Assembly (NCBI GenBank): GCA_016906335.1
Contig: JADEYG010000005.1
Coordinates: 78,501 to 142,500 of the forward strand
Length of the DNA: 64,000 nucleotides
Reading direction: 5' to 3'
Source: Novakomyces olei
Lineage: Eukaryota; Ascomycota; Novakomycetes; Novakomycetales; Novakomycetaceae
Part shown: positions 1 through 64,000 of the stretch, one piece after another
Numbering within the stretch: position 1 is the stretch's first letter
How the letters are laid out: each line of letters opens with the position of its first letter
The notes under the pieces: generated by a model
Databases searched by the model: none
The model's input: the letters and a program-made list of their open reading frames with translations, nothing else
Told to the model about the DNA's origin: nothing
Program-made: the position numbers and the translations under genes

Positions 1-140
1 ATGCCTCTAATGGATCGATGACATGGCGCTCAGCGTTGTTAAAACGGACTCAGGAGTACCATTTAATTAAAGAGTACCATTTGATTGGGACTTTTCCGAG
101 ACAAAGCAGCCGTCTGGCCCACGAGCGTAAAGCAGTTCAG

Positions 141-148
141 TATAAATA
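141..148 (+). promoter_or_regulatory. TATA box of the first dioxygenase gene
   Basis: A TATAAATA sequence lies 58 bases before the ATG at 206. This spacing supports 206 as the start. The other nearby frame, from 156, has no homology. Confidence 0.5.
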
Positions 149-205
149 GCACTGCTTGTTTGTGGACACTGACGCGAGTTTCTGTATTCCTTTCCGAGAT
201 CGGGT

Positions 206-1274
206 ATGGGATCTCCAGTGGCAAGGCCGCGACCGGCGCCTATTGACCCGTCCTACAAGCCAACTGCGTCAATTGCAAAGATCCCAGCGAGCTCAGACAT
301 TTCAGATATTCTGGAGGTCATTGAGCGGGATGGCGGTGTTATTCTGACAGATTTTGTTGCCGAACCCGACTTGGCGGCCGTCGACGAAGAGCTCGATAGT
401 TACAGCAGCAAGCAGGTCCGTACGACAGACAAGAGCGCACTGCATATAATCCCAAAAGAAACGCTTGCTATTCCCGGTCTCGTCGGCAAGTCCGACACAA
501 TGGCCCATATCTGCAGCGAAAACCCTGTACTGGAGCAGCTGCGCACATACATTTTGGAGGACAAGTTTGACGTTAACCGCGAATCGTACATTGAGAAGAA
601 CACGATTGATCCAATTTTGAGCATTAGTATTACTCTGCACATCGGGTATGGCGCTCCTCGCCAAGTCTTGCACCGCGACGATAACACGCATGGCACTAGA
701 CACAGCGAAGAGTTTAATCTAAGGAAAGCCGGTCAGTTTGCCTGCTTGATTGCCGGCTCCAAGACCACTAGAGAAAATGGTGCTACTATGTTTATTCCGG
801 GCTCGCATAAATGGGACGACAAACGGGTGCCCCGCTTGGACGAAGTTTGCTTCGCAGGTATGTTTTATTTACAACGTTTAGACGACTAAATGTTTCCCCA
901 ATCAAAACATGGAAAAACGCAAATTACAGCTAGATATTCAAGCTCATTATATTGGTTTTGATTTTATTTCTAACCCGTTTATAGAAATGGAAAAAGGATC
1001 AGCACTAATTTTCCTGGCCTCCTGCTACCATGGGGGAGGCCACAACGCCGTACCCGACGAAACCCGTAAAATTCACGGACTTTTCTTTGTTCGGGGTACA
1101 ATGCGGACCGAGGAGAACCAGTTTTTGGCTATACCCAGAAGCAAAGTTTTGAAAATGAACGACAAAATGCTCACGCTTCTGGGCTACAAGAAGCCTACAA
1201 CTGTTTTGGGCATTGTTGAAAACGAAGATCCTGCTCAAGATCTGCAGGGAGTCTTTGCACGCAATGCCGCTTAA
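206..1274 (+). CDS. PhyH-family Fe(II)/2-oxoglutarate dioxygenase
   Basis: Two exons, 206-857 and 985-1274, give 313 residues. The 127-nt intron has a GTATGT donor and a TTCTAAC branch site. The protein belongs to the phytanoyl-CoA dioxygenase family, non-haem iron enzymes that hydroxylate small molecules using 2-oxoglutarate and O2. The HxD iron ligands are His156 and Asp158 (HRDD). The family motif ENGATMFIPGSHKW follows, and the second iron ligand is probably His233 in YHGGGHN, just after the splice junction. Length is normal for fungal PhyH enzymes of the FtmOx1/AusE type. There is no signal peptide, so it is probably cytosolic. The substrate cannot be read from sequence. It sits at the edge of a cluster of oxidative and transport genes and converges with the zinc-cluster regulator gene. 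A relic of a paralogue lies at 4103-4129. Confidence 0.88.
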
Positions 1275-1785
1275 ATTTTTGTTGGAGGGATATGATAGAT
1301 GAATTTGTTTAATGTCACTTTGTGCAGAGAGAAAAGTTCCGAATCGTGGTCTCAAATTACAATAGATGGCGTATTATATAAAATCTCAACACGTAATAGA
1401 TTCATGTCGGCAGTAACAATTTCAAAGTACTGTCTGCGGAATTATTGCTACTTTCAAAAGTAGAAATAACAAAAGCACATAGTTACATTTGCATTCAATC
1501 AAGCCTTCAGTCCAAATCATATTCAGGTAAAACCGACCGTTGAAATAATTCTCTCTAAAACTGTCAATTTACAGTCAAACCCCAAGTGCTGATTTTGAAA
1601 ACACAAAGGGTAGACAAAAGAATGTACCAGCGATTCTGAACTTTCCACATTCATGTCCAATTGGCTTAAAATAGCTAGCAAAGAAAACTTGACAGGCACC
1701 CATTTATCTGGTATCTTTAATTTCTTCATTCGCTAACAAAAAGACTAAATTTACAACAAGGTCATTGCTAGAGAGTACACTGTCC
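1275..1785. other. Convergent intergenic region
   Basis: This 511-base AT-rich stretch lies between two gene ends. I see no gene, repeat or RNA. A 68-codon open frame at 1523-1729 (minus) has no recognisable motif and is probably chance. Confidence 0.6.
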
Positions 1786-3717
1786 CTAGGCATCCTCACC
1801 GAAAAATTCCAAATCAAACTCATCAAACCCGGGAGCCAAATCATTTGGAATAGTACGCGCGTAATAATCGCCAGCAGCTTCAGAACCAGCAGCTTCAGAG
1901 CTACTCAATAAAAGCTCAAAAGACGAACAAAAAGACACAGCTTTGGGGTATTTGTCCACCATGGCCTGTAATGACTGGCCACATAGCCCAATACATTCAT
2001 TCATTTCCGCTTTTTTGGGATTCTGTAGAATATTAAAATTCATGCGCACGTAAATCAACGTTGTGCCTGCTAAAAACAAATTACGTGAATGCTGCCAATA
2101 AACCCTAATTTTTCGTGCATCATGTAACTTTTTGTAAAGGCATATTAAATTAATGCAGATATTAATTAGAGCAAGCCATGATGCTGGGTTCGGAGAAGGT
2201 ATTGCCGGTGAAGGTGCGTGCAAAACGCGTAAAAGATTAAGGTAGATAAGGTCAAAGGATTCTACTGGTGTAGTAGCATTTTCATTTGGTATTGCTGGCC
2301 TTTGAGAATGCCACCACTCAATTTTCGCATTAAAATTAGTGGCCCAAGCTTGAACATTAAAATCTCCATAGAGCTGAGGAGTTTTCATATACAATACTTG
2401 GTGGGCTTCAGACTGGAGTTGACGGCATCTGAACCAATGAAGAGCACACTTCTTTTTTTGCGGTAGTAAATCCTGCATATCTAATATTCCATCTTCGCTT
2501 ATATATGCATCGTTTACGGTAGACGGAAACTAGAATTTAGACAAAGAAACTAAAATTGAAGAAGTTGAGCCAAATAAATAAACAAATATAATATAACATC
2601 GCGAATAAAATAAAAGAAGGGTTTTATGAAAACGGGTGTGGTCAAAGCCCAGAGGTTAACAAAACGTACAGGGAATCACTGCTATAATCGACCTTACTTT
2701 TATATCAATAACTTCATCTGGTATGAAAAAAGGCCGTCGAAAAACAACGCATATTGTCCGTTCCATCTCGTAAAGCGTCCAAAATACTCTGCGTCGTCTG
2801 TCAAAGTACAGCACATCTTCATCTCCATCTTCTGCTACTACCTCACGGTGAAGGTCTAATTGAAGGGCTAATCGAGCGCAGAATCCTGTGGCCTGCCACA
2901 TCCCTCCACAATTTGGATGTATAAAGCCATGCTGGCATAGCAAAAGCATACTTTCAAGCCCGTTCAAGTCATCCCCAAAAACTTGAGGCACCACAAACCG
3001 AATAGCCAAGTGAAAATGGTCTTCGGAGCACGAAAAAGGGACTTTAAGGTCCTTTCTATGGCTGATCAAGTAGGCAATCGCAAACACGAGATGTAATTGG
3101 AACAGGTCCTGCCTTAGTTCAATAGAATCTTCGATGTTTGTAGACTCCTGCATATTGTAAACATTACGCACGCGATCCATGAATGTCTGGAACTTGAACA
3201 ATGGAGTTCCAAACTCGGCAAAGTCAAAATACGCGGTAACAAGAGACATTGCCGTATCAAAAGTCGGAAGGCTGAACTTGGTCTGCCGCTCTATCGGTAA
3301 CGGATCGTTTGTAGGTATGCCTACTGCACCAATCAGAGCTCTTCGAATTTCATCAGACACGCTAACTTCCGATGCTTCCTGGCTCGATTTACCACTCTTT
3401 AGCGGGACGGCTTTGCTGGGTTTGCTGCCGTCATATTGAGCAACTTTTTGCTCAAGGTCGTAAAGGTAGCTTTAGCGTTAGTTAGCCAAGTAAACAGCAA
3501 TAGTGTTTGCCAACCTTCGAGATATTTCACGGCCCGTGATACTGTCAATGGACAAGCAATCGGCACCTGCCAATTCACAGTTTGTGCACGCCTAATCGCA
3601 ATTCAATATCAATATGCACATCAGACAAAATCTTACGGGGAGTCTTTGATCGCACCGCTTTTTCCTTTTCCGACATCGTGAACAGGAAGTCAAGTTTCCG
3701 CGCGCGACAGAGGTCAT
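1786..3717 (-). CDS. Zn2Cys6 transcription factor with fungal-specific regulatory domain
   Basis: Four exons on the minus strand (3717-3637, 3591-3515, 3469-2698, 2529-1786) give 557 residues. Introns are 45, 45 and 168 nt. The first two interrupt the DNA-binding region, and only after splicing does the complete motif appear: C-x2-C-x6-C-x6-C-x2-C-x6-C (SCSRCRKRKKRCD...PACTNCELAGADC), followed by TGREISRSYLYDLEQKV, the usual linker and coiled coil. The middle region (around 100-310) has the hydrophobic pattern of the fungal-specific transcription factor domain. The exon 3/4 join restores IDIKFPSTVNDAYISEDG, matching the family's 'P-x-V-x-D-x-YI' segment. The acidic C-terminus carries a duplicated EAAGS (15-nt repeat, 1871-1900). 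It is the only regulator in the catabolic neighbourhood and the best candidate to control it. Its target genes and inducer are unknown. Confidence 0.9.
1871..1900 (-). repeat. 15-nt coding tandem repeat (2 copies)
   Basis: Two 15-nt copies (1871-1885 and 1886-1900) differ only at the last base. They encode the repeated EAAGS near the C-terminus of the Zn2Cys6 factor. Confidence 0.75.
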
Positions 3718-4167
3718 TTACAAGGAACCTACATGGATCCGTCAATGGCCGCAGTTGGTCCTGTTTACCTAATATTGCGCACAGGTACATTACTATGAAT
3801 GCCCGATAATATAAATTAGGGTTAGTTAGGATTATTGTGTTTTCTGTTTAGCGGTCTTATCAGTTTCTTCATACATATTACATTTGCATCATATTTTTGT
3901 TAGTTTGATGAAAACATGGTTAACCGTCGGGATTGGACACCACCCGATTTACCCTAATCTGACTGAAAGAAATGCTGCTTTGGATCATCTAGTTGGATCA
4001 TCTAGTCTTGTACGAATCCGAGTTTTGATTATAAAGTTTTAATATAATGTATTCTATCATATGCATCCTAAAGCAGCCGAAACCCCGGTCTATTCAATTC
4101 AAAAAATGGTGCTACCATGTTCATTCCGGTTCAGACTTGCATGAAAAGAGTATTCTTACCAGTCAAT
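3718..4167. other. Promoter of the regulator and 3' flank of the FAD oxidase
   Basis: This 450-base gap holds a TTAGGGTTAG box (3816-3825), a 13-nt direct repeat (GGATCATCTAGTT then GGATCATCTAGTC, about 3978-4003) and a PhyH relic (4103-4129). No intact gene is present. Confidence 0.55.
4103..4129 (+). pseudogene. Relic of a PhyH dioxygenase exon
   Basis: These 27 bases match 774-800 of the intact PhyH gene at 25 positions. Both differences are synonymous, so the fragment still reads NGATMFIP in frame. After that it drifts (VQTCMKRV...) and stops within about 20 codons. Upstream there is no readable dioxygenase sequence. The match is far too long for chance in 64 kb. It is best read as the last visible piece of a decayed or rearranged paralogue. 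Confidence 0.6.
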
Positions 4168-5638
4168 TCACAAATGTGCCCTTAATTCACGCATGGCATC
4201 TTTTAGCCGCGTGGTCTTGTCTATTGTCTGCTCCTGGCCCGGTTTCTTCCATGCCCATAATTTACAAAGCTCTGGGTCTAATTTACCCTCCAAGCGGTCG
4301 CATACAAAAGAACCGATGAGTGGTAGAAACTTCCATCCGTGCAAAGACCCGCAAGTAGCTGCAAAGAGTCCTTTAACGGCAGGATGAGGAGCAATTACGA
4401 AATTGCCATTAGGCGATGTGGCATCCCTGGCATTATTAGCACAGGCATTGATAAAAGTGTAATAGTTTAGAAGGGTCGCTCTCTTTTGTCGCTCTCTTTT
4501 GTCGCTATTTACGTTTCCCCTTATTTTCCTTTACTTACCAGCAAAGTTTTGTCGCAACAAAAGGACGTTCAGCGAGGGAGGGCATCATTTCGTGCAGATC
4601 TTTGCGTAAAGCGTTTTGAATGTCCATCGGAACTTGATTCTCCTTGGATTTGCTGAGAATTTCAGGCAAAGATAAGCGAGTCTGAAGCCCCCTTTGCTGC
4701 TCCGAGAAGCGAGGATGCGGGACGCTGACCGTGTTACAGAACCCGGGCCATCTTCGCAAGATCTTGACGCGTCCCTTGTGAGGGGGAAAGAGGTTAAACC
4801 CGGTACTCAGGTTTGTGGTAATAGACATCTTGGACCACTTTTTTTCTTCTGCCTCGGTGACGGGGATAAAGGCTACGGGAATAGCATAGACTTGCGTCTC
4901 TGACTCGAGATCGAGCAGCCTTGTTGACCAGGCTCCCGCAGCGACAATCACGAGCTGAGCATAAAGCACGGAACCGGATTCCAATTCAACCCCCGTAACA
5001 GCTTGGCCATCCGGCGTATAAATCAGTCTCTGCACTGCCTTTCCCGTGACAAAATGAATCGTTTTGTGGGCGAGGCATTTGTTATAATAAACACGGATAC
5101 ACTCCTCCGCGTCGGCCATAGAGGCAGACAAATTGCAGTACCCAATGTTCCACTGAGCCGGCCGGCCCAGCTCGGCCTCAGTAGGGCACTGTGCGTCTTG
5201 TCCGTGGATTCTAGTGTAAATCTCCCGGCGGCCCGGGCTCAAAGCGACACGCTGATTTGCGCGTTTAGCGTTCTCCAGTCCCGTCGTCCATTCGTCCTCA
5301 GCGTCCCCACGTGTGCCATCGTATACGAATGACATGCCCTTGTTATACACATGCTTAGACAGCTCTGGGTCCTGGGCAAAGGCCTGCTGGGCTCTTTTGG
5401 CCAGCTCAGTATAAGTCTTATCCGCATAGTCGGCTCTGACGCACCGATTCAAATCCGTACTTGCTCCGTCCGAGACCGGCGGAGTCTGACGGTCAACGAC
5501 GGTAATTCTCGTGCTCGGGTACCGCTCAGCGAGTTCAAGTGCCGTAGAGAGCCCGAAAACGCCGGCACCAACGACAATAACCGATTCTGGTGGACTCACG
5601 GCCATACCTCCTTCTAACGCTGAGCCAATCGGTACCAA
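4168..5638 (-). CDS. FAD-dependent amine oxidase (fructosyl-amino-acid / saccharopine / sarcosine oxidase family)
   Basis: Exons 5638-4539 and 4426-4168 give 452 residues. The intron runs 4538-4427 and has a GTAAGT donor. The N-terminal dinucleotide-binding motif is VVGAGVFGLSTALELA (about 20-36). Splicing restores the motif LCWDATSPNGNFVIAPHP, in which Cys366 aligns with the cysteine that holds FAD covalently in monomeric sarcosine oxidase and amadoriases. The following CGSLHGWKFLPLIG is the usual GSxHxxKFxP segment. Fungal members oxidise secondary amines: fructosyl amino acids, saccharopine, pipecolate or sarcosine. The exact substrate is not readable. Met1 and Met12 are both possible starts. 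The gene is divergent from the MFS transporter gene across a promoter with zinc-cluster-type sites, which suggests co-regulation. The intron holds a 13-nt tandem repeat. Confidence 0.9.
4474..4508. repeat. 13-nt tandem repeat inside the FAD oxidase intron
   Basis: The unit GTCGCTCTCTTTT appears about 2.5 times within the 112-nt intron of the oxidase gene. It leaves the donor, branch and acceptor signals intact. Confidence 0.6.
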
Positions 5639-5673
5639 ACCCCAATCTTATTGCAGCCAAGCGGCGACGAGCA

Positions 5674-5681
5674 TTTATATA
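5674..5681 (-). promoter_or_regulatory. TATA box of the FAD oxidase gene
   Basis: TATATAAA on the minus strand, about 36 bases upstream of the start codon at 5638. Confidence 0.45.
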
Positions 5682-5747
5682 GACGCTAAAAGTATGCACA
5701 GGCGGAGGACGTGTGCCGCCAATCAACGGTCCTCGGCGACGTCCTGT

Positions 5748-5769
5748 CGGCGATCGCCGTCGGAGGCCG
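5748..5769. promoter_or_regulatory. Zinc-cluster-type binding palindromes (CGG-N6-CCG and CGG-N3-CCG)
   Basis: CGGCGATCGCCG (5748-5759) is a perfect 12-base palindrome with the CGG-N6-CCG layout bound by Ppr1/UaY-type Zn2Cys6 dimers. It is followed directly by CGGAGGCCG (5761-5769), an inverted pair with N3 spacing. They lie about 110-130 bases upstream of the oxidase start and next to a Zn2Cys6 regulator gene. Binding is inferred from layout only. Confidence 0.45.
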
Positions 5770-6079
5770 ACTCGTGCCACTAATGATAGAAAATGTAGTA
5801 CTAGTTCATTATTATATCAGAGAAAATCACGTAATGTGTTTTATTCAAGGTTTACAGTATTGGCAAGAGGGATTCAGTTTAAAAATTTATAATGCTGAAC
5901 CTGTCACTTTGCTTGAAGGCACTTTTTACACTATCGGCACTATCGGCACTCGGCTACGCTTTAGCGTTGCGATTGCCGGTTCGGCGATCAAAAGTTCCTT
6001 ATCCGCTTGCTTTGTCAAACGTGCACGTATTACATAATCTGCAGTTGGAGAGATAAAGTATGGCTGTAAACAAGTATTT

Positions 6080-6199
6080 TTTAATTTAGTGGTTTTACTG
6101 TAATTTAGTGCTTTAATAATATTTAGTGCGTTTAATAATATTCGGTGCTTTTACTGTAATTTAGTGAGGCTCTTACCTATTATTCAGTGCTTTTACTAT
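6080..6199. repeat. Degenerate ~19-nt tandem repeat (about 6 copies)
   Basis: Copies share ATTTAGTGCTTTTACTGTA-like sequence, with some reading ATTTAGTGCTTTAATAAT. They lie in the divergent promoter 350-470 bases upstream of the transporter gene. Function is unknown. Confidence 0.6.
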
Positions 6200-6510
6200 A
6201 GAAAAATAACCATATAATCCAATTTTCTATCGCGATAAGAGCTCTGCACGTGTGCCTTATCTACGAACCTTCAAACGGCGGTGAATGGAGGCGCGACTGG
6301 CCAAAGTCTAATGATATCATACGGTACGCAATAGCAGCAATTACTATCGCGATAACGTGACTCTTTGAAAATTGCGTTATACATGATTTGCTGCAAGTGC
6401 GATGCGCGGGGCCTACAGCGGACTTCGGCGATCGGCGACAACTGGACGCGATACCGTTATCGACAAAACTTTATCAACGACAGAACCTGAAAACTAGGGT
6501 CGAGCGGCTT

Positions 6511-6518
6511 TATATAAA
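6511..6518 (+). promoter_or_regulatory. TATA box of the MFS transporter gene
   Basis: TATATAAA lies 36 bases before the ATG at 6554 and supports that start. Confidence 0.5.
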
Positions 6519-6553
6519 CACATGAAAACTGACAAACTCACAAAGTAGACACG

Positions 6554-8522
6554 ATGGAGGATACCATGAAGACTCTGACGACCCAGCAAATCTCTGACGA
6601 AGGTCAAAAGATCGCTGGCAATGTGGAAACAGTCTACACCACTGAAGACGACATCAAGAAAAAGAGCGGTGGCGATGCGGCTTTGCGTTTCTTGCAAGAA
6701 AACGAAGGCACTTTTACCTTTACGGTTGAAGAGGAAAAGAAGGTTTTGCGTAAAATAGACTGGCACGTTATGCCTTTGCTTTGCATGCTTTACGGATTGC
6801 AGTACTTGGGTACGTGACTACCGCTTGGCAATTTAATCCTAACTTTTTTCAAAGACAAGATATCTCTAAGTTATACGACCGTCATGGGATTGGAGGAGTA
6901 CGCGCACTTGGCCGGGCAGGACTACAGTTGGCTTTCTTCCCTGTTTTATTTTGGGTACCTCGGATTTGTTTTCCCTGCCAGTATGATCTTGCAAAGGTTT
7001 CCCATTGCCAAAGTGCTCGGGAGCTTTCTGCTTGTGTGGGGGAGCTTGCTGCTTTTACATGCTGCTGCATCCAATTTTGGTGGGTTCGCCGCCTTGAGGT
7101 CTGTTCATACCCAAAAACGCGATATGTGACGAGTTTACTGACTTTTGTAAAGGATTCTGTTGGGCATATTTGAGAGCGCAATTACTCCAGGATTCATGTA
7201 CGCAGTTCTGCTTGGGACAACTGACTAATATTAGGCTGATTACTTCGCAATGGTACCGGGCTTATGAACAGACGACTCGCACTGGCATATGGTTTTCTAT
7301 GAACGGTCTTGCACAGATGGTCGGCGCTGTTGTGGGTAAGTTTTGGCTTTCTTTCATATATTTCGGATTGAAAAGTCTGACAGATTTAGCGTATGCTATT
7401 GCGACTGGGTCTCAAAACAACAATTTTACGGCTATTCCAGCGTTCAAATTCATCTTTATTTATCTCGGTGGTCTGACAGTTATACTCGGCTCAGTGTTTC
7501 TGTTACTGTTCCCCGACTCACCGGCAACCGCAAAATTTTTAACCAAGGAAGAAAAGATGATTGCTCTTGAGCGTATCAGAGACAATAACCAAGGAATTAA
7601 GAATGAAGAATTCAAGCGGTACCAGTTTATCGAAGCTTTACGAGATCCTTTGACCTGGCTTTACTTCTTTTCTTCGTTCATTCAGAATATTGTATGAAGA
7701 CTTTACTGCATAAAACTTTGTGCTAACTTTACACAGCCAAATGGTGTTATGAGTAACTTTACAAGTCTAATCATTGATGGCAAGATTATGATTCATATTC
7801 ACTTTGCTAACGACTTTCAGGGTTCGGATTCTCCGATACAATGTCTCTTCTGCTGCAATTGCCCGGTGGTTTCATTGAACTGACGACCTACATGTTTTTC
7901 GCTTGGCTTGCTGATCGAACCCGCCAAAAGAATCTGTGGGCAATTCTCTCTCTTCTCCCTACTATCGCCGGATTTGCAATCATGGTACCAGTCCATGGTC
8001 CTCATGATCGCGGAGTACAGCTTTTCGCGTATTACCTCACGTATACGTCGTCTGCAATTTGGCTGGTCATGCTCAGTTTGATTTCTACTAATACTGCCGG
8101 ATACACAAAGAAGGGCACAGTGAGCGCTATTAACTTGTAAGTGATTTGAGCTTCAATTGTTAAACTTTTTTTTTTCAATTCGTCTCGATTACTAATTTGA
8201 TACAGGATTGGATATTGTCTCGGAAATATTGTTGGACCACATTTGATCTCGGCTGACGACGCACCTACTTACATTACAGCAAAGACGGTGGTATGTTAAA
8301 CGGCAATTTTGTTATATTGTGAACATATCTAACTTTCAGGTTCTGGTCTTCCTTATCGTGACTGTTGTGTTTCAAGGTGTAATATGGCTTTACTGCTTCT
8401 TGGTAAACCAGCAGAAAAGACGCAGGCTGGCTGAGGCGGGAGATAGCTATACACGACAGGCAAATCAGGAATTTCTTGATTTGACGGACAGAGAAAACTT
8501 GGAATTTCTGTACGTCCTTTGA
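6554..8522 (+). CDS. MFS transporter, Dal5/Tna1-like anion:cation symporter family
   Basis: Nine exons (6554-6809, 6855-7098, 7153-7197, 7235-7335, 7390-7691, 7737-7779, 7821-8136, 8206-8290, 8340-8522) give 524 residues. Introns are 37-69 nt. The sixth (7780-7820) has a GC donor (GCAAGA...TTTCAG). The spliced protein reads as one Dal5-type carrier, including LRKIDWHVMPLLCMLYGLQYLD, LGIFESAITPGFMLITSQWY, GIWFSMNGLAQMVGAV and the late SALIN/YCLGNIVGPHLI helices. Twelve membrane segments are expected. Known fungal relatives import allantoate, ureidosuccinate, nicotinate (Tna1) or vitamins. The substrate here is not determined. It shares a promoter region with the FAD amine oxidase, so it may import that pathway's substrate. 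Confidence 0.92.
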
Positions 8523-9577
8523 ATTACATATATTATTTACGTACTTTTTTATTTGGATTATATGGAGGTTGTTTGCTGGGATAAGAATTGTACTTTTTAA
8601 TACATATGTTTATTATTTATTTATCTCTCCCCATGTATACACTCAAGCCCTGTTTTGTACAGACAAGTCAGCGAAACGGAGAAAAAGCATTTAAAATAGC
8701 GAAATAAAAAAGCGAAGAGGAAGTCTAACACTTGTTGCCAATGAATGTTGATGGGCCGGTTGAGTAAGGATATAAAATTCGTCTCGTAGAAAAACTGCAT
8801 CGCTACTTATAAAGACAAGCCAACTAGAAGGGCGATACTAACCTGGCTTTGGAAATGCAATTCCATCGTGCAGGTACCATGTAGTAGAGCGCATAATTAT
8901 AATCAGGAAGTGGTTTTGATTGGAAACTAAAGCAAAAAAATAAAAATCTGAAACCAAACAGAACAAAACAAAACATACGGAAAATGAATACTGACAGAGC
9001 ATCGCACATGATATAACTAATAAATAAATAAAAAACAATAATTTGCTCAATGTTAGGCCACGGTTAGTTTTCTTAGGTTGTATAGGGGGAAAATCAAGAA
9101 ATTTACCAAAATTTTGTGTAAGATAGGCAGATCAAGAGTAAGATGACCGCAAAATTCACGGTCAAGTTTCCAAAAGTTACGCGAAACGGATCATAAAACT
9201 CAGCTTTGGGTATGGCTGCCAATAGAAGTCAAGAATTCGAGTACAAAATTTGAGTCGCTCAATAATACGCATATGACAAAAGCATAGATTGAATTTGTAC
9301 TTGGCAAAAACCAGTCATAAAGCACTTTTAAACTAAAATCATCTTTGGCTCTTTGCAATGTTGTCTTTACTCCATATCGAAAGGAACAGCATTTGTTTTC
9401 CCCACATCATCTATATTTTTGGTCACGTGCTTTTTATATATAAATCTCAATGAATCGGATTATCCTTCTCTATACAAAATTATCTACAATGACGTGGGCG
9501 TCATTGACGATGAATTAACGTACAGATCGACTTTATCAGGGCTTAACAAAAAGAAACTGACTGGCAAAAATTACAAG
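8523..9577. other. Intergenic region upstream of the APC permease
   Basis: This AT-rich gap of 1,055 bases follows the MFS gene. Several short frames are low complexity or chance. I see no gene or RNA. Confidence 0.55.
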
Positions 9578-12450
9578 ATGAGTGTAAAAGAGTCTAAACC
9601 GTCGAATTTGAATATTGCAGTCGTACCGCCGGCTGACAGAGGCAATCAATCGGATGACGATCTCTTGGTATCTAAAACATTTACTCGTCGCCGCTAACGC
9701 AGCAAGGCATCATTGGGCTATAAACCGGTAATCCGCAGTTACTTGATTTACCAATATTGCTTCTGATGCTTTACAGGTTCTTCATCGAACGTTCAATCTG
9801 TTTGAAAACTTTTCCACGTCTTTTGGTACCCCACACCCGACTATTATTCGTTTTTCAATTTTCTCGCCTTGATTGTGCGAAACGCGAGATATGTCCATTA
9901 TATTGTATCTTCCAAAATCATTATTGGTTTTTCTTGGGCTTTCACGTGCGTTCTTGGAAATCCTGAGCCCGATCCATTACTTCGCCGCTTCGGCAAGCAT
10001 TTGATTTTTTAATATTGCTTAGAAATTTGTCTGTCTTTATTTGAATTTGCTCGATAATATAATTCAAAACTATTATTAAATTTTAAGTTTTATTTTATTT
10101 TATTTTATTTTCCGATGCTTTACAAGTTCGAGCATGTGACGCCTCTTTTTCATTTTATACTAAATGTTTGATTTGGCAGTTTATCATTTTTGATATCAAT
10201 AACATCCATAACCGTCTTTTATTCTATCGCTTGAATTTTTTTAAGCTTATCATTCATTATTAATCGCCAGCTGCCTTATATTTTGTGGGTGGCGTCCGAG
10301 TAACTTTCTCCACTGGAATCGCAGCCGGTGGCCCATTGGCTTATTGGTATTTCGTCGTGGGTTTCAGCTTTATTCTAATAAAACGAGGACGAGTTACGTC
10401 GTTACGTGTTTTTTCACTTTTATTACAGCCGCCGTCGTAGCAGAAGCGTGTTCTGCGTCGCCAACAGCTGGCTCTATTTATTTATGGGCAGCAGAAGCGG
10501 GTGGACGGCGATTTGGTCGTCTTTTCGGGTTCGTCGTGGCGTGGTGGAGTACTACAGCCTGGACGACTTTTTGTGCTAGTAAGACATAGCAGAATCTTTT
10601 GTGAAGAAAAAAATTAGAGAAGATCAACAGGAATTGATTATTAAAATACATGAAATAATATGAGAAGGAAGAACGAAATGTAGTGTATGGTTTATTAAAC
10701 CTTGTGGAGGCAATACACAATCGGCTGTAAATTACATGCTCTCGGTACAAATACTTCACTTTTTTATTTATTCATATAATAGGAAATTGTCGTGTTTAAT
10801 CTCGATTTTCCGACGAATACGGACAATGTCAAATTCCGTGCCGTACAGTGGATCTGCACCGAGGTTATGCTCGCTCTTGCTGTTTTTTCAAATTTGATGC
10901 CACGTATGAATTTATATCTCTTTGCTTTGATTGTTATTAGAGGTTCAAACTTGGGATAAATCAATCTGAACTTTTATCGTTTGCATATATTTATTATTAC
11001 CGTTCTTTAAAACGTTCAATTCAACATTATCAGGCTACTTTTTAATATTACCTAATTGTTACAACAACTGATTTTCAGCGAGGCTATTTCGATACGTTTT
11101 CCTTTTCTCGACAGCCTGTGTGTTCCTCGACTTTTTCCTCAATCTAATATGGCTTCCCATTGGCGCGCATAGTACCTTGGGTCTACGTTCTGCCCATGAA
11201 GCCTTTTTAACCCAATACAACGGTACTGGAGCTAGTCCGGGCTGGAATTGGTGCCTTTCCTATTTGGCTACTGCTGGAATTCTTATAGGCTTTGATGCTT
11301 CTGGTCACGTTGCGGAGGAGACAAGAAACGCAGCTGTAAATGCCGCCAAGGGTATTTTTTGGAGTACCGTTGTCAGTGGTGTCCTCGGGTTTTGCGCCGT
11401 TATTCTTTTCCTCTTTACTATGGTAAAAGAACCAGATGTTTATTTGTTTGAATTATTTTCTGGCTTCTATTAATACTGTTCTAGCCTCCCATTGATGTTT
11501 TGTTTGCGTACGATGCACCACAGCCTTTTGTGCCCTTGTATGCCGCACTATTAGGTGAAGGTGGTCATATTATTATGAACATTTTGTCAATCGTTGCCTT
11601 ATGGCTGGTGAGTGTTCTCTTGTCTGTCTTATTCAACAGTGCTATTTCGTTGTGCTTTAAAAGCTCTCCTCTATTTTAAGCTACCACATATGTTTTCCTT
11701 ACTCCTTTAGTCTTTTAATATTTAGTTCTTTTCAAACTGTTTCCTTCCTTTTACCAATACTTATTCCGAGAATACGGCTATCGCTATAACAGCAGCCTCG
11801 CGATTAGTTTTTGCAGTTGCACGTGACGGCGTTTTACCGGGATCCAAATGGGTCGCGCGTGTTTCAGCGGCTGGTCAGCCTCGTAATGCTATTTTGGTCG
11901 TTTGGATTGCTGCATCAATAATTAGTTGTACTATTTTACCGTCTGCTGTGGCTTTCACGTCACTTGTTTCTGCTGCTGGGGTTCCCTCAGCGGCCGCCTA
12001 CGGCCTTATTAGCATTGGGAGATTATTCCTGGCTGATTCTAGCAGACTTGATGCTAAATGGTCGCTTGGACGGCTCAGCAAACCTTTTAATCTTATATCT
12101 ATTGTATGGAATGCCTGGGTCGTGGCTGTATTGTTCTCGCCCTATGCATTCCCCGTATCGGCCTCAACACTGAATTGTCCGTGGCTCTAAGCATTTACAA
12201 ATTTCACTTTGTGATTTAGTCTAAACTCACAATTTACAATTTACAGTTTAAAATTTAAAATTTTTTTTGTTTCACTTTTTGCGTGAGCAGGTTACAAATC
12301 GCAAAATTGCTAATTATAGATGCTCCTGTAATCATGGCAATTGTTACGATATTTGCTTTGATTTGCTGGATTTTTACACCAGCATCATCATGGCTACCAA
12401 AGGATCGATTGGCTGAGGTAGAACGCAATATCGAACGACGGGCTTGTTAG
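9578..12450 (+). CDS. Amino-acid/amine permease of the APC superfamily (GABA/choline-permease-like)
   Basis: Eleven exons (9578-9667, 9707-9727, 9777-9825, 10271-10346, 10388-10578, 10710-10744, 10783-10903, 11085-11422, 11485-11607, 11771-12176, 12320-12450) give 526 residues, all joins in phase. The spliced start reads [33 protein letters not shown] in pieces across four exons, the usual entrance of this fungal family. Conserved runs follow: GGVRVTFSTGIAAGGPLAYW, EACSASPTAGSIYLWAAEAG, GWNWCLSYLATAGILIGFDA (HVAEET follows) and NTAIAITAASRLVFAVARDG. About 12 membrane helices are expected. The family carries GABA, choline or amino acids across the plasma membrane. Two exons are very small (21 and 35 nt), and intron 3 is unusually long (445 nt). 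The acceptors of introns 1, 4 and 7 were chosen by phase and homology and are the least certain. Confidence 0.85.
9826..10270 (+). other. Unusually long intron 3 with a possible decayed exon duplicate
   Basis: Most introns here are 40-130 nt, but this one is 445. Inside it, 9974-10000, 10003-10021 and 10114-10129 echo 9677-9710, 9745-9762 and 9765-9780 in the same order. The last pair matches at 15 of 16 bases. This suggests a tandem duplication of exon 2 and its flanks that has since decayed. Confidence 0.35.
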
Positions 12451-13123
12451 CAGGAGCGAATGCTTTCGAGGCAGATGTCTTTGTTGCAATTAGTTCAATA
12501 AAATTAACTACTTGAGTCGTATAAAACAGACAGGATACCGTAATAAAAAAGTATATAGTAGGGACATGTGTCGGTCTCTTGTGTTAAATTTTTTATGGAA
12601 TTAAGATTTGTTCAAGACTCATGTCAGCACCTGTTTCAAGTAATCGAAGGACCCATATATTGTCTTGAATCTGCTACAATAATATTTAGAAAACCTGTTG
12701 CTGAATGGCTCACTTGTTCACGTAAAGAAGCATCATTGTAAGTACACATATCACTATTATATTACTTGAAACCTGATTCATTGCTTCGCAAGCAAAGGAC
12801 CTTTATATCATCAATATGCATTACATATTGTGTCGAAACTCCATTTTTCCAAGGTCAAGACTCTTTGTACAATGAATAGCTCAATTGTCGGGTTTAGTTG
12901 AATTTACTGAAAGGATTGCAGTTGACTCTAAATCTTACAAATAGCTTTACATCAAACAAGAAGGATGCTAATTGTACAAATTGATTCATCGTGTAATTTA
13001 AACACAAGTCAAAAGATATAACATTCTCAGAAATCTTAAGAGTAAAGATTTCGATAGTAAACCGACCGTCCTTCAAAATAACCCATCTTAATTCCATAGC
13101 CACTCCGCAAATATCTGTATTCT
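12451..13123. other. Convergent intergenic region between two permease genes
   Basis: 673 bases of AT-rich sequence between facing gene ends. I see no gene, strong repeat or RNA. Confidence 0.6.
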
Positions 13124-15288
13124 CTACTTTCGTCTAAGAACAAAATTGTATATTTCACGGAAAAATGATTTTTCCGGCTTGTCGATGAACATCGACTCGT
13201 ACTTGTCAATGGCGGGACGGTCCCAAACAAGATCAGCTTCGTGAGACTTTACGAACTTTGTCTTTTTCAATAGTTTCCAAAAAACGTAAAATATGGGGAA
13301 AACAAAACACATTAGGTAGAATGTGAAAAATGTGCCCGTATTCCATTGTCCCGGTAGAAATGTCGTGTAGCCATAAGTTCCGACGGTCAGCGTCATGAAA
13401 ATAGCACCAAATATTGCGGAATAAGGCTGGCACCAGCCTTTATACGGCAGTGTATTGCGATCATATCCTTGTGCCTTCATAGCACGGTAAAAGAAGAGAT
13501 AAGTTATACACATCGTTATATAATTGACAATCTGTGAAGCCTCCGTAAGATTTGATAGCCTTAAAGTTAGCAACCACGCGTGAACAGAATTATTTCTGTG
13601 AACTTACCAGGTGATTCCCTGTGACGCGCTGCTGCCGACACTCAAGAATGAAAGAAAAGAAAATGCCATTGTGAGCAGGAAACAAAAGACGGGTATTCCA
13701 TTGCGAGTACAGCGAAGAAAGATTCGAGGTGCCATCCCATCTTTGGCCAGAGCATACAGAACACGGGACGCTGCAAACACATACGTGTTCCCTGCTGAGA
13801 AAATACTCGTCACCAGTAGCGCATTTGTCAAGTCTGGAAGTCCCTTTATCTTCATGTTGGTCATAGCCACGACATAAGGCGAAGTGGCAGCATTTCCAGT
13901 GTTTCCATTGTTCAAGAGATTGTTTAAAGTTGGATCGTTGTACGGAACGACAATTCCAACACACAATGCACCACCGATAAAGAATATGCCAAAGCGCAAA
14001 TAAACGGTTTTAAATGCTCGCTTGATCGTCTTGCGGGCTGAAGAGTTAGACTCATTAGGAAATTATAAAATGACTATTGTAGACAAAGCGTCCAATCAAA
14101 TTGAAATCCAATTAGACGCATAAAAACCTTGTAAAATAATTAAATGCACGAGTCGAAAAAATGCTCGCTATTGAAAACTAAAAATATGTGAAGAAAATGA
14201 AGCTTACGATGCTGTGCTTCAGCTGCCACCATGGCAATGTACTCTGGACCAACGATTGTGAACGCGCCTGTAAAGTGAGTAAACCGATCTCAAAATTTTT
14301 AACTTACCTTCATACAAAGCGGCCAGGAATCCTTCAAATCGTCCCAAGGGGCCAGTAGCCATATACTCTGCAAAGGCGCCCGGATTATTCCAATATCGAA
14401 ATCCATAAGCGTCGTGCTGTGGGTTTCCACCAACCTAATTAGATGAGTAAAAGAGGATTTCAAAGGCGAAACCAAATATTGATCAAGCACGTGCTACTAT
14501 AGCCACAGCGTCATAGAAAATTACTCACCATCGTTACAAAAGTAAACATAAATACAATGCCGATAAGTATGACTTTGCCGCCCGAAAGCCAAAACTCTGC
14601 TTCGCCATACCATCCAACAGCAACAATATTCAATAATCTATGCGAAGATCAGTAAACTGCGGCCGTATATCCAGTATTAATTTGCTGACGAAAACACTTA
14701 CGCATAAAGGACAATGCAGGCAACACAAATCGCAGCAGGCGGAATATGCGAGCTCCAATAATCGAGAACAAGAATAAGGGCTCTGTTTTCAAACGTTAGC
14801 ACTAGGCCAAGTCATAAGCAAAGCACTTACGAGATCTCAAAGGGAATGAGAAAAGCGAGATAGACAAAAAAATTCCAGCCGACAGCAAACCCAAAAGCCG
14901 GATCAACCCATTTCGCAGCCATGCGAACAAAGGACCCGTTTACGGGCATGAAGCAAACCATTTCTGCCAAGGAATTGTTTACATTGGCTATGAAAAGGCA
15001 ATAACAGATCCATGAAATGAATAGTGATCCTGGTCCACCTTCCACGAGACCCCAAGCAATGCTAACAAACAAGGCTGTACCAATTGAACCGCCAATGGCA
15101 ATAAGCTGAATCTGACGGTTTGTCAGGTTGCGTTGCAAGTCTGTTTGCTCGGAAACAATAGCCGAGTCCAGATCTTCAATGTCGCCCTCCTGCACAGACC
15201 CATCCCCAGGCCTCTCGCTTTTGTTGGAGTCCTTGCTTCCAAGCTCTTGCAGCTTGTAGCCGGACACCAATTTCTCTGTGAAGCCCAT
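13124..15288 (-). CDS. Amino-acid permease, YAT family (Gap1/Dip5-like)
   Basis: Seven exons on the minus strand (15288-14831, 14782-14702, 14637-14529, 14434-14308, 14267-14208, 14037-13608, 13559-13124) give 566 residues. The protein has a hydrophilic N-terminus of about 60 residues, then NRQIQLIAIGGSIGTALFVS, the hallmark first helix of fungal amino-acid permeases. Later come EGAFTIVGPEYIAMVAAEAQ with PRKT, SAGNTYVFAASRVLYALAKDG, and YRAMKAQGYDRNTLPYKGW. The C-terminal tail (from about 520) is cytosolic and rich in lysine and acidic residues. The family imports L-amino acids by proton symport at the plasma membrane. Specificity cannot be read. Its promoter region, shared with the dioxygenase gene at 16651, is rich in GATAAG sites, which fits nitrogen-catabolite control. 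Confidence 0.93.
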
Positions 15289-16650
15289 TTCGCGGGGGTA
15301 AAGCGGTGGACAAGGCTTTCTTTGAAAGTGCTGGAATTTGACGATCTTTTTTGCCCCTTAAAGCAGCTTCATTTGTTAGTATAATCGAAGCGAAGAAAGT
15401 GGTTTATATAAGCGAGAGCCAATGACGACACCAAAGTAATTAACCCGTCAGACATAAACAAATAACAAATATTACTAGCAAGTAAAAAGAATATAGAAGA
15501 ATTAATCGCCGTGCATGTCAATCAAATAAGAGAAAATAGGCGACCAATACATACAGTCAGGGCCAAACCTGTTTGGCAATGTTTTTCGATAACGACAAGG
15601 AACGAACTTACCAGCAACGGGGCCAATGCAGACTCAAATTTTCCAATGACGGCTCAGCTGCACTGTTTATATAAGAATAAAATTATCCGAGCGCAGCTGG
15701 GTTCAACCTTGTAATTGATTTCAGCTTGAGACTCTCCAGAGATACGTCCAGCGGCCATTACGTACAGGCAGATACTATAAACAGGCGTATCTATTGGCTC
15801 GGATATATGAGACGCTTGATGTGCATTTAGCTGAATACTTATCAAGCAGGGTTCGTTCCATGATAGCGGGCCCATTGGCAAAGAGACATAATAAACATAA
15901 AAGATAAGATCTCATGGTGGTTTAACAACGGAATTTCAGTTGTTAAGGAATTCCTACGGATGATTAAGTTTCAGTAACCAAACAAGTAAAAGAATTATTA
16001 ATAAAACAATAGGGATAAGAAACGTTTATCATTAAAAGTATTACCATAGCATTACTTGCAAGAAATAAATAATCCGCAAAAGTAATCGGTGCCCGGAAAC
16101 CGATGACGCCGGGCAGATAAGAATACGAGGTGTCAGGCAGCATGGAATTTCATTCGACACGATTATGTAATATAAGCTAGACGGAAAAGGCAATAACTTG
16201 AGTACGCAGATAGGCGAAAAAAAAATAAGCGTATATGATTGGTAGACATTGCCGACCGCAAATAAATTGCCCTTTCCAAGAGGGAATTAATGTCAGGCAG
16301 ATAAGCTGTCGACTTTCCCGGCCAAACAAAAGCCGTCAAACACGTTGAAAGAACATGGATAAAGAAAAGTATAAAGTTCTGACAGAATGCCTTAAAAGGA
16401 GACAGCAGGGCGGACGAGACCGCCGTGCAAAATATAAGGGGCGGGGATTAGTTGTGTAAATGTAGTTTGTCGTACATTAATAATCACCATTGCCCACAAT
16501 ATTTTAACCATATTGCAAATATCGTCTCCCCACGTGACGGACACAGCCAGCCAATCTCGGCGGCGTCGCTTTACCTCGATTAGATACCGCCAAGTGGGTA
16601 CAGACCAACGTTAGCTATACCCCTCGTTTTGTCGTACACGGCACCCAACC
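15289..16650. other. Divergent promoter between YAT permease and 2OG oxygenase
   Basis: 1,362 bases without a gene. It holds five GATAAG-type sites, the decamer TGTCAGGCAG twice (16131-16140, 16291-16300) and a CGG-N3-CCG pair at 16094-16102 nested in an ATCGGT...ACCGAT inverted repeat. Confidence 0.55.
15838..16305. promoter_or_regulatory. Cluster of GATAAG sites (GATA-factor type)
   Basis: GATAAG or its complement occurs at 15838-15843, 15903-15908, 16014-16019, 16116-16121 and 16300-16305. In ascomycetes this is the core of AreA/Nit2/Gln3 GATA-factor sites, which activate genes for secondary nitrogen sources. The position between an amino-acid permease and an oxygenase gene fits that role. 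The assignment is inference. Confidence 0.45.
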
Positions 16651-17658
16651 ATGTTGGCAAGCAATGCAGTCGATACAGCCAGAATGCCGACAAGCGTACA
16701 GTTTGATGCAGAGCGCCATCTTGCCATCGAGCTGCCGAAGCATATCGATCGGCTCTCCGATTTGGGTCTCGCTCAGGAACAAGAACTTTCAGACTTTGGG
16801 GCGTGTGCGCCTTTCCCCGTATTCACTCGCGAGGCTGTAGAGCTTATGCGGAACGATATCCTGAGCAAACCGGTTCTGGACAACTGCGTTTTTTCGCGGC
16901 CGGCTGCTCCTTGCTTTGTCAGGGGTTATGCTGGACGGTACTCGAGCTTTATCCGCGATGCTTGGATGCACCCAAAAGTACTGGCAACGCTTTCCAGCAT
17001 TGTCGGCCGTGAAGTTGTGCCTGTGTGTGACTATGAGATCGGGCACACAAACATTCAGCTGGACAATTCCGGTCTGGACGGACTGGCGTCGATACCCACG
17101 GCAATCGACACCCGTCGGGCCGAAGCTAATGTGAGCGAGAGTGAAGTGGACACTGCCCATTCGTACGACAGCAAACCCGTACACGACTGGCACTATGATC
17201 AGGTGCAGTTTGTAGCGCTTTTAATGCTTTCAGACACGTCCAGCATGCGCGGAGGACATACGGCCATTCGCTGTGGAGACGGAAGTGTTCGCAATATTCC
17301 GTGCCCTGGGCTAGGCCAGGTAGTGATTATGCAGGGTGGCCGAATTATGCACGCTGCTACCCGGTCAACAGCCCTGCCGGGCACTATTGCGCCAGAGCGA
17401 ATTGTCAGTGTGACTTCTCTGCGCTTTAAGGACCCTAATCTTCCCGATACAACGAACTTGCAAACCGCTCGGGAAGTGGAGAACCTTCAGGAAGCTTGCC
17501 GTCAGTATGCGCTATACCGAACAGAGATAATGTGCCAGAGACTCCAGGCTGCCATCCTGGCAAACAACCTGCAGACAGCAGCATTCGATCGTCAAGCATT
17601 CGCTTCATACTTGAACGAACAGATTTCGTTCATGCAACATACGGCCGCGCAAATGTAG
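16651..17658 (+). CDS. Fe(II)/2-oxoglutarate-dependent oxygenase, fungal HWHYD-type
   Basis: One exon, 335 residues, ATG in a good context (CCAACCATG). The iron-binding core is HDWHYDQ, with His180 and Asp182 as the HxD pair and His234 in RIMHAATRS as the distal ligand. The arginine of the following PERIVSVTSLRFK region is placed to hold 2-oxoglutarate. The GGHTAIRCGDGS strand between them is typical of a widespread but poorly characterised fungal oxygenase family. It is not close to the PhyH enzyme at 206. There is no signal peptide. It converges with the FAD monooxygenase gene only 301 bases away, and the two may act on the same pathway. The substrate is unknown. An HxnY-like role is one possibility but is not shown by sequence. 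Confidence 0.85.
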   Translation: MLASNAVDTARMPTSVQFDAERHLAIELPKHIDRLSDLGLAQEQELSDFGACAPFPVFTREAVELMRNDILSKPVLDNCVFSRPAAPCFVRGYAGRYSSFIRDAWMHPKVLATLSSIVGREVVPVCDYEIGHTNIQLDNSGLDGLASIPTAIDTRRAEANVSESEVDTAHSYDSKPVHDWHYDQVQFVALLMLSDTSSMRGGHTAIRCGDGSVRNIPCPGLGQVVIMQGGRIMHAATRSTALPGTIAPERIVSVTSLRFKDPNLPDTTNLQTAREVENLQEACRQYALYRTEIMCQRLQAAILANNLQTAAFDRQAFASYLNEQISFMQHTAAQM

Positions 17659-17959
17659 CTGGCGCACGCACAAACTAGATGATGAGGGGAAAGAACCGAT
17701 TCATTGGCGGTACTCGATATCCCTGTTTTATAATGTATATTATTGGTTGTTTCTTTGTTTGTAGCGAGCTTGCGTCTTGCTCAAGTATTGTTTGTACTAC
17801 AGTTCAAAGCTATAATAGAGACTATGAATTCAAACTTAACTTTGCATAATAAATTTTGTTACTTTCCACTCGTTCGCTATAGATTGCTTTACTCCCCGAT
17901 TCAGGCAACGTCCTTAAATTGGGCAATTAGCCAACCTCTTGTTCTTTTGCTGCCTTTTT
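17659..17959. other. Convergent intergenic region
   Basis: 301 bases between the ends of the oxygenase and monooxygenase genes. I see nothing beyond AT-rich terminator-like sequence. Confidence 0.6.
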
Positions 17960-20031
17960 TCAGCATAAAATGTTTGTAAAATATTCGTCTAACAAAAAAC
18001 TGTCTATTCCACCACCAGATCCAACGAGACCATCTGGCCGTAAAATCACTATCCCGCCCTTGTCTATTGGAAAGCCAAACTTTTCGTGGGCTAAACTAGT
18101 AGTGTCGTAAAAAGTGTCCCCAAATGGATCCATCCCCAGAGTTTCGTAGGGCGAATATCCGGAAATTGCGCTTACTGTAATCCAACCCGCAGCGTTTTTA
18201 ACTTTTCCCAAATTTTTATTGCTCTCAAGATCGTGCTTTAACTGCAACAGTGATTCACGCGTGGACACCACGTTTCCCACAAAAACCAAAATCCAAAATT
18301 TGGCAAAGTTGCGCGTAATACGTTGAAGACGGATAACATGCCCTGTTCCAGGCACGCAAAGTTCCACATCAGCCGGCCGGCTTCCCGGAGGTTGCAGTCC
18401 TGCACTTGTCCCTCTTTTATTGACATCATTTGCGGGATAAGATATACCCAGCCCAGTGTTGAATGAAGCGGCTTTCTCAAAAATCTCTCCGAGTACGAGG
18501 TATGGGTCAGCATCCACATCGCCCTTGTACCACGAAGGCCACTTATGCGACATCAGTATTGAAATATCTCTGTCATAATCAATCAACTGCTGTACTGCCG
18601 TCATTCGCTCTGTTGAATACGTATCCAGAACGTTAGGTTTAGTGATATTTGCGATGTGCAGAGCAAGTTTCCAGCCTAAATTCACAGCATCATGAATACC
18701 CGTGTTTAGACCCTGTGCGGCTCCACTGCTGTGCGTATGAGCTGCGTCACCACAGAGAAAGACACGGTTCTTTGTAAATGTTGCGGCCTTTCTCTGGCCG
18801 ATTGAGTACCTGAGAACGATTAGCAGTTCATTCCAAGCTGAACACGAATTATTCAATCTGTTTTTATTCAATCTGTTTTTATTCAATCTGCTTTTATTCG
18901 GTCTATTTTTACAGTATTTTTTTAAATATTCTTTTGTCGCAAAGAGACTTACAGCGTCCACCAGTGAGTTTCTTTGAACGACACCTTGAACGGCTTCATG
19001 CACTCAATAGCTTCTTTTTCTGCTATTTCTTGTGTGATTCCGTGAGGATACTTTGAGGCAATTTCTGCGCTATAAGCATAACCGATTCGCGTTGCACCGT
19101 GATCCAGCGGCGCCCAAAGAACATTGCCATGAGTTTTGCTTTCAATGGCACTAGCAATTAGACAAGTCAAATCTAAAAGGTTTCTATAGTAATGCTCTAA
19201 TTACCCATAAGATCGGTTCAAGGGCATGTCGGTCTCCACTATTCCATCGATACGAACCCAAGCGTCACTCGTGGAATCGCCTTCAAACGGGATTCCGGCG
19301 TGTCTGCGGACAAAGCTTCGTCCGCCATCTGCTCCAACGAGATATTTGCTAAACTGTATCAGCCACCACACGCATTTCCGCATCTGACGGGTCCATTTGG
19401 AAACCAAAAATCCGCTTCTACTGCTCTCCTTACCTGTTCACACTGAACGTTTCTCCCGTACTCTTGACTTTAAAGCTCGCTTTCACGGAGTCGTTCACGT
19501 CTTGGAAATCAGTGCATTCCACTGACTGGAAATAATCTATTCCCATGCACCGTAGTTTTTCACGTAAAATTTCCTCAGTGTACATTTGACGAAGCACTAG
19601 CACAAAGTCATAGGTCGTGTCGGAAATATTCTCTATAAATGACCAGACTCTTCCGGGCAGCCTTCACGGATTAGCTGGTGCTGAAATATGAGATTCGCAT
19701 CTGAACGCAATCGCAAGACTAGGATAAAAAAATCAAACGGTTACGTATAGACGATGTCAACGTACACTCTTTCTCCGTCTTTGTAAGTTACGCTTGTTCG
19801 ACACGCAAAGCCGAGTTGGAGCATTGGCTCGATAAGATCTAATTGATCCAATAGTTCCAGAGTTCTTGGAAACAGGGCAATAGCTCTTCCGTATACGTCT
19901 TGCGTGCTTTTATCATACTGCTCCACAATACATACGCTGACTCCAAACCTTTTTAGCTGGTACGCAAGGAGCAAACCTACGGGACCTCCACCCACAATCA
20001 AAACATCGTAGCTTTCGGACTTGGGATACAT
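17960..20031 (-). CDS. FAD-dependent aromatic monooxygenase (phenol 2-monooxygenase-like)
   Basis: Five exons on the minus strand (20031-19745, 19661-19434, 19348-19205, 19150-18953, 18809-17960) give 568 residues. FAD and NADPH motifs are complete: VGGGPVGL (13-20), the DG motif GADGGRSFVRRH (177-188), and GDAAHTHSSGAAQGLNTGIH (306-325). The C-terminal 200 residues carry the thioredoxin-like domain of phenol hydroxylases, ending RPDGLVGSGGGIDSFLLDEY. The enzyme class hydroxylates an aromatic or heteroaromatic ring using O2 and NADPH in the cytosol. In Aspergillus a relative (HxnV) belongs to the nicotinate pathway, but other substrates are equally possible. The exon 1/2 join is the least certain because two other GT donors lie just upstream. 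Intron 4 holds a 15-nt tandem repeat. Confidence 0.9.
18851..18910 (-). repeat. 15-nt tandem repeat in a monooxygenase intron (4 copies)
   Basis: The unit ATTCAATCTGTTTTT is repeated at 18851, 18866, 18881 and 18896, the last two with small changes. The array fills much of intron 4 (18952-18810) and introduces no splice signal of its own. Confidence 0.8.
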
Positions 20032-20939
20032 CTCCAGTCTTGCTCGGTATTGCTTTACCGGTTTCTCGCAGAATATTGGTGCGAGCTTTATCGGTGTAAA
20101 AGAAGTAAAGTATTTCTAACAAGCTTTGCTCCTGGAATACTTTCGAGTCGAAATCCTTTAGGAAATTCAGTAAATTGGATTGTTTTCGTCTATTAGATAA
20201 AATGTCAATACCGCGTGTAACATTCGGCAATGTTTATTCCATTCAGTGAATTAGTTCCCAATAGAGAAACGTCTACCAAAAATTTGGATTTTGTTTTACA
20301 ATGTAAAGCGATGATATTGCCATATTTGCCTTTATATGGCTTTTATCCATCAATCGGCAAATATCATTATTCTTGAGGGTAAATATTATTCTATTAATTT
20401 TAAAGCGTTTGTCCTAAATTACGTTTTGTCGTCTTTTACAGCGATAGGAAACGTCCGACAGAATAAATTCGTACATATTAAAAGTCCACTATTTATAGCA
20501 CCCTTATCATATCCCACGTAAGATGTGGGGGCCAAATAGAGATTCCACAAGTACCGTTTCCGTACACGAAAACTATTTATCCGTCAAATTCTCGCGCGCC
20601 AAGTAAGCCAACCCACCGGTGTGAATAAATCCTCAAAGTAGAATACATTAATCGAAAAGATTTCGTATGTACTTGCGCATTGTTAATAGGTGCCTTAACT
20701 AGGTCAATATTAATATTTATGAACACATAGAATGGCCAAGCTATTATCATTATTGTCTAGTGTTATCGTTAAGCGTTGACATTAAAAGATTTTGTGCGGG
20801 GCGGGCGGCTATTATGAATACCCGCCCGTCCAATTTTCGTGTCTGATAACCCAATCTCACACTCTTAGTCCTCCTCTATTGCGAGACTGCTGAATTGACC
20901 AGCCTTGATTGTAGCACAGCCTTTTGATTTCCCGCGTCA
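20032..20939. other. Divergent promoter between FAD monooxygenase and DUF1989 fusion gene
   Basis: 908 bases. No gene, repeat array or strong zinc-cluster pair recognised. A GC-rich segment (about 20796-20832) precedes the fusion gene. Confidence 0.5.
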
Positions 20940-22637
20940 ATGCCGATTCTCAAAGCGCGCAAGGCGGTGGCCTTTCAGGTCCAAAAAGGCCAAACTGTCA
21001 CGGTGGTGAACACCTTTGGCAAACAGGTAGTGGACTTTTTCGCATTCAATCCTCAAGACCCACATGACTACCTGTCCATGGTCCACTGCCGAACCATTCT
21101 CTTGAAGGTCTCTCTGAGCAAAGGCGACAAACTGTACTCCACACGTCGAAAGCCGATGCTTACACTGGTCGAGGATACAACACGAGGAGTCCATGACATG
21201 ATCTGGTCTGCTTGTGATCCGGAGCGGTACCATATGCAGGGCTTTCAGGGCTACCACGATAACTGTACAGACAACATGCACAAGGTGAGTGGTTTGGTGT
21301 TTTGCTGATAGTGCGGATCGCTGACGTCAGGCGTTGAATGAATATTTCCCGAATTTCAAAATTGCCGACGACTGGGTCCCCGATCCCTTGAACTTGTTTA
21401 TGAATGTTGCCATTGATCACCATGGCGGGTTGAACGTGAAAACTCCGACTAGCGAAAAGGGCGAATATGTCACGCTTCGGGCGGAGACTGATTTGATCAT
21501 TGTCATGAGCTCTTGTCCACAGGACATTGAACAAGTAAATGGAGGCGAACCAACTGACTGCGAATATACTGTCTCTGGAGGAAGCTCTCAAATCGCACCT
21601 GTGGTTAAAGCCAAAAGAGTTCCACGAGTCAAAATTTCGTTTTCCGTTGATTTTGATGGAGTTTCTCACTGGCTTGGAACTGGCTGCCATCCGGATAATA
21701 ATATGGCCGATTATAGCTCCGGTATATTTTCCGGCCAAGTTGGAGTGTACCGCCTTTTGGCACTGTTTAAAAAACATGCTATAGCGAATAAGGTGACATG
21801 GTTTGTCCCTGGTCATACGACAGAAACTTTCCCTGACGCAGCTCGGGCAGTTCTCGAATCGGGAGCGGAAATCGGTCTTCACGGATACTCACACGAGGGA
21901 ATCTATCAGATGACAGAAGAGCAGGAAAAAGAAGTTCTTTTGAAATGGTAGGTTGGCCCGAGAAGAATACGCTTTGACACGAACGATAAAGATACGGGAA
22001 TCGTGCCAACAAAATAAATTTCTGCTGCTAACAATATAGTATTGACGTTGCTACCAAACTGGTCGGTAAAAAGCCAAGGGGCTACAGAGCTCCTATGTAT
22101 ACGATTCGGGAAACTACAGTTAAGTTGTTGAGAGAGCACGAGCTCTTGTACGATTCGTCTCTGGCTCATCATGACTCACAGCCATATTTTACGCCAAACG
22201 ATCCGCCAATTAAACCAATCGATTTCTCTCAGCCAGCTTCGTCCTGGCTTAAGCCCTCTGAGATTGCCTCCCAAGAGTACCCGAAAGATCAGCATCCTTT
22301 GGTAGAGCTTCCCTGTGGCTGGTACAACGAGGACATGATGCCGCTGCAGTACCTTCCACATCTCGCGAACAGTATGGGATACATCCCAACACGCTCTGTG
22401 GAGCAAATGTGGAAAGACAAATTCATGTGGCTATGGAATAACGGCAAAGAGGGTTCAGAGTTTGCGGATTTCGTTTTCCCGGTTCTAATTCACCCTGATA
22501 CCAGCGGAATGGCTCACATTATTGGGATGATTGATAGATTCGTGGGCTGGTTGAAGAGTTTTGGTGAATCTGTAGAGTTTTGCACTCACGAAGATATCGC
22601 CAGAGGTTGGTTGAAGGCGCAGACTCAACGCTCATAG
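20940..22637 (+). CDS. DUF1989 (urea-carboxylase-associated) domain fused to a PuuE-like polysaccharide-deacetylase-fold hydrolase
   Basis: Exons 20940-21284, 21331-21947 and 22040-22637 give 519 residues. Residues 1-200 are a DUF1989 domain: LYSTRRKPMLTLVEDTT, GVHDMIWSACD, YHDNCTDN, VPDPLNLFMNV and LIIVMSSCPQD. Bacterial DUF1989 pairs act beside urea/guanidine carboxylase, and CgdAB are carboxyguanidine deiminases. Residues 212-519 are a NodB-type deacetylase fold of the PuuE/HpPgdA branch: SFSVDFDG (Asp222, Asp224), GHTTETFP, HGYSHEG (metal-binding His299 and His303) and RGYRAPMY. There is no signal peptide, so wall chitin is an unlikely substrate. Both halves belong to families that cut C-N bonds, so the protein may open a cyclic imide or ureide and deaminate the product. 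Cyclic imidases such as HxnM belong to this fold group. Function is inference. Both exon joins are in phase. Confidence 0.88.
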
Positions 22638-23040
22638 CAAAAATAAAGTCAAAATCGCTATAATTATGAAAAGTGAAGTAGTGCAGCTTAGTCGAATTTG
22701 AGTTTAATACATGAACGCGACACTCAAACTCGTTATAGAGATTGCAAGGTCAAATGGTTAGCAAGCGCGCAACGGCAGTTTACTGTGTTATAAGCATTGC
22801 CTAAAAATACAATAACTATTATAGATCTAGTGTCGCACAGCACTCAGCACGCAAATGAAAGTTTGTCCATGTTTATCGAGTCCAGATCCTGTTCTACCTT
22901 TACTTTTGCTCACACTAACGCAAATGTTTTCCGAGTGGGGTACATCTACTTTTTGGCCAAAATCTCGAAGTAGCAAATTGTGGAGACTCTTAAAATATAT
23001 TGGTCAAATAGACAAAATTAAATAAGAACGGAAAAAGCGT
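22638..23040. other. Convergent intergenic region
   Basis: 403 bases between the ends of the fusion gene and the DyP peroxidase gene. I see nothing notable. Confidence 0.6.
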
Positions 23041-24168
23041 TCAGTCACCTCCAACACTACTCAAAAGCTCGGCGGACGGCATGAAGAAAACTGTTCCTGT
23101 TAACGGAGTCGAGAAGTCAAGAATTCGATCGTGGGATCCTGGAGGGTCACCGACAAACATGCGCTCCAGCATTTTTTCCGTTACCCAGAGTCGGGCCGAG
23201 TAGCCAATGAAATAAGTACCAAACACTCCATGGCCTGGCGACCCAAAAGGCATATTATCGCGTACGATATCAAACTCCTCCCCTTGTTCGTTTTGTACAG
23301 TAGCCAGAGTTTTGTGTGATTTTTGTTCGTTAGCCTTTGCATCACCGAGCTCTACGTTATCAAATTTCCGTCTGCCGATAATTCTCTCCTGTGCCTCTGT
23401 TGGAAGTTTGTTCCAGGCATCCAAAGCATGCACGTATTTTTGTACAACACAATAGGTCCCACTGGAGGCAGCTTTATCCAGCTCCTGTGTGACTAGTACC
23501 GTCTCTGGAACTGCGGGTCCGACAGGATTAGCAGTACCATCTACAAAGCCGAGGAGATCGCGAGCATCAAAGTAGCGAAACCCCTGTGTCTCATCCACGA
23601 CTTTTACTGAAGCCGCTAATGACTCCAAGATCAATCGCTCGAGTTCAAAACAAAGATCCTGGCGATCAGCCCTGATATGGAAAAGAAGATCGCCCGGCGT
23701 TGAAGGCGCTGTATGCTTATTGCCTTTAATCTCTCGGAAAGAGTGCAATTCTTTCGGCCGCTGGCAACCCTTCATAACAGAATCCCACGCATCACTGCCA
23801 ATGCCGACAGCACAAGACAATTTGGCATCGGCATCGCGAAAGCTGACATTTTTAACCAAATCTGCAATGCCGCTGACACAGTCACGTACGCTTTCAGCCG
23901 CGTCCGGTGCCTTTGTGATTTCACATACTAAAAAGGTGGCAAATGATGTGAGCGGGAGATCTACTGCCGGCTGCGGTGATGCTGAGGCTGCCATGTGACA
24001 ACTGCTGTCCACGAATGATCGTTTAATTGGCGGCCTGAAAGCTGATTTGCTGCGTAAGCCTTGCTGCTGTAATGGGCGAAGCGGTACAGTGCTGTAGACT
24101 CTGCGAATCTGACCCTTTGAATGAATGCTAAACACCGTTCTCGCACGGATCGCTGACAAATTGATCAT
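23041..24168 (-). CDS. DyP-type haem peroxidase (YfeX-like) with a mitochondrial-like leader
   Basis: One exon, 375 residues. The DyP signature GFVDGT (207-212) supplies catalytic Asp210. His285 (KSHKTL) is the expected proximal haem ligand, and Arg303 (IVRDNMPFG) the distal arginine. GTYFIGYSARLWVTEKML is the conserved C-terminal helix. The class oxidises dyes, phenols and porphyrinogens with H2O2. The first roughly 65 residues lie outside the domain. They are rich in Arg, Ser and Ala with almost no acidic residues (MINLSAIRARTVFSIHSKGQ, then IRRVYS), a typical mitochondrial presequence. An internal Met59 in front of the domain could give a cytosolic form. It converges with the DUF1989 fusion gene. 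The haem ligands are all present, so an active enzyme is expected. Confidence 0.9.
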   Translation of the reverse strand: MINLSAIRARTVFSIHSKGQIRRVYSTVPLRPLQQQGLRSKSAFRPPIKRSFVDSSCHMAASASPQPAVDLPLTSFATFLVCEITKAPDAAESVRDCVSGIADLVKNVSFRDADAKLSCAVGIGSDAWDSVMKGCQRPKELHSFREIKGNKHTAPSTPGDLLFHIRADRQDLCFELERLILESLAASVKVVDETQGFRYFDARDLLGFVDGTANPVGPAVPETVLVTQELDKAASSGTYCVVQKYVHALDAWNKLPTEAQERIIGRRKFDNVELGDAKANEQKSHKTLATVQNEQGEEFDIVRDNMPFGSPGHGVFGTYFIGYSARLWVTEKMLERMFVGDPPGSHDRILDFSTPLTGTVFFMPSAELLSSVGGD

Positions 24169-24526
24169 AAGACGTTGGCAGACACGGAGCGAGCAATGAT
24201 CAGTGCCGTTTAAATTTATACGCTACCCCATTGGTCGGCTGGCGATCTTCTATAAATGTTGGCAACTAGTTTATATGTAAGAGGGAAGCGTAACCGACAA
24301 GCAATCGCTACCGCCGGGATTGCTTGTTCGTTATACGCGCTCTAATCTATAATCGATCGGCCTAATTAGCAGTCAGCCTTAAACCAGAGTCAATCTTAAA
24401 GCTGGTTTAGCATGACGATTACCTATAAACTATTTCAATGCAAGCAGTGTACGTGTAATAATCTCGTATACGCATAGATTATTTCCAAGCTCTGGCGTGA
24501 AAGAAACGGGCAACGCAGTACCGCCT
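24169..24526. other. Promoter of DyP peroxidase / 3' flank of GH1 gene
   Basis: 358 bases. No gene or repeat array seen. Confidence 0.55.
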
Positions 24527-26392
24527 CTAGTAGCCCAGGCCACCGCGGGCGCCGACGTAATCAACAAGGTCAAAAAGACTCTTCTTATAATGCCTTTCCA
24601 TGGTGGTAAGATTGACAGTTTGCATGCCAAAGTGGGAATCATAGTCACCAAACTCCCAATTGTCCATAAAACTCCAGGCAAATGCGCCGGCCACGTGAAC
24701 GCCATCCTCCCAAATCGCTTTCAAAAGTTCAGACATGAAGGATAGGTAGTACTGGCTGCGTGGGGTATCAAACAGCTGGTCAGGCAGCTCTTTATCTACT
24801 TCGCCAAACACGGGGAATCCGAATTCGGAAACGATAATGGGAGTCTCAAACGTGTTCCAGAGATAAGACAGGTATTCCCGGAGATACGTGGGCGTGTTGT
24901 ATACGTACGAGTAGGAGCGATATCCAATGTTCCAACCAAAACTATTTGTCCACTCCTGTACCACACAGTACGGATACAGTGGGTTAACACTAGCATTTTG
25001 TTGCACACAGGCCTCAATGCCCTCAGCGGGCACATACACGGACGTAGCAGTATAGGCATCAATACCGAAAAAGTCGGTAGTGTTGCCAATGTACGCCAGT
25101 TCCTCCGCGCTCAGAGGTTTGGCCCCCGGCAAAGTTGTCAGCAAGGCGTCCGGATACTGCTGACCTAGGCAAATGGGGTAGGCAAACCCACCGAGTTGCA
25201 TGTCGTTAAACCTTTTGGCCGCAGCAACTTCCGTTTCGTTGTCGGGGTGTTTGGGCACAGCAAAATTGTCGTTCAACTTGAATCCAACTTGTCCAGTGCC
25301 ACACAGGGTGTCGTGATAGTAATGGTAAAGAATTGCGTGGGCATGAACAACGTTATCGATACCGGCAAAGTCGTACGAGTAAAGCAGAGGCTCGTTTATC
25401 GTTACCCAATAAGGTACACGGTCGGCAAAGTGGGTGAACAGAATCTTGCCATAATGGACAAAAGCTTCAATGAAATCCGGGTGGTGGTAGCCACCATTGG
25501 CATTTCCAATTGGTGGAATGGCTGTAATGTTTTCATTTTGAACGAAATAAAGCGGTGTGTCGAAATGCAGCATGGAAACAACCGGGACCATCCCCACCTG
25601 CAAAACGTAATCGATCAAGTCCTGATAGTGTTGAATACCCTGCTGGTTGATTGGTGTTCCCGGAAGGGTAAAGGGGAGAATGCGTGACCACGAAATTGAG
25701 AAACTGTAATATTTTATGCCCATCGCCGCCAGACGGTTGATGTCCTGCTTGTACAAGTAGTAGCTTTCCGTGCCCACGTAATCCTTAGCACGGGAATCAG
25801 GTATAAGTTTTTCCATGATAGAAGGTCCACGGCCTTCCAAACCAATTGCTCCCTCAATTTGAGCAGCAGATCCAGCCACACCAAACAAAAAGTCTGGGGG
25901 GAAAGTGTAATTGTCAGTAGGGCCAAAGTAATCAGCTGGCGGAAGTATCAATTCGCTGGACGGGACTGGAGTTGGTGCAACCGTAGCTGAGTAAATCCCA
26001 GCTTGCGTATAGTTGATTAGCTTTGCATTTTGCCAAAGCGAAGACCAGGCTGCCTGGCCGTAAGGGTCAGCCCAATCTTGAGCAGTGATTTGTGTCTGGT
26101 TGGGCAGCCATGATCCATAGGTGGTCGTTATCAATGGGAAGTCGAGGCATTGCTTAGCTTCATCGTACGAAGCTGCGTACGTGGGCGTAGCGGTGGCCGG
26201 GGGAATCGATGATGCATAGCGAACAGTATCGCTTAACGAATACGAAAAGGGTTTGTGGTAGTACGTGGGACAGGCAGTAGCCCTCACACGGTCCGCCGTT
26301 GTTGTGACATAGATCTCTTGCGCCTGTGCCAGGGCAGCCAAGAATAAAATTAATATCATTTTTAACATCTCACAGAACCGAAAGCTCGACAT
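24527..26392 (-). CDS. Secreted family GH1 beta-glycosidase
   Basis: One exon, 621 residues. The N-terminus has a signal peptide (core MILILFLAALAQA), then a roughly 150-residue extension rich in Ser, Thr and Pro before the GH1 barrel begins at FLFGVAGSAAQIEGA. The acid/base is Glu334 in TINEPLLY. The nucleophile is Glu523 in IVSEFGFP, where most GH1 enzymes read ENG. Many Asn-x-Ser/Thr sites suit an extracellular glycoprotein. The product is expected to release glucose or a related sugar from beta-glucosides. Among the cluster genes it could free an aglycone for uptake, but that link is inferred from position only. Met1, Met9 and Met12 are all possible starts, and the later ones shorten the signal peptide. 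Confidence 0.9.
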   Translation of the reverse strand: MSSFRFCEMLKMILILFLAALAQAQEIYVTTTADRVRATACPTYYHKPFSYSLSDTVRYASSIPPATATPTYAASYDEAKQCLDFPLITTTYGSWLPNQTQITAQDWADPYGQAAWSSLWQNAKLINYTQAGIYSATVAPTPVPSSELILPPADYFGPTDNYTFPPDFLFGVAGSAAQIEGAIGLEGRGPSIMEKLIPDSRAKDYVGTESYYLYKQDINRLAAMGIKYYSFSISWSRILPFTLPGTPINQQGIQHYQDLIDYVLQVGMVPVVSMLHFDTPLYFVQNENITAIPPIGNANGGYHHPDFIEAFVHYGKILFTHFADRVPYWVTINEPLLYSYDFAGIDNVVHAHAILYHYYHDTLCGTGQVGFKLNDNFAVPKHPDNETEVAAAKRFNDMQLGGFAYPICLGQQYPDALLTTLPGAKPLSAEELAYIGNTTDFFGIDAYTATSVYVPAEGIEACVQQNASVNPLYPYCVVQEWTNSFGWNIGYRSYSYVYNTPTYLREYLSYLWNTFETPIIVSEFGFPVFGEVDKELPDQLFDTPRSQYYLSFMSELLKAIWEDGVHVAGAFAWSFMDNWEFGDYDSHFGMQTVNLTTMERHYKKSLFDLVDYVGARGGLGY

Positions 26393-27476
26393 TAGAACTT
26401 GAGCTGGTTTTGGTACCAGAAGTTTATTTTAATTTTTATTTGTTCCCCCTCTTTCTGTATGATTAACCCGCTGCTGCTTTTTTAGTTTTCCTCCCGGTCG
26501 GCTCTCGTCTATTTATTTATAGGCTGATTAAATCCGTTTAAATTCCATTCGTGTTTCTCCATTGCATACGACAAAAGACCATTCTCAATTGTTCCTATTG
26601 CAGCTGCAAAATTTTCGCTTAGAGTGACTGCCTCGCATGTGTTTCCTAGCTGAATGCCGTGTTTGCCAATCGATTGTGGTACTTCAACCGCTGCTCCCAC
26701 CCAACGCTTTCCTTTTTGGGATTGCGGGGATAATAATATTAAATCGCAACAATTTTTCATTCTAGTACTTAAGCCCACATTCAAGTAATCCCATATTTAG
26801 AACGAAACTGTCGCACCCCAAGAATGATAATTAAATCGTTCGAACGCTTTGGGATCCAGCTTCCATCGCTTTTCCAAACGGAGAAATATTTTTTTCTACA
26901 GGATATAATCGGCGTCCGAGGGAAACCATCAGATGTAAAGTAGATAATATTAAGCGAGCGATGCTATAATGTATGCGGGCGTGTTATCGGCAGTTGCGTA
27001 CCGTTTATAGCAAAAACGTGAGGTACCAATAACAAAAAACAAAAATAGACAATGATGCATCATTCCTGACCCCGCATCAAGGAACATATATTTGTAATCA
27101 AAAATATTTGCTTTAGCAATTGCTTTGAGGTGATAGTCGGTCAAAATTATACCGATTAAGGCCGCAATAGTTGCATTGTTTGTTGACGCCGTTGTATACT
27201 CCGAAAACATCGGTCGTAAAACAATGCAAAGACCAGCCTATTTGAAGTTTGATGTGTAAAATGCTCATTGCAGCAATCTTTTGCTACTCGTAAGCCTATT
27301 TTCTATATGAGAAGTTAAACAGGTCCCTCAAAAAGAAACATTGGAGGCTATTAAGCGTTAACGCTGAGAATCTGTCGTTTAGTTACTCGGAAAAATACAA
27401 GCACTATATTAAAGGAGGAGAATCTATACGGAGAATAAACCTAATAATAACCTACAGCAAGACAACAAGTTATGCC
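26393..27476. other. GH1 promoter and 3' flank of the NCS1 permease gene
   Basis: 1,084 bases. Two open frames (26509-26784 and 26950-27210, both minus) look somewhat protein-like but have no motif I can name and no good splice links. I do not call a gene here. Confidence 0.5.
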
Positions 27477-29333
27477 CTAAAATTTGTCAGTCTTTGGATC
27501 GACCGTAACTTGGACGACTTGACCGTCAATATAATCTTGCTCATAGCCTTGCTGAAGTGATTCCTGGTGCGGAAAGATATGGCACAACAAAGTGTACAGT
27601 CCGCCCCCAACCGCAATTCCTACGAGGTAATTCAAGTCATAAATATACTGTGCTCCGCCTATATTGACATTGGGGTTGACGCTATTGATGAGGCCCGGCA
27701 TGTTGAGCGCAATTGCAGAGACCAGTGCAATGACAGCACGGAAATTGGTGCCTTTGTAATAACGATAGCATCCCCTCGGATCATAGAGAGCCGGCACATT
27801 AATTTTACCCCGTTTCACAAAGTAATAATCTGCAATACAAATTCCAGAAATAGGAGCAAGAAATATGGCGAGAGCAGATATGAAAGTGACAAGCTGCGGC
27901 GCACTACCAGAAATTTTCCAGGGGACCATGACCCAGCCGCCTACGATTGTGCCAATCAGCGCAGAGCGGCGAATATTCAAATAAGATGGGTAAAGCGTCG
28001 ACAGGTCGTTGGCAATGGAAATTACGTTGGCGGACATGTTTATACCAATCTGTGCAGCACAAAAGGAAATGCCACAGAAAAAAGCAGCAGCCCGTCCTGC
28101 AGGACTTGTCCAGTGGCTCAAAAGCTCTGCAGGACTCCAAATAAAAGTCCCGTACAGCACTCGGCCAGCACTACAGGCAATCATGCCCATTGTACCGATG
28201 TAAACTCCCATTATTGGTAAGCACGCAGCTTGTAATACCTGGCTTTTCGGTTTTGCAACGTAGCGGGAAACATCTGCGATATTGGTCGCCATTGTCGCCC
28301 ATCCACAGGTTGTCTCAAATACCATATAAACCGTCATCCATCTTCTTTCTGCTCCTTGAACAGTGGCGCTTTGATGAAACATTTCACCAGAACTTCCAGC
28401 CCTCACTGTCATACCAATAACAATCCCAATCGTGGTAGCTAGCATCATAACGGTTTTGGCATGGAAGAACCATCGCATCTTGTGTGGAGGGATAAGAACA
28501 AATGGCAGTTGTATTGTCCAAAAGATGAAATGAGCAACTAGTGTTTTCGAATCCACATCCTGGCTCGCAGGTACAGGGTTGTTTATGTGTCGGAACGACG
28601 GCCATATGGCAGCAATTACCTCCACCATGACTTGTGAGCCACTGTACGTTTGTAATGCATGCCAAAATATGGCAGTAACTGTTTGTTAGGCGCGTGCGCG
28701 ATTGACAATGGTATAAATGAGCAGGCATAGCGGAATCATAAGCGGAGAATAGTTAGATTTGCGCATTCTGCGTTGAACGACAAGTATTGAAATTTCGATT
28801 CGTAGTCATAAAAGACGTAAATTGGAAGTTTAAACTTACTTATTCGAATGATGACAACTACACGTGCAAAATAATACCCGAAACTGCTGCGGGCTTGGAC
28901 TGGGAAGGGAATACGTAGCTGAGCACCGATGTAACCATTAAGCACGACCGGGACGGCAATGAAAGCATCGCCAATGGCAGTGCAGTAGAGAGCCTCGCGA
29001 AAAGTCAAGCCCACCTGAAAATTGGTTAGTTTTGTCTTTGCTCGATCGTGGTAGATGGGTATAATTTCAAAAGGTTCTTGCACTTGATTATAGAATGAAT
29101 TGCGATACCCCAATAATAGTAGACATGGACTCCCATCCTTGAATAGACAGAATATCACTAAACCAGTAGGCAACAACTGTATACGGTTGCCATGTTTGTC
29201 GTTCTTTTGGCGTTGGATCAATATCGATATTAGTTTTGACATACGCGGGCGCTACAGCGCTCGGCTCTGTCTGCAGCTCCCAGGCGCGCACGCTGGTCAG
29301 CCGCCGCTTTAATTCCTTTTTGCTCCACAACAT
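27477..29333 (-). CDS. NCS1-family permease (Fur4/Dal4/Fui1-like)
   Basis: Exons 29333-29109, 29014-28840 and 28678-27477 give 533 residues. The ATG at 29333 begins MLWSKKELKR. The family entrance motif is PTPKERQTWQPYTVVAYWFSD, and exon 2 holds LNGYIGAQLRIPFPVQARSS. GWATMATNIADVSRYV and GLINSVNPNVNIGGAQYIYD match the Fur branch, whose members carry uracil, allantoin, uridine, thiamine or related ring compounds by proton symport. About 12 membrane helices are expected. Specificity is not readable. Length and motif order are normal, and both introns close in frame. The upstream region (29461-29525) has two GATAA copies, in line with nitrogen control. A ring-compound importer fits the nearby oxygenases and hydrolase. 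Confidence 0.92.
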
Positions 29334-30318
29334 ATCTCTTTTGGTCGGAAGCACCGAGTCTGATCTTGATTTATATAGAATCCTCCTCCTGGTTATTTCA
29401 TAATCCTATTTATCTCAAGCCTCGCAGAATACTAAATTTATACGCCAGAAGATTCATCATCGGATAACCATCGCGCTTAAGCCAATCGGGTAATTTGACA
29501 GCTCTAGCAGATAAAGATAACCCACGCCGACGGAGTGGGGCGATATAGATAGGGTTTATTTCTTAGGGTTTTTTGGAGATAAAGAGGGCTTCATCGTGGA
29601 AGAAGCATATTTTAAGGGGCGGAATATTATGAGTAGAATATTATGGAGTAGAAGAAATAAAAAAAGGAGACGATCAAATTTTGAGCCTCGTTTTGTATTA
29701 CCAGGAGGTGCTTCAAATGAGCAACAACGAGCAAACGGTAAATTGAGCAGTACGAGAATTGAATACTCTGAATGCATTTAGTTTGGCAATTTTGTATTAT
29801 CAAACTTTACGTTATCGTCAAAATTTCACGACTTGTTTATCTCAGGTACTAGACACGTGTAACCCCGTCGGCTATCCAGTCATTCGTCTATAACACAAAC
29901 GGTTAGACAAGTCACATAGAGCGCCTATTATGTGAACGACTGCAGGGTTAAAATTAAGATTAAGCCATCCAGAACTACAAGGTCATTTCTCCTGTTTATT
30001 GTTGTTCGTAGGACAAATGAGGGAAAAAATGCATTAAAACCGATTTGTTCAAATTAAACAGCCAAAATGAGATATAAAATTAGACAATCCGCTACTGGTT
30101 TGAATCAATCCGAATAAAAGACTATGGCCACAGCAGTTTATGATATGCCTTACATTAAATTGAGCCTAGACCTGCTCATATCTTATATTTATTATTTGAT
30201 GTTAATCATTGCGAAGCATGTACTGAACAAGATTGGATTGATCCTCGAAATATCACCATCCTGAAGATTCTCAAATAATGCTTAATTAATTAATATCCAT
30301 CTGCTTGGAGATCGAGTC
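29334..30318. other. NCS1 promoter and 3' flank of FMN reductase gene
   Basis: 985 bases. It contains GATAA copies near 29511-29525 (AGATAAAGATAAC). Short frames at 29556-29781 overlap on both strands and are probably chance. Confidence 0.5.
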
Positions 30319-30921
30319 TCAGATATCCTTGTCCTGGAGTATTGCGAATAATTTCCCCAAAGCACTATCTAATGCCTTTGTTGATCCGTCAGATTCCCAA
30401 GTCTGAAGAAAAGTGTCAGGCAGCTCATGAGGCGGCGACGGCGTAACTTTTATCTGAAAAGAAGGCATTGGTTCAACAGCTAAAAGTCCCACAGCATGAG
30501 AAATTTGTTTCCAATGCTGAGCGGCCTTTGTTCCGCCGTGGCCACCATAGGTAACGATCACGACTGGTTTGTCTTGCCATTCGTGATACAGCAAATCAAT
30601 TGCATTCTTCCCCACAGCCGGTACAGACCAATTGTATTGAGGCGATACAATGATAAAGCCAGTGCTTGCTTTGACGCGACTTGACCAGTCACGTGTCTCC
30701 TCTTTGATGTAATGTGGAGTCGGATTACTCTTAGGAAGAGCTTGTGGAATATTGGTTTCTTCATAAAAAGGTAAACGGTTCTCTGCCGCCCCGAGATCAA
30801 CAGTTTCTAGCTCAATGTTTAGAGGCTTCAGCGCTTGGGCTGCGTTCAACACATACTTTGTTATTAGAGGTCCTATGCGTTGCGGCCTTCCACTGCAGCT
30901 GATCACGAGGACGCGTCCCAT
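30319..30921 (-). CDS. NADPH-dependent FMN reductase / flavodoxin-fold oxidoreductase
   Basis: One exon, 200 residues. It has the NADPH-dependent FMN reductase fold: a first strand and phosphate loop VLVISCSGRPQRIGP (4-18), SPQYNWSVPAVGKNAIDLL (the conserved YN-x-S-xP-x-x-KN segment binding FMN, about 93-111) and VVIVTYGGHGGTKAA. The class reduces FMN, quinones, azo compounds or metals with NAD(P)H in the cytosol. Length is normal. It is the last gene of the accessory half. A role in supplying reduced flavin is possible but unproven. Confidence 0.9.
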   Translation of the reverse strand: MGRVLVISCSGRPQRIGPLITKYVLNAAQALKPLNIELETVDLGAAENRLPFYEETNIPQALPKSNPTPHYIKEETRDWSSRVKASTGFIIVSPQYNWSVPAVGKNAIDLLYHEWQDKPVVIVTYGGHGGTKAAQHWKQISHAVGLLAVEPMPSFQIKVTPSPPHELPDTFLQTWESDGSTKALDSALGKLFAILQDKDI

Positions 30922-31683
30922 TATAAATCAAATAATAAATGTGCTAGTTATATTATCTGTATTTATATGATCGTTCAAAGGATAAACCAGCGTGATAAAC
31001 CAGCGTAGATTAAAAACATGCCAATTACTTGCATATTTATACGCTGAAAAGGGAGACATTAACCGATAAGGACTCTATCGCCGCTGATAAGGGCCTTTCT
31101 CCGCAATCTATTATGGTAAGGCCGACTGGAAAGCAAGTACTATATTACCAGAATTTCAGCTCAATAAAAATGAATCGAGAGCGGCCAGCAGATTAGTACG
31201 ATTTAAAAAATTGAAATTCAGGTACGTAAAATCATCGTCCAATGGCAAAGCTACCAAGCCAGCTTTACCAGCAAACAAGTAACGTTGAGTGCCAGTGCAC
31301 TTTTGTCGTAACTGGTGTAGAAGGCCGGTGTCGTCACTGCGGAGATGGCTTTGTGAAAAAAGCGATAGTTCATATAGCCGCACCGACTGACGAATTGTAG
31401 ATGATTTTATATTGTGTTGAGACCTAGAATTGTAGAACTTGTATATAGTTACAAAGGAATGATTAGGTTGGCTTCACTGGCTCTAGTTGTCATTCTTCGA
31501 TCTGCCTTTAAAGACTGACAGATTTTCCTATTTATCCTCTGTCTGGTATACTCTTATGCAGAAATGCACTGTATTCTACGAATGCTGATATAATTTGTGT
31601 TTCAAGAACGGATTCATCTTTGTATCGCACTCTTGATGGTATCCGTTTTTTAAGAAGCTATATTAATTTGACCATTACAGTCT
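30922..31683. other. FMN reductase promoter and 3' flank of malic enzyme gene
   Basis: 762 bases. GATAAGG copies lie near 31063 and 31089. A minus-strand frame from about 31470 to 31156 (up to 105 codons, last 75 protein-like) is described under findings. No gene is called. Confidence 0.5.
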
Positions 31684-33851
31684 TTACATAGTCAAAGAAA
31701 ACGGATTATACAGGCGCGACTTTATGTATTCCACGAGTTCGTTCTCGCTCTTACCTTCCAACTCCTTATTGCGGCAGACACCGTCATGAAGAGCACTGAT
31801 AATAACTTCTTTGGTAACACTGACAGCAATATCTCGGATTCGCTCTGCCCTTGGATAAATAAGGCCATGCTCCCGCTCTTCGTTCGTAACCAAATCTGAA
31901 ACGCCTTTTGCTGCTGCGTAAAGCATATCATCTGTCACATGACTAGCCTTGGATATTATAACGCCTTGTCCCAAACCGGGGAACACGTAATAGTTGTTGC
32001 CTGTCGTCAGCATGAAGATATAAAATAAATAAACACGAATCACCAAAACTACCTTGACCGGGCTCGTAAACTTTCCCTTCGTATTTGAAGCGCTTGAAAG
32101 GGCTGCCACCTGCAAAAAGCACTTTACCATTGGTATACTTGATCGCATCTTCGAATGTACACTCTGCATTTCGAATAGGATTGCTCAAAGCAAATATGAT
32201 TGGCCGACTGGAAAAATCACACATTCTGTTAAGAACACCTTTGTCAAATGCTCCTCCCTTGAAGATCAGAAGTCATCATTTGATAGATTTTTATTGTTAT
32301 TTTTATTTGTTAAATATTTATTTGCGATCAATAAATAAGAATTTTCCATGTGAAGCTTACCACTGTCGATAAGCCGATTAGCGCTGTAGGCTTTATGTAT
32401 TCCAAAAGATCATTAATGCCTTTCACTTGATGGCCATAGTTGTCCCTGCGTACAAAGAACGATTCCATTTCTGAAATATTTCCGCGGTCCTCTGTTACAA
32501 GTCCATCGATATCGCAAAGATAAATAGTGCTTTTTGCCTCTTCCTCACTCAAATGGCCTTCTCGTCGAAGCCATAGAGTTATTGCTTTTGCGCAACCAAC
32601 AGAGGCAGAGCCTGCCCCAAAGAACATAATTCGCTGAGACTTGAGAGTTATATTGGGATCGTGTTGGTTTTGGATGTGAAATGCAGCTCGGAAACCTGCC
32701 AGCAGAACAGCGCCAGTGCCCTGAATATCGTCATTAAAGCACGTGTATGTATTAATATAACGATTTAAATAATAATTCGCATATTTCGTTTCGAAATCCT
32801 CAAACTGTTTGCCTCAGTACTGCTTATTTGTGCACATTATCTCAAATTCATGCTTTTTCATTTAATTAAATACATTTGTATTTTATTGTTCCTAAGCCTT
32901 ACCTGAACAAGACACCCCGGAAAGACTTTATGGCATGCACTCATAAACTCGTCCAAAAATTCGTGCTGAACATTTTCAGGAGCCCGATGTTCGCGAACAC
33001 CAATGTAGAGCTCGTTTTTCAATAGCTCTTCGTTATTTGTACCAAAGTCTATTGTTATCGGCAGTGTCTTCTCCGGATAAACTCCAGCGCACGCAATGTA
33101 CAGGCTTAATTTTCCCTTCGATAAGTATATACTATAGAAAATATGTGTAGACTTTACTTGAGGTATTCCCATGCCATTGGCCCCGAGGTCTCCCAGCCCG
33201 AGAATACGTCCGCCGTCCGTCACAACAATAATGTCAGGCTTTTTGTTCCAATTTTTTAAAACTTGTGCAACGCGTCCTTTATGCGCAAGACAAAGAAAAA
33301 GACCATCGTTGTTTAGAAAAATCTCGGAATACTGTAAGCATGCATCTCCAACTGTTGGTGTATAAAGTAACGGGACCATTTCCTGTACAGTTAGATAAGT
33401 CGGGTCATCGATCTCTGCCTTACAACAACCCGTTCCATCACCAACTTGTACAGTAAATGAGGATTAGTAAACCTTAAGTGTGCCTTTAAAATTTAAAAAT
33501 GTTAGCTTGAGCTTCGATAAAAGACTGAAACTATTGAATTTAATTTTGCAAACTTGCCAGAAATTGGTATTTGTCGAGATCAGACGACTGTTTTTCTACC
33601 AATGCAAGAAGCCGCCGGCTTTGGGTTTCCCATTTTTCAAACGAAGGTGTGACTAATCCTTCAATAGCTTGATTTCGTCGTGTCTGATGATCGAAGCCTG
33701 TATCAATATTGTTCCATTTCAATTGCAGCTGACTGCCTTTATCTGGCGGATTCTCCACGGGTAAACGCGGCTCAAAAGCTTCAAGAGCTTCAATGCCTGC
33801 TTCATGAATACGCTGTAGTCGCTCCTCTGCAGTAATCAGAAAATTTTCCAT
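31684..33851 (-). CDS. NAD(P)-dependent malic enzyme
   Basis: Seven exons on the minus strand (33851-33558, 33483-33424, 33382-33158, 33115-32903, 32804-32361, 32257-32053, 32000-31684) give 585 residues. Malic enzyme converts malate to pyruvate and CO2 while reducing NAD(P). Motifs appear in order: EMVPLLYTPTVGDAC, VVTDGGRILGLGDLGANGMG, CFNDDIQGTGAV, the nucleotide-binding FFGAGSASVG, ALSNPIRNAECTFEDA and NNYYVFPGLGQG. Intron 1 (33557-33484) has a GC donor, CTG|GCAAGT. Without it the frame stops, and with it QFLAHLRFTNPHLLYKL reads through. The N-terminal roughly 95 residues do not match the usual fungal start, and no obvious mitochondrial leader is seen. Cofactor preference is not readable. 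Confidence 0.92.
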
Positions 33852-34899
33852 CTTTGTCAAAGTTCCAAGGTTTGCGAGATGAAAGCTAAAACGATCTACA
33901 AATATCCCGTAAACTTGCCGCAGGGATCGCCTTTATGAATGAAACACTGATAATCACGTGACATACCTGCCGTTGCAGAGGGGGTTTATTATCAGTCGAC
34001 TTTGCAGCCTAAAATAGACGGGGCCCGTGTACTTAAATAAACGATATACTAAGCACATTTAGTATTACCTCTAGATTGGCTGTCATTGCAGACAGAGAAT
34101 ACTATTTTCCACAATTAGACAAAGGGAGCAGTAGAAACTTGCCTTGCGCAATACAATCAGTCTGTAGATTGCCATGAAGCGGGCCCGTCAAATGTGATTT
34201 TTCAAGTGCAGCCTTGGTAAAGCCAAGAAAAATAGAAGATTATTGATTAGCCAGTTTGAGTAATATAAAGCGTGGAATGCGGAGGGCTAAAATGTAAAAA
34301 TGTGCCATTTACGCCATGCATAGGCTTTATCCAGTACTAAATATCAATGGCTTTATTTGGGGGCAGAATAATATTATATCTTCTGTATTGACTTTGAATC
34401 AGCCATGGACGCTAGTTTTTGTTCTAGTCTCTCTTAATCAAACGCGTCAAACCAACAGCTAATTGAATAATTCATGCTTTACATAGCTGCCAAGAAACCC
34501 AGCGAATAAAGTGGCATTACGCCGCTACACCGTCTCACTAAAAAGATCTGATAAACAAGAACAGTACATTTAAAATGATTTAGAAATAAGTAATATAAAA
34601 TAAAAACATGGAAATAATCAAAGTCATTCTAGTGCTAGCTTTCTTTTTAAAGCAGCCATAAGCGGACGGGGCCCGTCTTTATAATAATCACGGTAACTTG
34701 TAGCATACAGCAAGTACAATCAAGTGACTCAAATGAAGGTCAGATATAAATTAAAGGCAGAAGCCAAGCGAATATTTTATTATTGTTAATCGGCGAGACA
34801 GATATAATAAATATGCATAATAATCTAAAACATTATTGTGAATAAACATTAGACGTTGGCACTATAATCCACAACTTTACCAACTCGACCCATAGCAAG
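33852..34899. other. Divergent promoter between malic enzyme and DHODH genes
   Basis: 1,048 bases. No gene, array or RNA recognised. Confidence 0.55.
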
Positions 34900-36564
34900 A
34901 TGCGAGTACTGGCGCGGATACGCGGCCAATGCCGGTTGTATCCGACGCATAACTACCTCAAGCCCCAAATGCGGCAAATAGCGACACGTTCCCAGGCCGC
35001 GGAGAATGGTTATAATAGAATACGAAACTTTCTGTACGGCACTGCGACTCTAGGAGCAATTGGAGCCGGATACCTTTATCTTTCCGACTCACGGGCTGCT
35101 TTCTACCGTTGGATCGCAATGCCATTAACGCATCTGCTACTTGATGCAGAGACGAGCCATCATTACGCTATCAAAGCTCTGGCGACCGGTCTAGGTCCGA
35201 AAGACAAGGTGCAAGATCCGGAGGAGTTACAGGTCAAAGTATGGATAAAACAAGTCAAATGATTGGGAACTCAAGTTGACCTTTAGGCTTTTGGTAAAGT
35301 ATTTGAAAATCCTGTAGGCCTATCTGCCGGAATGGATAAGCAGGCCGAAGCAGTGGATGCGTTATTCGACTTGGGATTCGGCTACGTGGAGATCGGATCT
35401 GTCACGCCAGAGCCACAGGTATTCATTTTCTGTTTCTTAAATATAATTTATGGGGTTTTAGTTTATGAATATTTCAATTGTACTGAAATTTTTCGTTTAT
35501 CGTTTTCGTTTTTGCTTTTCCTTATGTATTTGTTTTTGTGTTCCTATTTTTGTTTCCCCCTTTTTTTCCCTTTTTTGTTTACAATCATGGCTAATGCAAG
35601 CCCGGAAATGATCCACCTCGTGTTTTCCGCTTGCCCGAGAACGAAGCTATTGTCAATCGGTACGGGTTCAACTCAGAAGGCCATCAAGCCGTCATTGGAA
35701 GGCTTCGAGCTCGACTTCGACACTTTTTGTTTCATGTTTACGGACCCGAGGACGCTGGATCGCAGCCTCGTAGCTTAAGGCCTGGAAAAGTTTTGGGTAT
35801 TAACTTGGGGAAGAACAAGGAAGGCGATGCGCTTGAGGATTATGCTAAGGGAGTACAGAACCTTGGAAAGTACGCAGATTTACTCGTTGTCAATGTTTCA
35901 AGTCCCAATACGCCTGGTCTTCGCGATCTGCAAACACAGTCCTCTTTGACAAAGCTTCTTTTGGCGGTATGGCTGATTATGATGATGATCAAAAGAAAAG
36001 TCAAAGAAATTAAAAATATTGAAAACTAAAAAAACAATATTAAATAATGACACGAGAGAGTTTACACGAATAGAGCTAACTTTATCCGGACAGGTGGTCA
36101 AAGAGCGCAATAAACTGGAAAATCGTCCCTCAATTCTTGTAAAAATTGCACCAGATCTGAGTCCGTCTGAAATTGAAGGCGTGGCCACCTCTATTGTTGA
36201 GAGCAAAGTTAATGGTGTTATCGTGGCGAATACAACGGTGCAACGGCCGTTAGCGCTTTTGCCCGAAGATCATATAATTGAAGCCGGTGGCCTTTCCGGA
36301 GCGCCTCTAAAGCCGATAACTTTATCAGTTTTACGGCAGCTTCGGACTTTGCTGCCTTCCGATATTCTGATTGTCGGATGCGGTGGAATTCGCAATGGCA
36401 AAGATGCAGTTGAATATGCTCGTGCAGGTGCAACATTGGTCCAAGCTTATACGGCATTTAGCTACGAAGGACCAGTATTCCCACGCCAGCTTAAAGACGA
36501 GATCTTGCAAGAACTTGGTGGTAAAAAGTGGACTGATATTGTTGGCCAGGATTTAGTAAAATGA
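34900..36564 (+). CDS. URA9: Dihydroorotate dehydrogenase (quinone), class 2, mitochondrial
   Basis: Four exons (34900-35232, 35287-35418, 35601-35966, 36094-36564) give 433 residues. This is the fourth step of pyrimidine synthesis, dihydroorotate to orotate, passing electrons to ubiquinone at the inner mitochondrial membrane. The N-terminus has a basic, acid-poor leader (about 1-40) and a membrane anchor ([15 protein letters not shown]), then the quinone-tunnel helices. FMN motifs include [13 protein letters not shown] and [11 protein letters not shown]. The catalytic base is the serine in [15 protein letters not shown], which marks class 2 (class 1 has cysteine). The 182-nt second intron is T-rich. 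The symbol follows the class-2 gene of yeasts and pyrD-type orthologues elsewhere. Confidence 0.93.
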
Positions 36565-37155
36565 GCCGCCTTTAGAGCCGTTTTACCAATTGAAAACTCA
36601 TAAAACGTCATAGCAACATACAAAAACCTATTGCAAGTTGCAGTAAGAGCAATTTAAATAGAATATTAATTAGATGCTGACAACTAGTCAAAGACGGACT
36701 AGTCAGCAGAAGGAAATTGAAATCAGCCTCGAGTTATTTAAGCTCGTTTCAGATCGTCACTAGTCGCAAAGATGACTTTCAGGACCTATAAATGAAAACT
36801 AATTCCACTGCTCAACTGCTATTCTGGCTTTTAAACATACTACAATTATATATTTTATGCTCTAATATTGAATAATAATTTTAATGCGTTAGCGCAGGCT
36901 CCACTGTAAAGTTTATGACCTCAATAATGCAAGGAAACAGACAAAAGAAGGAAAATTCAGTGTGAAAAACTATTGGTATATTCATTGAGGCTGAAATACA
37001 AATTAAAGCCACTCCCTGGCCTCCATTTTATTCACTTTAAATTTATCAAGGTTTATTAAATTTTAGTTTATTCAAAAGTAGCGGCTCCTTGTCAAATGTA
37101 AACCCTTACAGCGAGAATCAGCCCCCTTCAATCGCTAAATCAATCAAAACAACGT
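36565..37155. other. Convergent intergenic region
   Basis: 591 AT-rich bases between the DHODH and thioredoxin-domain genes. I see nothing notable. Confidence 0.6.
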
Positions 37156-39705
37156 CTAATCAGCTTTCCCAATTTGGCCAGTATGCAAAAACTTTGAAAT
37201 CAAATGCCCCGGGCCCGAGGCCGACCCTTGCCCCAGGCTTGAAGATCTGGTCCGTGCGTACCCCCATACACCTCTAGCGCCATCTGAGCGTCTGCGTAGA
37301 CAATTACGCAAGCCTGTCACAGCAATCATTGCCAGTACAATCCCTCCAATCATAAGCAGAGGATGAGCCTCCAACAAGTCGGTGATATTAAAGTACCATT
37401 CTTGCAGCCAATTGCCCGTAGTCTCTGGCGTCAATCTGGGAGGGATTATCGTAATAAAGGGCAGAGTTTCCAAAATCTGCTCCTTGTCTACCAGCAAGAG
37501 ACGGCCCTTCCTGTCCCGGGGCCAGTACCTACGTCGATCGGTGTTTGTAACTACAACTCTGGCAGCTTTTCCATTTTCCTCGCCTTTTCCAGAGCTTGAA
37601 TCCACCAGATTATACTGCTCCTCAAGCCAGTTGCCCCAGACAAGACCATCTATCCAGGCAAAAACTACTCTGGGCGGATCAGGGACGACTACACGCTGAT
37701 TACGAGCATCCCTAGCTCCGTCATCATCATCCCGGGCTTTTGCTTCATCAACCAGTTTTTGTTTACGCTCTCTCTGCCTCCGTTTCTCCTGCATTGTATC
37801 CTGATCAACCTTATCAGCATAAGCATAGGCAGTATCCTTTAAGGTTTGATAATCAGCGGCAAAAGTTGCACTGTTGCGATCCAAGGCAGCCAGAACGACG
37901 TACTGGCTCTGCAGTATTACTTCTCCAGCATTTGCCGAAGTAATCTCGGTGACAATCGGCCTCCAAACAGTCTTGAACCAATTGAAAAGCCGTGTCTGGT
38001 CCCTCAATTCAGCAGGGCCCAAAGCGTTGTAGTACACGGGCCGATCATCGCGGACGACGAGCAGCCGGGGAAAAGTGGTTACGCGGTACTTGATAGCCAA
38101 GATGTTAGAATTAGACTTGACGATTGGAGCATGGCCCAGTAGGAGCATAGAGGCCCTATCAATTGCCTCGAAATCTTCCGGGCTGGTTGCTCCATCGTAC
38201 ATATAGAGAAAAGTGACATCATTTGCCTTTCGAACAGCTTCAAATTGGGCCACGTCGACGTCCTTTACACCTCCCTCCACTGCAGCATTGGCAAAGGCAA
38301 CAAGGTCACCAAACCCTCTCATCCCCTTGTACATGACTCTCTGTCTGTTTTTGAAAAACACGAGAGAAGGGTAGCCGGTGAAGGCCAGGTCCTTGCACAG
38401 CTGCCTTTCCTGCTCACAATTAACCTCCCCAATACTGAGCAGACCTTTCATGGCCGCTGCCAACTCGTCCCATACCGGTTCCAGTGCTTGGCAGTGATGG
38501 CACCAGGGAACGTAGAATTTGACGAAATAAGCATCGTTTGTTTGGGAGATTAGTTGCGAAAATTTTATGCTGTTGAGCGGTACTGATTGACCTAGCGGGT
38601 TGACGGCTGGCAGGGAATTCTGAAGCAAAAAAGACGAGTCCTGGTTTTGTTTTGCTTTTGTCTTTTCTTGCTCTGTAATGCGGGGTTCTTTGCCATCAAG
38701 CACCTCGCTTACATCGTCTTTTAGCCCTATCTTATCACCTTCTCTTGCCAGTGTTTCAAAATGGCCCTTGTCCTTGCTGACCGCGTCCAGCGCTGGATCA
38801 GATGAGGCGCTTGGTTCGTAATCTATTGCGGCGCTTGAAGGCTCAAAGGGCTCAATGGGGATCTGCGGGATGGCAGGATATGTCGCTGGCACTGCGCTTG
38901 CTTCTGACTTTATATCTGCGCCGGGCTCGTTGGGTGACGCTGTTGCTATAGCAAGCTCTGGTACTGAAGAAGCCTTGGCCGGTGCTGAAGAAGAATCGGG
39001 CGCATGGTTCACCAGCTCTTCCACGAACTTTTGCATTTGCAACGGTGTATCGTCTTTGCCTTGGAAAATAAAGGAATCCATTATTTCTCCATCACGCATA
39101 AGATTTATGGCCGGGTACCGTGTCACGCTGTGCTTGACACAAATATCTTGAGATTAGTATCAAAATAAGAGGATAAAAAGGATCGAAAAATCTCAATTTT
39201 GAAAGCTTCGCGCCTAGAAATCCTAGTTTTAAACGGAAGAAACTTGACGCTAGTGTCAAAACACCTGAGCCAATTTTCTATATTATTCTTCTATTTTGTC
39301 TTTTCCTTGATTTTGTCTTTGCTTACCTCCATAAGCTTCGCAGTTGACAATTCCAAAAGAAAGGTTTCGCTGTGCGGCCCAGGACGCATCAGACGAAGTT
39401 GGAGCTCGCTCAGTGACTTCTTGCACAAAAGCGTTCCAGTGCTTTGCAAACTCCTTGCAGTGAGGGCAACGTGGCGAATAGTGATCTAAAAGCCTGTTTT
39501 GAGAAACAAATATCGGGTTAGCAATCTGTACTGAAACTGTAAAGCAAGCGCCGCCCTACCAATAACCATGAGATACAGCGTCGAGATTTTCAGGTGTAAT
39601 TATAACACTGTCTTTGGCTAAGTGTTCGCCAAAGACAGGATCGTCTCCGGCGACAAGGAAAGCCGAAAGGCACAGCCATAGCGAGACCAACCTTAGCCAG
39701 ATCAT
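37156..39705 (-). CDS. ER membrane protein disulfide isomerase-like protein with two thioredoxin domains (Eps1/TMX-like)
   Basis: Exons 39705-39560, 39493-39327 and 39146-37156 give 767 residues. A signal peptide (LVSLWLCLSAFLVAGD) opens the protein. Thioredoxin domain 1 (about 30-150) has the redox site RCPHC (Cys58 and Cys61), with arginine where tryptophan is usual. A Pro/Ser/Ala/Glu-rich linker follows. Thioredoxin domain 2 (about 290-400) has a normal WCHHC (Cys320 and Cys323) and the cis-proline in TGYPSLVFF. Further thioredoxin-like folds are probable to about 600. A charged coiled stretch (KRRQRERKQKLVDEAKARD) precedes the last segment. A single membrane helix near the end (LMIGGIVLAMIAVTG) leaves a short basic cytosolic tail. 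The expected role is disulfide exchange and membrane-protein quality control in the ER lumen. Confidence 0.88.
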
Positions 39706-39825
39706 ACCGCTCTGTACTTCCTTTGGCTCAACGCCAGGATTGAATATGTAACCAAGGACAGCTAATATATGGAGAGTGGTAATTTTTTGTTATTTCGCTC
39801 ATTACGCTTTTTATTATATATATTT

Positions 39826-39983
39826 TTTTATTGTCTTGTGTTTTATTGTCTTGTGTTTTATTGTCTTGTGTTTTATTGTCTTGTGTTTTATTGTCTTGTG
39901 TTTTATTGTCTTGTGTTTTATTGTCTTGAGTTTTATTGTCTTGTGTTTTATTGTCTTGTGTTTTATAGTCTTGTGTTTTATTG
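39826..39983. repeat. 15-nt minisatellite, 10 copies
   Basis: The unit TTTTATTGTCTTGTG is repeated from 39826 to 39975 with only two base changes, followed by a partial copy. It starts about 120 bases upstream of the PDI start codon. Confidence 0.92.
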
Positions 39984-40862
39984 TTTTTATTATATTTGAA
40001 GCATTTCCCACATATTCCTCTCCTGATTGTCGTCATATTAAACTCCTCTTTTGCGCTCTACTCATTGCATGGATATAGCTTGTGTGTATATACAAGTATA
40101 CAAAACTGCTAATAAATGTCTCTAGTCTAAAGTCGAAAGTACCACGACCAAGTGTTTATAATAAATATTTCTAATGAATAATTTTCTTCCAAACCAGCTA
40201 TTTTCTCTTGATTAGAGGCTGTTGAGAAAAGGTCATAAAGGTAAGCTGAGGGAGGATAACACAAATTCTTCGTAATGCCAGATTCAACTTTTCCACAGTC
40301 TGCTTATTTGATGAAAATTACCTTCAATATATATATAGGAAGTGCCGGCCGAGCAGGGTCAAGTACTCTGTGCAGTGAGCCGATACCGGGGTCTCTGAGA
40401 ATCAGACTGTGCCAGAAGCTTTTTCGTTTAATTTACTCGCGTTTGAACTTTTTTGGAAAAGCCGCTAACTTTAGCAGATAGTAATAGATATAATTGCAAA
40501 GGATAAAGCCGAGAGAATTCGAGTTTTGTGGCAGCACACTGTGTGTACAGTACAGAACTATACCCGTGTTCTATTGCTGAAGGAAAACAGGTGCGAGAAG
40601 AAAGTCTGCCATATACATATTGGCGTGCTCGTGATTGTCGACACGTTTGCGCAAAGAATTGGCAGAGACAGATATTTAGGATAGATAAAGCTAAAAGAAA
40701 TGGAAATGTTTATGAATCGTGTAGCGTGTGTGTATTTCTTGGCAATAGCGCCGTAATCTATTAATCTAAATGTCGTTGTATGCTCAGCTTGCCGCATTGT
40801 GCTCTGCTCATGGAGCCCTCCCTTATCCAATTCCATACTCTACAGTACTTGCCCCGTACAGC

Positions 40863-40976
40863 CAATTTATTCGCCATTTTATTCCCCAATTTATTCGCCA
40901 TTTTATTCGCCATTTTATTTCCAATTTATTCCCCAATTTATTCCCAATCTATTCGCCATTTTATTCCTCGTGTATC
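40863..40976. repeat. 12-nt degenerate minisatellite, about 9 copies
   Basis: Units alternate between CCAATTTATTCG and CCATTTTATTCC forms. The array ends about 30 bases before the end of the HUT1 coding sequence, so it lies in that gene's 3' flank. Confidence 0.85.
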
Positions 40977-41003
40977 GCGTACTAATCATCAACGGTCAAC
41001 GGC

Positions 41004-42075
41004 TCATTTCACTTTACCCGTTTTCCCATTGGCACTCTGTCGCAGTTTCAGGAGCGACTCTAGGGAAATGCCACACAGCACAAGCAGCACACCACTCCAC
41101 ATTTGCCACGTGAGTTTGTGTTTAAAATAGACAATACTCAGCAGCATGGTAAAGATTTTCCGTGTCAGTGTGACCGTTACGAGCCGCATGCTGCCGAACC
41201 TTTCGAGGAAAGCAAATATAAAAATTTGTCCAACAGCCCCGCATACGGCAAACGTTGCCAGATCGTGGGCAATGAGCGGATGCGCCCTTATAAAGCTCAA
41301 TCCCACGTGCAATTCGCTCGTCACATGCGACGCCAAGTAAGCGGCAAGCAGCAGTGCGGATACACTGTTCATTCCGACCATCATTTGCGCTCCGGAAACA
41401 TGTAGTGTTTTAAACACTTGATCCTGAGTGGAGTTTGTAAACCCGTCCAGCACGAGGCTCACAAAAAGCAGAGCCAGGCCATGAATACTGTTTGCACTAG
41501 CACGTGCTGCTTTCCGTGAGGGCGTGAAGAAAGTAAAGAGGAAGACGCCCGTCGTAACGAGGCCAACAACGAAATACTTGTGAGGAGGGAAAGAGGTACG
41601 GTACAGGAGCAGGTGTACGGCCATAACGGGCAGCAGTTTGCACGATTTCCCAAGGACAAGAGTCAAGTAGTCTAAATGCTTGAGACTGGCATAGCTAAAG
41701 GGGCTCGCGATCGTGGAGGAGAGTGCTACCAGCAGATACCCCCGATTTGTCTCTGAATCACGGAAAACTTGTCGAAAAACGCGAGATAATCTCGCCCGCT
41801 CAAACGTGCAGGTGTACAAAACGCCTACAAGCACTGCCGCCAGCGCTTGCAGCAGATTGAGGATCGCCGTACACCGAAACACACGGCCGTCAGCGCCATA
41901 GGGCGTAGTTGCGATTTTTTCTTGGTAGAACGCCCAACTGCACACGAGTTAGATCGCTAATTGCTATTAAATTCGTTTCTTTTCGCTCGTACAAACGCTT
42001 ATTCTTTGTTTACCTTAGAAAGCTCGCATATATCCCGGCAATGCATACAAATGCCTCACACACGCTCTTGCGCAT
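41004..42075 (-). CDS. HUT1: UDP-galactose/nucleotide-sugar transporter, HUT1/SLC35B1 family
   Basis: Exons 42075-42014 and 41937-41004 give 331 residues. Exon 1 restores the family start VCIAGIYASFLSWAFYQEKI. The protein has about ten hydrophobic helices with the SLC35B features YASLKHLDYLTLVLGKSCKL and VTLTRKIFTMLLSIVYFKHK. It ends in a short lysine-rich tail (GKTGKVK), suitable for ER retention. HUT1 proteins exchange nucleotide sugars or ATP/ADP across the ER membrane and support protein folding. It is divergent from the Prp16 gene across 235 bases that contain a TTAGGG box. Confidence 0.9.
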
Positions 42076-42238
42076 ACCTGCAATGCTCCACGTGTCGCGC
42101 AGCACTTTGCATCTGCGTGTAATAAATATACTATAACCTTTTGCTAATCCAAATTATATGAAATTATTTTAATTATTCTAATTATACGAAATATACTCAA
42201 TTATATCGTAGACTAATGCCACTCTAAAAGATAATGTA

Positions 42239-42256
42239 TAGGGTTAGGGTTAGGGT
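42239..42256. promoter_or_regulatory. Triple TAGGGT box (telomere-like) in a bidirectional promoter
   Basis: Three perfect tandem TAGGGT units lie between the divergent HUT1 and PRP16 genes, 55 bases before the PRP16 ATG. Tbf1/Teb1/Tay1-type factors bind such boxes in yeasts. Binding here is inferred. Confidence 0.55.
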
Positions 42257-42310
42257 CAAATTTTAGTAATAACAAAGTATTAGATACAAAAGAAAGCAGC
42301 CAAAGCACGT

Positions 42311-45300
42311 ATGGACGAGCTGCGAAAAGCGCTTGAAAACGGCCTCAATCGGACGTGTAACGATGCGTTAGTGCAGCGTGTAGTTTCGCTGTCGCATGCG
42401 CAAGCAGACTATACTGCCTTTGCGCGGATACTGTCGACCTTTGGCCGGTTCGATGAGGAGAAAGGCCGTTTGATTTACACGGCAGCGCGAGCGATTCCAA
42501 GCTCTGCCCAAGTTGCCTCCGCTGCGGCCGCGTTCGAGCCTGGAGAACGGTTACAGCAGGAGAGTCTTCCTTCTGTAGGAGGATTACTGGCAGCGCCAAA
42601 GTCGCGATTGCAGGCGAACGGATCAGGTGGGGAAAGGCCAAACAGACCCTCACTTTTGGGCCTCGACCGTTTGGCTCAGCAGAAGCGGCAGGAGCAAGCG
42701 CGGCAGCAGGATGGAGGCGCGCAGAGTGTAAAAGCAGTGGAACAAGAGTTAGAAACTGGCAGCGGCATTGGAGACAAGCGCCGTCGACTCGAACGAGACA
42801 AAGATCGATCCGAGTTTCGACGGCCGGCCTTGAGCAAAAGAGACCATGTCTCTCGGCAGAGAAGGCCAGAGACGCCCACTATGGGCTCTGGTCTGAGCCA
42901 AACAGCCCGGCAAAACTTGCAAGACTATTTGCAAAGGAGGGAGCAGCAAAAGAAACGGGTCGGTTCTGTTGTCTCTAATTCTGCTGTCTCTAATTCTGCT
43001 GTCTCTAATTCTGCTGTCTCTAATTCTGCTGTCTCTGTGTCGGGAAACGGCGCCGGTTCTGGCCGGCAGCAGAGCAGTTCTTTTGCTCCTGATTACGCCC
43101 GTACATCCTCCCGGCATTCAGGGCGGCAGGAGGAACGGGAGGGCAAACGGTCTATGGCTGCCCACGAATACACACGGCCCCCGTCGACTTTAATGGTTCA
43201 GCACGGAGCCGGCAGGCTCCGGCCTTCGCCGACGCCGACGCCGATACTCCCCGATCATGCGTGGGATGAGAGGGATGTAGAATACCCGGAACAAGACGTG
43301 GAACCCGTGGCGGATCGGCGAGAGTGGGAGGCAGAGCAGTCGCGACTGGACCGGGAGTGGTACATGTCGGACGAGTTGGGCCCGGGAATTTTTGGTGACG
43401 AGATTCATAACCCCTTTGCGAGCTATACTGCCTTTGATGCAGAGCAAGAGCAGCAGATGGCGGACAAGAAACGTGCTTCTTCAAGAGCAGAACTCCGTCA
43501 GGCAGAGCGTGTTAAGCAGACAGATCTATGGGAATCGCATCTAATGAACCGGACTGGTGTTGGAGCCCGTGATGCCATCAGGATGGAGGATTTGGATGCA
43601 GAGAGTGATGAGAATAGGGTGCATTTGCTAGTACATCAGCAAAGGCCGCCCTTTCTCGATGGTCAGCAGCTTTTCACGAAGCAGGTAGAACCAGTGTCGG
43701 CAGTTCGAGACCCGCAAAGCGATCTGGCCAAGATTTGTGCTCGCGGGTCGCGTGTAGTGAAAGAGCGGAGAGAGCAAAAAGAGAGGCAGGCAGCGGCAGC
43801 CAAAGCAGCTTCTGTGGCAGGAACTGCACTGGGAAATGTAATGGGGGTCAAAGACGAGGAGATGCTGGAGCAAGAGGCAGTACAGGGCAATGAGGAGGGA
43901 TCGGCACGGGCCAAAAACAGGTTTACCAACTTGGAGGGAAAAGAGACGGATTCGAAACAAGATGATAAAAGCGCCCAGTCAAGCTCAGCGTTTAGTCGGA
44001 CGAAATCGCTGCGAGAGCAAAGAGAATTCTTGCCAGCGTTTGCAGTTCGAGACCAGCTGCTCGATGTTATAAGGGACAATCAGGTAACGATCGTTATCGG
44101 CGAGACGGGTTCCGGCAAGACGACGCAGCTGACACAGTTCCTTTACGAAGATGGGTACGCACGGCACGGCTCTCTGATTGGCTGTACTCAGCCGAGACGC
44201 GTGGCGGCCATGTCTGTGGCCAAGCGGGTATCGGAAGAAATCGGGTGTCCGTTGGGCGGGGAAGTCGGGTACGCTATCCGCTTCGAGGACTGTACGAGCC
44301 CGGCGACGCGTATAAAATACATGACAGACGGTGTGCTCCTGAGAGAGTCATTGGTCCAGCAGAATCTGGAGCGGTACAGTGTGATTATTATGGACGAGGC
44401 GCATGAACGTGCACTAAACACTGATATTCTATTGGGTCTGTTAAAGCAGATACTCGCTCGGCGAATGGACATGAGGCTGATTGTAACATCGGCCACTATG
44501 AACGCAGACAGGTTTGCCCAGTTTTTTGGATCGGCGCCCACGTTTACCATCCCCGGGAGAACTTTTCCAGTGGACGTTTTGTTTAGCAAAAGCGTCTGTG
44601 AGGACTATGTGGACGCGGCCGTTCGGCAAGTACTGCAGATCCACTTGTCCGGTCCAGCCGGCGATATTCTAGTGTTTATGACGGGTCAGGAGGACATTGA
44701 AATGTGTGGAGAGATTGTACAAGAGCGGCTTGAGCAGCTGGACGACCCGCCAAAGCTGCTCGTTCTCCCAATTTATTCGCAAATGCCCTCAGACTTGCAG
44801 GCAAGAATCTTTGCTGCTGCTGAGCCGGGCGTACGTAAATGTGTAATTGCCACGAATATAGCGGAAACGTCACTCACAGTTGACGGGATAATGTACGTAG
44901 TTGACTGTGGCTTTTGTAAACTTAAAGTGTATAACCCTCGGGTGGGAATGGACGCTCTGCAGCTAACCCCAATCTCGCAGGCGAATGCCGGCCAAAGGTC
45001 GGGCCGGGCGGGAAGAACCGGAGCGGGTACGGCCTACCGGCTGTATACGGAATCTGCCTTTAGGAACGAGCTGTACGCCCAAACAATCCCGGAAATCCAG
45101 CGGACTAATCTGGCAAACACGGTGCTTCTACTCAAAACTCTGGGTGTCCAGGATCTGTTGCAGTTTGAGTTTATGGATCCGCCTCCGCAGGAGACAATGC
45201 TGGCCAGTTTGTATGATCTGTGGACGCTTGGGGCTATTGACAATGCCGGCAGACTGACCCGGCTGGGCCGGCAAATGTCTGCTTTCCCATTGTTCCCGTC

Positions 45301-46192
45301 AATGGCGAAGCTGATTATTGTCGCCCACGAGTTTGGGTGCAGTGAGGAGATGGCTACAATAGTGGCAATGCTCTCAGTCCCCAATGTATACTATCGCCCA
45401 GCGGAAAGGCAGGCAGAGGCGGATGCGCAGAGGGAAAAGCTGAGCGTCGCAGAGTCGGACCACCTCTCCCTGCTGTACACTTTTAATGTATGGAAGATGC
45501 ACGGGTACCGTGACCGTTGGGCAGCAGAGCATTTCCTGCAGCCGCGAGCACTACGCAGAGCTCGAGAAATTCGGCAACAGATTACCGATATTATGCGCAA
45601 AGCCGAGATGCTGCCCAGCTCTTGCGGACACGACTATGACGTCATTAGAAGGGTACTTTGTACAGGGTATTTTCACCAAGCAGCACGAGTGAAGGGTTTG
45701 GGCGAGTATGCGCATCTGCGCACGGGGGTCCCGTGCCATTTGCACCCAACATCGGCGCTTTACGGACTCGGGTTTCTGCCAGAGTACGTTATCTACCACG
45801 AACTGACCTACACCAGCCGCGAGTACATGTCCGTAGTGACGTCAGTGGACCCGCGGTGGCTGGCAGAGATGGGCAGTATGTACTACACCATCAGGGAAAA
45901 GGGGTCCGGCACGACTCGAGCCGCTCAGGATAAAGTGATTGCAATGGCAATGCAGAGAGATGCAGAGAAGGATAAAGGAGGTATTGAACAAGTGGAGATT
46001 GAACAAGTGGAGATTGAACAAGTGGGTCAGAAGGCCGATACCAGTGATGGCAGCAAGTCTTTCGGGGGTAAAGAGTCTAATGTTCCACGTGCCAAAAGCG
46101 CAATTATCAGGCCGGGACTTGATCGCGGTCGGGTGGGGAGTAGAACGCCACAGAGACGCGCTGAGACGCCGAGGCGAAGGTACGGAATTTGA
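42311..46192 (+). CDS. PRP16: DEAH-box pre-mRNA splicing helicase Prp16
   Basis: One exon, 1,293 residues. Prp16 remodels the spliceosome after the first catalytic step. The N-terminal roughly 560 residues are charged and low complexity. They include a 15-nt-encoded repeat (NSAVS, four copies, about 221-240). The helicase core is complete: GETGSGKTTQLTQ (about 596), TQPRRVAAMSVAKR, DEAH (about 695), SATM (about 727), and QRSGRAGR (about 895). Then follow the winged-helix/ratchet (HA2) domain and the C-terminal OB fold. The LREQREFLPAFAVRDQLL approach to the P-loop identifies Prp16 rather than Prp2, Prp22 or Prp43. The C-terminus has a second 15-nt repeat (EQVEI). The many introns in this window fit the need for a full splicing apparatus. 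Confidence 0.95.
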   Translation: MDELRKALENGLNRTCNDALVQRVVSLSHAQADYTAFARILSTFGRFDEEKGRLIYTAARAIPSSAQVASAAAAFEPGERLQQESLPSVGGLLAAPKSRLQANGSGGERPNRPSLLGLDRLAQQKRQEQARQQDGGAQSVKAVEQELETGSGIGDKRRRLERDKDRSEFRRPALSKRDHVSRQRRPETPTMGSGLSQTARQNLQDYLQRREQQKKRVGSVVSNSAVSNSAVSNSAVSNSAVSVSGNGAGSGRQQSSSFAPDYARTSSRHSGRQEEREGKRSMAAHEYTRPPSTLMVQHGAGRLRPSPTPTPILPDHAWDERDVEYPEQDVEPVADRREWEAEQSRLDREWYMSDELGPGIFGDEIHNPFASYTAFDAEQEQQMADKKRASSRAELRQAERVKQTDLWESHLMNRTGVGARDAIRMEDLDAESDENRVHLLVHQQRPPFLDGQQLFTKQVEPVSAVRDPQSDLAKICARGSRVVKERREQKERQAAAAKAASVAGTALGNVMGVKDEEMLEQEAVQGNEEGSARAKNRFTNLEGKETDSKQDDKSAQSSSAFSRTKSLREQREFLPAFAVRDQLLDVIRDNQVTIVIGETGSGKTTQLTQFLYEDGYARHGSLIGCTQPRRVAAMSVAKRVSEEIGCPLGGEVGYAIRFEDCTSPATRIKYMTDGVLLRESLVQQNLERYSVIIMDEAHERALNTDILLGLLKQILARRMDMRLIVTSATMNADRFAQFFGSAPTFTIPGRTFPVDVLFSKSVCEDYVDAAVRQVLQIHLSGPAGDILVFMTGQEDIEMCGEIVQERLEQLDDPPKLLVLPIYSQMPSDLQARIFAAAEPGVRKCVIATNIAETSLTVDGIMYVVDCGFCKLKVYNPRVGMDALQLTPISQANAGQRSGRAGRTGAGTAYRLYTESAFRNELYAQTIPEIQRTNLANTVLLLKTLGVQDLLQFEFMDPPPQETMLASLYDLWTLGAIDNAGRLTRLGRQMSAFPLFPSMAKLIIVAHEFGCSEEMATIVAMLSVPNVYYRPAERQAEADAQREKLSVAESDHLSLLYTFNVWKMHGYRDRWAAEHFLQPRALRRAREIRQQITDIMRKAEMLPSSCGHDYDVIRRVLCTGYFHQAARVKGLGEYAHLRTGVPCHLHPTSALYGLGFLPEYVIYHELTYTSREYMSVVTSVDPRWLAEMGSMYYTIREKGSGTTRAAQDKVIAMAMQRDAEKDKGGIEQVEIEQVEIEQVGQKADTSDGSKSFGGKESNVPRAKSAIIRPGLDRGRVGSRTPQRRAETPRRRYGI
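42971..43030 (+). repeat. 15-nt coding repeat in PRP16 N-terminus (4 copies)
   Basis: The unit GTCTCTAATTCTGCT occurs four times without a single change, with partial copies on both sides. It encodes NSAVS repeats in a disordered region. Confidence 0.9.
45983..46027 (+). repeat. 15-nt coding repeat in PRP16 C-terminus (3 copies)
   Basis: The unit ATTGAACAAGTGGAG occurs three times, the last with changes at its final two bases. It encodes IEQVE repeats just before the basic tail. Confidence 0.85.
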
Positions 46193-46666
46193 TTTGATTT
46201 GAGCAGGGGGGGAGGTATAGCACCAGAATTGTACAGATAAAGATCAAGGCCGAGTGGGTTTTGGCTATGAATTGCAGTTATTTTATTTTATTTGATTGCA
46301 GTTATTTTATATGATTGCAGTTATTTGATTTTATTTGACTCCAGTCATTTGATTTTATTTAATTGCAGTCATTTAATTTTATTTGACTGCAGTTATTGCT
46401 ACTCAAACGACTCGATGCGTACGGCTGAATGAAAAGCGCAAGTGAGCGAACTGTCCATGTTTTGTCTATATAATAAATTTACCCCATTTTGTGATCAAAC
46501 CGAATGGTTTATTCATGATGAGATAGATCTCGCATTAAGGCTTTGCCTTGTAATTAAAATAATACATTGCTTCTATATAATACATTACTTCTAAAGCTCT
46601 TACCAGAATACAACCCTTTTATCAGATGGGTAAGATATTTAAAACAATTTTCCTATTATTCAACTT
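46193..46666. other. Convergent intergenic region with ~22-nt degenerate repeats
   Basis: 474 bases between PRP16 and CDC73. Positions 46275-46400 hold about five degenerate copies of a unit like TTATTTTATTTGATTGCAG. It is probably part of the PRP16 3' flank. Confidence 0.6.
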
Positions 46667-48189
46667 TTAATTGTGCTTTGCAAAAGCCGGCCATAAAGGC
46701 CACTTGTTCTCCATCCAGCGCTCAATTTTGTCCCACACATAACTGGCGACCTCTCTGTCTGTGTGCCGCTTGTACCGCTCAATCCAAATTGGCTGCACGT
46801 TCCACTCTTTCGTTGCTGGATGAGGAGCATCGCCAACGTATTGTGTAAGAAAACCCTGGTAAGTGTGGAAGAGCTTTGCTGGATTGGATTCCCTGTATTC
46901 GCGAAACTGCCACGACTGGCCGGTAGTGAAAATGCATACGACTCGGTCCCTAGTCATTAGATCATATGATTCGGGTTAAAAGAAGGAGGCAAATAGAAAG
47001 ATTATGTATTCGATAAAAGTATCGTAAAAGCACTGTAAAAAAAACTTTGCACTATTAATAGAGAGCGTACCAGTAGTCAGGTTTGAAACGCTCGACACCT
47101 TCCACAACAACAAACCGCACTTCTCCACGACTAGCACTCGGCATTTTATGTGAAAAAGCGATAAATTCGGGTCCGTGTCCCCCGCCAGCTTGAGCCGCGG
47201 CCGTCTCTGGCGGCACAAAGACTCCCTCTGATAAAAAGGCTTTAATATTGTGCATAGTCAAAAGGGAGGATGCTGAAGGCGAGAGAATGATAATAGGATC
47301 CTTGTCTGGGATGTTAGCATGTGGCACAAAGAAATAAATTGATTGATAAAAATCGAATTGATTGATCAAATTTCAATTGATCAAATTTCAATTGATCAAA
47401 ATTTAATTGATCAATTTTGACCTGTAGTACAATCAAAATAGAACAATATAAATGAAACAATGTGACACGGTATGGCCAACAGCCAAAAACACAAATTGCG
47501 ATAAATACTAGGCAAATGTTATATCTCAGCCTTGTAAGTCCAAAAATAAAGCCAGTCGTACTTCTCCGTGATAATTTTTCAGGTGCCTTTTGCACTCGAC
47601 TGGTCTGTGCAGACCTGTGTGCTTGCAAGTACTCGTTGGCGTCCATTCGCACTGAAGCGAAATCTGTCGGTTTCAGTCCGCGAAGAACAGAGTTACGGTT
47701 CTGTAAAACTCGCTCGTTAGCTCGAATCTGACGAATGGCGCTGGACACGCCTGCTCGGGCCGATCGGCCCACTGATTCTTGCTGAGAATTCTGAGGCAAA
47801 TCGTTCACTACATGCTCGCTCGTGTCGGCCCCGCTGAGCCAAGCAATAAGGTCTGTTTTCTCCAAAAAAGTCAAATTTGTAGCCTGCTCAGTCTCACACT
47901 GCTCAATATATTCTGCCACACCAAGATCCCGGCACAGCCAAGCAAAGTAGACTGACTTCAAATCGAGCGGCTGCCGTTGCTGCTCCTCGTCCTGCTGCCT
48001 TTGGAACCGAGTTGGCTCTGCAAGCGCACAAACAGACCCAGAGCCTTTGCCATCCGGTATGAAAAGGTGCGTCGCGTCGCGTAAACGCGAAGCTCTTTCT
48101 TTAGGATCTGAGGATGATAACAAGTGTGGCTCGTTTCCACGAATGAGCGCTGCTCTAAGCGCGTTCAGCGCGTCTGGATCTGTACTCAT
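46667..48189 (-). CDS. CDC73: Cdc73/parafibromin, Paf1 complex subunit
   Basis: Exons 48189-47562, 47305-47071 and 46949-46667 give 381 residues. Cdc73 is a Paf1-complex subunit linking RNA polymerase II to histone modification and 3'-end formation in the nucleus. The N-terminal region reads LDLKSVYFAWLCRDLGVAEY, then FLEKTDLIAWLSG. The C-terminal Ras-like domain starts at KDPIIILSPSASSLLTMHNI and ends KIERWMENKWPLWPAFAKH. Splicing at 47071/46949 restores YWDRVVCIFTTGQSWQFREY. The ATG at 48189 opens MSTDPDALNALRAALIRGNE. Intron 1 (47561-47306, 256 nt) is long for this genome and contains a 15-nt repeat of palindromic TTGATCAA units. Two TAGGGTTAA boxes lie upstream. The protein is a little short for the family but both domains are complete. 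Confidence 0.93.
47360..47419 (-). repeat. 15-nt tandem repeat in CDC73 intron 1 (4 copies)
   Basis: The unit AATTGATCAAATTTC starts at 47360, 47375, 47390 and 47405, with a looser copy at 47341. Each unit contains the palindrome TTGATCAA. Confidence 0.85.
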
Positions 48190-49130
48190 TTCCGCAGTTT
48201 GTTCATAGTTTAGCGTCCCTCGACGCAATTTACTTTGCTTCCATCTAATGAGCTAGGGTTAATATTGTAAATAGAAATTTACTACATCATTAGGGTTAAC
48301 TGGTTTCCTATGTCGATACGAAAAGATTATCAGATGGACAGATATGGATGGATGACGAGGACGGCGTATTCCACGCACATTGTTTGCATGAGACAAGTCT
48401 TGTTTGAGGATTTTATTTTGTTTGGAACTGAGATTTATACTTTTGCTATAACGCCGATATTTCTTCAGCAGGTCGGATTGGTCAGGGAGTGCAATACCGG
48501 GCGGACAATGATAATGGAATAATACGTAAATTTTATTTGCAACCTTTTGCAAACCACAATATAGATACTCAGTGCGTACTCGTACGGGCTGCACGATAAA
48601 ATCGCTATTATTCAAATATTTATACCCTTAAAAGCCAGACCTCTTCCTGTTTAACATTTATCCTTAGCATTGCGATTGCCGTACATCCCGGTCAATCTCT
48701 AACCGTCCTTCAGTTGGAAACACTATACCCTAAACGAAATAAATATTTATTTTCCTGGACTCAGAGAATTTGGAAATAAATAAATAATATGAATGTAGCA
48801 TACATAATATGTCACCAAGCCCAAAGCTACACCTGACCTACCAACTCATAAAGCTCCAACGATAATCTCCCTAAGCCACAAGCCAATAAAACATCTTTAA
48901 TACACCAAAGCACCTCGTTTGATATACCTCTTCCCAAACGACAGGAAGACGCTCTAATGAGCTATAAAACAAAAGTGTATAAATATGTTCAAAAAAGAAA
49001 ATGTAAAAATAATATATAATAATGTAGATAATATAAAGAATAATATATTGTAAGTGGATCAATTTATCCGGCACTGTATATACACACACACATGTACAAC
49101 AATTTTAAGGCGCATAAAAAAACTGTACTC
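48190..49130. other. CDC73 promoter and aminotransferase 3' flank
   Basis: 941 bases. Two TAGGGTTAA boxes (48254-48262 and 48291-48299) lie 65 and 102 bases upstream of the CDC73 start. The rest is AT-rich with chance frames. Confidence 0.55.
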
Positions 49131-50862
49131 CTAAATGTCGTCAAAAAACTCGCGCACAACTTTTCCGAGTCGCTCAGCAGCTCGGCAAGTATCCTCGTCA
49201 GAAGCAGCAGCAAAAGTAAGGCGAAAATAATTGCCTTGTTGCTCGGCAATTTCTGGAATACTGGCAAAATACTTGCCCGGAACAACAAGTACATTATTTT
49301 CCACCATGCGATCAAATATTTCATCAATAAGCTCGAGCAACGGTCTCTGTCCGTAGTGCGCATGATTTTCAACGTTCACTCGTAACCATACAAACATGCC
49401 TCCATCAGGAATGACAAACGAGGCATACCTGTTGGGATTTTCATCTATAAAATCAACATTTATCCAGTCGCCAACCTGTTGCTGCGCAATAATGTTTTTC
49501 GTATTAAATTCCTTGTGTAGTAAAGACACAAGATAATTACGTCGCCGCTCGTACTCTGCTCGAATACCCTGCAGCCAAACAGTCCAGCCGGAAACTCCGT
49601 TAAACCCGTCATTGACCAAAGAATGAACAAGTGCTTGAGCAAAGCCACTGGGGCATTGAGTCTTGGCTTCAGTGAGACGAAGCAGTCTTTCAATAAACAG
49701 GGAATTGCCTGTTATCCACCCTAGTCGAGCTCCGGGAGCAATAATTTTGGAGAACGTATCCAAGCGTAGCACTCTACCATCCGTGTCATACTGTAAAAAT
49801 GAGCCCTGAAGGCTATTTAAGAAGTCAGAGTCATCTGCCCCGGATACAATGGCACCTGTAGTTTTGTTTTCATACGAATTAAATTGCAAAAAATAGTATG
49901 GATCATCTTCAATGATAATGACATCATAGCGCGAACAAATGTCATAAATTTCGCGTCGGCGCTGGCGTAACATAACCGTGCCACACGGGTTTTGGCCAAT
50001 GGGAACAGTGTAAAGCATGTGCGGTCGCCTTCCAGCTTTTGTCTCGTCCCAAGTGGAAAGAACGCGTTCCATATCAGTTGCAGATAAGCCCTGTTCGTCT
50101 AATGCGACAGGTACCACTGTGACGCCGAGCGGTTTTACGCTTTCCAATGCTGTAGGGTAAGAAAATTGCTCAACCAGAATAGAATCGCCCTTCGTAACTA
50201 AAGTATCCAAGACTTTAGAAAAGCCATCAGTATTTCCACTCGTGAGTAGCGTGTCCCATTGTGGACAAGCCGGGCGAAAAGCGAGTTCTGCGAAATCATG
50301 CACGAATTTGGCTGTAAATTAGTATTAACAAAATGGGGAAAAAATATAATAAAAAAAAGAGACTGATAAATAAATAAATAATTAATTAATCAATTAATTA
50401 ATTAAACCAACGTATCTGATCAATGCCTTATTAATACGCGTGTCGCATACCTAGCGGTGCCAATCCCGTGGCCTGACCGTACTGCAACGCGGTTGCGAGA
50501 TCGAGTTCGTTGTGACCATTTTTGGAATACTTGACAAGTTCAATGTGCCTTTCTTTCGGCGTATTTTTATCCAGCCCGTGAGGAGGTAAGACTTGGGCAC
50601 TCAGCTCGTTGAAAGGGAAATTTGCAGGATTAGGCGCACCACCGCCCAGCTAAGCGGAGAATTAATACGGCAAAAAACTTTGAAAACAAAAACAAAAAAA
50701 GAAAAAAGGCAAAAAAAAAAGCAAAAAAAATCTTACTTGAACCATTCCCGGGTGAAGCATATATTTATAGATGGCTTTGAGTGGTGACTCATTGCGCAAT
50801 CGCGCCGTTTCATTTAGGTGATGCGAAAGATCCATATTCAGGTGGTGATGACGACGGTTCAT
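49131..50862 (-). CDS. ARO8: Aromatic / 2-aminoadipate aminotransferase (Aro8-like, PLP fold type I)
   Basis: Exons 50862-50737, 50649-50451 and 50311-49131 give 501 residues. Aro8-type enzymes move amino groups between aromatic amino acids or 2-aminoadipate and 2-oxoglutarate, and take part in phenylalanine, tyrosine and lysine metabolism in the cytosol. The start reads ESPLKAIYKY, then LGGGAPNPANFPFNEL after the first splice. Lys297 in DTFSKIIAPGARLGW is the PLP-binding lysine. IPIGQNPCG-like YTVPIGQNPCGTVM and IIEDDPYYFLQF are family hallmarks. The C-terminus GNYFRLTFAAASDEDTCRAA holds the substrate-carboxylate arginine. Length is normal. The symbol is by family and does not separate Aro8 from a kynurenine or aminoadipate aminotransferase. 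Confidence 0.9.
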
Positions 50863-51064
50863 TGCTCGTGCTCCATTTGTAAGCCATGAGACTTATATGT
50901 AGTTTTGCCTGCAACATGGCTTGTGTATGAAGTAACTGATAAGATAGTAGCTCTAAATTGTATGTTACTGATTACTTGCCTATTATAACGGTGATAAGTA
51001 ATACTTTGGTTGCTTAATGCGCGCTAAATCATCGAGAATAATTCATTAGGTTTGAATTATTTGT

Positions 51065-51095
<31 letters not shown>

Positions 51096-51337
51096 TTCAT
51101 TCATTCATTTATTCATTCATTCATTCATTCATTCATTCATTCATTTCTTCATTCGTTTATATTTATACATATAATTTTGACTCTTAATTAGTTGTCCTTT
51201 TCTCAATTATATGGTTTTTTGTCTTTTCTAATTTTTCATTTCCATTTCATTTCTCTGTTTCGTCGTCTTTTTATTACACCTTTTCAATAACTAAAATCTA
51301 CATCAACGCTCACGCATTGTATAAGCTCAAGCCGCAC
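50863..51337. other. Aminotransferase promoter and 3' flank of the TPR gene, with microsatellite
   Basis: 475 bases. Positions 51062-51150 hold (TTTA)n followed by (TTCA)n tetranucleotide repeats, ending just before the TPR gene's 3' end. Confidence 0.65.
51062..51150. repeat. Tetranucleotide microsatellite (TTTA)n(TTCA)n
   Basis: About 9 TTTA units pass into about 11 TTCA units with one interruption. Confidence 0.9.
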
Positions 51338-54025
51338 TTAACCTGAAAGCTCATGCAGCCTCGCTTCAATACGAGCAAACTCTGGAGTATCAGTGAAGCC
51401 GGCCCGGGAAGCCTTTGCACGCACAGTTCGGCAAATGCTACGCGCCTTGAACTTCCAGTCTTTGGCCACGACTTGACCCTCAAAGCGACCTGGCTTTGGA
51501 CCCAATGATTCGTATGCATCAATCAGGGATTCTGCTGCCTCTGCCATTACCGTCCAACTGGCTGCGTCTGTTTCAATATTAGGGTTAGTGGCACAGCATT
51601 GATAAGCTCTCAAATAAGCGTCCAAGGCAGAGGCATATTTTCCCCGGAAAATATACCATCGGGCAACAATATTCCACAACTTGTAATTATGTGTGATTAA
51701 TGGTGTAACTTTTTCAATCAAAGCACCCACTAATCTGACAAGGTAGGCCTCTGTTTTCGCCTTGTTATTTTCGTTTCCGCTGTCTAACGAAATGCAGTTC
51801 TGGACGAGTAACTGCAATATTTCTTCGTCAACTGCCGATTCGCCTTGTTTATCCTTTTGCAAATCAATAATTCTCCCCATGGCCCGTACTACCTCTTGCC
51901 ATTCTGCCAAGTCTGCAGAAACGAGCAAGTAATTATGCCAAATTCGCCAATTTTCATAGTTTGCCCGGACCGCTTGCTGAAGGGCCCTAAAGGCCCGATC
52001 TTTTAGAGGCGGGTCCCGTCTCAATAATGATGAAGCTAAATTGTTCCAGCTTTCTGCGTCAGTCGGTTCAATGCTAACACTACGGGTAAAAGCCTCCTCG
52101 GCAACGTCCCAGTTGGCTTCAGCCAATGCACAGCAGCCGAGTGAAAACCAGGCAGCATGATTTAATGGATTTATTTGCAGACTCGCGCGATAAGCAGTGA
52201 TTGCCTGCTCAAACTCGCCTTTGCGCATGTGAAATCGGCCTAATGATCTCTGTGCTTTAGCGTAACGTTGCCCAGAGACTTTCCAGGCGTGTTCCCAATG
52301 CCCGGGATCTTGTTCAACATCACCTAAAAGTGCCCATAATTTTGCATTATTCGGTTCAACATCAAGGCGAGCCCTCAAGATTTCTGCTGCCTTGTCCTCA
52401 CGGTTCATACTCGCCCAGCAAAGTGCCACTTGGCTCCACATTTCCAGCCGTTCAAAGATGCCGAGGGCCGATTTTACACTGCCGATAGAGAGATAGTATG
52501 AAGCTAATTCTGCCTCGAGAGACCAGCGAGAGGGTAGCTGCAGGAAATGAGCATACTGCAGCCTTTCTCTCGCGGGCGCCGAGTCTTTAACGCCCGTCGG
52601 ACGAAGAAACGAATGTTGATTCTGTACAGAGATTGATTCACTGTTTTCTTCTAGTTTTGTCTCTTGCTTTTTTTGCTCTTCTTTTCCTTCTAATTTATCT
52701 TTTAAGTTTTCATCTAGTTCTTTTTGTCCCTCCTCCCGGCTCGGTTGGTCCATCTCATCTAGAAACTGGTCTACTAGAGCTTGCAATTGCAGTACGCTGC
52801 GCTCTACTGTACGTCCTCGACTGGCTTCCAGCCGGGTCCGTAATAATAAGGCCATTGTATGAACCATCCAGTTTGTAGGATGCTTCAATACTCGAGTAGC
52901 GTAGGGTGCCATTTCCTCCATTGTGAGTCCATCGTCCGGATTCGTGTTTTTGATGCAACCAGCCAGAGCGAGCAGGACACAGGCATCAAAGGGATCAAGT
53001 ACCGGTGGCTCATTAGGATCCTGGTCACGTAACACAGGATTGACGTCATCAAGAGCAGTAGCGTCCACCAGGTCTCGGCCAAGTTTACTGTCGGGCTGCT
53101 TGTACTCGATACTGTCCAGTAGCGTATCGTCATCCAGGTCAATTGTGGCTGGTGCAGAGGCCGCCGCCACGTTTGTTTCAGAGGCCTGACGAGTACTTGG
53201 GCTCGTCCTTCTTGATTCTGCCAGAACAACGAGCTGGCTAACGTCAAAGGTCTGGAACTTTGTCCGTCGGCCTAATCGGCCAGTCAGGGCCCACATGAAT
53301 CCGTGATGCAGTCCAGCCTGCTCGCACAGGGCGAGTGCACGCTCGTCCTGCCTATACCAAGCGAGACAGAGCCCAAACTCTAATTCGCAATGGGGTAGCA
53401 GGTCGGGATACTCAGATTTAACCAATGCTGTAAAGGCTTCCATATCGCTAAACGCTTGATCGTGCAAGGAGGCCACAGGTTCATCAAGGAGACGTTGGTG
53501 GACAAAACTGCTGCGCGCCCGCCATAGTTTAAAAGTCGGTAAAGGATCTAATTTTGTTGGCGATGCATTTAGCAGTGTACGTGCTAAAAGAACAAGACCC
53601 GGTCGCGATGTTAGTTCATACGGGTCTTCACCGTCCACGCAAAGTAGCAAAAGTGTCTGTTTTGCGTTTAGAGCACGATCGGCGCCAGTTGGAAGAGAGA
53701 GAAAAGGTCCTGTAAAATTTGTTTGCATAAAAGCTTCGACAAGTATAATCGCTAGAGCCAATACATTATCCGCTTGCACTGAATCTTGGCATACCGCCGC
53801 CTTTACACGATCGAGGTACGCTTCGTCGATAGGCACATCGCCAAACTGTGGAAGTATCGCTTGCGCTTCTACACTTTCGAGCACTGTCGCTAGCGGTGTC
53901 TGCTTTTGCAGATACTTTACCAAGCAGAGTTGCGATCCTTGCGGCAAAACCTGTGAGCCCCTATCCGCCTCAGTCGCAATGGCACCATCGACCTCACGAT
54001 CAATGTCCCACCGCGACGCTGGCAT
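51338..54025 (-). CDS. EMW1: TPR-repeat protein, TTC27/Emw1 family
   Basis: One exon, 895 residues from the ATG at 54025 (a GTG two codons earlier is not used). The C-terminal half (about 500-760) has consecutive TPR motifs, such as ASYYLSIGSVKSALGIFERL, AKAQRSLGRFHMRKGEFEQA, NPLNHAAWFSLGCCALAEAN and ESWNNLASSLL. The order and the KLWNIVARWYIFRGKYASAL tail match TTC27/Emw1. The family is essential in yeast and has been linked to cell-wall integrity and protein folding or assembly. A Lys/Glu-rich insertion (about 440-480) is low complexity. The length fits the family (about 900). It diverges from the purine permease gene. Confidence 0.9.
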   Translation of the reverse strand: MPASRWDIDREVDGAIATEADRGSQVLPQGSQLCLVKYLQKQTPLATVLESVEAQAILPQFGDVPIDEAYLDRVKAAVCQDSVQADNVLALAIILVEAFMQTNFTGPFLSLPTGADRALNAKQTLLLLCVDGEDPYELTSRPGLVLLARTLLNASPTKLDPLPTFKLWRARSSFVHQRLLDEPVASLHDQAFSDMEAFTALVKSEYPDLLPHCELEFGLCLAWYRQDERALALCEQAGLHHGFMWALTGRLGRRTKFQTFDVSQLVVLAESRRTSPSTRQASETNVAAASAPATIDLDDDTLLDSIEYKQPDSKLGRDLVDATALDDVNPVLRDQDPNEPPVLDPFDACVLLALAGCIKNTNPDDGLTMEEMAPYATRVLKHPTNWMVHTMALLLRTRLEASRGRTVERSVLQLQALVDQFLDEMDQPSREEGQKELDENLKDKLEGKEEQKKQETKLEENSESISVQNQHSFLRPTGVKDSAPARERLQYAHFLQLPSRWSLEAELASYYLSIGSVKSALGIFERLEMWSQVALCWASMNREDKAAEILRARLDVEPNNAKLWALLGDVEQDPGHWEHAWKVSGQRYAKAQRSLGRFHMRKGEFEQAITAYRASLQINPLNHAAWFSLGCCALAEANWDVAEEAFTRSVSIEPTDAESWNNLASSLLRRDPPLKDRAFRALQQAVRANYENWRIWHNYLLVSADLAEWQEVVRAMGRIIDLQKDKQGESAVDEEILQLLVQNCISLDSGNENNKAKTEAYLVRLVGALIEKVTPLITHNYKLWNIVARWYIFRGKYASALDAYLRAYQCCATNPNIETDAASWTVMAEAAESLIDAYESLGPKPGRFEGQVVAKDWKFKARSICRTVRAKASRAGFTDTPEFARIEARLHELSG

Positions 54026-54946
54026 TGGCACGCGAATAATTGCGAATTGATTCGTTCGTTGGTGACACTGCAGAGTTGGAATTATTTTGGAGTTAATAAT
54101 TTATTTTTTTGTCAATCATTTCTAACATTTCCTCACTCTGCTATAGTTTATTAAAATTAAGCTAATATTGCTGCTATACAAAAAATTCTGCAAAACAGAG
54201 CTGTGAAAGTAATCCTATAGGCAGATATTTTGGCATCGAACTGCCAAAACTGCCAGAAATATTATCAACTAAAAGACAATCAAATCTTTGTCGCCGAGTG
54301 TCACAATCACATCATTGCAAAGAACGCATTGTAACGTATGACGCCATACGTGCCAACTCGTCCATTTTTCAGTTGTACGTTGAAATATGATGGAATACGC
54401 GCGTTAAAGTGTAGATTGAACCTTCATATCCGACTTGATGAATTGATTGAATGTTCAGCCTTGGCCGAAACTTTTTGAACGTTACATTTATTTCTTGCTA
54501 CATTATTTCTACTTTATCTCTGCACTACTTTATTCCTCACCTTTATTTCCATTATCACGTTTGTGGCGTGCCAGACAAATACACTATGCAACACAATATA
54601 GTGCTACTAGTAAAACCATTTAATCTACGTGTAACATTCCTCATTCTCGCCCAGAAATCTATGATGCCGCTTACAGATCTCGCTTAGTTGCGAAGCGAGG
54701 CTGGAAATTAAGCTTTTTGCGCCCTCAGTAAGCCAATGAAAAGCACTTAGAACCAGATTTCCTGCCAAAAAAGCTGGGGCAAAGGCATTTGTAGCAACCC
54801 CGCAGGTGCTGGTCGCGTCTACTGTGCCGGGCAGTGGCTTTGAGCCCATATATAGAGCCGGTCGCTCTTGATTTAAATCGCATCCGCCACTGGACAGTGC
54901 AAGCGTTAGAACTGGAAAAGCCGGGTTCTCGCCGCTCTTTTACAAT
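54026..54946. other. Divergent promoter between TPR and NAT permease genes
   Basis: 921 bases. A minus-strand 74-codon frame (54849-54625) is GC-richer than its surroundings, but it overlaps the probable TATA (TATATAG, about 54849) of the permease gene and has no known motif. Confidence 0.5.
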
Positions 54947-57559
54947 ATGAACGAGCTCGATGCTTTTACAAATTGGCTGCGCACGAGCGTAATACCCAAA
55001 TTGACTACTCGCAAGGGCTGGCTTGGTGATTATGTAGGTTGAATTTTATTTTATTTTTATTTTATTTTTATTTTTTGTTTTTATTCGTGATCTTCCTTTC
55101 CCAAGGCTGCATGGCTATGAATCCCGATCGTGTTTACCGCATTATCAATGTCAATGTGAATATTGCCCATCTTAACCGCACGGGTCTGGTCGCGGTTCAT
55201 TACTGACGTGCTTTTCGTCATTGATCGTTCACTTTGATCGTTTATAATCATCATTCTATATTTTTGACATCGATCCGGTCTCGATACCACGGTCAGGTGT
55301 CGATGCACACATGTGCCTGGCTCTTGGTCCCGACGTCTCTAATCAATTGATTGGCCCTTGCTTTTGAAGCATTTTTATTGAGTCATTAGCACGTTCTATA
55401 TTTGATTTTGCTTTTAAACACCATCGCTTCTCTTGAGCTCTGACCGTTAGAAATACGTCGATCTCTTTAAACCAGATATCCCATTTATTGCAAAAGCGCA
55501 AAGGCAGCCGCCTTTTTTCGGCGCGAATAGCGATATACCCTTATTTCTTGCTCTTATTCTCGGACTGCAACATGCAATTTCCATCATTGGAGGAATATCT
55601 TTCCCCTCTCGTATAATCGGGGAAGCAGCTCACTTGTCGCAGGCCGACATAACACAAATGGTCTCTGTTGCTTTTATTTGCTCCGGTCTTTTCTCCTTTC
55701 TTGCCATTGTTCGAGTCAGAATTCTCCGCTCTCGTTTCCACTTGGGAACAGGTCTGCTCTCTATTGTTGCCGCCAGTGCTCCCATAATCACTATTGCACC
55801 TTTGCTGGCCAACCAAATGTACGAACGGGGCTATTGCCGAACAGACCCAACAACAGGAACCCGGCTTCCCTGTCGGGAGATGTACGGTGCGATTATAGGC
55901 ACCTCAGCTGTTTGCAGTGTTTTGGAAATAATTCTCTCCTTTGTTCCTGCCTCTATACTTCGGCGTGTATTCCCTCCGGTTGTTAATGGCCCCGTAATAA
56001 CCGTACTTGGCGTCAGCTTACTCTCCTCGTCTATGCAATTATGGGGCGGAGGCAGTGGAGAGTGTTACAATGCAGCTATTGCCCGAGCTATACTAAATGA
56101 ACCCCGGTTGGAAACCAGTCCTTCACTCTGCCCCAACAGCGATGCGCCGAGGGCAATGCCCTGGGGCAGTGCGGCCTTTATTGGACTCGGGTTTTGCGTT
56201 TTTACTACCATCGTGCTGTGCGAACGGTTTGGTAGCTGTTTAATGAAGACGGGCAGTGTGTTTACCGGGCTTCTCGTTGGCATAATCGTATCTGCTGCCA
56301 CTGGGTACTGGGACACTAGCGGTATTGTCAATGCTCCAGCAATCACTTTTAGCTGGGTCAGATCATTTCCATATGATGTTTATGCTCCGCTGCTACTGCC
56401 CATGATTGCTCTTTACTTGATCTCCATGAGCGAAGCTGTGGGGGCCATAAAAGCTACGGTTGAAGTATCCCGGTTGGAGGATAAAGCGGACAGTGCTGAT
56501 GAAAGCGAGAACAGTATTATCCAAGGGTAAGAAGCATACACAGTCACAGACGAATTAAAAAGGACAAAGACAAGAAACAAAGGAAAAACACAAAAGATAA
56601 AGACCAATGAAGACAAATAATCGAATGAAATATTAGGACAAAAAAAACAGGAGCGGAAAAGACCAAAAAATAGCTTTTCCTAAAACTTAAGAAGAGAAAA
56701 AACTAAAAACAGAATCTTACAATCTTCTTAAAAAAAACCAGTACATTGGTTGGAAAAGAATGAGAAAAAAATCAAAATTTAAACTATAAACGTACAAAAC
56801 AAAATGTTAAAAAAAAAAAAAGAAAAAAGAAAGAACTTTTTTTTTGAATTGCACATGATACTCACACATAGTGGTATATTGGGCGACGGTATTTCCAGCT
56901 TGATTGGGGCGCTTATGACGTGTACGCCACTCACAACATTTGCATTGAATAACGGAATTATCGCACAAACTCGATGTGCCAGTCGGCTTACTGGAGTTTT
57001 CTGTTGTTTTTGGTTATTGCTTATGGGCATTATTTCCAAGTTTTCTGCAGTCTTTGTCGCAGTACCGCCAAGCGTAATTGGTGGCATGCAAACCTATTTG
57101 TTTGGTGCCATTACTGTCTCTGGGCTCAAAGTAATCTCTGGGGTTAAGTTTACTCCACGAAACCGGCTTATTATGGCGGCCTGCCTTTCTCTGGGACTTG
57201 CTACCATAATTGTTCCGGAATGGTTTCGTTTTACTGCTGCTTATGAGGGTCAAAATGTTGCTCTTACAGGTCTTGTGGATGCCGTGCATCTTGTTATGCA
57301 GACTGGGTACGCAGTAACGGCCCTTGCCGGCATTATTTTGACGCTTTTGTTCTATGATTTTGCTGAAGAAGATTTTGCTGAAGAAGATTTTGCTGAAGGT
57401 CCCGAAATGCCGTCTAGCCGGGCAGATACTCCAAGGCGGTCTAATTTCTCGTCCTTCGCTTTAGACTCGATTGAAGTTCTTCCAGTTGCTCCGCTGGCGA
57501 CAGAAGCGACGGGTAATTACTCGAAAAAGGAGCCCAATAGTATGAGTTTGGAAGCGTAA
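54947..57559 (+). CDS. Purine permease, NAT/NCS2 family (UapA-like xanthine/uric acid)
   Basis: Exons 54947-55033, 55451-56526 and 56872-57559 give 616 residues. The protein begins with a soluble segment ending GWLGDY, which splices to KYVDLFKPDIPF, then PFFGANSDIPLFLALILGLQ, the NAT family entrance with the conserved QH next. The NAT signature lies at FALNNGIIAQTRCASR, in the form used by eukaryotic xanthine/uric-acid carriers. Twelve or more membrane helices are expected, with a hydrophilic C-terminus. Both introns (417 and 345 nt) are long for this genome, and the first contains T-rich tracts. The C-terminus carries three 15-nt-encoded DFAEE repeats. It probably imports oxidised purines as a nitrogen source. 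Confidence 0.9.
57356..57400 (+). repeat. 15-nt coding repeat in the NAT permease C-terminus (3 copies)
   Basis: The unit GATTTTGCTGAAGAA is repeated three times, the third with two changes. It encodes DFAEE DFAEE DFAEG right after the last membrane helix. Confidence 0.9.
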
Positions 57560-58232
57560 AATGATTTCTGATGATTGCAACTTGGAGTCGGGATTGATTG
57601 TTTATTTAATTATTTATATTTGATTTTCTTCATTTATTTTTTTTTTTTTCGTGGATCAGTGTGTTTCAAAAATGTGCATATACCAGGTTCGGCATTCATT
57701 GACAGTGGCACACGGTGGTCCAAAGTGAGTATTGTAGATTTGCAGACATGAGACAGTGTCGTTTATACAGTCTGCTTATGACATACATTTAAAGCTGCGT
57801 ACTGTAATAATACGATTTATATATGTGCTGACACAGATATCGTGCTATATTTTACTAATTCATTATATGATATCAGAATTTGCTGTTGTTGTAGCATGTA
57901 GAAACGTCAAAGTTCGAATTACGTCCTCTATACTGAGTGCTTTTTATGTGATTGCTCTGTTATTTGCTCTTTATTTTTATTTATTTATTTTTTATTTTTC
58001 ATTTTTTGCCCTTTATTTTTTAATTTATATTTATATTTATATTTTTATTTTTATTTTTATTTTTATTTTTATTTTTATTTTTATTTTTCCATGTATATAT
58101 ATATCAATTTAGCAATCTCTATATTGATACATTTACTTTTTTCCTCATTTTTGTCTTTTTGTATATAAAAGCCATACTATTCGTCAATAGCTACGCATCT
58201 AGCGTGAATCACCACCACTCGTTCTTCACGCG
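57560..58232. other. NAT permease 3' flank and DUF726 gene promoter
   Basis: 673 bases with low-complexity T-rich sequence, including a (TTTTTA)n tract at about 58021-58088. A TATA box precedes the next gene. Confidence 0.6.
58162..58169 (+). promoter_or_regulatory. TATA box of the DUF726 gene
   Basis: TATATAAA lies 64 bases before the ATG at 58233. Confidence 0.5.
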
Positions 58233-60659
58233 ATGGCCGAAGCCAGCGCGGCCGACGCTGGAGCGGTCGATGCTGAGGACGAATGGCGGCCAATGAAAGC
58301 GTACGCGAGCAAAGAAGTAGTGGATGAGTTTGGGCGGGTAATTGTATACGAAGAAGAATCGGAAGAGGAACATAAATCCCGGTATACTCGGATCTACAAG
58401 CAGGATGACAGCAGCTCGGACGCTTCATTGGACGAGAAAACTGAATCGCTGTTTGCGCAGCATTTTTCAAATTTAGCAGGCGATGACGTGAGCGACGAAA
58501 CGGACCCAATTTTGGCGCAATTGCAAGTAACGAAACGGCTGTTGACTGACGCTCAAAAAATAGCGTACGTCGGCCTTGTTTCGTTGATTATTGCGGAAAT
58601 GGTTCACAGTGTAGCTGACTGTAATCACATTAAGGATTATGGAGGAGAATTGAAAGATGCTCTTTCCAGTATTATTGTTTGGGACCACTCTGTGTCAAAA
58701 TTGCTCTTTGAGCATTTAGACATAAGTCACGATGAGCAACGAATGGTTCAGAATATGGTGCGGCACGGAGTTTGTGCACAGGATTTGGTGGGCAGTTTTG
58801 GCCATGACGACCCGAGCGCCAGTACAAGTACTAGTACTAGTACCAGTGCTAGTGCTAGTGCTAGTACCGCTAATATCAACTCCGATACCAATTCTTCTAG
58901 ACTCCAAGTCAAATGGATCCTGGTATGTGATCTGTTCCTCGTTTTAATTGCTGGCTCCTGTTATGATGCAAGATCACGTGAGCTTCTTTTCCAACTGGCC
59001 AGGGCAGTCGGTATGGAAAAGCAGGAGATTGTCCGTTTTGAAAATAAAATCGTTCAGTCTCTCGAAATTGATGGAGAAAACTGTGAAGAATGGTCTGCGG
59101 AAGAAGAAGGAAGCAAGGACCATAGTGCAGCTATCGAAGCACGAAAAAAATTATCGAGACGGAGGAGGCTCATGCTTCTGGGCATGGCTACAGTTGGTGG
59201 TGGCCTTATGATCGGCCTTTCTGCCGGAGTTTTGGCCCCAGTAATAGGAGCCGGGTTGGGAACTGCCTTTGGAACAATCGGTGTGGCGGGAGCTTCTGGG
59301 TTTCTTACTTCTGCTACTGGAACTGCCTTGATTACCACGGGCGGTGTAATGACAGGGGCCACTATCTTTGGCAAAAGTATGTCAAATCGGACCCGCAGCA
59401 TCCGCACGTTTGAATTTAAACCGCTTTACGATAATCGTAGTCTGGTTTTGATGATTACCGTATCCGGCTGGACCACTAGCTCTGGCGACGATGTCAGACT
59501 GCCTTTCTCTGTGCTGGAGCCCTCTGTCGGGGACGTTTATTCTTTGCTATGGGAACCGGAATTGCTTCGATCTATGGGCGATACACTAAAGATTTTTGGC
59601 ACCGAGATTTTTACACAGTCTCTTCAGGGTGTTTTAGGCCTGACGACAGTGCTGGGCGGGTTAATGACAGGGCTGCAAATCCCATTAATACTGACAAAGA
59701 TTGGGTACCTTGTCGATAATCCTTGGGCTCGATCTTTAGACAGGGCTAAAGCAGCGGGGGCCCTTTTAGCCGATATACTGAAGCAGCAGGCCTTTGGCAA
59801 AAGGCCCGTATCCCTGGTAGGGTTTTCTCTGGGGGCACGTGTCATTTATTATTGTCTGGTTAACCTTGCAAAGGAAAAACAGTTTGGTATTGTTCAAAAT
59901 GCCTATTTGTTTGGATCTCCAATCATATACAAACAGCACCGATGGCTGCAAGCTGCTTCCGTTGTTGCGGGGACCATTGTCAACGGGTACAAGCAGGACG
60001 ATTGGGTTCTGGCTTACCTGTTTAGAGCTACTTCGGGCGGGTTTGGTCGAGTTTGTGGGCTCAAGGCAATCGAGGGTATTCCAAAAGTCAAGAATTTGGA
60101 TTGCACGGGTCTTGTGGATTCTCATATGGCCTATCGTGAAGCAGTTCCTCGACTGATGGAGGCAGTTGGGTACAAAGTGACGAGTGACGTGTTTCAGGAA
60201 TTGCATGCTGACAATAATTATACTGATGAAAACGACGCCAACAAGTATGATTACAATGACAATCGTGATAACAATGACAATCATGATTGCAATCGAAATC
60301 AATCTTATCATGATTACGATCCAGAAAAGTGTGAGACGAGTCTTGATGAATCAACTGCTGAACCGTCGCCGGAGCCGGTGGACCCTCCCAAATCAAAACC
60401 CAAAATGAAAAACTTTAGATTTTGGCGGTCGTCAGCTCGGTCTTCATCGCCGGCTTCTGCGGATGCAAAAGACGGCAGTAATAGTACCATCGCGCCCGTT
60501 GAGCCAATCACGTTTGACACGAAGGCGATAGAGGAAATTGTACAGCAGCAATCTGCCGGTGCAGAAAGGGCCTCACAGGGCTTAAATGTCGATAATGGAC
60601 TGCGGTATGATTGGGAGGACTCAAAAGTTACTGAGGGAATGGTGAAAATGACATTTTAA
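58233..60659 (+). CDS. DUF726 alpha/beta-hydrolase, Mil1-like membrane protein
   Basis: One exon, 808 residues. After an acidic N-terminus and a helical domain come two long hydrophobic Gly/Ala-rich segments (RLMLLGMATVGGGLMIGLSA and the ASGFLTSATGTALITTGGVM region, about 310-375). The hydrolase domain follows, with the nucleophile elbow GFSLG (Ser532) in PVSLVGFSLGARVIYYCL. This is the DUF726/TMCO4 family. The yeast member Mil1 (YFL034W) binds a clathrin-adaptor subunit. Two low-complexity insertions are present: Ser/Thr/Ala from a 6-nt repeat (58825-58865) and Asn/Asp-rich from an imperfect 18-nt repeat (60220-60300). The C-terminal 170 residues are disordered. The hydrolase substrate is unknown in this family. 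Confidence 0.88.
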   Translation: MAEASAADAGAVDAEDEWRPMKAYASKEVVDEFGRVIVYEEESEEEHKSRYTRIYKQDDSSSDASLDEKTESLFAQHFSNLAGDDVSDETDPILAQLQVTKRLLTDAQKIAYVGLVSLIIAEMVHSVADCNHIKDYGGELKDALSSIIVWDHSVSKLLFEHLDISHDEQRMVQNMVRHGVCAQDLVGSFGHDDPSASTSTSTSTSASASASTANINSDTNSSRLQVKWILVCDLFLVLIAGSCYDARSRELLFQLARAVGMEKQEIVRFENKIVQSLEIDGENCEEWSAEEEGSKDHSAAIEARKKLSRRRRLMLLGMATVGGGLMIGLSAGVLAPVIGAGLGTAFGTIGVAGASGFLTSATGTALITTGGVMTGATIFGKSMSNRTRSIRTFEFKPLYDNRSLVLMITVSGWTTSSGDDVRLPFSVLEPSVGDVYSLLWEPELLRSMGDTLKIFGTEIFTQSLQGVLGLTTVLGGLMTGLQIPLILTKIGYLVDNPWARSLDRAKAAGALLADILKQQAFGKRPVSLVGFSLGARVIYYCLVNLAKEKQFGIVQNAYLFGSPIIYKQHRWLQAASVVAGTIVNGYKQDDWVLAYLFRATSGGFGRVCGLKAIEGIPKVKNLDCTGLVDSHMAYREAVPRLMEAVGYKVTSDVFQELHADNNYTDENDANKYDYNDNRDNNDNHDCNRNQSYHDYDPEKCETSLDESTAEPSPEPVDPPKSKPKMKNFRFWRSSARSSSPASADAKDGSNSTIAPVEPITFDTKAIEEIVQQQSAGAERASQGLNVDNGLRYDWEDSKVTEGMVKMTF

Positions 60660-60992
60660 AAATAAGGAATTGTATAGACTAGGGTCCGGTTGAGTTTGGG
60701 TTGCTTGGGTTGGTTAGCATCAATACATAAATTAATTCATTGTATAGAAATTATTTAATCGTACAACCATTCGGTTTGTATTGCCATTGTCAAAATGAGA
60801 TTTGTCTCGTATACTCGTGTCATTGAATGCTCTTGGAATCTTGTCGTGACTTGATATTGTATAGGCTAATATAATAAATTTTGAAGTTAATATACTTTTA
60901 TTTATTTGTTTATTTATTTTGTTTTATTTTAATATTATTTTTATATCTAAAACAATTCAGCTTTTTCACCTTCACTGCTGCATCCTTGCGTG
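60660..60992. other. Convergent intergenic region
   Basis: 333 AT-rich bases between the DUF726 and PWP1 genes. I see nothing notable. Confidence 0.6.
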
Positions 60993-62652
60993 CTACTCCT
61001 GCATCATTTCTTCATCCTCACTTTTTTGTTCTTCATCTTCTGACTCGTCGGAAGAAGCTGTGGAAGCGTCATCATAACTCTCAGAAACTCCAATCAGACC
61101 CTTATCACGGTCTCCAGCAAAACTGACTTGTTTTGGTGTTCGTGCTTTCAATGAACGTCTCACCCCAGAATTTGTACTCGTATCCCATATCTTTACGCTG
61201 CCATTTGAGCCAGCAGCAATAAGGTTATAAGCAATTTCCGGATCGCAGCCAAATTTAAGCGAGAAAATATGGCCCACTTCCATGTCCCGTGCCAGTATTA
61301 GCCCCGGGCGGAGTCCGTCAGCAACGTTCCACAGTTTAACATTGCGTTCATTTGATCCAGTAGCAAAAACCCCCGGAACAAATTTGTTCACGTCGAGCGC
61401 TGTGATTGCTCCGTCATGAGCCTCAAGCGACCAAAGGGGCTTTGCAGCAGCATTCGCATCTACTGCAGAACGTGCATCATAATAATGGACTAATCCTTTG
61501 TCTGTAGCAACATAAAATTTTGTTGAATCCAAAGCATCCCAGCAGACAGTTTCCACATCTGCTCCAATTGACCATTTAAATGCAGCTGCTTCTGCTCGCA
61601 TATCAGAAGCAAGCACGACTTGATCATAGCCTCCAGATAATAATATGGAAGCCTCCGCTGGGTTCCATTCTAACGTGCTTACTTTGTCCGTATGATGAGT
61701 ATACGAAGCAGCTGCCTGGCACGTACTCAGATCCCAAAGCTTTATCGTTGTATCTGCTGAACCGCTGGCGAGTAAGGCGCGTGATATTTTATTGTTACAA
61801 AGAGTTAATACGGAATCTGTATGCCTGTCTTTTATGATGCGTCTTAATTTCTTTTTTTTTGGTTTAGCTTTGGCACCGTAGCCACCAAGTACGGCATCGG
61901 GGAAGACGGCGTCAACAACATCAAGGTTCCAAATTTCGATTTCGGGGTCAAAAGTACCCACAGCAACTTTTGGTTAGTCTAGGGAAAAGAAGATAGCAAA
62001 CTGCAAATGAGCAAATATGTCTGATCATACCAAAATTACTGCTAGAAGCACTTCCAACTGAATAATTGAGCCACTCTACGCATAACGGAAGCGTAGGAAG
62101 CATAAAATCGTGATGTACGTACAAATTATCCTGTTCACTTTCATAAACGCATACTTCTAAATGAGATACATTGTCTGTAGTTTTGGCCGATAAAACCAGA
62201 TTGTCAGTGGGTAAAATTTCCATTTCCTCCCGTTCAGTGTCGCTTTCCACATTGTCCATTGTGATGTAAGGATCTCGTTCGCCTTTCTCGTGATAAGCTA
62301 GACCTTTGATGTTGCCAAATATACTAACTGGTTCGCCGTCTTCATCGAGCTCCTCTTCATCGCTATATGTGTCTAAATTGTATTCTTTTAGACTGTCGTC
62401 TCCATTTCGACTTTCATCCGCTTTAGCGCTCTCGTCGATCTCCTCGACTTCGCTGATTTTCTGATCGTCAGACGGTTGAGATGTAAGGCCATTCTGAGCT
62501 TCGTACTGCTGTGCTGCATCTTCTAGTTGCAAGTTTGCTATACGATTTATCCGCTCGTATTCAGAATCATCGAGTTTTAACCTTTGAGGGGTTCTCTGTG
62601 CTATTCCTCGAGATACAAAAAGCGCCGAAGACGCAATAGCCGACGAGGCCAT
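60993..62652 (-). CDS. PWP1: WD-repeat ribosome-biogenesis protein Pwp1
   Basis: Exons 62652-62031 and 61966-60993 give 531 residues. Pwp1 is a nucleolar WD40 protein needed for large-subunit (25S/5.8S) rRNA maturation. The N-terminus reads VSRGIAQRTPQRLKLDDSEY, which matches the family's opening. An acidic stretch (about 60-115) follows, then GERDPYITM. The splice restores SNFVAVGTFDPEIEIWNLD, a hallmark of Pwp1. At least five WD repeats are visible, for example ALLASGSADTTIKLWDLS, PGVFATGSNERNVKLWNVAD and NLIAAGSNGSVKIWDTS. The C-terminus is strongly acidic (SSDESEDEEQKSEDEE). The length is typical of the family. Confidence 0.93.
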
Positions 62653-64000
62653 GACCGTGTTTATAATTTTTTTTTCTCTCTGCCAGCAGATTAATCTGTG
62701 TCTTCCTATAGTTTGTATTAGCTTTTTTTTTTTTTTAATTAAATACGCGATTTATTGTACAGGTCCTTGCCCACGTAATAAATGCACTCCATAACCGGAC
62801 AATAAACGTTGTAAGCCCAGTGTACTTCACGCTAGCGCATAATATTAATTGTTGACGTCCGTTGGACACCTTCGTTTCTTTCTGAAACTGTTCGTAGGTT
62901 CATGATGCCACATATCTATGATTAAAAACGAAACATATAAGGCTCTTGAACGAGGACACGTATACATCATTGAAATTTGATTCAATTTTTATTTGCATCA
63001 TCTTTTTAATGCATTAATCTAGGTACGGGGCAATCCTTTTGGATGCTAGAATATCAATTACTTTAATATGAGAGAAATGAGAATGACATGCGTTTGAATC
63101 GCTGTTGTTGAAAATGCTCTTGTCAAGCTTATTCTTTTGTCCTGGGGGTTCCACGTTCCACTCCATCGGCGTTGTAATCCTCCATGCCCTACATATATAT
63201 AGCCTTAAAGATATACCAACATTCAGGCCTTCTTAACGCAGCGTTTCATGTAATGCTTGATGTTGAACTGGTTCCGCTTTATCCTTTGTGAGAAAAATGA
63301 CATAGGTTTTGGGTTCAATCGAATTTAAGATTTGGTTCTTTTTCTTTTTGACATTAAACAACTAATTATTTTACTAAAGGTAATGGAAACGTCTCCGACT
63401 TGCTCTGCGCACGTGGAATTACAATTGGGTGACGATGGATGATGATTTTGGTGTATACTTATTTGTTTGTTTGCTTTGCGTTATAATTTATTATCACATT
63501 CATATTCTTATTGAGACGGGTGGTATAATAATTGCTGCTTTTAGCGTTGGGAATGAAAATAATGTTCAGGACATAGATGTCCGCCCGTGCGCGCTCGCGA
63601 TTGAACTACGAATAAAACAGAAACAATTCAATTACGTTTGATAAGATTTGTTTGTTTTAAACATGTAGGTTGAGTTGAGATTAAAAGTTGAAAATGGACT
63701 ATTTTCATTGTAATGAAACGGGAATCTACTACATTACTGTTGAAGAATGATTGTCTATAAAATTGTGATTAAGTATCAACCCAATGTTATGAATCTGCAG
63801 TTGTTTGCTCGCATCTGGAAATTTGCGATCTTGGGCAGTAAATTCAGGTTTGTATTGTAATCACGGCAGCCGATCCTTCGGATTCTTTTTGCGGCTTTGA
63901 GACAAGGCAGAATAGTTGCTGTGAAAAATTGTGAGGAAATATTTTATTCTGAGATGCTTCACGTCTCAGAATAGTGACTGAATCACTCGAAAGCAGAATT
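62653..64000. other. PWP1 upstream region to the window end
   Basis: 1,348 AT-rich bases. Open frames here (such as 63429-63641) have no recognisable motif. A perfect 10-bp inverted repeat lies at 63945-63973. No tRNA-like B box or snoRNA box pair was recognised. Confidence 0.45.
63945..63973. repeat. Perfect inverted repeat (10-bp arms, 9-nt loop)
   Basis: TATTCTGAGA at 63945-63954 pairs with TCTCAGAATA at 63964-63973 around the loop TGCTTCACG. It could be a transcription end signal, an RNA hairpin or a protein-binding palindrome. Context beyond the window is needed to decide. Confidence 0.6.

Follow-up and report, generated by a model that had tools for sequence, protein, structure and literature searches.

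A candidate nitrogen-scavenging gene island with a choline-to-glycine-betaine pair in Novakomyces olei

Gene content of the window and of the larger island

The window analysed here is a stretch of 64,000 nucleotides of Novakomyces olei contig JADEYG010000005.1 (hereafter C5), the first position of which is C5:78501; plain numbers refer to the window. Gene models and profile searches partly confirmed the gene content that the initial annotation had listed for 206-30921. On the left, a PhyH-family 2-oxoglutarate (2OG) oxygenase (206..1274, plus strand; exons 206-857 and 985-1274; PF05721, 71.9 bits) is followed by a Zn2Cys6 transcription factor (1786..3717, minus strand; PF00172, 35.9 bits, and PF04082, 57.1 bits, both over cut-offs). 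The finger region of the latter is interrupted by introns 3591-3635 and 3470-3514, the second having been picked by eye from eight open options. Next come a FAD amine oxidase of the DAO family, within the fructosyl-amine/sarcosine oxidase superfamily (4168..5605, minus strand; PF01266, 108 bits), a MFS carrier (6554..8699, plus strand; PF07690, 89.6 bits), an APC amino acid permease whose model is incomplete (10245..12447, plus strand; PF13520, 66 bits on a 255-aa piece) and an amino acid permease of the AA_permease family (13124..15288, minus strand; PF00324, 383 bits).

Further right, a 2OG-oxygenase-like gene (16651..17658, plus strand), which has two paralogues in the genome, precedes a five-exon FAD aromatic monooxygenase of the phenol-hydroxylase type (17960..20031, minus strand; PF01494, 223 bits; PF07976, 30 bits). 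With its FAD_binding_3 and Phe_hydrox_dim domains, the latter scores 171 bits with VibO and 168 bits with phenol 2-monooxygenase, in searches run with a hand-joined 556-aa version that is one residue shorter than the gene model. A 519-aa fusion of DUF1989 with a polysaccharide-deacetylase-fold domain of the cyclic-imidase type (20940..22637, plus strand; PF09347, 178 bits; PF01522, 57 bits) has three exons (20940-21284, 21331-21947 and 22040-22637), and its spliced frame is open. The remaining genes, all on the minus strand, encode a DyP peroxidase (23041..24168; PF20628, 173 bits; PF04261, 102 bits), a GH1-like enzyme (24527..26392; NCBIfam TIGR03356, E 1.9e-58, 198 bits, under the cut-off of 478.5), a NCS1 permease (27477..29333; PF02133, 268 bits; TIGR00800, 293 bits, under the cut-off of 353) and a NADPH-dependent FMN reductase (30319..30921; PF03358, 97 bits). 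The four importers had been labelled initially as Dal5-like, APC, YAT and NCS1; by profile match they belong to four Pfam families, respectively MFS, APC, AA_permease and NCS1. The DNA to the right of 31.7 kb had been called housekeeping; five of six Pfam-scanned models fit this description, the sixth being a NCS2-type permease (54947-56530), and the remaining models were judged by eye. An aminotransferase was recognised there by profile search (49131-50760). Scanning the window against Rfam and for tRNA genes yielded nothing.

Similar genes extend leftwards for 42 kb beyond the window, and the stretch 206-30921 is just the right-hand portion of a larger island (C5:36.7-109.4 kb). Directly left of the window lie genes for a choline oxidase, a betaine aldehyde dehydrogenase (BADH) and, by gene models and profile search, an APC permease (C5:73.4-75.4 kb); an amidase is found 22 kb left of the window (C5:54752-56374; PF01425, 299 bits). 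Transporters account for ten of the 29 island models by Pfam, left-flank genes 16 and 21 being unscanned, and the Pfam scan of left-flank gene 20 gave no match. Telomere-like repeats are present at C5:1, 36.7 kb from the left edge of the island, and the first 36 kb of the contig contain a FunK1-type kinase and retroelement frames, the frames having been read by eye. The genes of 206-30921 are best explained as lying on the centromere side of a nitrogen-scavenging island close to a telomere. The limits 206-30921 proposed initially are unsupported: on the best reading, a regulon-like core spans C5:67.9 kb to window 22.6 kb, reaching left to the choline oxidase/BADH pair. A second mixed gene set is found near the end of C7.

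A choline oxidase pair, an orphan family and a DUF1989 fusion

Choline oxidase and BADH are adjoining divergent genes. Choline oxidase scores 402 bits with PDB 2jbv, the next group reaching 217, and in alignment it keeps the active-site residues, with S101 replaced by T. A genome search gave only one further match, to a distant GMC protein. BADH scores 705 bits with NF009725 (over the cut-off of 593) and 610 bits with TIGR01804 (under the cut-off of 669).

A PTS1-type C-terminal tripeptide is a peroxisomal signal. Such ends are carried by choline oxidase (ARL), BADH (AKL) and the window oxidase 4168-5605 (AHL). They are the only ones among 28 island proteins, and a single additional case, a DAO-family oxidase on C7, was found among the 79 proteins surveyed in all. 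This survey kept proteins scoring above 20 and longer than 100 aa (79 of 101), hence 28 of the 29 island models, the poor APC model being left out. Oxidase 4168-5605, which has several relatives elsewhere in the genome, scores 124 bits with fructosyl amine oxidases and 50 bits with monomeric sarcosine oxidases; its nearness to the former and its relatives both count against the choline reading proposed below.

Of the two 2OG oxygenases initially reported, the PhyH protein 206-1274 stands, and it scores 366 bits with SwnH1 (PDB 9osa) and 340 bits with SwnH2 (9otb), the next match being at 85; a genome search showed no other match. The assignment of 16651-17658 is not established, as Pfam returned nothing for this protein with the threshold relaxed to E 10. 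Its paralogues lie at C5:76818-77950, next to the choline genes, and at C7:105889-107001. An HxD...H...R pattern (H181, D183, H234 and R250) is invariant in all three proteins, one of which matches 2OG-FeII_Oxy_3 (PF13640) weakly, at E 0.15. A PDB search with the family gave ten matches at chance level (best E 0.26), and hhalign of the family with the PhyH protein gave a null result, which the negative control gave too. Pattern-based, non-exhaustive bacterial and viral scans revealed no relatives. These three 2OG-oxygenase-like paralogues apparently make up an undescribed family.

The DUF1989-imidase fusion also appears to be undescribed, and a pattern-based, non-exhaustive genome scan found no bacterial relatives. 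It scores 211 bits with PDB 3qbu, a match of its HpPgdA-like domain, and 156 bits with 3oru. Against NCBIfam it reaches 105 bits with UAAP2 (cut-off 285), 68 bits with UAAP1 (cut-off 206) and 124 bits with the Tdm model NF053776 (cut-off 1100). We take UAAP1 and UAAP2 to be models of carboxyguanidine deiminase subunits; with scores far under both cut-offs, the fusion was rejected as such an enzyme. Nor does it fit a trimethylamine N-oxide (TMAO) demethylase, as the score with NF053776 is low and the DUF1989 plus GCV_T architecture is lacking, Pfam having found no GCV_T domain in the 519 aa. Both TMAO demethylase (Tdm; PMC12560246) and carboxyguanidine deiminase (PMC11271267) are described as DUF1989 proteins; unlike them, the fusion carries an HpPgdA/HxnM-type domain. 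In an alignment of the DUF1989 domain, the three zinc cysteines, the histidine and the aspartates given for Tdm find their counterparts, in a register that was set manually with an offset of 22 in the PDB chain. A choline reading is weakened by proteins that have no established connection with choline: the PhyH oxygenase, the pair of orphan paralogues, the monooxygenase and the fusion.

Nitrogen-control and zinc-cluster sites in the promoters

GATAAG is the core site of GATA factors, which act in nitrogen control. Promoter gaps of the island hold it at about 3.5 times the density of those of the control (38 in 19,356 bp versus 12 in 21,683 bp; p=3e-5), and when 6-mers of the island's intergenic DNA are ranked, it comes first whether the reference is the control or a Markov expectation. 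Convergent gaps of the island contain only two sites in 5,643 bp (p=0.003 versus island promoter gaps). Control DNA, though poorer in GATAAG, likewise has more of it in promoters than in convergent gaps (12 in 21,683 bp versus 1 in 8,784 bp), so that only the density of GATAAG is specific to the island. In these counts the controls were the C5 right flank and loci L018-L022, with models scoring above 10 for L018-L022 and no score limit for C5. Here, as in the PTS1 survey and in the exon survey mentioned below, N-containing models and gaps were excluded, which removed C5:142501-152500, C5:185001-192500 and the model spanning the former. For genes 29, 32 and 36 one end each was placed manually, that of gene 32 (APC) being a guess.

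Starting with choline oxidase/BADH and ending with the DUF1989 fusion, five divergent promoters in succession contain one zinc-cluster-type site, CGG-N10-CCG, apiece. Three of these lie wholly in the window: 5606..6553 (site at 5703, three GATAAG), 15289..16650 (site at 16087, five GATAAG) and 20032..20939 (site at 20045, one GATAAG); the other two are around C5:69.7-71.1 and 78.0-78.7 kb. By gap type, the site is present in six of the ten divergent and one of the nine tandem gaps, and absent from all ten convergent ones. A run of at least five at any of 21 spacings turned up three times in 2000 dinucleotide shuffles and three times in 1500 trinucleotide shuffles. The inverted repeat with N10 spacing had been spotted before testing; these figures correct for spacing and not for orientation. 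Its six-base motif is also present inside many exons, in a survey whose control was the C5 right flank alone. Altogether, the promoter signals exceed chance.

The GATAAG density of the divergent gaps that lie outside the window on its left is close to that of the divergent gaps in the window core, and just two of the six there carry CGG-N10-CCG. To the right, the FMN reductase promoter gap has two GATAAG; those of DyP, GH1 and NCS1 have none, and among these three only the GH1 gap contains CGG-N10-CCG (26988, upstream). Membership of DyP, GH1 and NCS1 in the regulon is doubtful. A narrower operator, CGGNATTNNTTTACCG, drawn from two sites, has 20 genome matches (2 exact and 18 with one mismatch) versus 19 for its reversed control. 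While the two source sites are its sole exact matches in the genome, it was given no weight, because the pattern was made from those sites and its matches do not exceed the reversed-control expectation.

A possible system for choline-like amines and its alternatives

The GATAAG excess and the CGG-N10-CCG run make it likely, from promoter evidence, that the genes form a nitrogen-catabolic, co-regulated set. This part of the initial proposal is retained; a single ring-degrading pathway as its organising idea is unsupported. The block probably feeds on choline-like amines, since its best-understood genes convert choline to glycine betaine. More specifically, gene families, PTS1-type ends and promoter sites, all drawn from sequence comparison, suggest that amines of the choline/betaine type are used by a partly peroxisomal system under nitrogen regulation, with a core under GATA and zinc-cluster control, a reading to which we give about an even chance of being right.

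For such a system, we infer the binding factor, the co-expression and the import substrate as follows. The five divergent gene pairs would be activated by a nitrogen-control factor of the GATA type together with a zinc-cluster factor bound at CGG-N10-CCG; for the latter, the Zn2Cys6 protein encoded in the island itself (1786-3717) is the first candidate to suggest itself. An APC permease would bring in choline, which peroxisomal choline oxidase and BADH would convert to glycine betaine. All steps past glycine betaine are proposals: the 2OG-oxygenase-like enzymes could demethylate or hydroxylate N-methyl or ring-amine substrates, and the peroxisomal FAD amine oxidase (4168-5605) could oxidise the resulting sarcosine-like secondary amine to a usable amino acid. 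In a second proposed module, the phenol-hydroxylase-type enzyme and the DUF1989-imidase fusion could between them oxidise and deaminate a nitrogen ring and open it. To our knowledge, no 2OG oxygenase that demethylates glycine betaine in a fungus has been described. Our search of the open-access literature found neither such a case nor a fungal enzyme acting past glycine betaine, and demethylation by a 2OG-oxygenase-like enzyme is therefore a conjecture. More boldly, one may imagine that the island encodes every step by which the fungus would turn choline, by way of glycine betaine, into glycine within and near the peroxisome, with the orphan family (16651-17658 and the paralogue beside the choline genes) as glycine betaine N-demethylase, the fusion as a two-step enzyme for cyclic amidines such as creatinine, first deiminating them and then opening the imide formed, and both arms meeting at sarcosine, oxidised by 4168-5605; we regard this as improbable.

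It is quite possible, at a probability that we place below even, that the island is instead a loose subtelomeric collection of independent nitrogen-scavenging genes, each under general GATA control, without common inducer or pathway. The telomere-like repeats, FunK1-type kinase and retroelement frames, the ten transporter genes, the second mixed set near the C7 end and the left divergent gaps, as rich in GATAAG as the window core but with CGG-N10-CCG in just two of six, all fit such a collection. Against it stand the succession of five divergent promoters with CGG-N10-CCG and the fact that PTS1-type ends are found on just three core proteins, all of them oxidation enzymes. The scores of 206-1274 with SwnH1 and SwnH2 bring to mind a swainsonine-like alkaloid pathway, in which SwnT is described as related to a choline transporter and SwnA as an aminotransferase (PMC5473758). 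An APC permease (C5:73.4-75.4 kb) and an aminotransferase (49131-50760) are present here too. However, the strongest ketoacyl-synthase match of the genome (C7:2317323, in a 2615-aa frame) has no adjoining match to NAD_binding_4, which we take to be a domain of the SwnK thioester reductase. SwnK is presented as the defining gene of SWN (PMC5473758). On these profile matches a swainsonine cluster is unsupported, and we consider this pathway extremely unlikely.

Kinship with the Aspergillus nicotinate (hxn) regulon, suggested initially, holds at the level of families and no further. The island shares with hxn, as described in PMC8478523 and PMC9304392, an imidase-type domain (HpPgdA-like, of the HxnM type), a phenol-hydroxylase-type monooxygenase (HxnV type), carriers, a 2OG oxygenase and an amidase; the likeness to HxnM and HxnN is by domain family alone (3qbu, 211 bits; PF01425, 299 bits). 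An amidase had been reported as not seen, but the island has one left of the window, at C5:54752-56374. The absence of a xanthine-dehydrogenase-like enzyme was borne out: MoCoBD_1 (PF02738), the xanthine-dehydrogenase-type domain of HxnS, had 0 matches at E 0.001 in six frames of the whole genome. No HxnT old yellow enzyme, HxnX or HxnW was recognised among the island models. The HxnM-type domain is here fused to DUF1989, 206-1274 is a PhyH protein of the SwnH type whereas HxnY is placed nearest to thymine-7-hydroxylase (PMC9304392), and the regulator in the island is Zn2Cys6 whereas HxnR is reported as Cys2/His2 (PMC5746545). On the regulator class and the lack of a MoCoBD_1 match we reject hxn membership, and even a relative or remnant of that regulon is very improbable.

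In Aspergillus fumigatus, codA and badA (AFUA_8G04090 and AFUA_8G04080) are described as a choline-to-glycine-betaine pair, and glycine betaine is cited as a proposed nutrient under nitrogen starvation (PMC4551469). As with those consecutive tags, choline oxidase here lies beside BADH; it differs from codA/badA in that the two genes stand within a larger group marked by the run of CGG-N10-CCG sites, and the PTS1-type ends are a feature of the present pair. If our reading is true, the fungal choline-to-betaine pair would be widened to a whole regulated amine-scavenging system, with candidate enzymes for steps past glycine betaine, and a function would come within reach for the orphan oxygenase-like family and the DUF1989-imidase fusion. 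It also predicts that the five divergent gene pairs are controlled by one zinc-cluster gene. Unlike in the Put3 regulon, no proline-pathway enzyme was recognised among the five pairs; the candidate operator nevertheless has the spacing and symmetry of the Put3 site, given as CGG(N10)CCG (PMC5729217), and both systems would associate a zinc-cluster factor with a nitrogen source.

Extent and setting of the island

The genome of N. olei comprises 14.34 Mb in 15 contigs, and the window corresponds to C5:78501-142500. We examined C5:1-202500, minus two N stretches, with a purpose-built, home-made spliced gene finder whose gene ends are approximate (the APC model is incomplete). The initial annotation proposed a nitrogen-compound catabolic cluster at 206..30921; its transporter, enzyme and regulator genes were largely borne out, its limits were not. 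An island of like genes spans C5:36.7-109.4 kb, and the proposed cluster thus makes up its right-hand part. Among the island's 29 gene models, 23 match a Pfam/NCBIfam profile of a transporter, a metabolic enzyme or a regulator (the GH1 match is below cut-off); the other six are one HNH_2 protein, two paralogues of an orphan oxygenase-like family, one protein without match and two unscanned models. The description of everything beyond 31.7 kb as housekeeping does not extend to an NCS2-type purine/uracil permease at 54947-57559, split over two models, the first of which was scanned and matches PF00860.

C5 starts with a telomere-like array (C5:1-200) of CTAACCCTAA repeats, a 10-base unit unlike the plain TTAGGG hexamer. 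C5:1-36 kb carries two FunK1-type kinases (one profile-scanned, PF17667), with HNH-like proteins as well as retroelement frames (by eye). Three of these retroelement frames lie at C5:10351-25398, between the telomere-like array and the island: two are near-identical and oppositely oriented, and one is different.

Choline genes and their neighbours

Leftward from the window start come, in turn, the second orphan paralogue (C5:76.8-78.0 kb), an APC permease (C5:73.4-75.4 kb), a betaine aldehyde dehydrogenase (BADH; C5:71.1-72.8 kb), above the NF009725 and below the TIGR01804 cut-off, and a choline oxidase (C5:67.9-69.7 kb; 402 bits to PDB 2jbv, next group 217). Among the residues of 2jbv that we take to be its active site, H99, E312, H351, V464, H466 and N510 are kept and S101 is replaced by threonine. 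Beside this oxidase, the genome search gave a single further GMC match, a distant one. In PMC4551469, codA and badA of A. fumigatus have consecutive gene tags, and choline oxidase and BADH are likewise neighbours here (C5:67.9-72.8 kb); that paper also cites glycine betaine as a proposed nutrient during nitrogen starvation.

In the window, the Zn2Cys6 factor (1786-3717) is above the Zn_clus and Fungal_trans cut-offs, with introns that break up the finger. The DAO-family oxidase (4168-5605) is closest to fructosyl-amine oxidases, with monomeric sarcosine oxidase second. Two relatives of it, at C9:1626864-1628193 and, at a contig start, C10:1413-2741, score identically in their first piece; a recent duplication is possible. 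Among 79 predicted proteins checked for a PTS1-type C-terminal tripeptide, [SAC][KRH][LM], four have one: choline oxidase, BADH, the window oxidase and a DAO-family oxidase on C7. Judged from these ends, the window oxidase is likely tied to choline oxidase and BADH by a shared compartment rather than by a proven pathway link.

The orphan protein at 16651-17658 gave no match in a Pfam search; it has an HxD...H...R pattern and paralogues at C5:76818-77950 and C7:105889-107001, and is likely an oxygenase. It is followed by a phenol-hydroxylase-type monooxygenase (17960-20031; profile and sequence comparison) and by a protein joining DUF1989 to an HpPgdA/HxnM-type domain (20940-22637; profile and structure-database sequence matches). 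In alignments, the second domain of this fusion keeps the D-H-H metal residues, and its DUF1989 domain keeps the cysteines, histidine and aspartates of the Tdm metal sites discussed in PMC12560246. Apart from the fusion, the only PF09347 match in this genome is a short piece on C3. In an open-access library we found no paper on DUF1989 together with polysaccharide deacetylase and few on DUF1989 alone, a weak hint that this fusion is undescribed.

Promoter signals

GATAAG is the top 6-mer of island intergenic DNA in both rankings, with 39 occurrences in 26,651 bp versus 23 in 47,826 bp of control (telomere side, 6 in 13,913 bp; C7 set, 6 in 8,509 bp). Promoter gaps hold 38 in 19,356 bp in the island versus 12 in 21,683 bp in the control (p=3e-5), and convergent island gaps 2 in 5,643 bp (p=0.003 versus island promoter gaps). 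Since control DNA is also poorer in GATAAG at convergent gaps (1 in 8,784 bp), the promoter preference is general, and it is density that marks the island.

Single CGG-N10-CCG sites mean little because the motif is short and also found in exons. In the island, however, it occurs in 6/10 divergent, 1/9 tandem and 0/10 convergent gaps, versus one site in 11 divergent, one in 12 tandem and none in 14 convergent control gaps. Five consecutive divergent gaps carry it: choline oxidase/BADH, orphan paralogue/PhyH, oxidase/MFS, permease/orphan and monooxygenase/fusion. With any of 21 spacings allowed, 3 of 2000 dinucleotide shuffles and 3 of 1500 trinucleotide shuffles contained a run of at least five; everted and direct CGG arrangements gave runs of two at most. 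This candidate operator matches the Put3 site of S. cerevisiae, given as CGG(N10)CCG in a passage of PMC5729217.

Proposed working and related loci

We give an even chance to a nitrogen-regulated choline-type amine system with induced divergent pairs. Nitrogen limitation together with an inducer would switch on the divergent gene pairs, and choline-type amines would be imported, then oxidised in the peroxisome; the steps after this oxidation, and the ring module, we infer. A looser set of subtelomeric genes, each under general nitrogen control, is a real, if lesser, possibility. GATAAG is absent from the promoter gaps of the DyP, GH1 and NCS1 genes, and among these gaps only the GH1 one holds CGG-N10-CCG, which speaks against a wider regulon; the FMN reductase promoter gap has two GATAAG.

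As to the Aspergillus nicotinate (hxn) regulon, to which the initial annotation thought a relation possible, membership fails on two tested features, the HxnS-type MoCoBD_1 domain having no match in the genome and the regulator being of the Zn2Cys6 class. A swainsonine-type role is not supported either, though it keeps a small probability. While the PhyH oxygenase at 206-1274 is a SwnH1/SwnH2-type dioxygenase (366 bits to SwnH1, 340 to SwnH2, next 85), no SwnK-type synthase was recognised in the genome. The strongest ketoacyl-synthase match of the genome search, at C7:2317323, falls within an open frame of 2615 aa. A 1912-aa frame on C2 from the same search is, we guess, probably a fatty acid synthase.

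Urea-amidolyase-type carboxyltransferase (CT_A_B) loci number three (C12:1358649, C7:50789 and C13:861), and two of these are no more than about 51 kb away from the end of a contig. They would let the fungus use urea-like products; nothing connects them with the island. A second catabolic-looking set lies near an end of C7, at C7:96001-116000. It holds the third paralogue of the orphan oxygenase family, a DAO-family oxidase with SKL at its C-terminus, an IPNS-type 2OG oxygenase and, by eye, a Zn2Cys6-like gene.
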